In this document: positions 1 through 64,000 of the stretch, in pieces
Numbering within the stretch: position 1 is the stretch's first letter
How the letters are laid out: each line of letters opens with the position of its first letter
Assembly: GCF_003711515.1 (NCBI RefSeq)
Contig: NW_021167082.1
Coordinates: 815,310-879,309, forward strand
Origin: Sodiomyces alkalinus F11
Lineage: Eukaryota; Ascomycota; Sordariomycetes; Glomerellales; Plectosphaerellaceae
Length of the DNA: 64,000 bases
Reading direction: 5' to 3'
Program-made: the position numbers and the translations under genes
The notes under the pieces: model-generated
Seen by the model: the letters and a program-made list of their open reading frames with translations, nothing else
What the model was told of the DNA's origin: nothing
The model's database searches: none

Positions 1-2150
1 CTAGCTTTAATACGGTGGTATCGGAGGGTGATCCAGAGACGAAGGCTGATATAGGATTTAAGTAAACACTTTAGTAGTAATTTAAGTGCTTATTTACTCC
101 GTAGAATAACTCGTGGGTATATTCTAAGACTATTCAAACTTAGCTTAGCGTATAGGCCGGCCCGGACTCGAGGACTATTCTTTGCATATAACCACTTATC
201 GGCCCCCGCACGTGATTCCACCTACTAGGGCAAATATTCCTAGTACAGCAGGGCTTGGCTGTTTAGGATATACGAGAAACCGTAAGGCCTTATAAAGATA
301 CCCTACCCGCTATGCTAAGATTATTTCCCCGCTAAAGTGTTATGCCAAAAGTCGGCGGGCGGTAAGGGAGAACAATTGCCGGAAGTGGCCTAGCAGGGTG
401 TCGACCTGGCGCGGGGTTATAAGAGCACCCATACCGTCGTTATTAAGAATAACCTTATAATAGAAGGGTGGCTCTAAGATAATAACTCCACGGGCCTTAT
501 ACTACCGCCTATATAAAATTCGGTATACCTATATAAACCGAACGCTTTCTCTATATCTTATTATACACTTTATCTCCCTCGAAAACTTAACACGAGTCCT
601 AAAGATATTTATTATCCGTATTATAGATACCGCCCATATCGTGAGTAGTATCCAAGAGTTAGCTAAGCAGGTTATCTATATCACCGATAAAATAGAAAGC
701 ACGGATAATAAAGATAACTTACGAAGACTTTCGGTCCTGCCCTAAGCGGTCCAGACGCTAAATAATACTGTTTATAAGAAAATAGTAAGTAAAACTCATT
801 ACTAGAGGCTAACCTATTACTAACGATAAGTAAAGTTAAAGCTAATATACTAGCAGGCTGGTAATAGGGGATTTTATACTAAGCCTATTATCTATAATAG
901 CCCGGGGATACTCTAGCTCTAAGGCGGTAGCCTAACCTGTTAAGGCGGAAAGATTTTAATACTTATAATCGTCTTAAGGCCGAGATACCGTTACGAGATC
1001 GTTAAAGACGCCGAGGTAACTACCTTAAGCGAAGTTAGATCGCCGATCGGTAGCCCTCTCTTCGGCTTATCGGTGTTAAAATATTAAATGGGTGATATTA
1101 TCGTTCTAGAGGAGAACGAATAGCTTCTTATAAGGGAGGGTACACGGTATCGCGATAGCTATATATTCTGCGTTATGCATCGCACGATACGCTATTAGGG
1201 CGTATATCTATTCTAAAGCTAGTAAATCATAAAAATAACACGTTATTATTTCGTGGCCTACTAATTTATACCTAGTACGACCGGATTAAAAGCGGGAAAT
1301 GCTTACTAGTTATCCGCCTTACCGTTTATCCTATAAATTCGTCACGGCGAAACTAAACTCCCGGTATAGCCCGATTAAACACGGAAATCCTTAGCTGGTT
1401 ACACCCTACGCCGTGTTAGGTAATACCTATATCCTTATACGGAATATCGCCGGAGACGTCGCCCGTTTAGGGAATACCCAGGAAGCACGGGTTATAATGC
1501 TATTACTCGTTAGTCCCTAGGTTCCCTTTACTCCTGGGCTGATTTATCTTATGCCTATGATACTGTTATTCGTTATTCCCTGTTTAATTAGTACTCCGAA
1601 CGATACCTTCCTCCCGGGCACTGGTGGTGAAGTGATCCGGAGGCGGGGCCTCCCCTACGCCACCTAAGTTACTACGATAGACTTTATTAGTTATATATTA
1701 CCTATTCTTTATCGCTTACTTAATCTTAGAGGTAAGATACGATATCATCTAGCTTCTAACCTTAGACGCCTTAGAAATCGCACTTCGTTACGTTATATAT
1801 CCTGCTAGTACCTAGACTCTTTTATATATAGTTTCGAAGTTTTCTTAGCTAATTTATAGGTTAGGTGCTAGTTACTTCGAGGTAATATTTATCCTTAAAT
1901 AGTAGTGGGCCCCCCCGCGGGCTATCTAGCTCGCCTCTATCTTAATTAGCTAATACCGTTCGCCCCCTAATCCGACGCGAATACGTAGTTAGCTCCTATT
2001 AGGTCTCCTTCTCTACTAACCCTAGAAAGCTAAAGCACTTTATAGGGTGGTAAAGAGGTAGTAGTCGAGCCGCCGACCGTAACCTTTAACGATACCTTTA
2101 ACGACTACGATAATTAGACGTAGCCGCCTACTACTAAAGAACTTCTTATA
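1..2150. other. RIP-degraded DNA without a recognisable gene
   Basis: Stops are dense in every frame and I recognise no protein motif, LTR or tandem repeat. Short open runs exist but nothing can be assigned. Confidence 0.5.
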
Positions 2151-2810
2151 GTTTATTATATATCGAATATAGCTAACGAACCGGCGATCCCGGTAATAGA
2201 CTATATCTTTTATAGTATTCTATTGGATTTAGAGCCCCTAGACGATACGGCGTTAGCGGAGCTCGTGGATAAAGAGATACCTCCGGCGGCTGTAGACTTC
2301 GGCACTATTAGCCTTCGGATATTATATTACCCGCGCCCTATCATAGAACGCCTCCCTGACTTACGCTATCGTACGGCTACTACCTCGGGCAGACGTAGAT
2401 AAGCCCGTCCGCCCGACTTTGCACCGCCCGTCTCTGGTCTTAACGAAGCCGTCTCTAGAATATCCGGCTCCCCTTATAATAAAGTCGACTCTAGACTATC
2501 CGGCTCCTCTAGCGACCGGGGTAACTTAATAGAGAGTATATACCTCCTCGTATCGGCGCTAGCATATAAGATTAACGGCGAGGAGGTTTTATTCTCTCCT
2601 AATCGCCCTGCCCGTAAGTGGATAAGCAGAAAAGATATTAAGAAACCGAATTAGCGTACTCTATAGATTAAAGTCCGCCTAAATAGGCTAAGTGGGTTTA
2701 CCGTTTATCTATAGTAGGAGTAGGAAATAGAGCTATTCGTCGAATACAGGCCTTTTAGTTATAAAGTGCTACGACTATAAAGGGAAATAGTGGATAAGCT
2801 AACTTTCTAT
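2150..2810 (+). pseudogene. Unknown RIP-degraded coding relic
   Basis: One forward frame reads open from about 2191 to 2400 and, after a single stop, again to about 2655, which is unusual in this stop-rich DNA. Readable stretches include LDLEPLDDTALAELVD and SLRILYYPRPIIERLPDLRY, followed by a Ser/Gly/Arg-rich segment. I do not recognise the family. Stops downstream are TAG/TAA of the kind RIP creates from Trp and Gln codons. It could be part of a transposon protein or of a Starship cargo gene. Confidence 0.35.
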
Positions 2811-3479
2811 CCGGGAGGAAGCCTATTATTCTATAAGGAAACTATCGAATCCCTCTCTTAGAGAACGTAATATAGAATATAAGGGACTAAGCACGAGTTT
2901 ATAAATTTAAGTAAACCTATAGTATAATAGTTCTAGTCTCACGCCCCGCTTCCTTATATTAAGGTTATCTAAATAGACTAATAGGAGGTCTGCTACTATA
3001 ATAATATCCGTCTATCCTAAGAACTATAAATAGTAGTAGAGTGCTTACCCCTAAAAGTGGCGGACTTAGTTAGGGGCTAGACCGTAACCTACCTATTAAT
3101 AGCTAGCATTACCCCCTAATAGCCCCCTTAGATACGATAGCTCTCTAATAGTAATACTATAAAGAGGGATTATAATATACCTCCGTGTTTATCGCCTAAG
3201 CTATATAGAATATACTAGTTATTATAGCTTAGTATAAAGTATTAGGAGTAAGTATACTCTAGAATTTATATTAGAAGACCTTAAACTAGTACTCCGTCTA
3301 AGCTATAGAATAGAGTATTAGGAAGTATAAAGCACTACTTTAAATATCGTTAAGTTATAAAGCAAAGAGATACGTTAATATTATTACTAGTTATAAAAAG
3401 TTAAATAAAGAGTAGGAATATAAAAAGTTAAGATCGTAGAACCTCTATCCACTACTTTATATATACTGCCGATATTAGT

Positions 3480-4450
3480 TCCCGCTAGCTAGATAGATAA
3501 TACGGTATAGTATCTCCTTCTAGCCTTATAGTCTAAATTGTCCCTATACTTTAGCTTCTTTATTTATATTAGGGCTTATTCGCTCTTTTCCTCCGCTTCA
3601 CGCTTCCACTTACGCTTAGTTAGAATTATGCCTTTATTCTTTCTGAATTACTTCTTCTTAGGGCTTCCCTTACTTTCTTCCTCTCCTTCTCTTATCTTTC
3701 GTAGGTTTACATTTAGTACGCTATTCTAAGCTATTACCTGCGTTATATTTATACTTCCTAAAGACACTGGTTCTCGGCCCTTACGTTACTTTATCTTCTT
3801 ATATAAGTTACCGGCAGCTTTCTTTAAGGGGGTATCTATCTAGATACTCGTCTTCTTCGTCTATATCTTCGTTAGCGTTTTCTTTATTTCCTTTTTCGCC
3901 CTTTTTTTCATCTGGTTTTACACCTTCTCCTTCATCTTCTTAATCTCCATTTTCGGCGCTATGCTCTTAGGGGTGACGATTCTGTTTGTATGCCTGACGG
4001 CCGGGACGTAATGCCTTAAACCGCCGGACGAGATTATCTAGCTCGGGTTTATCCCCCTAGCTAATTTCGGGCGTATCGCTCGTTAAGGATTTAGGTTCGT
4101 TTCGTCGCTTCTTCTTATAAGATTCGTCGTCGCTAGAACCTTAGCGCCGTTTCTGCCCGCCTTTAGAAGACTTCGTAGTATAGAGTTTAGGTTCGCCTCC
4201 CGACTTCTTATAATAGGGTCCGCTATTACTAGAACCTTAGCACCGCTTTTCCCCGCCTTTAGAAGACGTCGCGATGCCGCCTAGCTAATATAGCCTAACC
4301 TCTACCCGTCGCCCTACTAAGTAAGTTATAGATAGATAAGCTTTTATATATACTAGGCTTAGAGCGTCTTCGCCGGCTATGCTATTAAGACTGCGTTTTA
4401 TAGCTAAGAGAGCCTTCTATACCTTATATAGTATATCGATCTTTTAACCT
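3480..4450 (-). pseudogene. Lys/Ser/Glu-rich low-complexity protein relic
   Basis: Read on the minus strand, a mostly open frame encodes a hydrophilic protein rich in Lys, Ser, Gly, Asp and Glu, with segments such as SSKGGQKRR and KKGEKGNKENANEDIDEED. A 96-bp duplication lies inside it. Such sequence is typical of disordered regions and cannot be assigned to a family. A short forward open run at 3538-3729 overlaps and is judged a shadow. Confidence 0.35.
4111..4302. repeat. Diverged 96-bp tandem duplication
   Basis: The motif agaaccttagc followed by ccgcctttagaagac occurs at 4135 and again at 4231, exactly 96 bp apart, within similar flanks. 96 is a multiple of three, so the duplication keeps the minus-strand frame of the low-complexity relic (Ser-Ser-Lys-Gly-Gly unit). 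Confidence 0.6.
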
Positions 4451-5700
4451 ACTAGGTTAAACTTTTCGGTAGGAGTATAGAGGATATCGAGTTTAAACTT
4501 CTTACGTATAGCTAGATCGGATAACTAACTTATAGTTAGGAAGGATTCCTGCTTATAGCCGTCTAGGTAACTCCCGGCTTACTATAGGTCTAGTAGCCCG
4601 GGGGTATTACTTTAGAGGTATTCCTTAGAGTCCTAGCTAGTAAACTTTATTATATCTCTAAGTTAAGTATCCTAGTGTTTCTATTCGTATAAGATAGACT
4701 ATAAAGATAGTTCGGTTTATTTAGTTCTTATTACTTAGGAGCTCTAGCTACTTTATAGGAAAGTAAAATACTAAAAGGCGTTTATTATTAAGATAGAATA
4801 ACCTAATTAAGATTTTCTTTTTTTAAAAAAATGAAAAGAAGTTTCCGAATTAAAGTCATATATTATAGATTAAAATAACTGCTTAGAGCTATAAATTACA
4901 GATTAGGATAACTAATATTAATATTAATATTTTACTTTATAGCTAATACTTAAAGGGAGACGAAATATACATAGTCCCTGCTATTATACGCGAGCCGTCT
5001 TTTAGTTATCCCTTATATAGAGATAACGGTATACTACTCTTCTTTTAGTGCTTTACTCGGAGCGTTCCTATTATAGCGACTAAGGAGTATTAGATATAGG
5101 CTCCTATATAATAGATATAGTAGAGAATAAATATATAGAAAGATAATCTAGTATTAGAGGTATACTTTCGAATTCTCTAAGATAAGGCCGTTTTATAACC
5201 GGCCTAGCTTAGTTATTACCTAGTCGGATTTCCTCTACTTCTTCCGAATTCGGCCGGGGATATTTCCTAGAAGGGCTATTAGCCCGTGGAAGCTTATTAG
5301 ATATACTTAGAGATACCGTGATATTAGGTATCGGTTAGGCTATATTTAAGGTAGGCGAGGACTATATAGTTTCGGTTTATTAGCTAAGAAGGAGTATAAG
5401 GCGTCTCTTAGTATTCGAAGAATAGGAATTAAGCTATATTAAGTTTAGGGGCTATCGATTCCTTAGCCGAATAGTTTCTTTTAGATACTCGTTATTAGTG
5501 ATCCGATATCGTTTTTTTTCTAGTAAGCTAAAAATTCGCCGCGTAGGCCGGATATATTCGTCGTTATTTAATAATAGTCTTAGATATTTCTATAAAGTAT
5601 TTCCGCTACCTATCTATAGGGTAGTTACGTTTAAAAAGGCTACGGGTTCGAGCGCCGGTTCTTCCTCTCTTATCGCCCTGTATTTGAAGCTAAATACGCT
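4450..5700. other. RIP-degraded DNA, no assignable gene
   Basis: Very stop-rich. A minus-strand frame downstream of the DUF3723 relic shows scattered readable pieces (for example PSPEGSPRS at about 5720) that may be its C-terminal tail. An 81-codon forward open run at 5498-5743 has no recognisable motif. Confidence 0.4.
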
Positions 5701-5739
5701 AGTGATAGACCGAGGAGAACCCTCCGGCGAGGGCTTATT

Positions 5740-7900
5740 ATAGTCAGAGTTCTCCTAGCGAATAGGCGGCGACGGTACCGTATAAGCGTTTACCTGCCTT
5801 ATTTCTTATTCTTTCCTTAGCTCTTATTCTCGCCTTAGCTCTCGTTCTCGCCTCGGTTCTTATTCCCGCCTCGGTTCTTATTCCCGCCTCGGTTCTTATT
5901 CCCGCCTCGGTTCTTATTCCCGCCTCGGTTCTTATTCCCGCCTCGGTTCTTATTCCAGCCTCGGTTCACGTTCTCGCCTTAGTTCTCGTTCCTACCTCTT
6001 ATCTCGTATTCGTTCCCGGATATATCTAGCCTTTAGCTCTCTCTCTCCACGGTTACGGCGCTTCGTTCTATCTTCCGTATCACTTTCCGCGTAAGTGCCC
6101 TCTTTAGCTAAGATATTATAGATATAGAGAAGGATATTACCCCTATAGGCGGGGTTTCTATAATAACGTCTTCCTTTTCGGTAAAAATAATACTATTACC
6201 GGCGCCGGTAAGGGATTTATCGGCTATAGCGTTAATTCGAAAGAGTAGTATCCTATTATCGACTTTAAAACTAACCTTACCGAAAAAGGCACGGATAAGA
6301 TCTTTTAAGATAAAGACAGGCTCCGGTAAGCCTAAGCCTGCTAACTTATCTTCGACTTATACTAGTATTAGTAAGAAAGTATACTTTTATAGCTTAATAA
6401 AGGACTATATAGACGGTTTCCCGCCCTGTTAGGTAAGGAGAGGGAGGAAGAATAAACGGCCTATAGCTATTTTATCTACGACTTCGCGGTACGGTTCTCC
6501 TAGCTTCTAGTCAATCTTCTTATTCTAAAAGCCGTATATCCTAACACGCTAATAAAGCCTTTATATATACGCGTTATCGATATATACGGTTATAGCCTTA
6601 TCCCGGATATCTTAAAATAGAGTATTAGTAAAGAGCCGCGGGAAGTACCTTAAAGAGGTTATAAATAGTGCTAAGAAGGCTACCTAGGGCGATAGGGCCT
6701 TAGCTAGTTATACGAAAACGCTTTCCTCCTACTTAAGGACGGGCGCCTATAAGCTATCCTAGATATTATAAAAAGCCTTATAAAGAGTTATCCGATTAGC
6801 GCCTACTTCGTCGAATAATCTAGGTAGCCTTATAGCTAGTCCCTTATTAACTAGCTCGCCTAATACGCCTATACCGGCTAAATCGGCTATCTCGTTTCGG
6901 CCGCCTAATAAGGACGGCTATAACTATATTTTAAGGATATTCGCTCTAATAGAAATATAGTTTATAGCGTTATAAAACGTTTTAAAGCTAGGGATTAGGC
7001 CCTGTACTTTTAGTAGATTCGTTTCGAGTATATCTTATATCGCTATATTATATATATAGGTAAATAGAAATCTAAGATATATAGCCTCGCGGATACTATT
7101 ATAGTCCTCCTCGCTAACGGATAGCGCTAGACTTTAGACTAGCCAGATAGTCTTTATATTTATTAGGCGGCGGAGCTAATCCCGGCTATTAATAATCTTA
7201 TCCTATACTTAATATATCCTTATTAGGTATATAATAACTAATTCGTTATAGTATACCACGTTAATTTTTAGCTAGTTTCCGAGTCGTAGCCCGGGCTAAA
7301 GCCCGGCGAATAAGACTAATTTAACTAACGCCTTAATAACTTCCCTTTACTAGAGAAGCGCGGCGAAGTATTTCCGCTTAGAACTATTCCGGACATAAGC
7401 CTCCTAGCTCCGCTAGAGAGCGGTACTGTCCTTATCGTCCTAGGCTTTTAGGGCGTTCTGATATATCTCTCCGTCTGACTATAGTATCTTATAGGAGAAC
7501 CGGGTCGCTTCCGCTTACGCGAACTATTCTAGGCTCGGGCTACCTAGGTAATACTAGGGTATCTCTTGAAGCTTTTATAGGGACGTAGGCAGAGACGCTA
7601 TAATAGCACTAAGGGTCTCTTAAGTAATAGCCGTATTAATCTAGTAGTCCTAGATATTCGGGTTATAGCCGAACCGTCTAAAGTATTCGGCTAGAGATTT
7701 TATATATTTCGGGTCTATAATCTTACCGGAGTGCCAGCGGTCGCTAAGCGGGGAAAATCTAAGTAAAGGTAAGGGTACCTGTATAATAGTAATAATATAC
7801 CGATTCTATAAGGACGCTATAATCTATCTATTTCTTCCGTAATACTAATTATAGCTAAAAGTCTTAGAAGACTTAAATACGACGTTCTTAAGTTATAGGT
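5740..7900 (-). pseudogene. DUF3723 protein relic (Starship-type cargo)
   Basis: The minus-strand translation, reading through RIP stops, matches the conserved organisation I know for fungal DUF3723 proteins. It opens near 7,740 with DRWHSGKIIDPKYIKSLAEY, then a segment with FGYNPNI; SDGEIYQNALKA lies at about 7,476-7,440, LVKLVLFAGL around 7,320-7,290, and GLIPSFKTFYNAINYISIRA near 7,000-6,940. Stops sit where Gln or Trp would be expected. The charged C-terminal part contains the 18-bp repeat array. Function is unknown; in the literature DUF3723 genes are recurrent cargo of Starship giant transposons. No intact frame remains, so it is a pseudogene. Confidence 0.75.
5815..5994 (-). repeat. 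18-bp minisatellite, ten units, hexapeptide coding
   Basis: Ten consecutive 18-bp units run from 5815. The six central units are cctcggttcttattcccg or one base different; outer units diverge (ccttagctcttattctcg, cctcggttcacgttctcg). On the minus strand each unit reads Arg-Glu-stop-Glu-Pro-Arg, and outer units read Arg-Glu-Arg-Glu-Leu/Pro-Arg. The ancestral product therefore carried an Arg/Glu hexapeptide repeat in the C-terminal tail of the DUF3723 relic. The in-unit TAA is a RIP product fixed in neighbouring copies, so the array may have been homogenised or expanded after mutation. Confidence 0.8.
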
Positions 7901-8390
7901 ATACGGCTTAAAAAAAAGGGGGGGGAGGGGGCCGGCTACTTAAAATTAAAAGCGATTATAAAGGTCTAGGTATTCGCGCCTACGCGGCGCCCCGGCGCCT
8001 ATAACGGGCGAGTCGGAGGCGAGAATTAAAATAAAGTAAACTAGTAAAAGAAGAAAGTCTTACTCTCTTTTTTAAATAAAAGAATAAAGAGAAAGGAAAA
8101 TAAAGGAATAAAAAGAAAAAGGACGTCCTTTTATCTTTTATAGAGCTATAAGTTTATTTATATTTAAAGTCTAAAGAGAGCTGGCTCGGTTATCTTATAT
8201 ATCCCGGTCCTAGTCCTATTCCTTATTCCTAGGCCGATAAGCGCCTAGCCCTCTCTCGTTACTCGTAATACCTTCGCTAGTAGCCTAGCTAAGCTTAGTA
8301 TCGGGCGCTCCTAGAATAGGCGGTCCCTATCTTATAGAATACCTTACTCCCTATTAAGCGTTAGACGCCCTAGGAGATAGTAAGGTCTAG
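7900..8390. other. Divergent spacer between two relics
   Basis: About 0.5 kb between the minus-strand DUF3723 relic and the plus-strand unknown relic. It holds a G-rich run (7918-7932) and purine-rich sequence (about 8040-8130). It may have been a shared promoter. No gene is seen. Confidence 0.4.
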
Positions 8391-8393
8391 GTC

Positions 8394-10850
8394 GTGATCG
8401 CTATCGGAGGTAATACGAAGAGAAAATATCTCTCCGAGAAACTCTCCGTCTCCTACCTTCTAGATAAAGCGGACGGGATCGCCCTTCGGCCTATCCCGAA
8501 GATAGAAGTATTTTTAATAGACTATAAGCTTTACCGGGTTAGCGAGCCGTTATATATCCGCGCCGGGCTAAGACCTAGTAACAGGGCCGTCCATAAACTT
8601 AGGTATACGGTATAGTATACTACCTAAATTACTTTTAGCCTATACTATAAGCTCCTAACTCCATTTAGCGCTATTATCTTACTTTTTATTATAGACCTTA
8701 GCGGTATTTATCCTATTATAGACTTCCTGGCTACCTAGCTTCGAGCCGCTATAATTAAGACGCTCCTATACTACTTACGGCTTTTCCTCGTTAAAGAGGG
8801 CGGTACTTATACGAATTAAAACGCTTTACGCTCCCTTCTTATATCTAAGATACTTATAAACCTTCCCGTAAACGACCCTCTCCGGGCCTATACGGCGGCC
8901 GATATATAAAAGCTAATACAGGACTACCTATATCTTAGCGAGTTATATACTTTACGGGATTTAACCCCCTTCTTTTACGACGACTTACTATTACTTACTA
9001 GCGATACTTACGCGGACCGGTAAAGAATAGGCGTGTATTTCTCGGCTATATACTAGAAGGCCTTATTCAGAGTAGTGTTAAGGTAGTACGCTAAAAGCCC
9101 GTCCGTCCTTATCGAGTTCTATTATCTATCTAGGTTAGCGAATCTTATACCGGAAGACCTATAAGACGGCGTAGTCGAATTTATACGAGCTACTAGTAGA
9201 AAAGCCCTAGATCGGACCGCCGTTATAGCCTTAGCCCTCTCCGTCGATATATACCCCCCCGGAATATATAGTAAGTAGGACCCTAAACGATATCCTATAA
9301 TCCGCTAATATATCGTGTAGCTTTCCTGTTAGAGAAGGTATTCTCCTAGCTATATAATAAGCTTATAACTAGTATCGAAAGTATAGTAAAGTATAGAAGC
9401 TTCTTTATAGGAGTTAAGGAGAGGTTTATTAGTATTACCTCTAATAACCTTACTTATTAGAAGGGGTCCGCCGAAGCTTATCTAGAGATATTAAGAGCTT
9501 ATAAGACTATATAGGAATCTATACCTTATACTAATAGGTGCTAGGTATATATAGGTATTACGACCTACACGCTTTACTATCGATATAGACTCTACGGTGC
9601 CTATACTATTAAGTACGCCTTATCGCTTAATAGCTAGTCGATAACTATCCCCTCCTACCCCTTTTATTAGCGAGAAAATAGGATTCCGTTTATAAGTAAG
9701 CGCCTAATAGCTAGGGAGCGGGTCTTAATTCTTAGAGGGTTCTCTCCTAACGAGGTTATAGCGTTGCTTATAGACTTATAGCGCTCTGTTAGCTTAACGG
9801 GTCTACCTTTTCGCCGACTCTTTAATAGGGTTATCGTATCTGATATCGGTAAGCAGTAAGCCCTAATACCGTTTATAGTATACGCCGAGCTAATCCGCGA
9901 AGGTATCTTCTTCTAACTTACTATTTTCCTAGAGGAGTAGAATCTCGAGGACTATAAATATTATATTACCTAAGTCCGTCGCTCGAAGCGCTTCTAGTCG
10001 GGGTCTATTAGCTTCGGTAAAGGGCTTAGGTGGTAAGTTCGGGACGTATAGCGTATTAATAACGTTAAGGCGATACTCCGAGTAAGGGGTAAGGTCTTAT
10101 ATACCTTTAAGCTAAAGTAAGCCTAGACGTACTTATCTCCTAACTTAGACCTACCCCGTAAGCCGGTATACAGGATACCCTCTAGTATTAATTCTCCGCG
10201 CAGCTCCTTTACCGTATTATATAGCGACTATCCTTAGAACTATAACGTCCTAGTCTAGGTTAATAGGGGCCTAAGCAGCTAAGCGCTTATAGAAGTTATA
10301 ATAAAACGGTTTATTTCCTACCTATTCTACCTAGAGCTTATTTCTGCCCCGGATTTCTACCGGTCGCCCTAGATATACCGGGTTATCCTACGATATTATC
10401 TCCCGCTAGGGCCTACGCTTATAGATCTCTTACTTTGGCTATACCACCGTTAGGCTTTTATTGTGTATCGTGGTAATAAGAAGGAATACCGTAGGGTCTT
10501 AGTTTATAGGCAGAGCGATATAGAAGACGCCCGGAACTAGGTAGCTTTCGCGAGAGAGTTTAAGGTAGCCGTGTTATCTCCTTTATCTGCTATAGACGTG
10601 AAGATTAAGAGTCCGGGATATAGGGCGGGGTATAGGAATAGCGAAAGCGTTAGTAACTCGCCGTACCTACTATATAGCCTTATCCGTGATTAGGGCTTAG
10701 ATTATATATTTAGAAGCCGCGATTACCGCTACGCTCCTTATCCGACCCTATTATACGCTTATAGTTAGAATATAAGAGGATTACTCGCTATCTTACGGAA
10801 GAATAAGAATATAGTAGTATAAGAACTAGAAAGGTTATCTAAGGCGCTTT
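8394..10850 (+). pseudogene. Long unknown protein relic
   Basis: Forward frames read as protein over most of 2.4 kb with RIP-type stops. The first part is open from 8394 to 8615. Clear later segments include RLIARERVLILRGFSPNEVI (about 9,700-9,760), GLPFRRLFNRVIVSDIGKQ (about 9,800-9,858), RFISYLFYLELISAPDFYR (about 10,308-10,365) and LIRDxGLDYIFRSRDYRYAP (about 10,680-10,740). I verified the frame in two blocks (about 9,640-9,916 and 10,308-10,820) and less strictly elsewhere. I do not recognise the family. It is divergent from the DUF3723 relic and lies in a probable Starship, so it may be another cargo family. Confidence 0.5.
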
Positions 10851-12480
10851 AAGTAATAATAGAGTAGAAATAGCAGGTAATAAGTATATAATATTCAGTA
10901 TCTAATCCTCTATTTATAAAGAGCACCTTTCCTTCTAACCCGGCCTTAGTCGGAGAAGCACTACTTAACTAACGATAGTAAAGCCCTTTTACGCTAATAT
11001 AATACCGGTCTCGGTTATATAATACATAAGTCGTTAGCGGGAGTCCCCTCCCTGCTTTTACCGGAGAACCTCGGAGTTAGAGTATAAGACGCTACTAGGG
11101 GACCCTTAGGTAGGAGTATAGATAGTAGGGCGATATTTCATAGTCGAATAATCTTAGGAGGGTATTTTCTAGGGGTTACTCGGAATTCTTAGGCACTTAC
11201 TTTACGCGTAATGTTACCTAGTCGGTATAGTTACCCGAGTCGGAGAGGAATAAGGGTAGCGATATTAGCGGTATACTTAGCGAGGGCGGCGTCTCCACGC
11301 TCCGGAATAAGGTCTCAGTCAGTCCGGGGCTACACGACGAGTATAACGAAAAAGCACCTAAGGCGGCCGCTAGGTTATAAGGCGCCGCTATAGCTAAGGC
11401 GAGGGCCGTGCCGGGATTATTACCGGGCGATAATACGGCCCGGTAGGTATCCCGAGATATAATAGTCTTAAAGTGCTCGGGGCCTAATATTTTCTAAGGC
11501 GGTATAAGGTTATCGGCTAGGCTTTTAAGAAAACCGTGTTAGGTTTCGTATCCCTTAAGCTCGCCGTTTAGACCGCGCACTACTATAGCTAGCGTAGTAT
11601 TATAGTATTTACGAAAAGTGTCTGATTTTTTATAGATACCGCCTTTCTGATTCTTAAAGTCCTTGGCAAAGTCTTTATTACTCGCTCTACGGACTATTTC
11701 AGCGAGTTAAGTGGACGTCTAATATTATATAATATAATATATAGACTATAGGAAATAAGAAACAAATAAAAGGGCGTAAGCCGGTTCTAGTATTATATCC
11801 TTATAATACACTCCTTTATTTAAAAGTCGGGACCGAAATATAGTCGCCTTTATACCCGTAGGCTATAGAATTCTAGCCGCTAAGCAGTTATTCGGGATAA
11901 TACTTTTTTCGAATCGTCTCTGGTATCTACACGCCGCCGGTTAGTCGGTCGGTCGGGGGATACCCACTTATCCCGGATAGCCGTGTAGGGCACTAGCGCC
12001 GAACCCCGATACCTTTATCCAGGGCCTATTATTTAGGGTTAAAGATAACCTATTTTTAATAGCCGCCGACCTTATAAGCGGCTATTCCTATATCGATAAT
12101 CTATAATAAATACTCCCTAATAGAGTAAAGCGGCTATCGCGAGTATATTTTAGATCCTAGACGCTTCTATATTACGGGCAGGGCGCTAATTATAGTCCGT
12201 TATTAGATTTAAAATTCTACGTCTAAGGTCTATCAAGATAGATAATTCTTAAGAAATAGCCTATAGATATTCCTATTTTCTATTATTAAAGCCCTTTCCT
12301 TCCTCTAGCCTTATATACTCGTCTATACTCGCGTATACACCTATATACACCCGCGTATAATATCTTATATAATACACACGCCTATATAGGTATACGTAAT
12401 CCTATATACCTCCTAAGCTATAAAGACTATCTTCTACTATCTTATTCTTTTCTATAGCCTCCTTATTCTTCGTATACTAA
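10850..12480. other. RIP-degraded DNA, no assignable gene
   Basis: The frame of the preceding relic may continue for several hundred bases (a 60-codon open run at 11211-11393), but no motif is recognised. Around 12,310-12,420 lies a TA-rich stretch with recurring tatatac-like words. Confidence 0.4.
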
Positions 12481-13700
12481 GCGAGGTCCTACTACCTTAG
12501 GTCCTTTACGTACGGGTTTTCCTAACCCGAATATTCGGCTATACTATGCTAGTCCCTCGAGGACTAGGAAATAGCGCTACTTATTAGCAGGCCGCTATAA
12601 TTCTTACGTACGTAACGGCGAATATCGTTATCCTCTTCGTCCCCTTTAAGCCGTTCCCTACTATTAGGGAGGTCGAGAAAAGGGTAGGTATAGCCGTAGT
12701 CGTTAACTTAGCCCCGCTCTTAATCGTCGGCCGGACGAATACTATCGCCTAGTACTATAATATACCTATAGCCGTAACCTACGTCGCCTATTCTTAGATT
12801 AGCAGAGCCGCTATTATACAGGCCTTTATTCACTCCTCTATAATCCTCTCCCTCCGGCCTCGGGGAATTCTCTTAATCGTCTATAAATCCTTAGTACGTC
12901 GTAGAATATACCCCTCGGAGTATAAAAACCCTGCCGGCTAATAGTGGCAGACTATCAGCATAATACTAATTACCCTAGTAATAACTTTACCCTTCAGCCG
13001 GGCACGGATCGGTAAGTACTTCCCTATTACGTATTTTTCGGTCGTCATAGTAGTCTTTACCGGCACGGGCTAGCACGTCTACACGCTTCCGTCTATCCTA
13101 GCGAGAGTGCTATTTACTATATCTTACTCCGTTTAGACGATTTCGATAATCGCCTGGGTTATACGATAGGCACGCCCGTACGCCACTATTAGAGTAATGG
13201 ACCTTAAAGTAAGATATAACATCGCGGTCGTTAAAGTCCATACCGAAAACACTATCCACGCCTCTCCGGGCAGCTACTTCTACGTCTACTTTCCTATACC
13301 CTTATAGAGGTCTATCTTCCCTATATATAACAGTTGTCCTATAAAGCCGTTATAGTATAGGCTAGGTAAGCTTTAACGGGCCGACGGCGTTTAGAATATA
13401 ACCTTCCTTATAGCTTACTAGGGGAGGTACTCGGACTACCTAGATAGGCTAAAAGAGGGGATATCTCTAAGGCTTTATAGACCTTATAACCGGGACCAAA
13501 AACTGGATAAGTACGAAAGGGTGGTTCTAGTCGCGTAAGGGCTAGGCATAGCGGGGGTTTTACCGTATACCCTATACCTCGCCGAGCGGAAAGATCATGA
13601 TAACGGGATTAAGAGAGCTATTTATTAGTTATATTAAAAAGAGAGATCCCTGTTAAGAGATACCGAAGGGGCGTCTTCGCGGTAATAGGGAAGGACGTTA
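12480..13700 (+). pseudogene. Ferric reductase (FRE-type) relic
   Basis: The forward translation resembles fungal ferric reductases of the NOX/FRE superfamily. Membrane part: VVVNLAPLLIVGRTNTIA (GRTN motif at about 12,728-12,740), then VTYVAYS(stop)ISRAAIIQAF, equivalent to the heme-ligand helix, with Tyr where the family has His, as RIP would cause. FAD-binding part: HASPGSYFYVYFP at about 13,257-13,297. NAD(P)-binding part: ERVVLVA(stop)GLGIAGVLPY at about 13,518-13,567, then LYLAERKDHDN. Intact members reduce Fe3+ chelates at the plasma membrane; this copy is inactivated by many stops. Ferric reductases are recurrent Starship cargo. Confidence 0.75.
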
Positions 13701-14780
13701 GGTAGAAGAAAGGAAGTATAGAATTAGAGGAGGTCTTTAGCTAAGGTTAAGCTCTTTTACGATAAGACGTAAAGGCTTAATCTACTATAGGCCGTTAAGG
13801 ATACCGTATAGAAAGAATAGGTGATCGGTAATTTCCGGATACTATAAAGTCTTAATCCGAAGAACATAAGCGTATTAGCCCCCGATTCGTAAGGATTACT
13901 AATTTCGCTTATACCCCTACCTAGAAAACCCTTATCGTGTAGTATCTTTATCTTAACAGAAGGAACCCCGAGCGGGTAACTCCGTTTAAGGTATCGGATT
14001 ACTAATAATACCTTTCCCTAACGCCGGAAAAGCTAGATATAGTAGAGAGAATAATATCGAGAATCCGAGAATAGTATTCTTAGTTATAAGGTGATATAGT
14101 AGTTATATATAGGTGCCGCACGGCCGGCTTATATTTACGCCTTAAGACACTAATAAATTTTTAGGCTATAGTAGTCCGGACTTTAATACGCGAATAAGGG
14201 AGGGCGTTATCGGATCTATAAGGGGGTAGTAGTTTATTATATTCTTAGAACCCGAATTCTAGCCCCGAGGAAATGCTATTAGCGGAGGTGGTTATAAGCC
14301 GCTTCCGTTAAGTAAGGCGAGGCTATCGAGTAATAGCGGATATATAACGTCTACCTCGAGCTTTTAGGAGTCTAGCTAACTAGTCTAAAGGATTATATAA
14401 TAGCCTTAGTAGTACTAAGAATATAGGCGTCTAGCCTATACCTATAAATAGGTTCCTTTTTTTCCTTATTTACCCTCTCTAGTAACTAGGCTCTTAGAAT
14501 TCGATTCTTCTTTTCGCTTTCTAATATTAAATCCAAATAAAGAATCTCTATTTAAATTATTAGGTTTAAAATAACATTCTAGACTAAGTAGCTAGGAATT
14601 ATAATCTTAAATCTAATAACTATAGTAATATATTAGATATTAGTTTAGGTTTTCTTACAGAGCTTATTATACAATTAGCTATATTCTTCGTCTTCCTAAG
14701 ATATATAGAGTTCGGTAAATAATCGCTACTTAATAGTAAGGAATATTACTTCTATTACTCTTTATAAATAAACTCGATTA
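13700..14780. other. RIP-degraded DNA, no assignable gene
   Basis: Stop-rich sequence between the ferric reductase and BRCT relics. The last 200 bp are AT-rich. Nothing recognisable. Confidence 0.4.
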
Positions 14781-15670
14781 TTATACCTAAGAAAATAACT
14801 AAGGAAACCCTAAGCCAGGACCCTAGCCCTTTACAGGGTCTTATTATTACCTTAAGTAGTATTTCTCCTTATAAGGAGGACTCTTTAAAGGAAAAAATCC
14901 TTAATCTTGGCGGGGCTTTTTCGGAGAAAATCACGGGAAATATAACCTATCTAGTAGCTTCTAAGAAAGACTATAATCATCGGACTCCTAAGGTAATAGA
15001 GGCCCTAAAGGAAGGCGTTCTTATCATTAATCACGACTAGCTTAAGGAGTATACCTAAAAAGGACTAAAAATACCCGAGACGGACTTTTTATATAAGAAT
15101 AAGAAGGGAGAAAACTTAGATAATAAAGAATAAGCGAGCCTAGCACGCTACCGTACGCTTTTAGGAAATAAGCAGAAGGACTCGGGCCCTTTATATAACT
15201 ATATTATTACTTTAAGTAGTAAATCCCCTTATATAAAGGCTTATCGCTTAAAGAAAGATATTATTAAGCTTAGCGGGGTTTTTTCTAAAGATATCACGGA
15301 GATTATAACCTATCTAGCGGCTTCTAAGAATAACTATTATCGCCCGACTATTAAGGTCGAGAAGGCTAAAAATAAAAGAAAGGTTCTTATTATTAATCAC
15401 GGCTAGCTTAAGTAGTGTATTAGGAAAGGGAAGAGGGTGTTTAAGAAGACGTTTTTATATAAGGAAAAAGGCGGAGAAGAATCCGGTAAGATAGAAGACT
15501 TAGACGATATAGAAGACTTGGAAGACTCGGAAGACTCGGATAACGCCGAAGACTCGGATAACGTGAAAGACTCGGATAACGCGGAAGACTTAAAAGAGAG
15601 AGAAGACTCGGATAAGGGACAGGAATCGGGTAAGGAAAAGGAATCGGACGATAAAGAATAGATAAGCCTA
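14780..15670 (+). pseudogene. Tandem BRCT-domain protein relic
   Basis: Two homologous segments read as BRCT domains. The first (about 14,835-15,060) contains LNLGGAFSEKITGNITYLVA, then KVIEALKEGVLIINHD-stop-LKEY. The second (about 15,195-15,415) contains KLSGVFSKDITEIITYLAAS and KVLIINHG-stop-LK. In both, the stop is at the position of the conserved BRCT Trp, exactly the TGG-to-TAG change RIP makes. A highly acidic Asp/Ser/Glu repeat (EDSDNAEDSDN-like, 15,500-15,640) follows in an open frame. BRCT domains bind phosphopeptides in DNA-damage proteins. Identity beyond BRCT is unclear: no PARP catalytic or WGR motif could be recognised downstream. Confidence 0.6.
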
Positions 15671-17070
15671 GCACGCTACTACACGCCCTCGGTAAGTAAG
15701 AAGACTTCCAGCAAAAATACTATAATTAAGAAAGGTAGGGACCGCTTAGGCCTAGGGGGTCTAAGGGCCGCCTAAACGCTAGGGATTACGGACCCGGAGG
15801 TATTTAATACCCGCTAAATACTAAAAAGCCTTTTACTTAGTCCCCTTAGTCCTTTATAAAACTCTAAAGATTCTAATAAGATAACTCTTATAACAGTATA
15901 TACGGACTATAAGAAAGGAAAGCTCGTAGAGGGGATAATCGTGGCGGTTATTTATAAGGAATAACTATTAGTCTCGGCGCCTAGTAAGTTTAAGGAGTAT
16001 CCTTAGCTCGAACACGGTTTCCTTCTTCGTGGCTCTAACTATATAGTAGAAAAAGCCGGATTCTTAAGCGGAGGCGGTAAAAGACTCTTATTAAGTATTA
16101 AAGATAGCCTTTACGGGGTTCCGCTTAAAGATCTTAGGATTATCCTAGTAGCTATTAATAAGGATTAGAGTTAAACCTCGATTCTATTATATATAGAGGG
16201 TCGTAGATATCTTAAGCTATTCTCCCGGTCGGAACTAAACCGGGCTTATAGGAGTAGCACGGGCGATTAGATTATAGCTTATCGTAGGCGGATACTTAGC
16301 TTAAGAATATAAAAGGATCTAGGAAGGAGTTATAAGTCGTAGATAAGGTCCGAAGCGTAGTATACGGAGGATAGTATTAGTAGTCTCGGTTTAACTCTTT
16401 ATTCCTAAGAATAAATAGGGTATATTTTTATATTTCTCTATATAAAATAATATATTAATTAGTTAGATACTCTATATACCTAGGTCGTATACTATAAAGG
16501 CTACTAGCTACGGCTCCCTATTACTCTACCTACTAATAGCTTTAATAAGCGGTGATTTACTTATCCTATTCTTCCGCCCTAAACTAAGCCGTTACCGCTT
16601 CCCTATAAAGTATAATAGCCTCCGCCCTATATAGATCGCGGATATCCACCTTAGTCTTAACCTATATTATATTATACGTTATACTCCTATTCCTACGCTA
16701 AAAGTCGTGTAACCTCTTTATATCCTAGTAGGTTATCTAGAGTAAGGAGACCCCTCCCTAATTACGGAGAGACCTAGAGGTTTCCGTAACTATTTACTAT
16801 ATAGAATCCCGTGGCTTCTATTACCCTAACTACGCGTAGGGTTATTAATCGGGCTTAAATATAACGGACCTAGGACGAATTCAGCTTCTTCCTATACTAG
16901 ACCTTAGTAAGTAATAGCGTCCTACCGGCGGTGGGAGGTTTAACGTTTACCTCTATCGGTTCGTGTCTCTGGATATGCCCGTCCTTAGTCAACACGCGCG
17001 CTGCGTCCGTGGCTATGCATACGCTAGAAGAGAGCCCTTGGTCTGGTAATACTACACTCTTAGTAATTAT
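15670..17070 (+). other. Possible downstream extension of the BRCT relic
   Basis: The forward frame continues to look protein-like in places (for example KGKLVEGIIVAVIYKE near 15,918 and GFLSGGGKRLLLSIKDSLYG near 16,060-16,120), but I recognise no family and stops are frequent. Confidence 0.3.
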
Positions 17071-19780
17071 CGCCCTGTGGTGGCCTTCCTTATATGTGAG
17101 GATATAGCGAAGGGCAACCTCGCGCTGTATATGGACTATCTCTTTTTCCGCTATAGAGATAGAATAGCCGGAACTGCGAGTATTGTTATCGAGAGGATAC
17201 GAGAGGAACAGATCGTTGTCGGAAAGGTAGGAGGATGGGTAGTCGGAATCAGAGGCAGAGAGAGAGTCTCGATACGGCCAGAAAGGGAAGGCGTAGAACC
17301 TGTTGCTAGTGGCCGCATCCAGAGGAGAACCTATGGAAAAGGGGCTTATGGAGCTATAAGAGCTATAAGAGCTGTCTATAATAGCGATGTGTTATATGCA
17401 GTTAGCTTACGCTTAAGCCTTAGGTAGCTTGGGGTGGGTGATAGTGACTGATCTCAGTGGAAGCCAGACGTATTTAGGGCCCTAAAGGTATCGGTACTAA
17501 TATATCGAAGAACTAGTTATCTAGGATAAAAGGAAACGATATAAATAAAATTCCGGGGATCTAATATCTATCTGCCAGGATCTGTAAGGTACATCTCTTC
17601 TTAGGAGGGTATACCCGTGCCCGCCCATAGTAGACAAGGCATTAAGGTTGATACGGGCTGCTTCGTGCTATTAAGGGTGGTAACCAGTTACCTATTCTTA
17701 AGTGTTTTCGACAATCGGGTTCGTATCGTGCTAAAGCTCTATCGCCCGAAACAGTATTTAGCAGTCAGCGCAGTAGATTATCTGTTTATTACCCTACTAT
17801 AGGAGGCAAGTTCACCGCCCCGGTCGGCAAAGTAACCCTTAGTACTATAATAGGACCGTATATATAGCCGTTACCTGATTCGAGAACCCTATAATTAGCA
17901 TACTACCTATTATTAGCTCCTCGGGAACCCCGGGCACTTGCCTTAGTGGCAGTATATAGGTTAGTAAGGTTGGGATATCGTACACCTATAGTAGTTAGTC
18001 CTTATGGAGTATCTATATACGACCTAACCTAAAAAAGGACCTAGAGCGTTATATTTTTGAGTTCGAGTTACACGCAGGAATCGGGGGGAAGTGGTCAGGC
18101 GTTAGCGTTTACAGCGTCGGGCGGAAGTGGAGTCACGGACCCAGGGCCCCGAACGTTGACTCGTCGGACCTGAGTGCTTATGTGACTCGTACGGCGACGT
18201 GACCGGTTGGTGATATCCTTAGCCCACGTGTATTAGCGGCTACAGTCTCCGACCTGGTTCCGGAGCTTTCAACACCCCTACTAACACCACCGGCCTCCGA
18301 GACTGGCTTAGCTCTTTCTATCCCCGTCTATATCGGCGGCTACGTGCTTATAGGCCCTAAAATCAGCCTTTCAATTTAGAAAATTCTCTATTAGATTTTT
18401 GTATTTTATGTTACTAATAGCTGACCTTCCTCGAGGTCGGAAACTGTAGATCTCCTTTAGGCTCCCACGGCGTCTAGAGATCCCTCGGCTCGCATATACC
18501 GCTCGCGGCCTCCGCCGGCGTCGCTAGCGCCCTTACGCTGCGCGCTGAGTCCCCGCTTAGAATAGGGAATTTTCAGAGCACGGGTTCTTATTCTATTAGG
18601 CTTTCTGAATATAATCTATTAGAACCTCTATCGCTTACTACTTTCCCTCGCGTATTCGGTAGTGTCACGAGTAAGCTAGTAATAACATATATAAGACATG
18701 AAGCTATAATATGTGGCATAATGAATTTATGATTTCTGATACTGAGCATGACGCTCTGATAAAGTCTGTTAGGGACGGTTAGCAGTTAGCGTAGTAGAGT
18801 ACCTCTTCGTTACCCTATCGTAGGAGCCAGGTACACCCCGATACTAGCTATACGGGAAAGGACGGCACACGGGCAAGGCTTATAGCCTTAAGCTAATCCA
18901 CACGTCTAACCTTAAGCTTAACAAGTGTCCGTGTTCCTCTATACAAGGCAATTATCGAAAATATACACCGGCTTAGAAGGCTAGAAAATAATATAGTATC
19001 CCGTTAATACGCGTTACTAATAACTATATCGCCCTTATATAATTATACTAGTAGTTCTATTCTTAGCGTTATACTATTACTAGCAGCTATACTATTATAA
19101 TAGATATAACTAGTAGCTCTAACCTCGTATTTCTATATTACTAATAGCTAGCCTTCGTGTATAGTATATTACGAGTAATCCTACTCTTACGCTACTAGTA
19201 GTATCGTATCGTGGTATCTAATTACTAATAACCGCTCTTCGAATATTCCTAATTCTAATAGCTAGATAAATATTTATTTAAGTTACTTATAAGCCCTTAT
19301 AAATAAGAGTTAGATATAGGGAGGTTATATTACCTAGCTACGAAAGGCCACCCTCACGACTTAACAGGCACGCTAACTATCTAATCCATTTAATCGTCGT
19401 CTAGAATCTCCCACCGTAGCCACTCTCTGAGCAAGGTCGCCGCGCGGGAGACCGTGATAGCGGAGGCGACCTATATCCTTACTAGCTCGACTAACGCCGT
19501 CGACGACGGTTACGACTATAGCGGTCTCCGGATTAATGCATGCCGCTAAGCACGAGGGAATCCTTATCAAGCCTAGGGTACGATTAGCAGACTAGTATAA
19601 CAGGATATATGTCTCTTATAATCTTATAACTAAATACGCTAAGGCTAATATTAGCGTTAGCTTACCCAGGGCTATAGTAGTCTTCGATAATTCATGGATT
19701 CTTAGTAACTAGGTCTTTATTCTATTTTTACTATACGCGAGGACTCCCCACGTCTCGCGAACTATATTTCCTATATATAG
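17070..19780. other. Mixed RIP-degraded and less mutated DNA, no gene
   Basis: A 116-codon forward open run at 17077-17427 and a 61-codon run at 17617-17802 show no recognisable domains. Around 18,060-18,560 the base composition is more GC-rich and less TA-rich. Between about 19,000 and 19,270 there is a loose succession of actagtag/agctatact-like words, probably a decayed tandem repeat. No gene is supported. Confidence 0.4.
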
Positions 19781-19786
19781 TTCTTT

Positions 19787-20275
19787 TATATACTAGAGCT
19801 GCCACGTTTAAAATTGATGCAAATCCCGTAATAGAAATGAAAACCGAATCTTCGACTATAACTAATGCGTAGAATCTAAACCGACCGCGTAGCTGCCGTA
19901 AAGAATCTAAGTCCTAACTTCCGAGTTCTACTCAAAATCTGTTAAAAGCATCCACCCACCTTCCTAGGCAGAATAGGTGGAGAAGGCGATAGCGATAAGA
20001 GACGTCTTACTTAATAGCACGTGAATATAGAGGCACCCAGACTAAGGCCTACTCTCCTACTTAGCGCCCTTTACCGTTATTACCGCCCTTAGCGTACTAT
20101 AATTCCGGGTCGCGCTTAGCACGTGCCTATAATTAGACACCTTTTCCTATATATTCGTCTCAGATATTTAATATAATTCTATGAGCCTGTATTAGCTAAA
20201 CCGTTACGAAGCACCTGATACGACGTAAATTATAAGAGGACGGGAAGGCTTATAGTCGAAAAGCAGGAAATTAAA
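19787..20275 (+). repeat. Dispersed repeat family R1, copy 1
   Basis: Begins near tagagctgccacgttta and continues for about 485 bp to gaggacgggaaggcttatag. The same sequence in the same orientation recurs at 38,150-38,630. The 3' part recurs at 34,105-34,330, and more weakly at 31,180-31,370. Differences are mainly C/T and G/A, as expected from RIP. It could be an LTR or part of an element's untranslated region. No terminal TG/CA pair or target duplication could be established by eye. Confidence 0.7.
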
Positions 20276-21560
20276 TTCCGGTGGCTTAGCTGTCCCTGAA
20301 AACCCGGCCGTATAACGACATGTATTAGTGGCGTAGCATACAAACCTAGGCTCGGGAAATCACGCCACGAACCACGTCCGATCAATAGGCAGGAGCGAGT
20401 CAGATAATCTCCGAGAAACCTTAGAGCATATTCTATTTAGCTAATATTAGGAATAGGAAATAAGGAAAGCGATCATGAATACACCGACACGGTGATTACT
20501 TATATAATAGAGGGATCTATCGTGGGAGAGTTTCTGGGTAGCGAGGCGATACGCTATCTAAATAGAGAGCTTAGTACTCTATTATATAGATTCAATCTAG
20601 CATTAACATATTCTTTGGGTGCTTTAACGTGCTAGTAGTAGTCCTTCTATATAGTTTAGCGCTATCCCCTGGCCAGCTAACCGAAAGTCTATAAACGCCG
20701 CTTACTACGAAAAATAGAGCAGGAATAGTAAGCAGGTGCGTTATACTAAAACAGGCCTACGGGCCTTCGCGTATAGGCTAAGCGCTATAACTATCCGAGA
20801 CAGCACACTCACAGGGCCTATCCGCCCTATATAAGGCCATCCCAACGTTAAATATAACCTCTCTGAATATGTCTTATAAATCTCTAACGCTTTCGAACGC
20901 TCTTATTCTATAGCGAGATTAAGATAATACCTAAAAGAAATGCCCTAGACTTATATCAGACGATAACGAGTATTTCCGGCCTATACGACGGTTACTCCGG
21001 CTACTAGCCAGAAAGCGACGTCGGATTAACTTTAGCAGCGAAGAGCTGGAGGAAACCGATACCCGTATCCCCTTACTCCGCGGAGTGGCCGAATAAACCC
21101 GTTAACGAGCTCAACCCATAGAGTCATTCATCCTAACATCGAGGACCCTAAACGTCGTTCCTTTTTTAGGCACATGTCTGACGATCTCTTTCGCAATATG
21201 CGTGATTTATATCACCAAATCAATGTCCACCTCTCGGCACATAGGAAGGATAAGAGCGTTGGGGCTCAAATTACTGTTCGTCTTATACCCCTACGCCCCC
21301 CTTTTTTTTTTTTCTCCTTTCCCCTTTCTCTCTTAACCATGACATAGGTCCTATCACACTAACAAGTTAATAGTCGTTCTGTGTTTATAGCTACGGGTTA
21401 TTCACGATGTACCTGTGCAAGTATAGGAAATAAAGTATATTCGTAATTCTAGATTCTAAGATAAAAGGTCGGATGATTATTAACTAGACTAAGTTTGCTC
21501 CGATGAGTCTATTATCCGGGAAGGCCCTAACATGCTACAGCGCTGCATAAGCATTCTCAT
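20275..21560. other. Degraded DNA with a less mutated island
   Basis: The first 110 bp still match the R1 partial copy at 34.2-34.3 kb. About 21,130-21,450 is less TA-biased and includes a 14-17 base T run near 21,301-21,313. No gene is seen. Confidence 0.4.
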
Positions 21561-22420
21561 AGGTTCTAAAGAGGTCTAGCCACTTGCTTTAAGGTGGCTC
21601 GAGTCACTGCAACAATTCTCCAGAGACCCTAAAGCGGCTATTATAAGCCTGGAGCGCGGAATAGCTAATAGCATACGTGATAACTTCTCCTAATCCGTCA
21701 GGCCCATCGGAGCATAGCTGTAAACGCCGAAGCCGACCTATAAGATAAACGAGATCCGTCTACGGGTTACTCCTAAAGATAATAGACTAAGTATCTGCAT
21801 TAATAAAATCCGTTATATAATACCGCATATACGTCGACGAGTCGCTAAGCCGGTGCCCTATCGCCTCGTTTCTCTCCTCTAGCATTAGCGCCTCTAGAAT
21901 CGGTTAGTGGTTTCGCGCGTGTTCTTCTCTAATTAGGGGAGGTCTCACCATTCAGTCTTTTACCGGAGCCACGATGGATATTATAAAATTCAAGCTTCTT
22001 CGTATATACTAAGGCTCAACCGACGCGAATCAAATATCCATATATTTTCGAGTACGTAAAAGGCTTCTCGAGAGCCACCCGGATACTATTTAATTCACGG
22101 AGGATCGGTCGCTCCCGCTACTCTTTCTTCTATATAAGCGGTATCCGATCTATATAGGCTAGGACGACTATTCCGTAGATCTATACGGGGCGGGTAAACC
22201 CGTTCAGGAACGCGTTATCGGCGAAAGCCAGGGATATTATATAGAGGACCGGGTTATATAGCAGAGTATCCTCTTCGTGAAATCCGAAGATCTTTTTCTC
22301 TACGACCCCCGCCAACCTCTTCATATACTCTAAGTTCACGACCAGTCCATAGTCTCCGTCCGAGTCGGTCTCATAGTCAGATAGGGAGCTAAAGACCGAG
22401 TTATAGGCGTCATTCTAAAC
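21560..22420 (-). pseudogene. DUF3435 tyrosine recombinase relic (Starship captain-like), copy 1
   Basis: The minus-strand translation gives the DUF3435 signature in order: KKIFGFHEEDTLLYNPVLYI, SLAFADNAFLNGFTRP, RERPILRELNS, then YNIHRGSGKRLN at about 21,978-21,948 (the conserved RGSGxxLN box), GHRLSDSSTYMRYYITDFIN at about 21,858-21,800 and a C-terminal helical segment. The HRGSG Arg, GH His and the YY pair correspond to tyrosine-recombinase catalytic positions. Stops are RIP-type (Trp or Gln to TAG). DUF3435 proteins mobilise Starship elements. The N-terminal half is not readable here, although the relic may extend upstream to about 22.6 kb. Confidence 0.8.
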
Positions 22421-22633
22421 CGGATCAGTTCGGGGCCGCGTAACTTATACTATTATACGCGGGTTCTGGCTCGACTCTAACTAACTACTAGCTATAGCCT
22501 TATTACGATATACGTTACGTCGCTATATCGCGTATCTAGAAATTCTCGAGGGTTAAGGCATTATGCTCTCTACGAGTATTTAAAGCTGGCGGTGGAAGAG
22601 GTTACGAGTGGCTAAGCAGACGAACACATACAC

Positions 22634-22653
22634 AGAGAGAGAGAGAGAGAGAG
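22634..22653. repeat. (AG)10 microsatellite
   Basis: Twenty bases of alternating a and g. Unlike its surroundings it lacks RIP targets. Confidence 0.9.
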
Positions 22654-22659
22654 CAGTGG

Positions 22660-23820
22660 CCAGCCAGGGGAGAAGAGGGAGTAAGAGGTACGGGAGAAGC
22701 AACCCAGGATCCCTAAGGGCAGAGCTATATACATCTGAAAATATATTATAACGGTAGAAGCCAAGAACCGGAATTAGGGGTCATAATACGAAGGGAATAA
22801 TACGGATAAGCTATTAAACGTCCGTTTCTTCAACACCAAACAGTCCATGAACTTAGCACTCAGGGGACGAGATATAGGACATCCATCAATTAGGTAGGCG
22901 GTCGGAGCCGGACAGGTTTTAGGACCTCAATAATTCGGCAAGCGGTTAGAATATTCGACCATTTCGGAAAGCGGTCAGGTGGACAGATAGGAAAGGCAGT
23001 GAAGTGAGACGACGTAAAGGGAAAGCGGTGACTTAGCTCATACAAAGATACCTAATATAAAGGCACTACGCAATATTGAAAAGCCACTATTATATAACGG
23101 GCACTGCTAGCCAAAAATAGCGGCGTTTACACAAAGAATCAGTTACTAGTAGGTATATTACCCTGTATAGAACTAAACTATCGGGACGGGTCGTTCTCTT
23201 AGATTAGACGCAGGTAACAGGCCCGTAACACCGTGTAAACTCTGATATATACTATAGTTCTCTATATATACGTAAGCTATAGTTATATAATACTCCGTCA
23301 CTCCATAACCTAGTTATATATAATCTCTTATTCTATGTTTCTGCTTATATGTTCTAGGTTATCCCGAGATATCAAAGACCTATCGTATCTTACTTATTAT
23401 CTGATTTTATTAGCTCTTATATCCAATGGTTAATCCGTCCCCGGACGAGCGGCATGCTCGGCCAGTCAGCCAACATCTCGACTACATTGCTTACTTCTAT
23501 AGCTGCACGCAGGGAACGGGGCGACGAGAGACGTAGCTGAGTCTTGGGTGCGGCTTAATCGTGTGCAGGGGTTCTGTGTGATATCTAAGGGACGGCTATA
23601 GCAGCAGGTTAATAAACTAAAGTGTCTTCTTAGTAAATGATCGAGCTTGGGTTTTTTCTGACTACTGGGTTCTTTCGTTCCTACTTACGACTCACTCATT
23701 AGTATCCATTGGCAGAGGTCAGAGCGACTAGTAAGGGAGACGCCTCGCGTGCCTAGCCTGCGGAGAAACCTGGACAGGATACGGCTACGAGACTGGATAA
23801 GCTACTAACGTTACGTAACT
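22660..23820. other. Spacer between two head-to-head recombinase relics
   Basis: About 1.2 kb between the minus-strand DUF3435 relic and the plus-strand DUF3435 fragment. It contains aagcggt/ggcggtc words (22,890-23,020) that resemble, inverted, the 25-bp tandem repeat at 25,200. It also includes TA-rich stretches (23,230-23,420). No gene is seen. Confidence 0.4.
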
Positions 23821-23824
23821 TACG

Positions 23825-24533
23825 ATGCTAGCTCAATTCATAACCCGCCTTTTACAGGCTCGATATCAAAGTATACGGGCTCCCCAGTATTCTCCTTTTT
23901 CTAACGCAAGCTTAGCTTCAATATCTAATCTGGAAAGCTTTGCGGAGTCTGGCTATGCCTCGGCTAAGGATAATCCAGACAAGGTGGCCGAGTATTACGG
24001 CCACCTGTTAGCCTAGTACGAAGCAGAAGGTCCTATAATGGCTAACCACGGAGATAACACGGAGAAAATAATAGCGCCGGAGGAAAAGCGATAGAACAGG
24101 TACGTCCCGCGCCGAGTCTCGTGCTAAAGGAGGTGCATTGAATATAATATGACTTAGGTTCTGCCATGCCGTGCGGATCGACCTAGAAGAATCCATCAAG
24201 GCATGCAAAGCCTCGATTTTTAAAGCCTATTTATACTGGCGCGTGAAGAACTCCAGAATTCGGAAAGAGTTATCTATTATAACGTACTAGAACGTGCTTA
24301 GCATAATCTATACCGCGAAAACCGCTTGGATAGATGGTGGAGTGTTGTTTAATATCGGTAATATCGGTATTCCCGTTATCGCCGGCTATCGAACACTTTG
24401 CAAGCCATACGGAAATGGAGCATGCCATTTATTTTCCACAGTCCGTCATTCTAAGGTAGCTTTAAGCGCCCTAGTAACCGACCTAATATGTCTCCGTATT
24501 ATTCGGGAAGAAAGGATATCTTCGAATTCTTAA
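23825..24533 (+). pseudogene. DUF3435 recombinase N-terminal relic, copy 2
   Basis: Around 24,195-24,360 a forward frame reads SIKACKASIFKAYLYWRV, then KNSRIRKELSIITY-stop-NVLSIIYTAKTAW and GGVLFNIGN. This is the N-terminal helical (SAM-like) region of fungal DUF3435 proteins, with TAG at the conserved Trp of TYW. Open runs at 23825-24016 and 24294-24533 belong to it, in frames that shift between them. The catalytic half is absent, so this is a fragment. It points away from copy 1 and could be the N-terminus of a separate captain. Confidence 0.6.
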
Positions 24534-24809
24534 TATTCAGTTAATATTATTCGAGGTATACGCTAGTAAGCCTACGCAGGGTTAGAGTCGTATATATATT
24601 TCCATAACAGAGATAGGAGTTAATTACACGGATCCTGCTTTTAAGACAATACGTTCGGAGATAGTTATTATAGCCTGGACCTTATTTTATATTAGACTAA
24701 TATTAAGCACTTAGAGGACTATAGTTGTCTCAAAGGTTGAAATTATATATATAGGGGGTGGTGGTGGACTTATAAAAATCTATCACCGAAACTGACGCAA
24801 AGCTGACTT

Positions 24810-24881
24810 CAGTGGCTGCCTTATATAGGAGCCACTGGCTAACTCTTGTTGACCTACTGGTGGCTATCTATTGAAAGCCAC
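24810..24881. repeat. Two adjacent hairpins with a shared GTGGCT/AGCCAC stem
   Basis: First hairpin: cagtggct (24810-24817) pairs with agccactg (24830-24837) around a 12-base loop. Second: gtggct (24860-24865) pairs with agccac (24876-24881). The surrounding DNA, to about 25,060, has a TATA-like ataaatataaa near 24,924 and ends in ctgtaaca, suggesting an LTR, but a partner LTR was not found. Confidence 0.5.
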
Positions 24882-25199
24882 TAGTTGACTTACGAAAGGC
24901 CACCTTGCCTTGGGCTCCAAGGATAAATATAAAGAGGCACCTTTGGAAGGACTCCAGGAGAGGAGTTCAACGAGCAATCTCAGCATAGTACCCCCTCCTA
25001 AGGGTAACCACTGCCTATCTTTTAGACACCTGTTATCCATCTATGATTCTGTAACAGCCTCTCTTTACTCCTCACTATAATACCTATAATAGTAGGGTAC
25101 CTTACCCTTTATAGACACTGAAAGACAGCTAGGAGGATTAGCTAAGGAAATAGTGGCACGAGCTTACTCTGATTTCCTCTTGGTCTGGTCTGCTGATTA

Positions 25200-25262
25200 C
25201 TGACCGCTTTCCTGACTTGTCGGCCTGACCGCCTTCCTGACTTATCGGCCTGACCGCCTTCC
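25200..25262. repeat. 25-bp tandem repeat, 2.5 units
   Basis: Units at 25200-25224 and 25225-25249 (ctgaccgcYttcctgacttRtcggc), plus a partial third from 25250. The two full units differ by a C/T and a G/A change, the RIP pattern. Confidence 0.8.
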
Positions 25263-25565
25263 GAAGTACGCCTAAAACTTATCCTTATTAATTACTTTTA
25301 TAGTATTCCTGCCGTTAACGATCGTTTGATCTCTAGAACCGGATATCTTTCAAATATCCATAATCCCTTCTGACATTTCTGGTTTATGGCTCTGTCGAGC
25401 CTAGTGGGATTCGTAACACGTGACTGAGGTACCCTTGTCGCTCAGGGATGTAATTTCCTTTATTTTACCTGGCCTTTTCGCACTATGTACATAGCATCAA
25501 GACAACAAATACAATAAGGCGGTGTCCACGGATCTCGCGGCTTAGAGGAACGAGGTTGAGAGGAA

Positions 25566-25780
25566 ATGTCACAAACAGCGTAAAAGGATTAAATAGAAGA
25601 TACTATCGACAACTGTAAAATAGGCTCCATCCGTTGATTCAATTGAAGCTGTAGAACTATAGTTGTAGGAGGGAAAAATATGCCCCTGCGCGCCCGTTCC
25701 CGTCCAACCCTGATAGCTGTTCTACGGCTGTTCTAGTGACTGGTATAATAGCCTTGGCGGGCGGTCTATGCGACAGGAAA
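25566..25780 (+). repeat. Left arm of a 215-bp inverted repeat
   Basis: Matches the reverse complement of 27,130-27,345 with scattered transitions and small indels. Shared landmarks are cacaaacagcg, ccgttgattcaattgaagctgtagaa, gcgcgcccgttcc and ataatagccttggcgggcggtct. The arms enclose the LINE reverse-transcriptase relic. Confidence 0.85.
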
Positions 25781-25896
25781 GAGGTGTGGGTGTGGGGTTT
25801 CACCATCGTAATGCGATGCTGCCTGAAGTTCCCTGGCTCCACTCTTAGTGAGAAACGGCATAACGATTTCCAACCGAGACACCTTGTTTAATATGT

Positions 25897-27010
25897 TTAA
25901 AACATGATGATACATACTATATGGGTCCCCTCAGAGAAAGAGCTATATTCAGAAAGAGGAAGAAACATATATTCGTAACTATAACCAGGCTGCCACTCTT
26001 TAGTAATAGGTTTGACCTCCTGTGCGTGACGAAGGGGGGTAATGGTGTTAATGGTTTTCCGAGGGTCGATAATAATGAGATTGGCCGGTATGATGTTACC
26101 TTCCGGAAGTCCCTTCCTTTGCCCTCCCTTCTTATCGGCACGATCTTTGCTATTCTCCACGCTAAGAGAAGGTATACTTAGTTAAGTAAGCTAGTAAAGA
26201 GTTAGAAGAGTCGTTCCTGTAAAACTGGCTATAGCTCTCGCTATACCACTACTAAGTATACTATCCTCTCCCGGCGCCTTATATAGGCTTATTATAAATA
26301 TCGCTCTACGTACGTTCTCTATAATAATTAGCTTAGCGTTAATCTAGATAGGTATTTCCCGTTTCGATTCTGTGGGTTCCGTGTCCGGCACCGGTAAGAA
26401 GAGGTCGGTAAGTATAGTTTACGCTATCTCCCTATTATTATTTATAATTATCCCGTTATTCTTTATAATTTCTAGAATCCTTATAATCCTAGTTATAGTT
26501 ATTAGATCGAGATATTTCGCCGCTTACTATATATTCGCTTAATTATCTAAGAAGTCTTTCTAGTATTAGCGTTTTTATTAATAGGCCGTGTCGAAGAAGA
26601 CCTTCTTCGCTTACCTGGCTTTATTCTTAAGTTCCTGGGTGCTTACTTAAGCTTTCCGTGCTGCTCTCGCCAGGTTAGCCAGTATATATAATCATTCCGA
26701 GCGTTAGTCAGTTCGAGAGTCCACCACCTCTTAGCGAAGGGTAAGGGCTTCGCCTTTAGAGTATATCGTGTAATCGCTTCCCGTACGATGTCTATAAGTC
26801 TATCGTGGAATGCTTTAATCTGAGTTACCGGCGGTAACTCTTTTAGTCGGTCCCTCACGTCCCTACGGATTCCCTCCTAGTTTGCATGCTTTAAAAAGCA
26901 GCCTCTGCTCCGGTTCTACCGCCGTGATCGTAGTGTCAAAGTGCGTTTGGATGGCTCGGTGGTCGGACCCGTTTATTCGGATCCGCAAGTACACCAAACA
27001 CTATTTAACA
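25897..27010 (-). mobile_element. Tad-like LINE relic (endonuclease end and reverse transcriptase start)
   Basis: On the minus strand from 27.0 kb down: SDHRAIQTHFDTT (end of the exonuclease-phosphatase type endonuclease), LLFKACK, then the open run 26643-26858 with KAKPLPFAKRWWTLELTNAR (linker typical of fungal Tad/MGR583-type LINEs). After degraded sequence comes WRIAKIVPIRREGKG and VTSYRPISLLSTLGKPL (26,140-26,060), the first block of non-LTR reverse transcriptase. The rest of the reverse transcriptase is missing, as it meets the left inverted-repeat arm. Fungal LINEs of this clade are common RIP targets. Confidence 0.8.
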
Positions 27011-27129
27011 GGGGTTAGACTGTACGTTCCTGAGCGATAGGCGTACCTTAGTTACGTGTTACGAATCCGACTAGGCTCCACACATCGAAGAGTGACTAGT
27101 TGCTGCTACATATATTAGATCCACCAGCT

Positions 27130-27345
27130 ATCGCACAGACCGCCCGCCAAGGCTATTATACCAGCCACCTGTAACAGCCGTAGAATAGCTGTGAGGGTTG
27201 GACGGAACGGGCGCGCAGGGGGCAGATTTTCCCTCCTATAACTACAGTTCTACAGCTTCAATTGAATCAACGGATTGAGCGCCCATTTTTAGAGCTGTTT
27301 TGACAGTATCTTCTATTTGATCTATTTGATTAGTAACGCTGTTTG
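27130..27345 (-). repeat. Right arm of the 215-bp inverted repeat
   Basis: Reverse complement of 25,566-25,780 (see that entry). It lies just upstream, in minus-strand sense, of the LINE endonuclease remnant. It may represent internal LINE sequence of which an inverted second copy sits at the other side. Confidence 0.85.
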
Positions 27346-27390
27346 TGACACCAACTGCCCCTGTGACAATATACTAGGTTGCTTTCCCAT

Positions 27391-27470
27391 ACCTAGTATT
27401 CTTATGCGTATATCTAGGCTATCATCCGACACCCAGTATTTTTATGCGTATATCCGGGCTATTACCCGAC
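27391..27470. repeat. 40-bp tandem duplication
   Basis: Units 27391-27430 and 27431-27470 share acNNagtatt...ttatgcgtatatc...ggctat...ccgac and differ mostly by C/T changes. Confidence 0.85.
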
Positions 27471-27479
27471 AATTCCCAC

Positions 27480-29760
27480 GGGCAATATAAGTGCGTGTTT
27501 TCCGCTTCCCACCTTAGAAAATCTCTTAAATCGCGGCCCAGGTTAGCCCCTATGCATAATGCGGCAGTCTCGCTGCCGTTCTAGATATCCCTCGGTTGTT
27601 CCTCGGCCACTAGAGTCGCCTGGGCTAACCCGGTGGCCGAAGCTACCGATAAGGGCGTCTCCAGCGATGGCGGACTCTTGATGCTGATAGATTTTAAGGG
27701 CATCTCCACTATCTCCATTGTATGCGCGCTCTGTGTGCTCTCCGTCTGCCTCTCGTTATCCTCCAAGGCCGATAGCTGTCCTGGGCTATCGTACCCGAAC
27801 CCGTCGAACTAAAGAGTAAGCTCCTGGGCTTCGGCCTTTCCTGCTTGATCCGTAGGTCCGAAGGATCTAAGTCTGAAGGATCTAAGAAAATATTCCCTTC
27901 GCTACCTAAGATAGCGATTTGGAAAGCCGTCTAATCTGACGCACTATCCCTCGCCGGCTGCCGTTGTTATACGGTTTAGTTAGCCGGATGGGTCTATGCC
28001 GGAATATCAGCACGTTAAAGGTATACAGCGTCGAGTAGAGAATGATATAGTTGTTATCCATCGTGGGCATAGCGAGCTAATATAGTTAGGTCCGTATCCT
28101 ATAATGCGGCTCGTGAATTCGGCTAATAGCAGGTAACGACACATATCGTTCTATAAGGCTAAAAGGTTATATGCCTTCCGACCGGGTGCCCACCGAAATA
28201 CTCTCCTCCGCTCTCGTCTCCCGTGCTAGTCCTCTTATTCTCGGAGACCCGTCTTAGAGTCTCCGGTATTCCTCTAGTGCGGTGAGCCTGTCACTCCCGG
28301 CAGACGATGGTTTCCGTACTCTGGTATATATACTCCCCGCCGCGTCGTTTACTAATGCCTTAGAGCGGTGCTATAGGCAGTCTATATCGCGAAGTGTAGA
28401 CCGGCGAGCTCCGACTTATCCGATAGGTAAGGCTACTATCCTTCCACGATCGTCCGACTAACTTCTTCCCTTACGAATTCGCGTGCTCCCACGAAGAACC
28501 CCACGTAAGCTTTGGAGGGAAGAGGGATAATTAATTCCTCGAAGAATCGCCCTGAACCCATCTTCGTTAATCCAAATCGTCCAGTTTTTCTTTCACTAAC
28601 GTTTTATAACCGCTGGCGTAATCCTTGTCCTCTTCTTGCTCTGATATCTTCCCATCCCCGTTTAACGGGGCCCTGCCATCCTCCTGTTCGTTACCCTTCT
28701 CCTCTTTTGCATTATCCTTATCCTTCTTCTCGCCCAGAAAGACCCTATATATAGAATCCTCAAGGAGGCGTCCCATTAAGGATTTATTGTTCTTATCGTT
28801 ATCCAACATCCTCTGGACCAAGTCTGTCTCTATCCTTTCTAACTCGTTTCTTTTCCGCTGGATTTCCTATAACTCTACTACCACCGTATCCTCCAGCGCG
28901 TTCTTGTTTAGCTCTATGGCTTTGATCTGTATATTAACGTTACACCTTACTTCGTCCAGCTAACCGGCACGGAGGTTTTCTTAGAGAATTTATGCTAGTT
29001 TCACGGCAGCGTCGAGTAATTGGCTGATACGCCGAGCGATTATAGGTAGCCGGTGGACGGCGGTGTGTCGTAGATACGTGATGGCGGTAAGTATCTTATA
29101 GGCCTCCTTAGACGCAAACTCTATAGGAATTATCTAAACCGCAAGCTTGCTTTTGCCTTTCCGGAAGAGTCTAGTCCATTTAGTTAGCTCTAATGCTATA
29201 GGATACTCCTAATTCTTTTCCTGGAGCACCCGTGGTATAGCAGCGGTAGTAAAGTAGAAATATCTTCGAGAACTCGCTAGGCGGTCGTAAGGATAATATA
29301 CTGAGTCTGATACGGCAGGTACGATAGGTATAGCGAGGGTAAGTTATGCCTAGCTGGATATGTTTCGGTCGCTAATTCTGCTAGTAGGCAAGTTAGAATA
29401 AGGCATAACTAGACTTAAGTAAGCACGTATGAGCTAAAGTTTCGACTTTGTTTTCTCTATGCATGCACTAAGCTTATAAGCTCGTCATGCTTATCTGGCC
29501 CGCTATCCTCCTCGTTATCAATATCCAACCCCTTACTGTGGCGAGAGGTGATGCTTTCTAAGGTCTCCTCTATCAACCTGGCCGCGTGTTCCTCAGAGGC
29601 CTAGCACTGGATATCGCGGAGGGATAGCGGGAGGATAAGGTCGGGGAACTCTAGCTTTACGTCGGCCTCCGACTTAAAGATACGGCTTGTTAGCAGAGAC
29701 CGGAGGATCTCCATAACTTAGTTCTGGCCGATATTATTAAGCAGCGGCTAGAGCGGCGCT
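27480..29760 (-). pseudogene. Coiled-coil, charged protein relic(s), unknown
   Basis: This is one of the less mutated parts of the left compartment. On the minus strand: a block at about 29,760-29,460 (SEADVKLEFPDLILPLSL, ARLIEETLESITSRHSKG); a block at about 29,130-28,567 (YKILTAITYLRHTAVHRLPI, then ELERIETDLVQRMLDND with heptad-like spacing, then Lys/Glu/Asp-rich sequence ending at 28567); and a block at 27766-27470 (MEIVEMPLKSISIKSPPS..., ending WEAENTHLYCPWELSGN). It precedes the LINE in the same orientation and could be its ORF1, but no CCHC zinc knuckle is seen. More than one gene may be present. Confidence 0.4.
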
Positions 29761-30300
29761 ATACTGCTATTAACAAGTTTCTCTATCTTTTTCTTCTTCC
29801 GCACCTATACATTAACCCCGTTAAAGATAGGGCGGCAGTGAATATAGACGCGGCGCCTTTAAGCCGTTTGAATGGGATCCGGCCATGATATGACGATACA
29901 CTAGGTAGTCTACTTGCTAGGGAATATAAAAGGCAGAGAAAGAATCCCGCTAGGCTGCTCGGTAGTAGACCTACGGCGGTTGTTTAAAGTGTAGTCTTAG
30001 AGAGCTGTATCTTAGGTTATTACCCCGCCTTATGACTGGTGAGCAGGTAGTATAATTATAGGCACTGTCCCCACTTTCCCCTCTGATTAGGCATATCCGA
30101 CTTTTCCGCATTATTCCATTTTAAGCTTAGTGCGGGGCTACACACGGATACGTCAACATTAAACGCTATTTCCCACGGAAGCGTGGCTCTTCCTGATTTT
30201 CTTCCTTAGCGTTCGATTCGCAGGAACAGAGTCATATTTTGCATTATCTCGGCTCTTAGACGTAAAACATACTATCCCTCAATCTAGCATAGATTAGCAC
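29760..30300. other. Degraded DNA between relics
   Basis: No readable protein. A tactatccctcaatc-containing AT-rich stretch lies at about 30,230-30,290. Confidence 0.4.
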
Positions 30301-30311
30301 ATCCTCGTTCC

Positions 30312-31140
30312 TCACCACCACCGGTTCCGTACTAATACTCCCCGCCGCCGATTAGCTCGGCATCTCAACGCCCCGCTTAGATAGCGCCTCGCCCGCTCAC
30401 ACACGATATCCGCATAGTATACCGGCGTGCACACGCTTACCGCCTTTATAGCCCGCCCGTATATATAACATATGCTCTGCGTTAGCACCTCGAGCACGCC
30501 GGCCGCGTTCTGGAACCTTAGCGGGACCGCCTTGGCATATCGCGAACCGGACTTAGGGCAAGTCTTTTGTCTTTGTAGAAGATCTTAGGTTCCTCGAGTA
30601 CTCGTTCTAGGACGGTGATCAGGTTAGGACTGACAGAGATGCCGAACTGGTTCTATAAGAAACAGGTTAGATTACCTCCAGCTCTGACTTTCGATACGGT
30701 AGGTGGATATTACTAGCAAGATATTCGAGTTAAGAGACCGATAATGCTTAAGCCCTCGTGGATAATCGAGTTAGTATATTATCTGCCGGCTTACGGACGG
30801 TAAATCGAATCATTTACTGGGTTTAGCCGGGGTCTAGCTCGGAATCGACGCTCTGCCCTGGCATAATAACGCAGACCTCGGGAGGGAGGTAGCTTAGCTT
30901 CTCCCTTATTCCGACGTTAATAATAGGGAGATCCGGCTTTTAGAGAGTTCTACTATACGCTATAAGGTGTAAGCGGGATCTGGATAAGTACACGCAGGAT
31001 AAGGCCGTGGGGCCGCTTACTGTCTAAGAAAAAGTCGTAGACACGGATATAGCGTCCTCCCGATAAAGACGACGTAGCTGGAACGTTAGAACATCCTCCA
31101 GTATATGCCTATAACTGGTCACTATTTTCCCGGACACCTA
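30312..31140 (-). pseudogene. Truncated Argonaute (QDE-2-like) relic
   Basis: On the minus strand the order is: VSGKIVTSYRHILEDVLTFQ and a VYDFF segment (31,138-31,035, start of PAZ region); PDLPIINVGIREKLSYLPPE then VCVIMPGQS (30,932-30,855); MIRFTVRKPADN and EGLSIIGL; NQFGISVSPNLITVLERVLE (about 30,650-30,590) and PKIFYKDKRLA, the PAZ-to-MID linker. It then jumps to LEVLTQSICYIYGRAIKAVS and YYADIVCERARRYLSG (30,495-30,380), the C-terminal end of PIWI. The MID domain and the PIWI catalytic core are missing between about 30,530 and 30,510, so this is an internally deleted copy. A possible intron (68 bp, branch CTAAC) precedes NQFGIS. Argonautes bind small RNAs in fungal quelling and meiotic silencing. 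Confidence 0.75.
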
Positions 31141-31179
31141 TATAGTTCTCCCGGTATTACATTTTCTGTGATCCTGTGT

Positions 31180-31370
31180 TAGACTAACCTTACGAAGCAC
31201 CCGGATACGATATAAGGGCAGAGAGTCCTAGGATAAGAAGCAGGGGAAAAGTGGGTGGATATAAGGTTATCTATGACTCTACACGTAGGCGCCGACGAAG
31301 ACCCCGGCTCGCCCGGCGTCGGAAATTAATATCCTATAGCTTAGCTAACCCGAGACCCCGGCCGTACGGC
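31180..31370 (+). repeat. R1 repeat family, weak partial copy
   Basis: Shares ttacgaagcacccggatacgata, an aagaagcaggg block and a ccggccgtacggcga block with the R1 copies. It interrupts or adjoins the 5' side of the Argonaute relic. Confidence 0.55.
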
Positions 31371-32640
31371 GACTAAGGGCCCTCTAGCTAAAAATCGTGA
31401 TATCTGGCTACGAGTAACGTGGGTAAATATATATCTAGCTTCTAGTATTAAGAATAAACGAATCCTATACTGCCAGTAATACTAGAATAAAATATAGGCA
31501 TTTCATCACAACATAAACTCAGCTATAAGTTACACAAAATACGAAGAACGGAGGTTTAGTTATATATATTATAACAGCATAGCTACTAGTAACATAACAC
31601 CACGAACAGAACCACTAGCAGAGTGGTTCTAGCTTATACGGCGGCGTGTATTCGCTTCGTTGCCTGCCTGGTTTAAAGCGCGTATAAGCCGATAACAGAG
31701 AAAACGTTATATTAACTAGCCTTGACTCCTGCCTCCTACAGTGCTTTTCTAAGCATATAAATAGCTAGAGCTCCCGGCTCCTGTACTCGACTAATAATAT
31801 AGTCCGGGAATCTTAGTATGCCCTAGGATTCCCGGAAAGGACGTCTCGTCTATTAAAGGAGGCATATCCTCAGGGTTTACGACGAATCTCGGCGCACTAT
31901 ATATTTCTGCTAAAGTGCCTGGTAGTTAGTGAGTGGTGATGCCTAGTGGCAGGTTCTGATATAATATTGCGGAGTTCCAGTCCGAGTCAGAACTAAAGAA
32001 TATCAGTATCTAAGGTCTTCCGCTTCTCTTTCACTAATCTTAGTCACGCAAAGCAATATAACGCGTGGGAAATCCGATATAAAGCGCACCTCCCTTAAAC
32101 TTTACCTAGCTGGATTTCCGGACCACTACTACCGAAGGTATAGGAATGCAGTGCTATCTGCGGGTCTAGACTCTCTCTTCTAGGCTCCTAGGGCTTTACT
32201 TCTAATAGTCTGGCTACCACTTCGAGCCTTATCCCTCCTAGAGTCTGTCCACTTAATCTGGTGCTTAATCCCTAAAGCGGGATTTCCTTCCTCGCGAAAT
32301 TATATAGGCTTTGCCCACGAACTACTATAGGGCGCGTAGTCGATTCTGTAAGCACTATCTTAGTGCCCGTGGCCAAGGTTCTAATCACTCTAAGGTGTAG
32401 TATAAAATACTGCTAAAGCTCCTTTCGTCGACTATTATTTAATATTGCCCTAGGTGTATAAAGTATTAGTATACGGGCAGTTACGAATGAATGCAGCTTG
32501 GGTCTAGCCTATATTCGAAATTGCAGACGTTACTATTTAAGCCGGTATACCGTATAGTCTCCGTCTTTTACTCTGCAGTTATCCTAGAGAGGTATTAAAT
32601 AGAGTGACTATGGCCCTTATTCCGGGCTCCGTTTAGATTG
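31370..32640. other. Degraded DNA, possibly with Argonaute upstream parts
   Basis: A minus-strand frame contains ALGIKHQIKWTDSRRDKARS (about 32,280-32,220) and other open pieces, but nothing I can name. It lies where the N-domain/linker-1 exons of the Argonaute would be if the R1-like repeat had inserted into the gene. Confidence 0.3.
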
Positions 32641-33010
32641 GGATGTTCGTGCAGGTATAATAATCAACCGCACCGGCTCGTTACCCAATGATTTCGTTGC
32701 CGAGATAGTCACTTCTATATCACTGACCGGTATAATATCCCCCACTTCGGTCATAACGGATAACTGACTGCGGGAAGCGATTAGGAAGCCGCTAATATAG
32801 AAAAGGTTCTGTCGGTAGCAAGTCAGCTCTGGTTAGCAGGCGATAGTGGAGGGCCTCTCGCAGAGCAGGAATATCCCGTGCAGCTAGGCTAAAAGCTCGA
32901 GCTATGCCTTATAACCATGTTTGTCGAATAGGGTGTGCTTATTTAGCAGCTATTCGAAAAACAAATACTTATAGTTATAGTCCGCCCTTATTATCGAGCC
33001 ACCGGTTTAT
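32640..33010 (-). pseudogene. Possible Argonaute N-domain fragment
   Basis: The minus-strand frame is readable for about 115 codons with a few TAG stops: YLFFExLLNKHTLFDKHGYK, LHGIFLLCERPSTIA, LTCYRQNLFYISGF, SQLSVMTEVGDIIPVSDIEV. The pattern (a hydrophobic helix, then an ATD-like segment, then a TEVGDxIP-like strand) is similar to fungal Argonaute N-domains, but the match is loose. The best support is its position and orientation upstream of the PAZ relic. Confidence 0.3.
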
Positions 33011-33640
33011 AGATCTTAAGTAATTTCTCTGTATAGGGGTTAGAAGGATAAGAGCTTCGGGGTTCTACTGCACCTTTGCTAAGAGGCCAGGATGGGTTTA
33101 TTAGGCATGTTCGATTTAGTCTGTAGGTATGGACTCTCCCGGGTAGGTAGGCAAGTAACCGGTCGTGGATCGCGGCTCTGATTAAGCGTGTTATTGATAT
33201 ATCGTAATTGTCTAGAATAGCACTTAATACTAGTCCTGTCCGTAACGAAGCTCTGACTAAGATTAATGGAAAGTCTAAGGCCCGGAACGGTCTAGTTGAA
33301 CACGAAAGTAGAGGCAGTGTATTGTCTTGACTTGCCGGAGATAAAAAGACAAGGAGGACTTTAATACCTGGCTCGTGATTATTAGACGTTTCTCGAAGTT
33401 AAAGTTAGAGGTTATGGAGGATACGACTAATGCACGTTTATCAACGATCTCACTAACAGTCACATACTAACCTAGCTAAACTTAGAACAACGCTAAGTGC
33501 CACGAACGTCCGGGAAACAGCCAATAATATAAATCGCTAAAGGCGTCCTAGAGATTTAGTACGCTAAGCGATACAGATAATAGCGCCTTAGATAGATAGA
33601 CCAAAATATGCCAATTCGTGAGCTATACCTCGACTTAAGC
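33010..33640. other. RIP-degraded DNA, no gene
   Basis: A 62-codon minus-strand open run at 33275-33463 has no recognisable motif. Confidence 0.4.
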
Positions 33641-34070
33641 ACTATCGAGGTTATAGACTACGACTAAGCAGCCTTATAGCCCCCGCTCCGGGTAAGGCCT
33701 ATCTTCCGAACTCGACTTTAGCTTACTAACGGCCCCCGTTATACCTCTAGCTAGCGGCTCGCGTACCGAGTAACCCCAGATCGGTATTTCCCCGGTGCGT
33801 GCTAATAAAAGCCTAACCACCTTAAGGCCCGTTAGAGCGGTTGGAGTAGATAGAGAACGCCGTCGACAGAACGGCCGCGTCGGTCGACGACCTCAGAACA
33901 CAGCGGACAATATCCCAATAAATATAACCGGCTGAATAGAGACGATACAGGAAAGCGTCACGAAGCTCAGACGCATAGTCTTTTTCACGAGGGAGGTATT
34001 CGATAGGACGTTGCCTTAGCCATTAGTGCTAGTGCATATAACCGGTAGGATCTGCGGGAGGCGCTAAGAC
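33640..34070 (+). repeat. Dispersed repeat R2, copy 1 (gag-like)
   Basis: Matches 40,260-40,740 in the same orientation. Landmarks are cgacttaagc, cccgaactcgactttagcttac, agcggctcgcgtaccgag and gtcacgaagct. The better preserved copy encodes a helical segment (see R2 copy 2). Confidence 0.7.
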
Positions 34071-34104
34071 GTGCAGGCCAGGCTATCTATTAGTCTATTA
34101 TTTA

Positions 34105-34330
34105 TATTAGCTAAACCTTTACGAAGCACCCGATACGATATAAATTATAAGAGGACGGGAAAGCTTATAGTCGAGAAGCAGGAAATCAGATTCCGCTTAG
34201 CTATCCCTAAAACCCTGGCCGTATAGTAACGGCCGTTAGTATATCTTAGCCTAGTATGCATTAGTGGCGTAGCATATAAACCTAGGCCCGGGATATCACG
34301 CCACGAAGCAGTCCGTTTCGAAGAGATTTT
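34105..34330 (+). repeat. R1 repeat family, partial copy
   Basis: Shares cgaagcacccgatacgatataaattataagaggacggga with the 3' part of R1 at 20,205 and 38,567. It continues with ttagtggcgtagcatataaacctagg, also present at 20,325. Confidence 0.75.
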
Positions 34331-35790
34331 ATCCCTACTAGCTAAATACAAAGGCTCCTATACCATGAATATCGAAGGATGATTTAACGTTTGGCCGAAC
34401 CTACCGACCCTATTAGCCCTTATAAGCGCCGGGGAAAGTGGAAACCGGGTTTCTGTTCTCCGGTTCTAGGTGCTACCGAGTTCGTCTATATAAACTGGCC
34501 CGCGCTGTTGACTTAGAGTATATCACTTATATATTCGCCTTGCCACCAGTATTATGTTATATTAGTGGCTAGTATTAGCAGGGTTTATTTCCATACCAAC
34601 GATGCTACGTATCCATTATTTTAGACCTAGCCTTTTTTCCTATAAGGCCTCTGATGGCTCCGGCTGTAAGGTGGTAACTGTTAAGGGATGTTCCCTCTGA
34701 CGAAGCGTGAATTGTGTTTCTCCTTATTAGGCCAGAATTTCCCTCCCCCGCCGAACGTGCTCCTAATAAGTGCTTATATTAGATATAGCAATGAACTAAT
34801 GCTATACTATTCCGTGGTGCCAAACTATCAGGACAGCTCTGCTGTATAAAGCACTAACGTACGAGGGAGCCGTAACACAGTATAAATTTCGGCGATAATA
34901 GACCAGACTTTCTCCTCCGAGACTGTTAGGCTATACGCTGGACATAGGCGTATATTACCGCTTGAAGTCTAGAACGATGCTGTTCTTAGAAAGGGAAAGT
35001 GGTATACGGGTCGATGTTACGCGTAACGCAATTCTCCCCTTGCGCCACCAGCCCCAGTACAGCGTCCAGATCCAGACTGGTACTATATCTCTTCTATGAT
35101 CCGGACTCTCCGGTGCTATTCTACTACCTACGTGCTGCCTAGGCTTAGGAGAAATGGAATCGAACTAATGGATTAGATATAATATTCGCCCGACCTTAAC
35201 GATCGAAATCCTTGGAAGTGGCTGAAAGAGAGGGTCTGCGCGTAGTATACTAAGTTCTTGGATATAAAGAAAAACGCGGACTGTTTAAATCCAGCTATTT
35301 ATCCTGGCTATAAATGGGCTTTACTATAAGAGGATAGGAGTCCCGTTAGCGTGTTATCAGAAGTTAAGGAAGTGCTAGACCGTATCTGCGGCAGAGACGA
35401 ATCAGTCGGAATTAGAAGAAGAAGTGAAATATTATTCAGAAGATAGAAGCTCACAGAGCTCTGCGGCAGACGGCTGATAAATGATGTTGCCTCCTGTTGA
35501 CTTATCTAAGATGGAATGGTAACTATGTACGTGTCTCGTGTCCTTACCTGCCGTCTAGCAGGAAGGCTTTTTGGAACGAGATCAAGGTATATAGCCTATC
35601 GATCTCTTAGATGAACTACGGTCTTGTCTAGGTAGATAGTGACTGATTATGTCTGGGCGTTCGCCGCTTACAGGACGGCCTTGAGTCTAGCTCTAGGCGA
35701 TATTTATAAGGGTTAAAGGACTCCATCATCTTCTCCCGATATAGAATGATTTAGAAGTTCTTCTCCTTCTGGATCTCCTATACCGGAGTA
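34330..35790. other. Degraded DNA, no gene
   Basis: Nothing recognisable. Some stretches (34,640-34,760 and 35,000-35,120) are less TA-biased. Confidence 0.4.
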
Positions 35791-36250
35791 TTAGATAGTT
35801 TCTGATAGACCGGCTGGATATTTATTTGAATTAGATAGTGGTCCTTCATTAAAATCGGATGATTTATATACTGTTACATCGCAAAGAATATAGGAGGCTA
35901 TAGCTAATTCTCGTACTGTAGTACTAAAAAATGTTTCTAATCGTCCTTTTGAATTATTAAAGGATAATACAAATAATAGTAATAATAATCGTCCTGTAGA
36001 ACTATGAAATAATCCAGATAATTGAAAACCTGTTAATACAGATAGTAATCCTTCTATAGATCCAAGTTCAGATAATAGAAAACTTATTAGTGAAGACAAT
36101 ATTCGTCCTTCTATAGAAGATTCAAAAGATATAGAAATGCAAAATAGAGATAATGTAGAATCGCAAAATAGAGAAAACGCAAGACTTAGATCTAGTGATT
36201 TATATCTATCTACGAGCTAGTCTAGTATCTAATAGAGCTATAATCTAATC
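35791..36250 (+). other. AT-rich island retaining CpA, Asn/Ser-rich reading frame
   Basis: Composition changes abruptly: A-rich on the top strand, with many ca dinucleotides (acatcgcaaag, caaaatagag) that RIP removed elsewhere. One forward frame is almost open from about 35,800 to 36,220 and encodes Asn/Ser/Asp-rich sequence: ELDSGPSLKSDDLYTVTSQR, KDNTNNSNNNRPVEL, NPSIDPSSDNRKLISEDNIR, NRENARLRSSDLY. The opposite strand has a 102-codon open run (35791-36099), probably a shadow. It joins the inverted repeat at 36.3 kb and may be part of the same element. Family unknown. Confidence 0.45.
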
Positions 36251-36299
36251 TGTATAGAAACCGTTATATTAAATTCGATTTTTTTTTCTGTATAGAAGA

Positions 36300-36680
36300 G
36301 AAATATATAATTTTATAATTCTTATCCGATAACGTTATCTCTATCCACCTATTCTTAATATAAAATACAAAAGCAAGGACGCCTTGTTAATCATAGGCGG
36401 TATATCTCGATAGTTATCACCATCAGACAAACCATCGGAAATACAAGAAAAACAACTCCCGCCGCTTTCCCTTAGCGCTAACTAGCAGGTAGAAGACCTA
36501 AGCCGGACCGACGAACGGGAAAGAACCAGTATAGTCTCGGTATAGCTAGTCCACGGAGGTGTAGATTTTATAAGCAGAAGTTAAAGATCTACGCTAGCAG
36601 GTTACCTCGCTTTAGTAGCAGAATACGGGCTATTATTAGGAGATAAGCCAGAAGAATCGCTTTATCATAGATCTCGCTAA
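36300..36680 (+). repeat. Left arm of a 380-bp inverted repeat
   Basis: Matches the reverse complement of about 37,770-38,130. Shared landmarks are tatctctatccacctat, caaggacgcc, atatctcgatagttat, gtatagtctcggtatagctagtccacgga and ttactcgctttagtagcagaat-like sequence. In this sense the arm encodes QGRLVNHxxYISIVITIRxT, repeated on the opposite strand at 38,060. Confidence 0.85.
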
Positions 36681-37770
36681 AACTATTAGAGCGGCTTGTA
36701 TAGCCTATCAGAAAGAGAATACGGCATAGGATCGCCTATCTTTATATTCTTCGACTAGGTCGGAAGGATTCGAAGGAATCCGCGTTTATAGCGAGTTCGA
36801 CTTTAACGACGAATACTAAATAGAAGGCTAGTGCTAGCCCGGGCGCCTTGGGCGCGATGGACCAATATTCTTATTCCCTCCGCGTGTATCTACCGGTGCC
36901 CCACGTAGGGTCTAGGAGCGTTAAGCAATCCCGCACTATTTAACGAGTCTGGACGAAAGCTGCATTCGTTAGTGCAATTCTCTTTAGTGCAGATCGTATT
37001 TAGAGGATTAGTAATGGAGATATGCGAATAGTGAGATGTATTTTAAGAGGAGTGTTGAGTGATGGTGTTAAGGCAATTTGTGTATGGGTACAGGTACTTA
37101 CGAAATAGTTTTATATACGTGGTTATATCGCGACCCGCAGGGTCCCTGTTGTCTTATGAGCTAGTTATATTGCGTTGTATACGCGCTATCCTTTAAAACC
37201 CCGGTAGAGGTGTAGGGGTAGGTGGCGTATTATGCCCGTATTGGGTTAAGCGCGTCCGGCAGTTCGGTACGGCTGCGTTAGGGTAGGTTAGCCCGTACAC
37301 AAACTATGTATTATAACTGGCTAAAGACAACAGGGGGCTCCTTTGGGTCTTATTACAACGACATACATACTAAATATACCGATTTCATAAGTACCTATAT
37401 CCATAATAAAAACACTTCCCTCCACACCACCGTTCAACATCAAAAATCAGCAGCCTCCCTATTTCTCTCAATACACTAACGCAACCGAGAAAGCATCGTA
37501 CGAGCTGTATACGGTAGAGGGGATCTTACTGAATCTAGTTATAAATCCGCTACCCTACGGGCGTACGAATCCCCTTCTTCCGGGCCTTAGACCTCTAAGG
37601 TGTTACCTGTTATTGATAAGCAAGCTGGACTTAACATAGCGTAATCTCCTAGCGGAGAGTTTAAGAGCGTTATCTACTATCTGACGATAGGACTATCCTA
37701 CGAAACGACGAAGACCCTGTAGCTCTAGCCTTAATTTCTGAAGAGCTCTAAAAATGCCACTCTATAATAA
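36680..37770. other. Spacer inside the inverted repeat
   Basis: About 1.1 kb. It holds less mutated DNA near 36,880-37,100 and TA-biased DNA elsewhere. No gene is recognised. Confidence 0.4.
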
Positions 37771-38130
37771 AGCGATTCTTACGGCTTATCTCACGACGAT
37801 TCTGCTACTAAAGCAAGGTAACCTACTAGCGCAGATCTTGAACTTCTGCTTATAAGATCTGTATCTCCGTGGACTAGCTATGCCGAGACTATACTGATTT
37901 TGTCCCTTTTATCCGTCCGGCTTAGGGCTTCCTGCTTACTAGTTAGCGCTAAGAGGAAGCGGTGGGAGTGTTTTTCCTCGTATTTATAACGGTCTCCCTA
38001 ATAGTAATAACTATCGAGATATACGGCCCGTGATTAACTAGGCGTCCTTGACTTTTTACTTTATAATAAAATATAGGTGGATAGAGATATAGGATAAGAA
38101 TTATATCGTTATATATTATTCTTGTATATA
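37770..38130 (-). repeat. Right arm of the 380-bp inverted repeat
   Basis: Reverse complement of the 36,300-36,680 arm. The minus-strand open run at 37949-38188 covers the arm and contains QGRLVNHGPYISIVITIRET. It abuts R1 copy 2 at 38,150. Confidence 0.85.
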
Positions 38131-38149
38131 GGAAATAAAATTCAGATTT

Positions 38150-38630
38150 AATGCTAGAGCTGCCACGTTTAAGATTAATGCTAATCACGTAACAGAAATA
38201 AAAGCCTAATCTTCGATTATAAATAATACGCAGAATCTAAACTGACCGCGTAGCCGCCGCGAAGAATCCAGGTCTTAACTTTCGAGTTCTATTTAAATTC
38301 TGTCGGAAGCGTCCACCCACTTTCCCGAGCAGGTAGGTAGAGAAGGCGATAGTAATAAGAGACGTCTCACTCAATAGCACGTGAATATGGACGCACGTAG
38401 ACCAAGGCCTATACCTCCACTTAGCGCGCTTTGCCGTTGCTAGCGCCCTTAGTGTACTATAATACTGGGCCGCGCTTAGTATATGCCTCTGATTAAACAC
38501 CTCTTCCCGGAACCACATAAAGTTATCGTAAATAAATTTCTGCGAGACTGTATTTACTAAACCTTTATAAAGCACCCGATACGACGTAAATTATAAGAGG
38601 ACGGGAAGGTTTAAAGTCGAGAAGTAGAAT
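38150..38630 (+). repeat. Dispersed repeat family R1, copy 2
   Basis: Same orientation as 19,787-20,275, about 18.4 kb away. A 112-codon minus-strand open run (38237-38575) spans it. The equivalent frame is less open in copy 1, so coding potential is doubtful. Confidence 0.75.
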
Positions 38631-40260
38631 AGAAAGATAGAATTTAAACTCGTACGGGAGCTAGCTACTCTATACCACCGGTTATACGCTCTGCTACTTA
38701 CCCTGGATTTATAGACCCGGACTAATAACCCACTTCCCCCTCCGACAGCCGCCTTAATCCTCGGTATAGCTAGCCGTCACCGTCTAAAAGACCGTCAGGG
38801 TGGAGACGAGCGCGCTCGACACCAGGGAGGCCGACACCTCGGGCGCCTTACTAATATAAAAGAGCGAGCTAGAGAGGGGATCGCCTGACCCGGTCGGTTC
38901 CCTCGACGTCTTAGCCGGGGGAGCCCCGGAGCCTGTTAGAGGTGGTAACTCGTACGACCCTATACTTAAAAGTGTTACGGATACTGGCGGAGATAGGGGG
39001 GTCGAAGAGGTTAGACCGCCCGGTAGGGAAGGCGGCGGGCTAGGCTCCTCGAAACTCGTCGAGGCGTCTATCGCTAAGGTTAGCTTAGCGGAGAGGAAGG
39101 TAGAGGATAAGCGAGTTACGGTGATTAGGGTAGTACTATTCCGAACCGACTCTAAAACGTAGCTAATATCGGCTTTTATCTTATAGGGTATAAAGGGATT
39201 AACTTAGCTATAGGTGATTATAGCATAGGAATATATTAGCGTTATACCCTCGTAATGCCTATAACGGGTTTAGTGTGTATTCCTGGCGTATATTAGCATA
39301 GATAATCCGGATCCTACTATATAATATATATATCGCTATTAGGCACCCCCGGCGGCATTATAAACCTAGTAATACTATAGCTAGAATAGGGATAAACTTC
39401 GAATAAGTAACGGATAGGCAGAAAGTTAGGGTCCTTAAAGCGTAAGCTTGCCTCGTAGCGCGTTTGCCTAGGCCCGTCGATTCTAGAACCTGGTTAGTGC
39501 GATAATAAGGAGAGCACGGCGATATAGTATAGCTATACGCCGTCCGGGAGGGAGAGTAAAGGGTTTAGCTCTTACTCTAGTTCCAAACTCACACGGTAGA
39601 TATAACCGAGCTGCCCGCCTTAATAGTTAGGACGGGACTCGATATATAGATATAAGGGCCCGTGTGTAGGGGGAAGGCGCCGATATAAAATAAGGCTAGC
39701 GGGAGAATAAGAGACTTTATAGTTCCTTAGAGTATATTCGTTATAGATATTAATAAAAAGAGCTAGCTCCTTTATAGACGTAAGGAGTTATCCAAAGTCG
39801 GGATATCCTGTAGACTAAATACGCGGCCCGGCGCTCGGAGCGGCTCCCGAGTCTATAATATCACGGATAAGGGAAGGCCGATAAGGAAATTTACAAGAGA
39901 AGATTGAAAATCGGAAATCTAAATTAAAAGGGAGATAAAATCCATCCCCTCTCGCGCTTTTATAGCTACTTAATAGACGCTTACTTAAAGCTTGCCCCTC
40001 TATCTACCGCCGGCGGCGCGCTAATACGGCTATTATACGAGACGAAGTCGGAAATTATCTAAAAGTGAGCGCGATAGCTTTATAAGAAGCCGTTAAACGG
40101 AATAAGCTTATAGTCACTAGCGGTGATATATAAGATATACACACATATTCCATGACTAGGCCGCTAGAACTATTGGTAATAATAGCTCCCTCGCCTCCTA
40201 ATAGCATTATTACCGCCGGCGCTGTACTTACCACTACGACTACCCAGGAGCCGATAATCC
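38630..40260. other. RIP-degraded DNA with a Ser/Pro-rich minus-strand stretch
   Basis: Between about 39,180 and 38,750 the minus strand reads as Ser/Thr/Pro-rich sequence (for example TRLSSTFLSAKLTLAIDAST and LPPLTGSGAPPAKTSREPTG), typical of a disordered region. The rest is stop-rich. Confidence 0.35.
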
Positions 40261-40765
40261 ACGTCGACTTAAGCGCCCTCGAGGCTATAAACTACGGCTA
40301 GACTGCGTACTAGGTAGCCCTCTAGACCCCTCCGAGCTAGGCCCGTTTTCCCGAACTCGACTTTAGCTTACCGATAGCCCCCGCCACCCCTCTAACCAGC
40401 GGCTCGCGTACCGAGCATATATATTAAGAGATTATACAGTAAGCCGGGTAACGGACTTAGTTCTAACCCTATGCTAGTATTCTACCCGGTACGTGCTAAC
40501 GGAAATCTAGCTACCTTAAAGCTATATCCTCGCGGCTAGAACGGATAGAGGCCGCTATAGATAGGACGGCCGTGTCGCTCGAAGATCTTAGGGCGCTAGT
40601 AGACGGCGTCTTAATAAACGTGGCCGGCTGGATAAAGACGCTGCAAGAAAACGTCACGAAGCTTAGGCGATATATAGGTTTATTTATAAGGGAGATAGTA
40701 GAGTATTTGTTTAGTAATACGATATTGGCTGATATTAGGATACTAGGTGTAAGTGACGATTAGGA
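40260..40765 (+). repeat. Dispersed repeat R2, copy 2, with gag-like helical frame
   Basis: Homologous to 33,640-34,070. The forward frame from 40572 to 40763 is open and reads SLEDLRALVDGVLINVAGWI, then a segment rich in Leu/Ile and charges ending with VEYLF. Together with upstream PELDFSLPIAPATPLTSGSR this resembles N-terminal regions of fungal gag-like or transposon ORF1 proteins, but the assignment is tentative. Confidence 0.55.
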
Positions 40766-41727
40766 TCGGGCTAGGGTATCTGTTTCGTAGCCCCGAATCT
40801 TAATTTACGGCCGTCGGCGTCTAACCGTTCGGGGTATATAATATCCCGCCCTCCCCCCTACCCTTTTTTAGCTCCTAGCCGCGAAGTGACGTAACGTGAC
40901 GTGCTATGCCCCTACGTAAACACGTTTGCTATTATACCTATTATGCCGGAAAAGGAGCTCCCGCCTACCCCGTAGAAACTAAAGGAGACCGGGTACGCCC
41001 ACGCCCACTAGCGGTGCTCCGCACAAACCGGATCCAGGGATACTAAGGCCAGCCTAGCTAAGCGTCGCCGACAAAGGGGCCGATAGACACGAGGGTTCTT
41101 ATCTCCTCCCTGCAGAGGGAGAAGGACGCCTTATAACGGGAAGTCTTGGCCTTATATAAAAAATAAGCCTCCGATTAGCGCCGGCTGGACTTATTGCATT
41201 AACAGAACGCGCACCTTTATAGTATCGTGCAGGAATAGGACGACTAGGTAGTAGCTATTGCCCGCACTATTATAGAAGTCTTCGATAAGTATAAGGCGTC
41301 GATACGGCGGCGCGGGAGCGAAGAGGATAGTGATACCGGTAAGACCGATTCCGGCGACGGGCACGGATAGCGTTATCCGTATTTATAGCGCTTTTAGCGA
41401 TAGCAATAGCAGTAGCGAGTATTCTATATAGCCGGCTACCCGCCTGTATCTCTGTTTCTCGACTCCTAGTCTCTTCACGTATCCCTTCAAAGTATAGTCT
41501 AGGGGCCGTGAGTGACCCTTAGGTAGACGTCGCATTCCGATGGTAAGTCGAACTGGCATGGGGCCTTGGCCCTTGCTACGTTATCCCGACCCCCTGGTCG
41601 TTTTCTATTACGACCATAGAGCCCCTTAGCGATTATCGCTAGTAAACCGTGGCATCTAGTCAGCAACCAATGGATAGCTGTGGGCAGAGGGGAGACTGAT
41701 CTTGGGTTTAGGACCTTGCGGTCGATG

Positions 41728-41768
41728 GACCCACTTAAGGGGTGGGAAATCCACTACCTAAGTGGGTC
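41728..41768. repeat. 10-bp perfect inverted repeat (hairpin)
   Basis: gacccactta at 41728-41737 pairs with taagtgggtc at 41759-41768 around a 21-base loop, in a little-mutated island. It could be part of an LTR or a terminator-like structure. Role unknown. Confidence 0.6.
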
Positions 41769-44365
41769 TATCTAAATAGGCTCCCGTTGGCTCGGGAGGA
41801 GTGTTGCACACCTCCACAGGCCTTAAGGGGATTTCGCGTCAATTGTCGAGTTGCCAGAAAACTATCTCTTATCTGACAAACGTCTTCGCCTGATTACAAT
41901 ATAAACAGAATCATTATTAGCATTAGTGTGATCGGTCTCTCGACGACCGACGACGTCCTTTAGTTATTTATCTATTATTTCTCAGCCCTCGCGCCTTGCT
42001 CCTAGCGACGATGTCTCGAAAATAGTTCGGGTTGATTATAATAACTTAGAGCGGATAACGGAAGCAGTCGGGGCTTAGAGGCAGTGGAATAGTAACACGA
42101 AGGACTTATGGTTGCTTTAGGCCGTATATAAATAATCCCGACCGCGTTCCTATCTCTTATAGCTACTACGATAGTCTAGAGAGATTCTGTAAGTTCCCCC
42201 CTCCTTACCAGCCGTGGAGCTCGTGCTAGCGTGCGGGTCCGTAACTAACCCACTTCCCCCCCTCCCTGCCCTAGGAGATCGCTTTACTTATCCACCTTCT
42301 ATTTTTCCATTATTCCATCACTGCATCACTTTATTATTTCACTCCACTTATTCCCACGCCGGATACCGAGGCCTGTATTTCTGTAGTGGAAAAGGAGCGT
42401 ATTTACTTTACTAAGACGAAAATAATTCGCTAAACGTAACTTACTTCCCTTAAAAAGATCGTTAGCTTATTTAAGGAGGAGAATTCGACTCCTCTGCTAG
42501 TAGCGATAAAAAGCAGGTATAAAGTAGCCCGAACCCTTTTAAAAGATATTCGTTAATAACTATGCATTAAGGTCTTCTTATACGCTTTTACGCTGCTAAT
42601 AACCAAGTTAGAGACTACTAAGGCGCTAAATGGCTTTATTAAAAGGCTTTAACGATGGTGGTTAAGCGTCGGGCACTGCATGCACCTCAGTGAGCTTATC
42701 CCCGAGCTCATTAATAAGTTGCTAACTATAGGTACGTAGTCACGGGCATGTTTGGTGCAGAAATTCATTATTTCATAGTGCGTTTTAAGACGGCTCATAA
42801 ACGCAGATATTCGGATTCCTTGATAGGAGCGGGGGGCTTACTCTTGCCGAACCCGAATAAGCGTATGAGAAACTCGGGAACTGAAAAAGGGTAAATGCTA
42901 GCTCTGGACTCGGAGACTAAGGAGAGCGAAGAAGGCTATAAGAGCGAAGAGAGAGAGGAAGCTGAGTAACCAGATTAGTTCGAGGGTAGGTGCTGACTAT
43001 AACGACTATATATGAATTGCACTGACCGTTATGTAGCGCTAATAAACGGAAATGCTTACTAACTTAACACCCTGGATATAATCCGCGTTCTGACTATAAG
43101 TAAAGCTGTTCCGATATTGACTATTCCTTACTATTAAGGAGTTAAACCGTTTATCACATTACGGGTTCCCGAGAAGATAGCAATACAGCTAATAATAGGT
43201 CGTAAATAGCTTTTATAGCTACTTCCTATTAGTTAACCAATTGACTGTCTATTTCTTGTTTGTTCTCGCTAAACTATCCTAGCCTTGTATAATCCGTAGC
43301 ACACGAATTTTAGCCCCGTCGTCCAAAGTATAATGACCAGAGACCCTCTAAAATCTATCCCAACTATAACCATATATTCATCATTATTGTCGTGGATATA
43401 CAAAGAGTTCTTGGAAGCAATGCGCATGTCCATAATTACCATAACGTCTTTTATCGGCTAGACTATATCGAGATCACTATAAGGTCTAACTTAGCTCTAA
43501 GCATTACTTCCGGTCTAGCGGCGCTTTAGCCTTAATAAATTATTAGCGCCGGGTCCTCTCGCACCTCTTGCTCGTATTTTTTGATAGTCTTGTCTCTAGA
43601 AGAGTTTTTAACGCGGATCTTTTTTATCCCCTTTAGCCTGTGCTCGACTATGCTCCTTAGGAGTGATTTTGGTGGTGTCGGGTGTAGTTCGCGGCTAGGT
43701 GCAGGGCGAACTGAGATGATATATTATAGTTAGTGACTCGGGCATAAGAATTACGGAATACTCAGTACCTACTATCACGTTATTAACTCTCTGGAGATGG
43801 ATTTAATGTCTGACGATAAACCCCGTATCGGACTGGATAAAATGTGGGATGATGTACAGCCCTACTGGTACTCGGTCTTAGTGACGGCACTGAGCGGATA
43901 GAAGCAGATGGAAATGGAAGTGGAAAATGAAAATAAAAATGGAAGTGGAAAATAGCAGAGCTTTACTAGCAGGATAGGGGTTAAAGAGATATCTAACCCC
44001 TGAAGGTGAACTAGGCATATCGGGTGGCCACCTGATATGGCATAGCTTAGCCCTGCGTCTAGAGCAGGAGACATAGACCGCTTGGATCGCAAAGACAAGT
44101 GATACCTATAATGACTCGGGTATGTCTGCTCGGATCATATTCATTAAGCCTATCCGAGCGCCCGCATAGCTTATACCATTCCTACCCTATAGTTACCTTG
44201 TTGTTACATGTTCCACTTGCACTATGAGCCTGTCCACCGAACGTAGAGACTTAGAAGAGAGGCGAAAGCCACCCCTCTTTTCTCCCACTATAACGCAATC
44301 TTTATCAGGGGGGTCTCCTAAGACCACTACGCAGATCCCAGATATTACTGCTAATAAGCGGCGCA

Positions 44366-44475
44366 CTCCTTTCTCTTTTCCTTCTCTCTCTCTTTTCTTT
44401 TATTTCCTTTCTCTTTCTTCTATTTTCTTTTTCTTCTTCTTTTTCTTTTTCTATTTCTTTTTTCCCTCCCTCTCG
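44366..44475. repeat. Polypyrimidine (CTT-rich) tract
   Basis: About 110 bases, almost exclusively c and t on the top strand. It makes a spurious Ser/Phe-rich open frame. Confidence 0.85.
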
Positions 44476-44849
44476 GTATTATTTAGTACCCGTCGTTATA
44501 GTTTCTCGTGATCCAGGATATACTAAGTCTCTTCCCCTTAGGCACTCGTAGTATGGTAACCCTAAACCCGGATATAGTATTCAGGGAAATCAGGAGGTAG
44601 CGGCCTCTCTAACGCTTAGTCTTAAAATCTAATCCCTGAGAGATTTACACCTACGACGTATCTCTGGTAACAAAGCTCCTTTCATCTATCTACTTAATCT
44701 TATATTTCTATGTGCGAGGTACCTAGGCATAACTCTTTACGCTATACTATAGATCTCATTGCCTGTATAAACCCTATATCCTTCTATACGTCGTCCGGCT
44801 CTAAGACGTAGGGCATACTATCCTCGTTATAGTCAGGGAACTCAGCTTC

Positions 44850-47300
44850 CTTATTGCTGACGAGTTTCGACTTTTTCCTCGGCCGAGTAGCAGATATATC
44901 CTGATCTGTCCCATATTTCTTTACCGTAGCTTATACGTTAATATGCATAGAGATAGCTCCGGGGATCTTCCCTTTACGGTGGGTATTCCTTAAGTGCTAT
45001 ATCCACTGAGGTTCGTCCTCGATTAGGTCGCCCTATGCTCCCTGCCGCTGGTATTCGGGGTATTAGAACGGCTTTCTAAAGTATCCGACGTTAATATAAG
45101 AGCGCTTAAAATGTAGATTAAACCCACTAGACGTGAAATTCTTCTTGTAGAGGGCGTAGTATGCCGTTTTTTCTGATCGTGGCCGTAGGTCTGGGGCATA
45201 AAGCTTACCGTGGCAACGTTCTACGTGTGCACTCTATGCCGATAGTCCCTCCGGGATTAAGTGGCTCTCTCCGCGACGACGGCACTCTAGGCAGAAGAAC
45301 GGTTGGTTAAACGTTTTTATATGCTTATTTCGGACGTGCCTAGTAAGACTGGGTCGATCTCTAAATAAGCCGTAACTAAAGAGATATTACGATCGATCTG
45401 TTTGTTTTTTCTGTTCCGAGCTCGATTCCTGAAGGTTGAATAAAGACTCGTCCCTATATAGGTAGGCAAGAAGCCTGTCGGCAAAGAGCTGTCCGTTACT
45501 AGTAAACATCGACTTAGCTAGTATCGTTACCGAATTACTGCTTACCTGATATTACTTTAAGGATTTTTAGTGTTAATATAGTATAGGTGCTAAGTCGGTT
45601 TTCCCTTAGCACGAAGCCGATCCACTTCGGCAAAATATTCCCTTCTTATCTCGTCGAGTCTTAATTCTTATAACCGTTCCTTAATTGCTCGCACCTTAGC
45701 GTAAATTCGATTTACCTCTCTAGAGCTACGGTTTAGGAGACCCTGGACTTTCTAACGTAGCGTGATAATATCGTTTCGGGACTCGAACTTATCTAGATCC
45801 TCCTTCGTAACATAGATAGGAGCTCGCGTGTCCCGACCAGTGAATATATTATATAGCTTGGTTAAATTATCACGATTCTCACTAGCTAGCTCCCTAAATC
45901 TAATACCTATTAGGTCTGCTTTCTGATATACTGGCTAGTAGCTTACTAGAAAGACGTTGTCGGTGTTCCTAAAAATCTAACAACGCGACTCGGTGGTAAG
46001 ATAACCTAGCTTATACTATTAGTAGCAGCTATACTAGTATAATAACGAGCACTCTTACTCGCTAGCCGACCGCTAGCCCTAACTCGAACTAAGTAGGGGC
46101 GGAAACGTTTATAAACGCCCGTAACTATTAAGACGCGGTTCTATATCCGTAGGTACTGTTTATATTTAACGGAATAATACACTTGTTTATCATTTTAGGT
46201 TTCTATTACAGCGGGACATAGTCGATACCGTCTTCTATCGGGCCCGGGCGCAGCACCTAAGCAGGCGCTATAAACCCTGCCTTAAAGGCATCGTCCGTAA
46301 TGGCTCTACAAACCAGCTTTCGCAACAGGTATATCTGCCAGTATAATGCCTCTAAGATATCAAACTCGACTCTATTTATTAAAATTAGCGGCGTACGTTA
46401 TAGGTAAGGAAGATAGTATAATATACTTCTCACGTTAATCGCGGTGTATGCGGTTTATGCCTAACTTGACTTAGTGGACTAGAATATTAGCTATGGGAGA
46501 AATCTTTATTAGATCGCGGGTATCGCGAAACCAGCCTAGTCTAACGTCTCTGTATTTCATGTTCAGCAGACTAGCTGTCCTCTAGCCACCTATGCTACCA
46601 AGCAAAATCACCGTATTAAAATCCAATCTATCCGACGGGCTGCATAGGATATCCGATGCCCTACTCCACAATATCTTAAGGAGCTTAATAATACCCTTAT
46701 CTGTTATCTCTATCTTCTTAAAGGTTTAATAGCGCGTGAGTCTATATTTATTGGCGATCTCTGCTAGTTTCTTTGAGTATATTAATAGTTACGCTAAATA
46801 CCGGTCTACCTAAAGGACCTTACCTCGCTAACCAGGCCTATAGGACCGGATACTCTACCGCTACGGGTTATATACCTAAGTATAAACGTGTGTGCTTTAT
46901 CCGGATTTTATAGGCGTTTTGGCTCTATAATATATTTATCGGTAGCGTGTACTAAGGCGGCCTATATATCCTAAAGCGTGGCTGTAGACGTAATTATTCG
47001 TACCTCTTTATACTCCTCTAGCCTAAGATAGATTTAGCGTATAGTGGTCGACTCGATATAGACTTTAAGGAAGGAAATCGCCACGCTTATATTATCGTTC
47101 GAAGCTCCTAGGAATTTCACCCAGAATTCATTTTTATTAATGCCCGCGCGCTCCGCAAAGCTTTATCCCGTTAGTTAATATACCCAGGCCCCTATCTAAG
47201 GCTGAACTTACGAGGTCTATTCGTTCCAGAGCCTTTCGCGTAGTGCTTTAGCCTTTATAGATATACTAGGCTATAGTTCTTCGGATATCCGGGTCTAATT
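44850..47300 (-). pseudogene. Tyrosine recombinase-like (DUF3435/FluG-type) relic with C2H2-like motifs, copy 3
   Basis: Minus-strand order: AERAGINKNEFWVKFLG and ISVAISFLKVYIES (47,160-47,060, N-terminal helical region); RLDFNTVILLGSIGG(stop)RTAS then LLNMKYRDVRLGWF (46,640-46,530), resembling the first conserved Arg box of tyrosine recombinases; a C-box-like NVFLVSY (about 45,960); TRAPIYVTKEDLDKFESRND (about 45,825-45,765) and a coiled coil (VNRIYAKVRAIKERL). Finally, SLTRHVRNKHIKTFNQPFFC and SAHVERCHGKLY (about 45,345-45,195) look like two C2H2 zinc fingers. Stops fit TGG-to-TAG and CAA/CAG changes. The organisation matches long fungal DUF3435/FluG-type proteins. Confidence 0.65.
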
Positions 47301-47459
47301 ATGCTGCAGAATTGTATGAAAGCGACTATCGGAAACTCGGTTTACACGGCCCTTCCTCTTTATTATCTTACTAAAGCGAAGGTTGTGTAAGCAGGATAAG
47401 AAGAGATAGATCGTCTTTGCTAGTGTAATGGGTTATAGGAAGAGAAGGGAGGGGAGTAA

Positions 47460-48293
47460 AGCAGGAAAGGAGGATAAGTGCGGGTTATAAGGATAGAGAG
47501 AAGAAAGAAAGATGAAAAGGGAAATACGAGAGGCGGGCTCGGGCGTAGGTGGTCCGCGGCAAAGAGGGTAAAGGACGCGGCTGGCTATGCCTTAGCATAA
47601 GACGGAATTTGATTTCGAATTTTAACAGAACGCGCTGACTCTAATTTGATTTCAGAGACTCCTAGCGGCTGGTTAGGGGAGGGGGTAGTGGCAAGGAGGA
47701 GGGGTGGCCGGAAAGGAAAGAGTGTCGGCGCTTGGAAAACGTCGAGACGGACGGAGGTGGCCCCACTCGCCGTCCTCGCCGTCCCCGCGATGCTCCGGAC
47801 TCCGTTTCTCCAGAAGCAAAAACGGCAGAGTGGACGGCTAAGGTACGGTATCGAGTTCGCATTGCCGATATTTCGCCGTAGCATGATAAAAGTCCGGGAT
47901 CCCGTCCGCTCTCCCCTAGATAAGCCAGTGAGGGCCGGATTAGTAGTTGGGTCGGTGACGACCAGCGAATACCCGGTGTTGTATGTTTTTTTTTTTTTCC
48001 TTCCTTTTTAAGGGACCGTCTAGAGAGGCACCACACCTTAGCTAGAGAGACACCCAAAAATGGGGCCGTTCCACTGGACCCATATTTCGATGTCGAGGTA
48101 CACCTGCCCTTGGCTGGATATTCGAACTCATGCGCAAATGCCATGAGGGCGCATTCTATTCCAGTCACATCGTGTATACTGCAGCTCGGCCAACGATCCC
48201 TTCTTGCCGTGGAGAGGCAAATCGCATCGATGGACGACGTTCAATCCCTCCAGGAAAAATGGGGAGGTCTAACGTCCTTCCCCCCCTATCTAT
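47460..48293. other. Boundary between repeat block and gene block
   Basis: The TA bias declines here. About 47,640-47,900 and 48,060-48,290 look like ordinary DNA. A T run of about 11 bases lies at 47,987-47,997. Overlapping open frames on both strands (47585-48168) carry no domain and conflict with each other. The end includes the 3' UTR of the MFS gene. Confidence 0.5.
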
Positions 48294-50488
48294 CTATACC
48301 TCCGAATGCTTCTTTTCCGACACAAGAGCCGTGTTGTTGTTGTCGCTACCCAACGTAGCCACCACCTTCTCGGTCATATACTTCTCCGTATTCGGCGCGA
48401 ACCAGGTCAACCCGACAGCGATGACGCTGAACGCGATGGTGGTGAGGTAGACGGTCTGGAACGCCTTGGCGTTGGCTTCCTGGTAGGCGCGCATGCCAGC
48501 GGCGATGACGGACTCGGTCGCGCCGACCACGCCCTCGAAGGAGCCGAGCGCCAGGCCGCCCATGAAGTCGGCGACGGAGGACTCGGGCAGGCCGGCCTCC
48601 AGGAGCGCGGCGGGGACGTACTTGGGGATGTTCTCGGTGAGGCGATTGCTCAGGATGACGGTGTAGATGGCCAGCAGGACGCCGCAGATGGCGGCGCGGA
48701 GGGAGCCGGCCATGCCGCCGGCGACGCCGATCTCGCGCTGGTCGTGCACGCAGATGGTGGCGTTGGAGAGGCAGATGGATTCGTTCCAGCCGACCCAGAA
48801 GCAGCCCAGCGTGACGAGCGCGATGGCCGCTGCTTTGTCCTCGGGGCGGGTGACGATGGAGGCGCCTAGTATTTGCTATTAGCTGTGGATCCTTGGTTGA
48901 AAAAGGGGGAGAGCGGAACAAAGAGCTGAAACGTACAGCCCATGAAGACACCGCCGATGAGGAAGACGATCATGCACTGGTACTTGGTCTTGCCAATCTT
49001 GGCCGCGAGCAGGCCGCCGGTGATCTGTCCTCCGGTCATAGCGAGGCCGATGATGTTGGCGATGGCGCCCATCTTGTGGATGTCGCCGTCGGTGTTGTAC
49101 ATGACAGCCACTTGCATGGGCCCTGAAATCAATGTCAGCTAACATGTCTGCGGCAGAATTCGTGCCACTTTTTTATACGCACAAAAAAAAAAAGACAAAA
49201 AAAAGGGAAAGAGAGAGCTGAGACTCACAGATAATGGCGAAAGCATAGTAGACACCAGCGCCGAGACCGAGCAGAACGATGGCAGCAACCCACTCAGTGT
49301 TCTTGAACAAGTGCATGGGCACCAAGGGCTCCTTGATAGGCGCATAAATCTCCCACAGAACAAAGGCGACGAGGGTCAAGAAGCCGATGACGATGGTCGA
49401 GATGGTCGCGGCCGAGGCCCAGGGGTACACGGCGCCACCCCAGCTCAGGCCGAGGAGGAAGACGACCAGACCGGCGCACGCGAGGAAGGTGCCGACGTAG
49501 TCGAACTGGCGGACCCAGTACCAGATGCTCGACTTGTCCTCGCCGTCCGACTGGTGCTTCTTCTGGAAGGTGGGTGGGAAGTAGAAAAGCGTCCAGAGGG
49601 CGAGGCCGAGGGCGTTGATGGCGAGGAGGAACCAGTACACGCCGCGCCAGCCGACCGAGGGGTGCCGGTCAATGAAGGCGTAGGCGACGGACGGACCGAC
49701 GCCCGAACCGGCAACGGCGAAAAAGTACATCAGGCCGTTGCCGACGTAGCGGTACTTCATAGGGAGCAATTCACTGGGGGACGCGTTACCATGTTAGCGG
49801 TCGATCGAAGGTTTGGAGGGGAGTGAAGGTATGAGATGGAGAGAGAGAGAGAGGGGGGGAGAGAGAGACGAACCCGACGACGAAATGGAAGGAAAGCTGC
49901 GTCGCGCTCGCCACACCGAGGAATACGTTGCCTCCGATCAGCGCAGGGATCGACGTGGCCGTGGCACAAATGATGCTTCCAATGACGGCCAGGAGGGCTC
50001 CGCCGATGAAGTAGTATCGGCGTCCGAAGATATCGGACAGACGACCGACGGGGGCGAGACAGACAGCGAGGGCGGCATTGTAGACAAGGGAAATCCAAGT
50101 GTACCGGGGATCCGGGCCAAGATCTTGGTTGATTTGTGTGAGAATCGGGGCTGCGTAGGCCTGTAGGGGATATATATACCAGTCAGAGATCAGAGGACAT
50201 CAATACAACAGGAGAGGAAGCGATAAGGGGTAAGGGGTAAGAATGCGACGCGACCCGACGTACAAAGGCTGCGGTTCCGGCCCAGAGACCAACGCCAGTA
50301 GCTAACATGGTACCGATGAAGAAGCGGCTGCGGAAGTAGCCCTTGGGCAACTCGTCGGACGTGGTCTCATAGCCGACGACCTCGTTGTCCGAGTCGGACA
50401 TCTTGTCTGGATGGCTCACATGGTCGACAGACGACGACCGGGCTTCAACTTGGGGGGTATTCCCCTCCACCTTATCTGTGGATGCCAT
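48294..50488 (-). CDS. MFS transporter, TRI12-like efflux/siderophore family
   Basis: Five exons on the minus strand: 50488-50264, 50160-49874, 49773-49229, 49122-48937 and 48865-48294. All four introns (70-106 bp) have GT-AG borders and phases that join cleanly, giving 604 aa. The start is the first in-frame ATG (50488). The N-terminus is hydrophilic (about residues 1-50), followed by multiple membrane helices. MFS motif A is GRLSDIFGRR (residues 114-123), and GELLPMKYRYVGNG across the second exon junction is typical of the TRI12/siderophore transporter family (14 helices, about 590-600 aa). Likely a plasma-membrane proton antiporter exporting toxins or metabolites or handling siderophores; the substrate cannot be read from sequence. 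It is divergent from the P450, 2 kb away. Intron 2 holds a (GA)n run. Confidence 0.88.
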
Positions 50489-52059
50489 GGTATCGACTTG
50501 GCTGCGCGCGTGCTTCTCTTGACGGGACGAGGGCAAGGTGAGAGAAAGAGAGGCAGACAGACGAGTCCCAATCCTTGGAGGACTGGGACATGGTCTTGAT
50601 TATAAAACCAGATCATAGGCATGGGGTGTTTGTGGGACTCTCTGTATTCCATCAGCTACCACGGAGAGCTGCCGGGGACTCGGAGAGTTGCGTTACGCGA
50701 CGGGGAGCTTGATGAGATCACCCGCCATGTTTCCCCCTCTACCCCTTGTGGTTCTCCTGCCAGCACTAGAAGAAGAGAGCTAACTGAGATTGGTTTCTCG
50801 CATAATACGCTGTAACCCTGGCTCATAAAACCGAGCCAAAGCATCACCTAGGTATGCTCAACAGTTCCTGTGGCGACAGAAGCGGCGGGGGTTGCAAGGA
50901 ACGGATAGAGATATCCGTTGGGGATATCCGTGGGGAGGAGGATATATGCGAGCACTAAGACGCGACCTGAGATTCACCATTCCCACGATGGATCGAATCG
51001 AACGAGCTACTACTCATTCAACTCGTTAGTGTTGTGACTGACTCGCGGTGTGGAGGTTGCTTAGGCCTTACCCCGTGGAGTTCTACCCCATAGCCCGGGA
51101 TGTTGGTATTCTTATAAGGCGCGACGTTTTCCAGGTCCGGCATTCGTTACCCGGGGACCCAGTTCGGTGGCTTTGAAAACACAATCCGACAGATGATCTC
51201 CATGGCGTTGCGTTGCTCTTGGGCTTATAATAATACACATGCAGCCTTGACTCGGACAAGCGGGTAGCTGAGCGTTGCGTTGCGCACTCAACATTACCTT
51301 TTATTTTCACCGAATTGATGCACTAGACCCAAGAAGGACAGCAGAAGCCAAGCGAACCAAGCCTTGCCGCTCATTACTTGTATGTGCAATATCAGACACG
51401 CTAGAGGCCAGACCCCCGGAGGGGTTTCCTGAGAGGCTTTCGGCTCTCCTTGGGCTGGTAGCACAGGCCCCGTGGTCTCCAAAAACCGATAGCTTTTCTT
51501 CTGTTACCCCATGACGGGACCACAGGGCGCACGAATATCCATTGCCCCGTCGTATCAGTTTGCTCTCAGTCGGCCGTCAGTAGGGGGCCGTCTCTAACTA
51601 AGAACGGCCTAGCGAAGACCCCGTGCGTCTGGGAGATCTAGGTTAATGATATGCATACCGACCCGCTGGGCTGTTGGCCACCCGTTAGCTTCCTCGCTGT
51701 GGATTTTGTTTCTGTGAGTGCGAGAAAATTGCCTTTCATCACGGCGTCCCAAAGGAATATTTAGTGTTGGAATACCATGATTATATCGAATTTCGGGATC
51801 TGAAGTGCCCACTTCGAGCCGTTTCTTTGGCAATCAACAACCGAGTGACCCTTATTACCCATCGGAAGTGAAGAGGCGAAGGTGCACGGAGTCCTGGATG
51901 ACGGCTAGGCAGACGAGACGGGATAGATCAGACCGATCATGCATTGGTACCTTATAAGCTCTGCGTCAAACTATCAGGGCGCCTCTGCTGGAGAGCCATC
52001 TTTTCACCATGAACGGAAGGGGATTTTTTTGGGCCAGGGACAGGCAACACAGCAGTCGC

Positions 52060-52060
<1 letters not shown>

Positions 52061-52090
<30 letters not shown>
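52061..52090. repeat. (TCG)10 microsatellite
   Basis: Thirty bases of perfect tcg repeat. It creates spurious poly-Val, poly-Asp and poly-Arg frames. Confidence 0.95.
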
Positions 52091-52091
<1 letters not shown>

Positions 52092-52334
52092 GGTCTACGG
52101 GTATATCAAGAATCGGAAGCCACTTGGTGCATGTCAACCGGTGAGAGAGGCACAGCTCTTCAGATATGGGCATGACGATGAGCCAGTATCAGGCAGTATC
52201 GGGCAGCATCATCGTTCGTTCTTTTGTTTGAGCTTCTTTTTTCGATCATCTCTGATGTACTGCTAGAGAGGGATGGGGGATGAAGTTGGAGACCCGGGTT
52301 CTCGACTGAGGATGTGGGTGGGGGCGTCATATAA

Positions 52335-52403
52335 TTACGTCACGTGATCCATATCGGTGCAAACGAGGTGGGGCCAGGAAGGAACTTTGCCATAAGTCAC
52401 GTG
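52335..52403 (+). promoter_or_regulatory. CRE/E-box-like sites upstream of the P450
   Basis: ttacgtca (52335-52342) overlaps the palindrome tcacgtga (52340-52347). A second cacgtg lies at 52398-52403. These are about 115-180 bp before the ATG. CACGTG is bound by bHLH factors and TTACGTCA by bZIP/CREB-type factors in fungi; binding here is inference. Confidence 0.45.
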
Positions 52404-52517
52404 CCGCATCACGCTCTCCAAACTTCACATCACCAAACCACATCCATCGAAATATGGCCATCCGCCTTACCACCCTTCTCACCCACAACACGCCACCGAT
52501 CCAACGCCCAAAGGTCC

Positions 52518-54341
52518 ATGTCTCTCCAAGAATGGATAGCTGCGGCCTTTACATATCTGGCCCTGGTCTTTTTGGCAGCCAGCGGCGTCGGGACCGCCGT
52601 CATTGTCTTGTATAGACTGTTCCTCCACCCCCTTGCCAGTGTCCCCGGCCCCCGGTGGGCGGCCATCTCAAGCTTCTGGTACGCGATGCAAGTGCGGGAC
52701 GGCCGTATGCTTGTGCTCGGAAAGACGCTCCATAAAAAATACGGCCCGGTTGTAAGGGTGGCCCCCAATGAGGTCTGGTTTGACAGTCCAGAGGCCTTCA
52801 GGGTCATATACCGTGCGTCGTGCAGTCCCATGTTCGCCCCATGGTCATCGGAGGGCTGACTTGTTTGATAGGAGCTGGTAGCGGATATCAGAAGTCTGAT
52901 TTCTATTGTAAGAATGCTGCCATGTTCATGTTTCACGGAGATATGAATTGATGAACTCACTCACCCTCTTCTTACAGTGGCCACGATACTGCAAAGACCT
53001 ACAATGGATTGGTGTCTTCGAATACACTTCCCAGACACTCTCGATTTCCTCTCTGAGCGAAATATTGATCGATACCGTCTGCAAAGACGACTGGTCGGAC
53101 CACTATACCGCATGGACAGCGTCCAGAAGTACGAGGACGCTGTCGACGGCGTCCTGGAGCGAGTCGTCGCCCGCATCCACTCTCTCGATGGCGCCGAGGT
53201 CGATCTGAAGGAATGGATGCACATCATCGCGGTCGAGTGTCTCGGCGCGATCGTGCTCTCCTGGTCTCCTGGCTATCTGAGGGATAAGACTGACTGGGGC
53301 ACCAGCAGTCACGGCTACCTCAGCTGGAGGCGCAAGAGCGTCTTTGGCTTATTCCCTGTCATCGTCAAGGCGGAGCTCATATCAAAGAAAGCCAGCCATG
53401 CGTTTGCCAGGATGATGGGACTGACGTACAGGAGCAGAAAGGATCTAAAGCCGTTCTTCCCGGTAAGACTAAGCTTTCTCTCCGGTGCCGCCCAACAATA
53501 ACGGGACAGATAAGCTAAGCATGCGCTTTTTACTCCTTAGGGTGTATATCGGCATTCTTCACGTCGGATCGCGAATGCGTTGAACTCGAAACCCACAAAA
53601 TCCTCCAAGCCCCCCAAAGCAGCACCCAAGGATGCGCGCGAGGATCTCCTAGCTGATCTGATCAAACTCCACAAGGAGAAACTCGAGTTCAACGAGACAT
53701 ACTTACGGCGCATGGCCGTCACAAACTTTGGCGCCGGCCACGAGACCATGTGCTCAGCATTAACTTCGATCATGGCCATGATCGGATCGCGGCCATCCGT
53801 GCAGCGGAGAGTCGCCGACGAGATCCGCAGCGCCGTCGACCCCGCCCGCTTCGACAACGCGATTTTTTTGCGCTACACCCAAGCCGTCATCAAGGAGGCC
53901 CAGCGCCTCCACTCCGTGCTCGGCATGTCGCTCTCCCGCACCGTGCCGCCCGAAGGCCTCCGCGTCCACGGCTACTTCTTCCCTGCCGGCACCACGGTAG
54001 GCTGTAACCCCGTGGCGCTCCATCGGAACCCGGAAATCGTCGGCGCCGACGCAGACGTCTTCGATCCGGACCGCTGGCTGGGGGATCCGGAGTTGCGGAG
54101 GCGCATGGAGCGGTACAATCTCACCTGGGGCGGCGGCGGGCGGACTTGTCCCGGCCGCCATCTGGCATACCTCGTGCTGTACAAAGTGGTTCCTACGCTT
54201 CTTCGGGAGTTTGAGCTCGAGGTTACTTTGCCGCCGGAAGAGGAGGTTCGTTATTACTTCATGGCCATGTTGACGGGGGTCAAGGCGCGGTTTCGTCCCC
54301 GAGGAGATGCCGCGTCACAACAGAAGCAAACATCCAGGTGA
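52518..54341 (+). CDS. Cytochrome P450 monooxygenase
   Basis: Four exons: 52518-52812, 52872-52907, 52978-53462 and 53541-54341. Introns of 59, 70 and 78 bp have GT-AG borders and consistent phases, giving 538 aa; exon 2 is only 36 bp. The start ATG precedes MSLQEWIAAA and a membrane anchor (about residues 7-37), then FLHPLASVPGPRWA, the Pro-rich hinge. Catalytic landmarks: AGHET in helix I (residues 337-341), ExxR as EAQR (391-394), FDPDRW (446-451) and the heme loop WGGGGRTCPG with Cys475, Trp replacing the usual Phe. It is an ER-anchored heme oxygenase needing P450 reductase. It resembles pisatin demethylase-type fungal P450s, but the substrate is unknown. Divergent from the MFS exporter. 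Confidence 0.9.
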
Positions 54342-54741
54342 AAGATTGGCATCGGTGACCATATGGCTGCTATAGGAAGGCAAAGATAGTGAGAGAACAT
54401 CCAAATCTCGTGGGATCTTATGCTCATTCATGACTTGAGCCTCCGTGGCTCGCCACGTTCGTAAAGCTTGACGCCTTGGGGCTTGAGTTTATTCGAGTGG
54501 CGTCTTTTAATGACGATGTACCAATGTACTCCGTAATGTGTGGATAGCCCGGAATCCGGGGAATAAAACACCCGTGACCCCACACTGACATCCCATCCCA
54601 CCTTAGGTACCTAGACCTAGACCCTTGCTGTCATTCACCATCAATCGTGTCCACCTCCAACCCCCTACAACTTCCAGCGTCTCCTCGCATCGGCGACTCA
54701 ACACCTTCGTTCTATCGGCTTACTAGCCGCAAACCGCCATC
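54342..54741. other. P450 3' region and SRP54 promoter
   Basis: 400 bp between two plus-strand genes. The last 180 bp are C-rich and T-rich on the top strand, as is common in front of fungal housekeeping ATGs. No gene. Confidence 0.5.
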
Positions 54742-56460
54742 ATGGTTCTTCAAGACCTCGGGCGCCGTATTAATACGGCCGTCTCGAATTTAACAAGAGA
54801 GCAGAACCTTGACGAAAAGGCAAGCAAGCCACCCACCCCATCACCATCCCTCCTATGTCCTCCTCCATAGCATGTGGCGGCGATTGAAACGGCACTTTTG
54901 TCCTTCTTATCATGCTAACCGAAGCTACTCGTTCAGGCCTTCGATGCAATGCTCAAAGAAATCAGCGCCGCCCTCCTCGAGGCCGACGTCAACGTGCGAC
55001 TCGTCAGCCAACTCCGCAAATCCATCAAGTCGACCGTCAACTTCAAAGACCTCCCGCCCGCCGTGAACAAGAAGCGCCTCATCCAGAAAGCCGTCTTCGA
55101 CGAGCTTGTCAAGCTCGTCGACCCGCACTCCGAGCCCTTCCGCCCCAAGAAGGGCAAGCCCAACGTCATCATGTTCGTCGGCCTGCAGGGCGCCGGCAAG
55201 ACCACCACCTGCACCAAGCTCGCCCGCCACTACCAGGCCCGCGGCTTCAAGTCCTGCCTCGTCTGCGCCGACACCTTCCGCGCCGGCGCCTTCGACCAGC
55301 TCCGCCAGAACGCCACCAAGGCCAAGATCCCCTACTACGGCTCTCTGACCGAGACCGACCCGGCCGTCGTCGCCCGCGACGGCGTCGACAAGTTCAAGAA
55401 GGAACGCTTCGAGGTCATCATCGTCGACACCTCCGGCCGCCACCGGCAGGAGGAGGCCCTGTTCCAGGAGATGGTCGACATCCAGGCCGCCGTCCGCCCG
55501 GACGAGACCATCATGGTCCTCGACGCCTCCATCGGCCAGCAGGCCGAGGCCCAGGCCAAGGCCTTCAAGGAGGCCGCCGACTTCGGCGCCATCATCATCA
55601 CCAAGACCGACGGCCACGCCCACGGCGGCGGCGCCATCTCCGCCGTCGCCGCCACCCGCACGCCCATCGTCTTCATCGGCACCGGCGAGCACATGCTCGA
55701 CCTCGAGCGCTTCGCCCCGCAGCAGTTCGTCCAGAAGCTGCTCGGCATGGGCGACATGGCCGGCCTGGTCGAGCACGTGCAGTCCCTCAAGCTCGACCAG
55801 AAGGACACCATCAAGCACATCACCGAGGGCATCTTCACCGTGCGCGACCTGCGCGACCAGCTCTCCAACATCATGAAGATGGGGCCCCTCTCCAAGATGG
55901 CCGGCATGATCCCCGGCATGAGCGGCATGATGCAGGGCATGGACGACGACGAGGGCTCCCTCAAGCTCAAGCGCATGATCTACATCTGCGACTCCATGAC
56001 CGACAAGGAGCTCGACTCGGACGGCAAGCTCTTCATCGACCAGCCCTCCCGCATGACCCGCGTCGCCCGCGGCTCCGGCACCTCCGTCCGCGAGGTCGAG
56101 GACCTCCTCACCCAGCAGCGCATGATGGCCGGCATGGCCAAGAAGATGGGCGGCAACATGAAGAACATGCAGCGCGCCCAGCAGGCCATGGCCGGGCCCA
56201 ACAAGGCACAGCAGATGGCCGCCATGCAGAAGCGCCTCCAGAGCATGGGTGCCGGCGGCGGTGGCCTGCCCGGCATGGGCGGCATGGGAGGCATGCCCGA
56301 CATGAGCAGCCTCATGAAGATGTTTGGCGCCGGCGGCGGCGGCGGCGCGGGCGGAGGCGGAATGCCGGATATGCAAGCCATGATGCGACAGATGGGCATG
56401 GGGGGGGGAGGAGCCGGCATGCCCGGGATGCCGGGTGGTTCGGGCAGGGGAAGAAGATGA
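54742..56460 (+). CDS. srp54: Signal recognition particle 54-kDa subunit (SRP54)
   Basis: GTPase of the signal recognition particle: it binds signal sequences and SRP RNA and docks with the SRP receptor at the ER. Exon 1 is 54742-54819 ([14 protein letters not shown]..., 26 aa). Exon 2 is 54937-56460, giving 533 aa. The 117-bp intron joins Lys26 to [20 protein letters not shown] only if its donor is GC (AAG|GCAAGC); branch gctaac and acceptor ttcag are canonical. NG domain: P-loop GLQGAGKTT (residues 108-116), [11 protein letters not shown] (138-148), DTSGRH (190-195), TKTD (248-251). A Met-rich M domain follows (about 330-460), then a Gly/Met-rich tail. The DGxAKGG loop reads DGHAHGG. Very GC-rich third positions generate long antisense open frames. 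Confidence 0.96.
54820..54936 (+). other. SRP54 intron with probable GC-AG borders
   Basis: The donor AAG|GCAAGC fits the strong consensus of GC-AG introns. Retention gives a stop (CCA TAG). No GT donor joins the conserved residues without insertion. The branch-like tgctaacc lies about 20 bases before the acceptor cag at 54936. Confidence 0.8.
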
Positions 56461-57173
56461 GAAGACGAAAGGGAGGGCCCTGGTCCGGGAAGACGAGTAT
56501 AATTTTTATTTTATTTTTTTAAGGGGTGTAGCAACTTTCGCGAATGGGTTGATCATCACGACGATTACGATCTAGGTGGGCGAACAGTCAAACAAACATA
56601 TCACGGCGGTCAAAAGGATGGGACTGGTTTTTCCTTCACTGCACGTATTATTACCTAGCATATGGGATGGCGTTCAACGAGGCTTCGGAAACCAAACCAA
56701 TTCTACCTTAAAACCCAACCTCCATGCCCACTATGGATCGATGATGACCCCGCCTGTTTTCTTTTACCAATGTTCAAATAAATACCCATCAAGATGCAAT
56801 AGACAAGCATCGTTGCTTTTCCGAAGGACTCCGTGAGAACCAGTCTCACCCAGGATACCACGCCCAAAGCATGCATATAGTCCAGCAAAGATAAGGAAGC
56901 ACCAACTGCAACCGCCAGTCTGTCTTGACTATTCCCAGACGGTATTGCGAAAAATCAACCCATCCCGTTCCCCTTGGATTCTAAGAGATGCATCAGAAAA
57001 AGAACAACATGGCACACAACTCCTCGTTTTCTGGAAGAGATACTCTCATATATGACCCTTCAAAACGGCAAAAAAAATAGAGAACACCCCGGGGTATCTC
57101 GAACGAAATTGAACGGACGAGAAGACTAATGGGAGAAGGCTATTATAAATTCGAAGCCTGCCTGGGGCCGATA
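56461..57173. other. Convergent 3' region of SRP54 and the ATPase
   Basis: 700 bp between converging genes. It includes a T/A-rich stretch (56,500-56,522) just after the SRP54 stop and A-rich runs near 57,072. No gene is supported. Confidence 0.5.
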
Positions 57174-60100
57174 TCAGACAGCTCGGGTAGCATTGACCCC
57201 GCCGTCCAACCCGTCCGGTGCCCCGGAGGAATCGCCATCAGGCTGTTGCGGCAGCGGCCTGGATCGAGACCTCGATCGCGATCGAAAGCCATTCGTCGAG
57301 TCCTTCAGCGAGAAACTGGCCCACTCTTTAAAGCTGCTGAAGGTCATGGACTTCTTGAACGACGGGCCCAGGCCCTCTTCGCCCTGGTTGAAAATTTCGT
57401 CATGCCGTACGGGGGTCTGTTGTAGCAGCTGCAAGCGTCGCTTGACGAACTTCCACGCTTCAATGCCCACGACGAAGAGAAGAGTAAAAGCCACCGACAC
57501 GGCCCATTCCCACGAGATGCCGGTGTGCTTGAAAAGCTCGGTGCTCACATAGGGGAGGTATACGGCCGGGAAGACGGAGAGACCGCCGATGATAACGGCC
57601 CAAAACAAGAACCTGTTGCTGTACAGGTCCTTGAACAGGGGGAAACGGCTCTCGTCGTCGGGGTCGAGCCGGAAGACAGAACGCCGCAGGCTCTTGAACT
57701 CCCAGGCCGACAGTAGAATCATCCAAGTAAGCTCGGCGAAGACGCAGGCCCGAGCACGGAAGACCGGAATACAAGCGTCCGAGTAGGTCTTGTTGCACTC
57801 AACGCCAAGGCGGCCGTCGTTGGCGCCCCAGATGACGATGCAGAAGCTGACCATGGTCAATCCTCCCATCATGGTTCCGTATACTAACATGTCGACGATG
57901 ATTTGGTCCGTGAATATGCCTCGCTTCTTGTCATGGGGTGGCCTTCGCATCACATCCGGCGCCGCCTCCTCCCTGCCAAGCCCAAAGGCAGGGAACGAAG
58001 ATGTCACCATGTTGATCCAGAGGACCTCGAGCGGCGATATGGGGAACACAGCCAGGCCCGTGCTATCCCGGAAACCTAGACCTGCCACGAGGAGGATCAC
58101 TTCGCCAACGTTGGACGTGAGTAGGTGAAGAATGAACTTTTGGATGTTGTCGAACATGCGGCGACCCTGGCGGATCGCGGAGACGATTGAGTTGAATTGA
58201 TCATCCGTTAGCACAATCTTGGAAGCTCCCTTGGCCACGTCAGATCCAGACCCCATGGCTATTCCGACGTCGGCGCGGGCCAGGGAAGGCGCGTCGTTGA
58301 CGCCGTCCCCGGTCATCGCCATGAATGCGTGTCGGCGTCGGAGGGCGTCAATCATGCGCGACTTGGTCTCGGGAGCACATCGAGCGATAACGAGAGGCAG
58401 TTCCGGTAGGCGGTCGATCTCCTCCTTAGTCATGCGGTCGAAATCGGTGGCCTTGAGGACAGCGGCCCGGGCCACGGCCTCTGGCCATATGCCCATATTC
58501 CTGGGGATGATGCCGACCTCCTTCGCGATAGCCTTAGCCGTCTCGGGATGGTCACCGGTGAGCATGTGGACCCTGATCCCTGCGGTCGCGCACTCTGCAA
58601 TGGAAGCCTTGGTCTCCCGGCGGGGCGGATCATAGATGCCAGCCAGCCCAAGCAGGGTGAGACCTTGCTCAACTTCGGCGCGAATGGCAATGTCGCTATC
58701 CGAGCCCGAGCCCCCGTAGGAGTGAGGCATGACGAACCTGCCCTTCTCCCACTCCCGGTAGGCGATACCAAGAACCCGTTGACCCTGCGACGCCAGATGG
58801 TTCATTTGCTTCAAAACTTCTTCTCTGAGTTCATCGGTAAGGACTTGACTCGAGGTGCCAAAGCCCAGGTGACTGCAGAGGTCAAGGATCCGTTCAACAG
58901 CACCCTTGGTGAAGACGACGCTCCTATCGTTCGGGAAGACCTGAGATGCGCCTCCTTGGGGCGCATTGTAGACAACTGACATGCGCTTGATGGAGCTGTC
59001 GAAGGGGAATTCGCCTACTTGTTTCCACCCCTCCCTCTCGAGAGACTTCTTGCCGAGCTCGAACCGGTGCGCGAATACCTGGAGGGCAATCTCGGTGGGC
59101 TCACCGGTCACCTGCCACTCGGACTCCTCTCGGTCATACCGGACGGTAGCCAGGTTGCACAAGGCGGCTGACAGCAGGAATGCCCGAAGAGCGGGCGTCA
59201 AGACGGCGTCAACTTCGGGCGCTGTGGCGGGTAGGGGAATTTTCTCTTTTGGCTCGGGCAGGTCGAAGCGGAGGGTAGCCGCAGACCGTTCGCGGTCGTA
59301 ATCACATCGGGAATCGTCCTCCTTCTCGTCTACCTCCATCGTCGCGGCGTATCCCACTCGCCCCTGAGTTGGGTCACTAGGACTCCGCGAGTCGTGAACA
59401 GTATAGGTGTGGTTCATCGGAAGCCAGGCTTTGCGAACAATCATGGCGCCCTGAGTGAGGGTGCCAGTCTTGTCAGAGCAGATGTTGGTGACACCGCCGA
59501 GGGCCTCAAGGGCTGACAAGTCTCGGACGACAACGTTGGCTTTACGCATGACTGTGACGGCCACTACCATGGTGATGGTGAGGACACTGCTGACTGTTAG
59601 CATAGATTCCTTTTTTTTTTCTTCTTCTTTTTCTCTTCCTCTTCTCATCGGCCGCCTTTTTTGTTGGGGGGGGGAATGGGAGGTTGAGGATAAAGTAGAA
59701 CACTTACGCAACAAGAGACTCGGGGATGATGGCAATGCCCAGGGATACGGCATAGATGACGACTTCTCCGGTCAGCACGAAATGGTGGGCGCCAAAGACG
59801 ATGATGGCGAGGATCACGGCGCATCCGAACAGGTAGTAGGCAAGTGCGGCAAGCTTTCGCTGCAAGGGCGTACCCTCGGTGAGGCCGAGGAACTTGCCAA
59901 TGGCATCCCAAGTCCGCTTCGAGGCGCCGACGAAAGGCTGCTTCATGCCGTACTTCTTGTAGTTCAAGGAACGACCGGGCTTGCGCTTGCGCTTCGTGGT
60001 CGAAGCGGCGATCTCACCAACGGCGGTTTTCATGCCGGTGAAAACCACGATGCCTCGGCCACGACCCTTCCTGACGATGGTGGTTGCGTAAGCGATATTC

Positions 60101-61063
60101 AAGCGGTCGCCGACACCGACTTGGTCGGCCGAGGTGGCAATCTGATCGGATCCGGGAACGAGTATGTCGGCTTCGATGGACTTGTCGGCGGGGACCGACT
60201 CGCCGGTGAGGGATTGCTCGTCGCACGACAAATTCATAGCCTCGTAGATACGAAGATCAGCCGGAACTGTGTCACCCATCTTAAGGAGGACAATGTCCCC
60301 GGGTACGACCTGGGCACTGTGAACAGACGTAGGTTAGCAATTGGCGCTTTGGAAACAAGTGGAACTGATAACAGCCGATGCCGGGCAACCAACGGGTTTA
60401 CTTACTTTGGGACGACCTGGGTCTTTCCATCTCGGAGAACGGTTGCGGAGGGAGATGAAAGGGCTCGCAACGCATCCATGCGCTTTTCGGCACGGAACTC
60501 TTGGTAGAAGCCAATGGTAACATTGACGACGACTACAATGGCGAGGACAACTCCCTCGATATAGTCGCCTATACCGAAGCTTAAACCCATGGCGAATATC
60601 AGGACCTAAAAAAGGCCAGGCGCGGCGAACGATTAGCAAATTGTCACTTTGGCGTCGGGACTTTGCATGACTTCCTTGTAACACACACGACCATTGTCTG
60701 GACAGAATTACAGCGTGTAACACTGACGTTCCGTATTCTTTGCGGTCTGTACAGGAGAGGTGTGGGGAGTGAAAGGGAGTGGGAAATGAACGGGGTGATG
60801 TGATCCGGAGTCAGGAGATGGAAGACAGCAGACAGGAGAAAGGAGGTTATAGAACTTACCAGGATCATGGCATTGAAGACCTGCTTGCTGAGTATGATGT
60901 ACCAGGTAATGGACTTGGAGACCTCGAATTCATTCGGCGGATATTTCTCCTGGGCTTCATTGACCTGTTCGGGGCTGAGGCCTTTCTCGATGTTGACGCC
61001 GAGGGTCGCAACGACCTCGTCCACATGCAAGAGAAAGGGATGTTTGGGATATTCGGCCGACAT
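57174..61063 (-). CDS. ENA: ENA-type Na+/K+ exporting P-type ATPase (type IID)
   Basis: Four exons: 61063-60860, 60605-60406, 60316-59708 and 59586-57174. Introns are 254, 89 and 121 bp with GT-AG borders and clean phases, giving 1141 aa. The start is the first in-frame ATG (MSAEYPKHPFLLHVDEV). P-type landmarks: PGDIVLLKMGDTVPADLR (about 140-157), TGES in the actuator domain (172-175), phosphorylation site CSDKTGTLTQG with Asp376, KGAVER (565), MLTGDHPETA (about 679) and TGDGVNDAP (763-771). Together with the IPESLVAVLTIT helix this fits the fungal ENA family, which pumps Na+ and K+ out of the cell and supports salt and alkaline pH tolerance at the plasma membrane. The cytosolic C-terminus has four Arg-Ser dipeptides (RSRSRSRSR). 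Other type II pumps (SERCA, PMR) are less likely. Confidence 0.93.
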
Positions 61064-62150
61064 GATGGCGAATGATTCCACGAAATATTCTTTCTTAATG
61101 AAATCGTGGGTCAAATTCGATAGGTGCAATATATCTGGGGGTCCAGAGAAGGGGTCCAGAGAAGAGATGGAAGACTTTGTAGAAGCGAGTCCAGGCAGGG
61201 TTGGAAGTTGGTTACCATGGACGTAAGCAAGCGCTCACCAGTCGTCTCTCTAGTATAAGGTAGGTGAAGTTGGTTGGATTAGATAGGGGACTGTTGGAAG
61301 AAGAACCTGCAGGGAATATGTTCTAAGGAAAGGGATGAAGCAGAAGAACTTGGGCGAACAAGTGGTGTGCCCGGTGTGGTGTGGTGTTGATGACGAGGAT
61401 GGCGGTAGAAGATACGGAATCTGGGATGCGGCTTCTTGAGGTACCTTATATACCTTCTGAAGAGAAAGAGGGGACAGGAAGGTAAGAGGTACATGCCAGC
61501 AGCTACCTTACGTTACCTTATATATACGCCTTCGAGCCTTCCTTGACTGATTATTCCCTTAGGGTCTTATCATCGTGGCGGGTATTGGCATGAAGGTTAC
61601 CTTAGACAGGTCAAGTTGGAAAATAGACTTCGGTCTTCGGCCATGTCATGGCTTCTGATTAGCGACTACCCCGGAACGGATACCTCCCGCTACTTGCTTT
61701 AGTCACGTATGACCTTGATGGGAACGCCATGGAAGCCACTTCCGCTTGTAGTGGTTGTAGTGCAGCGCACGAGTACCTTATACACTTCGTACCTTGCTGG
61801 CGGACCGTATCCTGGTGTGTACAAGTTGAATTTCGTTATAGGTACGAAGGACAGTAAGTACGAGTACCGCTTCTCTGCGGTACATTGGCTGGATAAGTGG
61901 CAGATGTGGAGAGAAAGGGAACCTTCGGTACGCGCCGCACGTGTAAAGTCAGAAGACCAGACCGGCCCTTTTCGAGATCTCATTGTTTGTGGCGCCATGC
62001 GATGAATCGGTGGCGAGACACATATCTGAGTAATGGTCGTCTGTACCTGTCGTATATTGCACCTCGCTGCCCGGAGTTATTCCAACTCATCCTATGGATA
62101 CTTGATTGAGGATGTAATGTGTGAAGTGCCTTACGATGAAGTATAGAGGC
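61064..62150. promoter_or_regulatory. ATPase upstream region
   Basis: 1.1 kb between two minus-strand genes. It has a 13-bp direct repeat ggggtccagagaa at 61138-61150 and 61151-61163, close to the ATPase start. I searched for the PacC core GCCAAG/CTTGGC by eye and saw none. Open frames at 61709-62109 are not supported by motifs. Confidence 0.45.
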
Positions 62151-62703
62151 TCATACATCCCGGAGATCCTCATTCCCGACCCTCTCCCTGCCCAAACCTC
62201 CGTCAACATTGACCCCTGCGCTCCTCTGCGCCTTGATCTTTTCTCGGGCATCAGCCTGTTCCCTCTTTTTCCTATGACAAGGGTTAGCTATGTTGAAATC
62301 AATCCATCACACCGCAGCTCGAGACAAATCATAGAGACGGTTGAGAAGTGGCTCAATAGAAGAGACAGAAAGAAAAGGGGCACTGCAATTGGACGAACCT
62401 ATCAAGCTCCTCGGTAAAGTCGTGCTCGACAACTTCTTCCCCGGGCGCCTTCTGCGTCCCGCTCTTTCGTTGGACAGCATGAGCAACATCTCCCTCGGCG
62501 AACGTCTCGAGCTGTTCGTCGGCATCCTCGTTTTCGTTCTGAAGTTGGAAATTTTCGTCAACGTTCTCCTGCTGGGTGGTGTTTCTTGCTTCGGTTGCGT
62601 CGGAGGGGCCAGACGACCGGATCCCCTGACCTTGTGGTTGGTGGGTAACTTCGTCGTGTGAGTATGGGGCATAGCCCGAGGCGTTCCTATTCTCGGACGA
62701 CAT
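62151..62703 (-). CDS. Small conserved fungal protein, acidic/Gln-rich, function unknown
   Basis: Two exons: 62703-62399 and 62271-62151, with a 127-bp GT-AG intron that contains a ctaac branch. This gives 141 aa. The ATG has a good context (caccATGtc). The first 65 residues are Asn/Gln/Glu-rich and probably disordered. A conserved-looking core follows: EGDVAHAVQRKSGTQKAPGE (70-89), then DFTEELDRKKREQADARE across the exon junction and a basic amphipathic stretch ending GGLGRERVGNEDLRDV. I recall similar short hypothetical proteins in many ascomycetes but no function. Without splicing, the frame would end in an unrelated short tail (FVQLQC...), which supports the intron. Confidence 0.75.
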
Positions 62704-63625
62704 GGTGCGTGATTTGTATCCGTAAATCTCTCTTTTCTCGAGTCGTACGTTCGTAAGTTTGAAGAGATGGAGAGACAATAAAATGGTCGGCGAATTCGCG
62801 TAGTTTGTAGATGGGCAGAGAGCGATATGTGTGTGGCGCGTTGAGGCGTGGGAATGAGATGTGATGGAGGATAGCTTACCTTAAGGTAGCCTTGCGTTAT
62901 CACCCATACGTTGCTATGACGTCATCTTGAAAGTGCATTGTACTCGAGGGGTTGGCAGTGGCAGTGGCAGTGGCAGTTCGGATGATCGGGGCCGGTCCTC
63001 ACACCGGCCGTCTCTTGCTCCGAGTGGGTAGGACCCCTATGTCTCCGTCTCTTTTCTACGGAGTAATTGAGTAGTTCGTGACTTTCTTGTCGCCATGACT
63101 GTCGATCATGCTATATCTTGTCAACAAACGATCTGAACGTGGAAATCGCTGACCTCGGTGGCCCCCACGTGTCGTTGCAACCTCGAGGAGAGAGACGTTG
63201 AGTAGACGAGTGCTCGTGATCCGGTCCAAAATCACACCACTTCGATATGTGCTTCTCAATCCACCTTTCTCGATGCTTCGCCACAATGACTTTCTGTTGC
63301 ACCGACCTACGCGTGCACCATCAATTTGTAATCGCCGACCGCTATCGGGTCTCGTGGCGAAGAGTCGAAAAATGAGACCGGGGTGGTGATGATCTCCATG
63401 TGCCTGGAAGCAGGCATGATTCGTCGATTGGACTTTGCGGGGTTGGTCGTCACGACCTCTTATCCCGCGACAATAGACGCGTCGTCACGTATTCTCATGG
63501 GGGAGCATAATCTCGAAGCGAATGATTGGTGTCTGGAGTAGTGAACGAGTGAACTGTGCCAAATTGACTCGAACTGATACTGAGACTTCAACCAAAAGCC
63601 TTTTGCATCTCTGCAAGTTAAGACA
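62704..63625. promoter_or_regulatory. Divergent intergenic region
   Basis: 0.9 kb between the small conserved gene (-) and the dioxygenase (+). It contains four ggcagt units (62954-62977). No gene is supported; open runs at 63056-63389 are short and overlap on both strands. Confidence 0.5.
62954..62977. repeat. 6-bp repeat, four units (ggcagt)
   Basis: Four perfect consecutive units upstream of both flanking genes. Confidence 0.9.
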
Positions 63626-64000
63626 ATGGCTCCATCTGCCACCGAGACGCCCCAAACCGCGGCTGAGAGTGTTCAGGTGAAGCAAGTTCCCGCGGCCGAG
63701 AGAGAAGCCGACAGTGGTTGAGGCATCGGAGGTGCAAGAGGAGCAGCTGCCCGAGCTGCGAACCGGGCACAAAGAACCCCTCCAACTGAGCGGCGCCCTG
63801 GATAAGTATGAGCACTTCGAAGTGACCCCCGTGATCGGGCGCGAGTACGTCGACGTCAACCTCGTCGAGTTGCTAAGAGCTCCCAACTCGGACGAACTGC
63901 TCCGTGACCTTGCTATCACCAGTAAGCACAGACAACTCACTGCCATCGCAATGCAATGTATCCATTTACCCTCCATGCTGAACCCCCCCGGGGGAAACCC
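63626..64000 (+). CDS. TfdA/TauD-like alpha-ketoglutarate dioxygenase, 5' part, apparent frameshift
   Basis: A forward gene cut by the window edge. ATG at 63626 (gacaATGgct) begins MAPSATETPQTAAESVQVKQ but this frame stops at 63719. From about 63,705 the next frame reads KPTVVEASEVQEEQL, LSGALDKYEHFEVTPVIGRE and VNLVELLRAPNSDELLRDLA, typical of the N-terminus of fungal Fe(II)/2-oxoglutarate dioxygenases of the TfdA/TauD superfamily (sulfonate or related substrates). The exon ends at 63921 (ACCA|GTAAGC) and an intron runs past 64000. One extra base in the gagagagaag run near 63,699-63,707 would explain the shift (error or real mutation). A 46-bp intron (63677-63722) is a weaker alternative. 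Catalytic residues lie outside the window. Confidence 0.75.

Follow-up and report, generated by a model that had tools for sequence, protein, structure and literature searches.

A stretch of 64,000 nucleotides from Sodiomyces alkalinus F11 (the window) contains gene relics which raise the question whether Starship giant transposons have been destroyed here by RIP, a mutational defence of the fungus itself. A sequence-only reading had proposed the carcass of one or more Starships, with DUF3723, ferric reductase and DUF3435 relics in one mutated block. The RIP-inactivated Starship-type relics were found, while the gene inventory and the limits of the block had to be revised. The stretch likely preserves what is left of two or more Starship-type elements, embedded in an extensive RIPped compartment. 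The coordinates are summarized in Table 1.

Table 1. Coordinates of relics, strata and border features in the window
Feature	Position	Strand	Basis
Heavily RIPped stratum, containing the DUF3723-PLP-ferric reductase cassette	440-16916		three-state segmentation
DUF3723 relic	6282-7511	-	PF12520 match and homology to C18:163365-164471
Patatin-like (PLP) gene relic	8322-10753	+	pieces 8322-9275, 9863-10141, 10244-10753
Ferric reductase relic	12597-13808	+	alignment to intact ferric reductase L042
Moderately RIPped stratum, containing both captain relics	16917-47525		segmentation
Captain 1, core part (P0002 residues 224-413)	21724-22348	-	PF11917 E 1e-12; 55-65% identity to P0002
Repeat end	23505-23641		82% identity to C18:158021-158156
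Captain 1, N-terminal part (P0002 residues 3-132)	23918-24371	+	57-67% identity to P0002
Probable captain 2 relic, pointing into the block	45297-46689	-	weak PF11917, own-profile and zinc-finger matches
Right RIP border	47526-47664		47,526 by segmentation; 47,664 by change point
223-bp segment outside the RIP border	47672-47894	+	86% match to C2:6024298-6024637
5S rRNA gene lacking its first 27 nucleotides	47895-47987	+	RF00001 48.6 bits; compared with full copy

RIP signature and strata of the block

A strong RIP signature spans bases 1 to about 47.5 kb of the window. Between 1 and 47,000, each of the 47 one-kilobase windows has a composite RIP index (CRI) above 0, and 45 of them exceed 0.3; between 48,001 and 64,000, the index is negative in 15 of 16. 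TpA excess, depletion of CpA/TpG and transition-biased differences between copies are all present. Thus, the CRI and the segmentation both confirm the mutated block, and none of the relics of the named families is open, as had been expected. The start of the block at 5.7 kb was placed too far to the right, since the RIPped compartment extends left to at least C4:715310, 100 kb past the window, with GC-normal islands within it.

The strata were obtained by a three-state dinucleotide segmentation with states trained on 5-16, 21-46 and 49-63 kb. Here, the RIP intensity shifts at 16.9 kb, and the cassette and the captains fall in different strata, which favors at least two elements. Uneven RIP inside one element could also produce two strata. 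The moderate stratum is interrupted by three short stretches of heavy RIP and by one in the non-RIP state.

Pfam scans reached 47.9 kb, with two of the six frames covered in 15.0-20.5 kb. A BRCT match near 14.8 kb (E 0.00093) stays under its cut-off. A Trypan_PARP match, which sits on an 18-bp tandem repeat, was rejected as low complexity, and a Prokineticin match (E 0.32) was taken as chance. Other repeats are common across the block.

Relics of the accessory genes

The DUF3723 motifs that had been noticed at 5.7-7.9 kb belong to a real relic. PF12520 matches it at 7481-6927 on the minus strand with E 3.8e-19 and 13 internal stops, and the homology to the C18 copy covers 7511-6282. This C18 copy retrieves the relic with 88.6 bits compared to a null maximum of 30.8; with the C11 gene (L009) as query, the relic is not above chance.

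No useful Pfam match is available for the ferric reductase relic, the PLP relic and the captain piece at 23.9 kb, and alignment to relatives was therefore used. For the reductase, Pfam gave no match even at E up to 10, and plain tblastn with penalised stops reached 21.9 bits against a null maximum of 26.6, which is inseparable from chance. With stops read as X, the relic aligns to an intact ferric reductase of the same genome (PF01794, E 8.7e-28) with 45.8 bits, whereas the best of 100 dinucleotide shuffles reached 30.8. This supports the ferric reductase suggested for 12.5-13.7 kb, and decayed relatives of it are present at C18, C4, and C5.

Between both sits the PLP relic, which the inventory of the sequence-only reading had missed. 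The neighborhood of PLP and DUF3723 is seen again at C18 and C4. A profile built from three PLP copies retrieves one match, a PF01734 protein (E 1.7e-6), and the C18 PLP alone as query gave no matches. The patatin domain has 11 matches in the genome, none of them in the window or on C18, and the domain itself is undetected in the relic.

DUF3723, ferric reductase and DUF3435 were thus all recovered. That each relic lies in an independent retroelement finds no support: no long repeats were found flanking the cassette, no DNA-level match to 5.5-17.8 kb was seen in the rest of the genome at the sensitivity of that search, and six-frame Pfam scans of 1-15 kb gave no transposon or reverse-transcriptase domains. 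This last absence is weak, since the same scans missed the reductase and PLP relics.

Relics of the captain-type genes

Three DUF3435 pieces had been listed, and while the family assignment stands, two of the pieces match different parts of one protein, the Verticillium DUF3435 protein P0002. The PF11917 match at 22339-21932 (minus strand) extends to 21724 in a different frame; the piece at 23918-24371 (plus strand) has no DUF3435 Pfam match. Judged from these alignments, the two look like parts of one captain-type gene, now oppositely oriented. A 6.6-kb segment lies in opposite orientations in the C18 and C4 copies, and the repeat end listed in Table 1 is related to one of its ends. The DUF3435 loci L001-L005, L007, and L008 gave no match to the window at E 0.001.

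The third piece, at 44.9-47.3 kb, is probably a second captain. Reading in short pieces yielded PF11917 positions 5-60 at 46689-46522 (E 0.11) and positions 226-341 at 45967-45602 (E 0.013), which are colinear and both under the curated cut-off. Between them lies a third weak match to our own profile (46334-46176, E 0.018), and a weak zinc-finger match follows (45356-45297, E 0.1). When 44.1-47.9 kb was read whole in six frames, no match appeared at E 0.1. Because the DUF3435 matches are weak, captain 2 is probable and not certain. It points inward and lies 0.8-1 kb inside the RIP border, and this border is a candidate element end.

The right border and the truncated 5S rRNA gene

At 0.2-0.4 kb beyond the right RIP border a truncated 5S rRNA gene is located, and this border beside it had been overlooked when the extent of the block was given. 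Its start is sharp, as 29 of the 34 non-self matches begin exactly at 47,895. The C2 match of the 223-bp segment crosses the junction, and the segment meets the same 5S nucleotide here and on C2. As this segment is located beyond the RIP border, the 5S junction may stem from a different and older element.

The missing 5S piece is absent from C4:715-879 kb. A genome-wide pattern allowing up to three mismatches hit a single site, on C9, where the sequence goes on as 5S; this pattern would not catch a piece with strong RIP. A left border, a direct repeat or a terminal inverted repeat was found for none of the elements in the window.

Here, one Starship could also be envisaged that extends to the left of the truncated 5S gene at 47.9 kb. 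Captain 2 would be its captain, and the rest including captain 1 would be cargo or later insertions. Captain 2 is indeed the outermost relic, pointing inward from the border, and larger Verticillium Starships often contain several recombinase genes (PMC12289983). However, the change of RIP intensity at 16.9 kb, a cassette like those of C18 and C4 elements without most of the rest, and a compartment that reaches another 100 kb to the left and includes GC-normal islands make a single Starship unlikely. It is quite improbable that, prior to RIP, a composite Starship targeting 5S and equipped with two captains had an NDT80/PhoG regulator and a QDE-2-type Argonaute among its cargo, left as relics between the captains. 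If true, a giant transposon had acquired a piece of the host genome-defence machinery.

Related copies elsewhere in the genome

Related RIPped copies are present at other loci, and the copies differ from each other mainly by transitions (503 to 61, 450 to 46, 125 to 16, and 222 to 16). The DUF3723-PLP pair occurs at three places, and at C18 it is accompanied within 23 kb by a captain and a ferric reductase. C18 and C5 share 92% identical DNA starting at C18:146807, where RIP starts as well (about 146.9 kb). Their captain lies just inside this start and points inward, by which the captain-side terminus is mapped; its tip motif was not found in the window. The cassette of the window resembles the C18 and C4 elements, which lack most of the remaining block.

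DUF3723 lies at most 16 kb from a DUF3435 match in three of five loci, for which the chance is about 1.4e-6 genome-wide and 3.9e-4 on the assumption that such loci are restricted to 15% of the genome. Without this window, two of four loci remain (1.6e-4 genome-wide; 0.0068 under the 15% assumption).

The repeated co-occurrence of these genes at several loci, together with the terminus mapped at C18/C5, makes it very unlikely that solo DUF3435 genes, a DUF3723-PLP pair and a ferric reductase pseudogene gathered independently in an AT-rich, perhaps centromeric, compartment, even though captains are less usual than solo DUF3435 genes (PMC12134995), RIP in the C10 DUF3435 relic covers no more than about 2.4-3 kb of the 3.35 kb seen, other repeats are frequent in the block, two of the five DUF3723 loci have no nearby DUF3435 match and, among the three other decayed relatives of the ferric reductase, the one at C4:26.5 kb lacks both DUF3723 and DUF3435 in its vicinity.

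A model for the origin of the block

For at least two Starship-type elements, the following sequence can be proposed. A tyrosine-recombinase captain would have integrated each element into its target site, which for captain 2 was probably a 5S rRNA gene. Additional copies would then have arisen in the genome, and RIP would have mutated the duplicated copies via C-to-T changes until the reading frames were lost. Other repeats would have inserted, and captain 1 would have been split and partly inverted beside one of them. One element would have left the cassette (6.3-13.8 kb), and the other or others the two DUF3435 captain-type genes. We infer the original limits of the elements, the pairing of captain and cargo as well as the order of events.

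The captain and accessory genes are still recognisable if decayed copies are compared, which gives a measure of how far RIP erases a Starship. Gene annotation is expected to miss such relics, and Starship counts based on intact captains would therefore fall short in RIP-active fungi. The truncated 5S gene provides a concrete spot at which an empty site can be sought.

Comparison with known systems

Starships are giant transposons of the Pezizomycotina with a DUF3435 tyrosine recombinase as captain, and DUF3723, ferric reductase and PLP are prevalent in them according to PMC12134995. They are flanked by direct repeats, often carry terminal inverted repeats and are present in some strains and absent from others. 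In the window, the recombinase is found at E 1e-12 for captain 1 and weakly for captain 2, and all three accessory genes are present as relics. The related C18/C5 element likewise has a captain-side terminus and an inward captain. In contrast to Starships, no intact gene is left among the relics, both ends and direct repeats were not found, and the comparison covers one genome.

Starships that target 5S (the Enterprise family and Osiris, Aspergillus fumigatus) fragment 5S genes, as described in PMC12153272. The window resembles them in its truncated 5S gene beside the border and its inward-pointing captain relic, and differs in that neither a second 5S fragment nor a direct repeat was found and that the 223-bp segment lies between the RIP border and 5S.

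RIP-degraded Starship relics are already known as a kind. Unlike the block, most TEs in the Starship regions of Verticillium dahliae are without a RIP signature (PMC12289983). A likeness is seen to Gaeumannomyces tritici type A (PMC11905480) and the Limos copy of Fusarium falciforme (PMC12257634), for which an element-wide RIP signature is reported. Here, the CRI of 0.25-1.83 per kb in the RIPped block differs from the element averages of 0.2-0.3 reported for G. tritici type A.

RIP signature and strata

A strong RIP signature extends from base 1 to ~47.5 kb of the window (C4:815310-879309 in a genome of 43.4 Mb and 22 contigs). The composite RIP index is positive in 47 of 47 kilobase windows to 47,000 (maximum 1.83), in agreement with the RIP-hit block proposed by the sequence-only reading, and negative in 15 of the 16 from 48,001 onward. 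The right border falls at 47,526 in a three-state segmentation or at 47,664 when a two-state change point is fitted, and leftward the RIPped compartment, with GC-normal islands inside, reaches at least to C4:715310. Since the same segmentation, whose states were trained on analyst-chosen stretches, assigns the accessory cassette (DUF3723, patatin-like (PLP) and ferric reductase relics) and the captains (DUF3435 tyrosine recombinases) to different strata, a derivation from at least two elements with different histories is favored. Varying RIP intensity inside one element may also account for the strata. The right flank (48294-60600) is GC-rich, with open frames that, named by eye from their translations, resemble transporter, P450, SRP54 and P-type ATPase.

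Features of the window
Feature	Position	Strand	Basis
Heavily RIPped stratum, with cassette	440-16,916		three-state segmentation
Mostly moderate RIP stratum, with both captains	16,917-47,525		three-state segmentation
DUF3723 relic, clear part	7481-6927	-	Pfam match
PLP relic	8322-10753, matched pieces	+	homology to copies; adjoins DUF3723
Ferric reductase relic	12597-13808	+	alignment to intact same-genome ferric reductase
Captain 1, first piece	22348-21724	-	55-65% identity to Verticillium longisporum DUF3435 protein
Repeat end between captain 1 pieces	23505-23641		related to C18 repeat
Captain 1, second piece	23918-24371	+	matches N-terminal part of same protein
Argonaute relic, pieces, QDE-2-type	about 30993-30381	-	best match Neurospora QDE-2, E 5.4e-11
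NDT80/PhoG DNA-binding domain relic	32829-32296	-	E 7.9e-14; nearly full profile length
Captain 2	46689-45297	-	probable; two weak colinear Pfam matches and further weak matches

Accessory cassette

The previously claimed DUF3723 relic was recovered, and its homology with other copies spans 7511-6282. An array of 18-bp tandem repeats (5775-6026) adjoins it. Two further loci, C18:160-164 kb and C4:736-741 kb, also carry the neighboring PLP gene next to DUF3723. Here, a three-copy profile retrieved a single protein at E up to 10 among 7,992 candidates scored, the fungal P0003 (E 1.7e-6), which carries a patatin domain. Window 8931-9287 aligned directly to P0003 with 40.4 bits (best of 100 shuffles 26.9), as did the copies on C18 and C4, whose matches were not scored against shuffles here. 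The gene, in which a genome domain search did not detect the patatin domain itself, is by sequence similarity taken to be a PLP relic. The ferric reductase relic, likewise predicted earlier, is borne out by 45.8 bits to an intact gene of the same genome (best of 100 shuffles 30.8), despite yielding no Pfam match; plain tblastn did not show it. The relic also aligns with relatives that are themselves decayed, located at C18:169-170.5 kb, C4:26.5 kb and C5:945 kb.

Related copies in the same genome

On C18 and C5 (loci L004/L036 and L005), shared DNA of 92% identity starts at C18:146807 and C5:917204, with a captain relic just inside, pointing inward. The C18 start adjoins a RIP border at ~146.9 kb; at the C5 end, the upstream view covered only 368 bases. 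Both starts are the common captain-side terminus of a RIPped element present in two places. In front of the C5 tip, part of the tip's own sequence is repeated in inverted orientation.

C18:151.6-167.0 kb corresponds in rearranged pieces, at 88-92% identity and with mostly transitions as differences, to C4:734.1-749.0 kb, which sits 66-81 kb left of the window. A 6.6-kb segment (C18:151.56-158.16 kb and C4:742.67-749.01 kb) has opposite orientation in these two copies of one element. Captain, PLP, DUF3723 and ferric reductase all lie inside ~23 kb on C18, and the window cassette is distantly related (26-31% amino-acid identity). At three of five loci a DUF3435 match lies at most 16 kb from DUF3723, a proximity unlikely to arise by chance even in a compartment assumed to take up 15% of the genome (3.9e-4; 0.0068 with the window omitted).

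On C18:146.8-230.0 kb (L004, L007, L008), a pair of DUF3435 relics point toward one another, both near a transition into RIPped DNA from DNA without RIP. The right-hand transition is drawn from the final 300-bp windows of a reading that covered the stretch up to 170 kb and from 226 kb on. At C11:322-336 kb (L002, L009, L015), ~12 kb separates DUF3435 and DUF3723 genes that have few or no stops and lie in DNA largely free of RIP, possibly representing a younger element.

Captain relics and the 5S rRNA junction

For the three DUF3435 pieces of the sequence-only reading, recombinase homology was upheld for two, which match one protein, and is probable for the third, captain 2. The two captain 1 alignments are most simply read as a single gene that was split and in part inverted, though they may also be fragments from two copies. 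An inversion around the intervening repeat is plausible, because the C18 relative of this repeat is one end of the 6.6-kb segment whose orientation differs between C18 and C4. For captain 2, the colinear Pfam matches are spaced roughly as the profile would require; another weak match falls between the two, and there is also a weak match to a zinc finger.

Just beyond the right RIP border, a 223-bp segment is fused to a 5S rRNA gene without its first 27 nucleotides. Between 44.8 and 48.3 kb, 29 of the 34 listed non-self matches start exactly at 47,895, the 5S cut. One listed match, on C2, crosses the junction, and there the same segment meets another 5S gene at the identical nucleotide. According to PMC12153272, Osiris group Starships (Enterprise family) insert into 5S rDNA and fragment it, which resembles the truncated gene just past the border. 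That captain 2's element targeted 5S is only probable, since the missing piece was not found in C4:715-879 kb or by a genome-wide pattern search with up to 3 mismatches, and a different 5S-targeting element may have left the 223-bp segment as its tip.

Other relics in the moderate stratum

The Argonaute relic, located between both captains, comprises PAZ, linker 2 and the end of Piwi across three frames, without most of the Piwi domain; one of the three frames gave no match when searched. It shares 64% identity over 44 residues with a stop-free Argonaute on C9. The NDT80/PhoG relic has stop-free relatives on C9 and C1, with 69% DNA identity across ~290 bp to a stretch at the C1 gene. The two relics may be Starship cargo or independent duplications struck by RIP; no paper combining Starship, captain and Argonaute was found in open-licence PubMed Central, where a broader search that took in NDT80 gave a single rust-fungus paper. 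At 36278-38141, nested inverted repeats of ~0.39 kb enclose 1.86 kb that probably make up a DNA transposon, and looser inverted repeats occur at 25393-27280.

Comparison with known Starships

Where captains sit in Starships, and the nesting and RIP of these elements, have already been described in PMC12257634, PMC12289983, PMC11905480 and PMC12134995. The latter, citing Gluck-Thaler 2022, names DUF3723, ferric reductase and PLP as prevalent in Starships; in its own results the Gaeumannomyces elements are without these three. The block in the window is a further, strongly decayed example of the known Starship kind.
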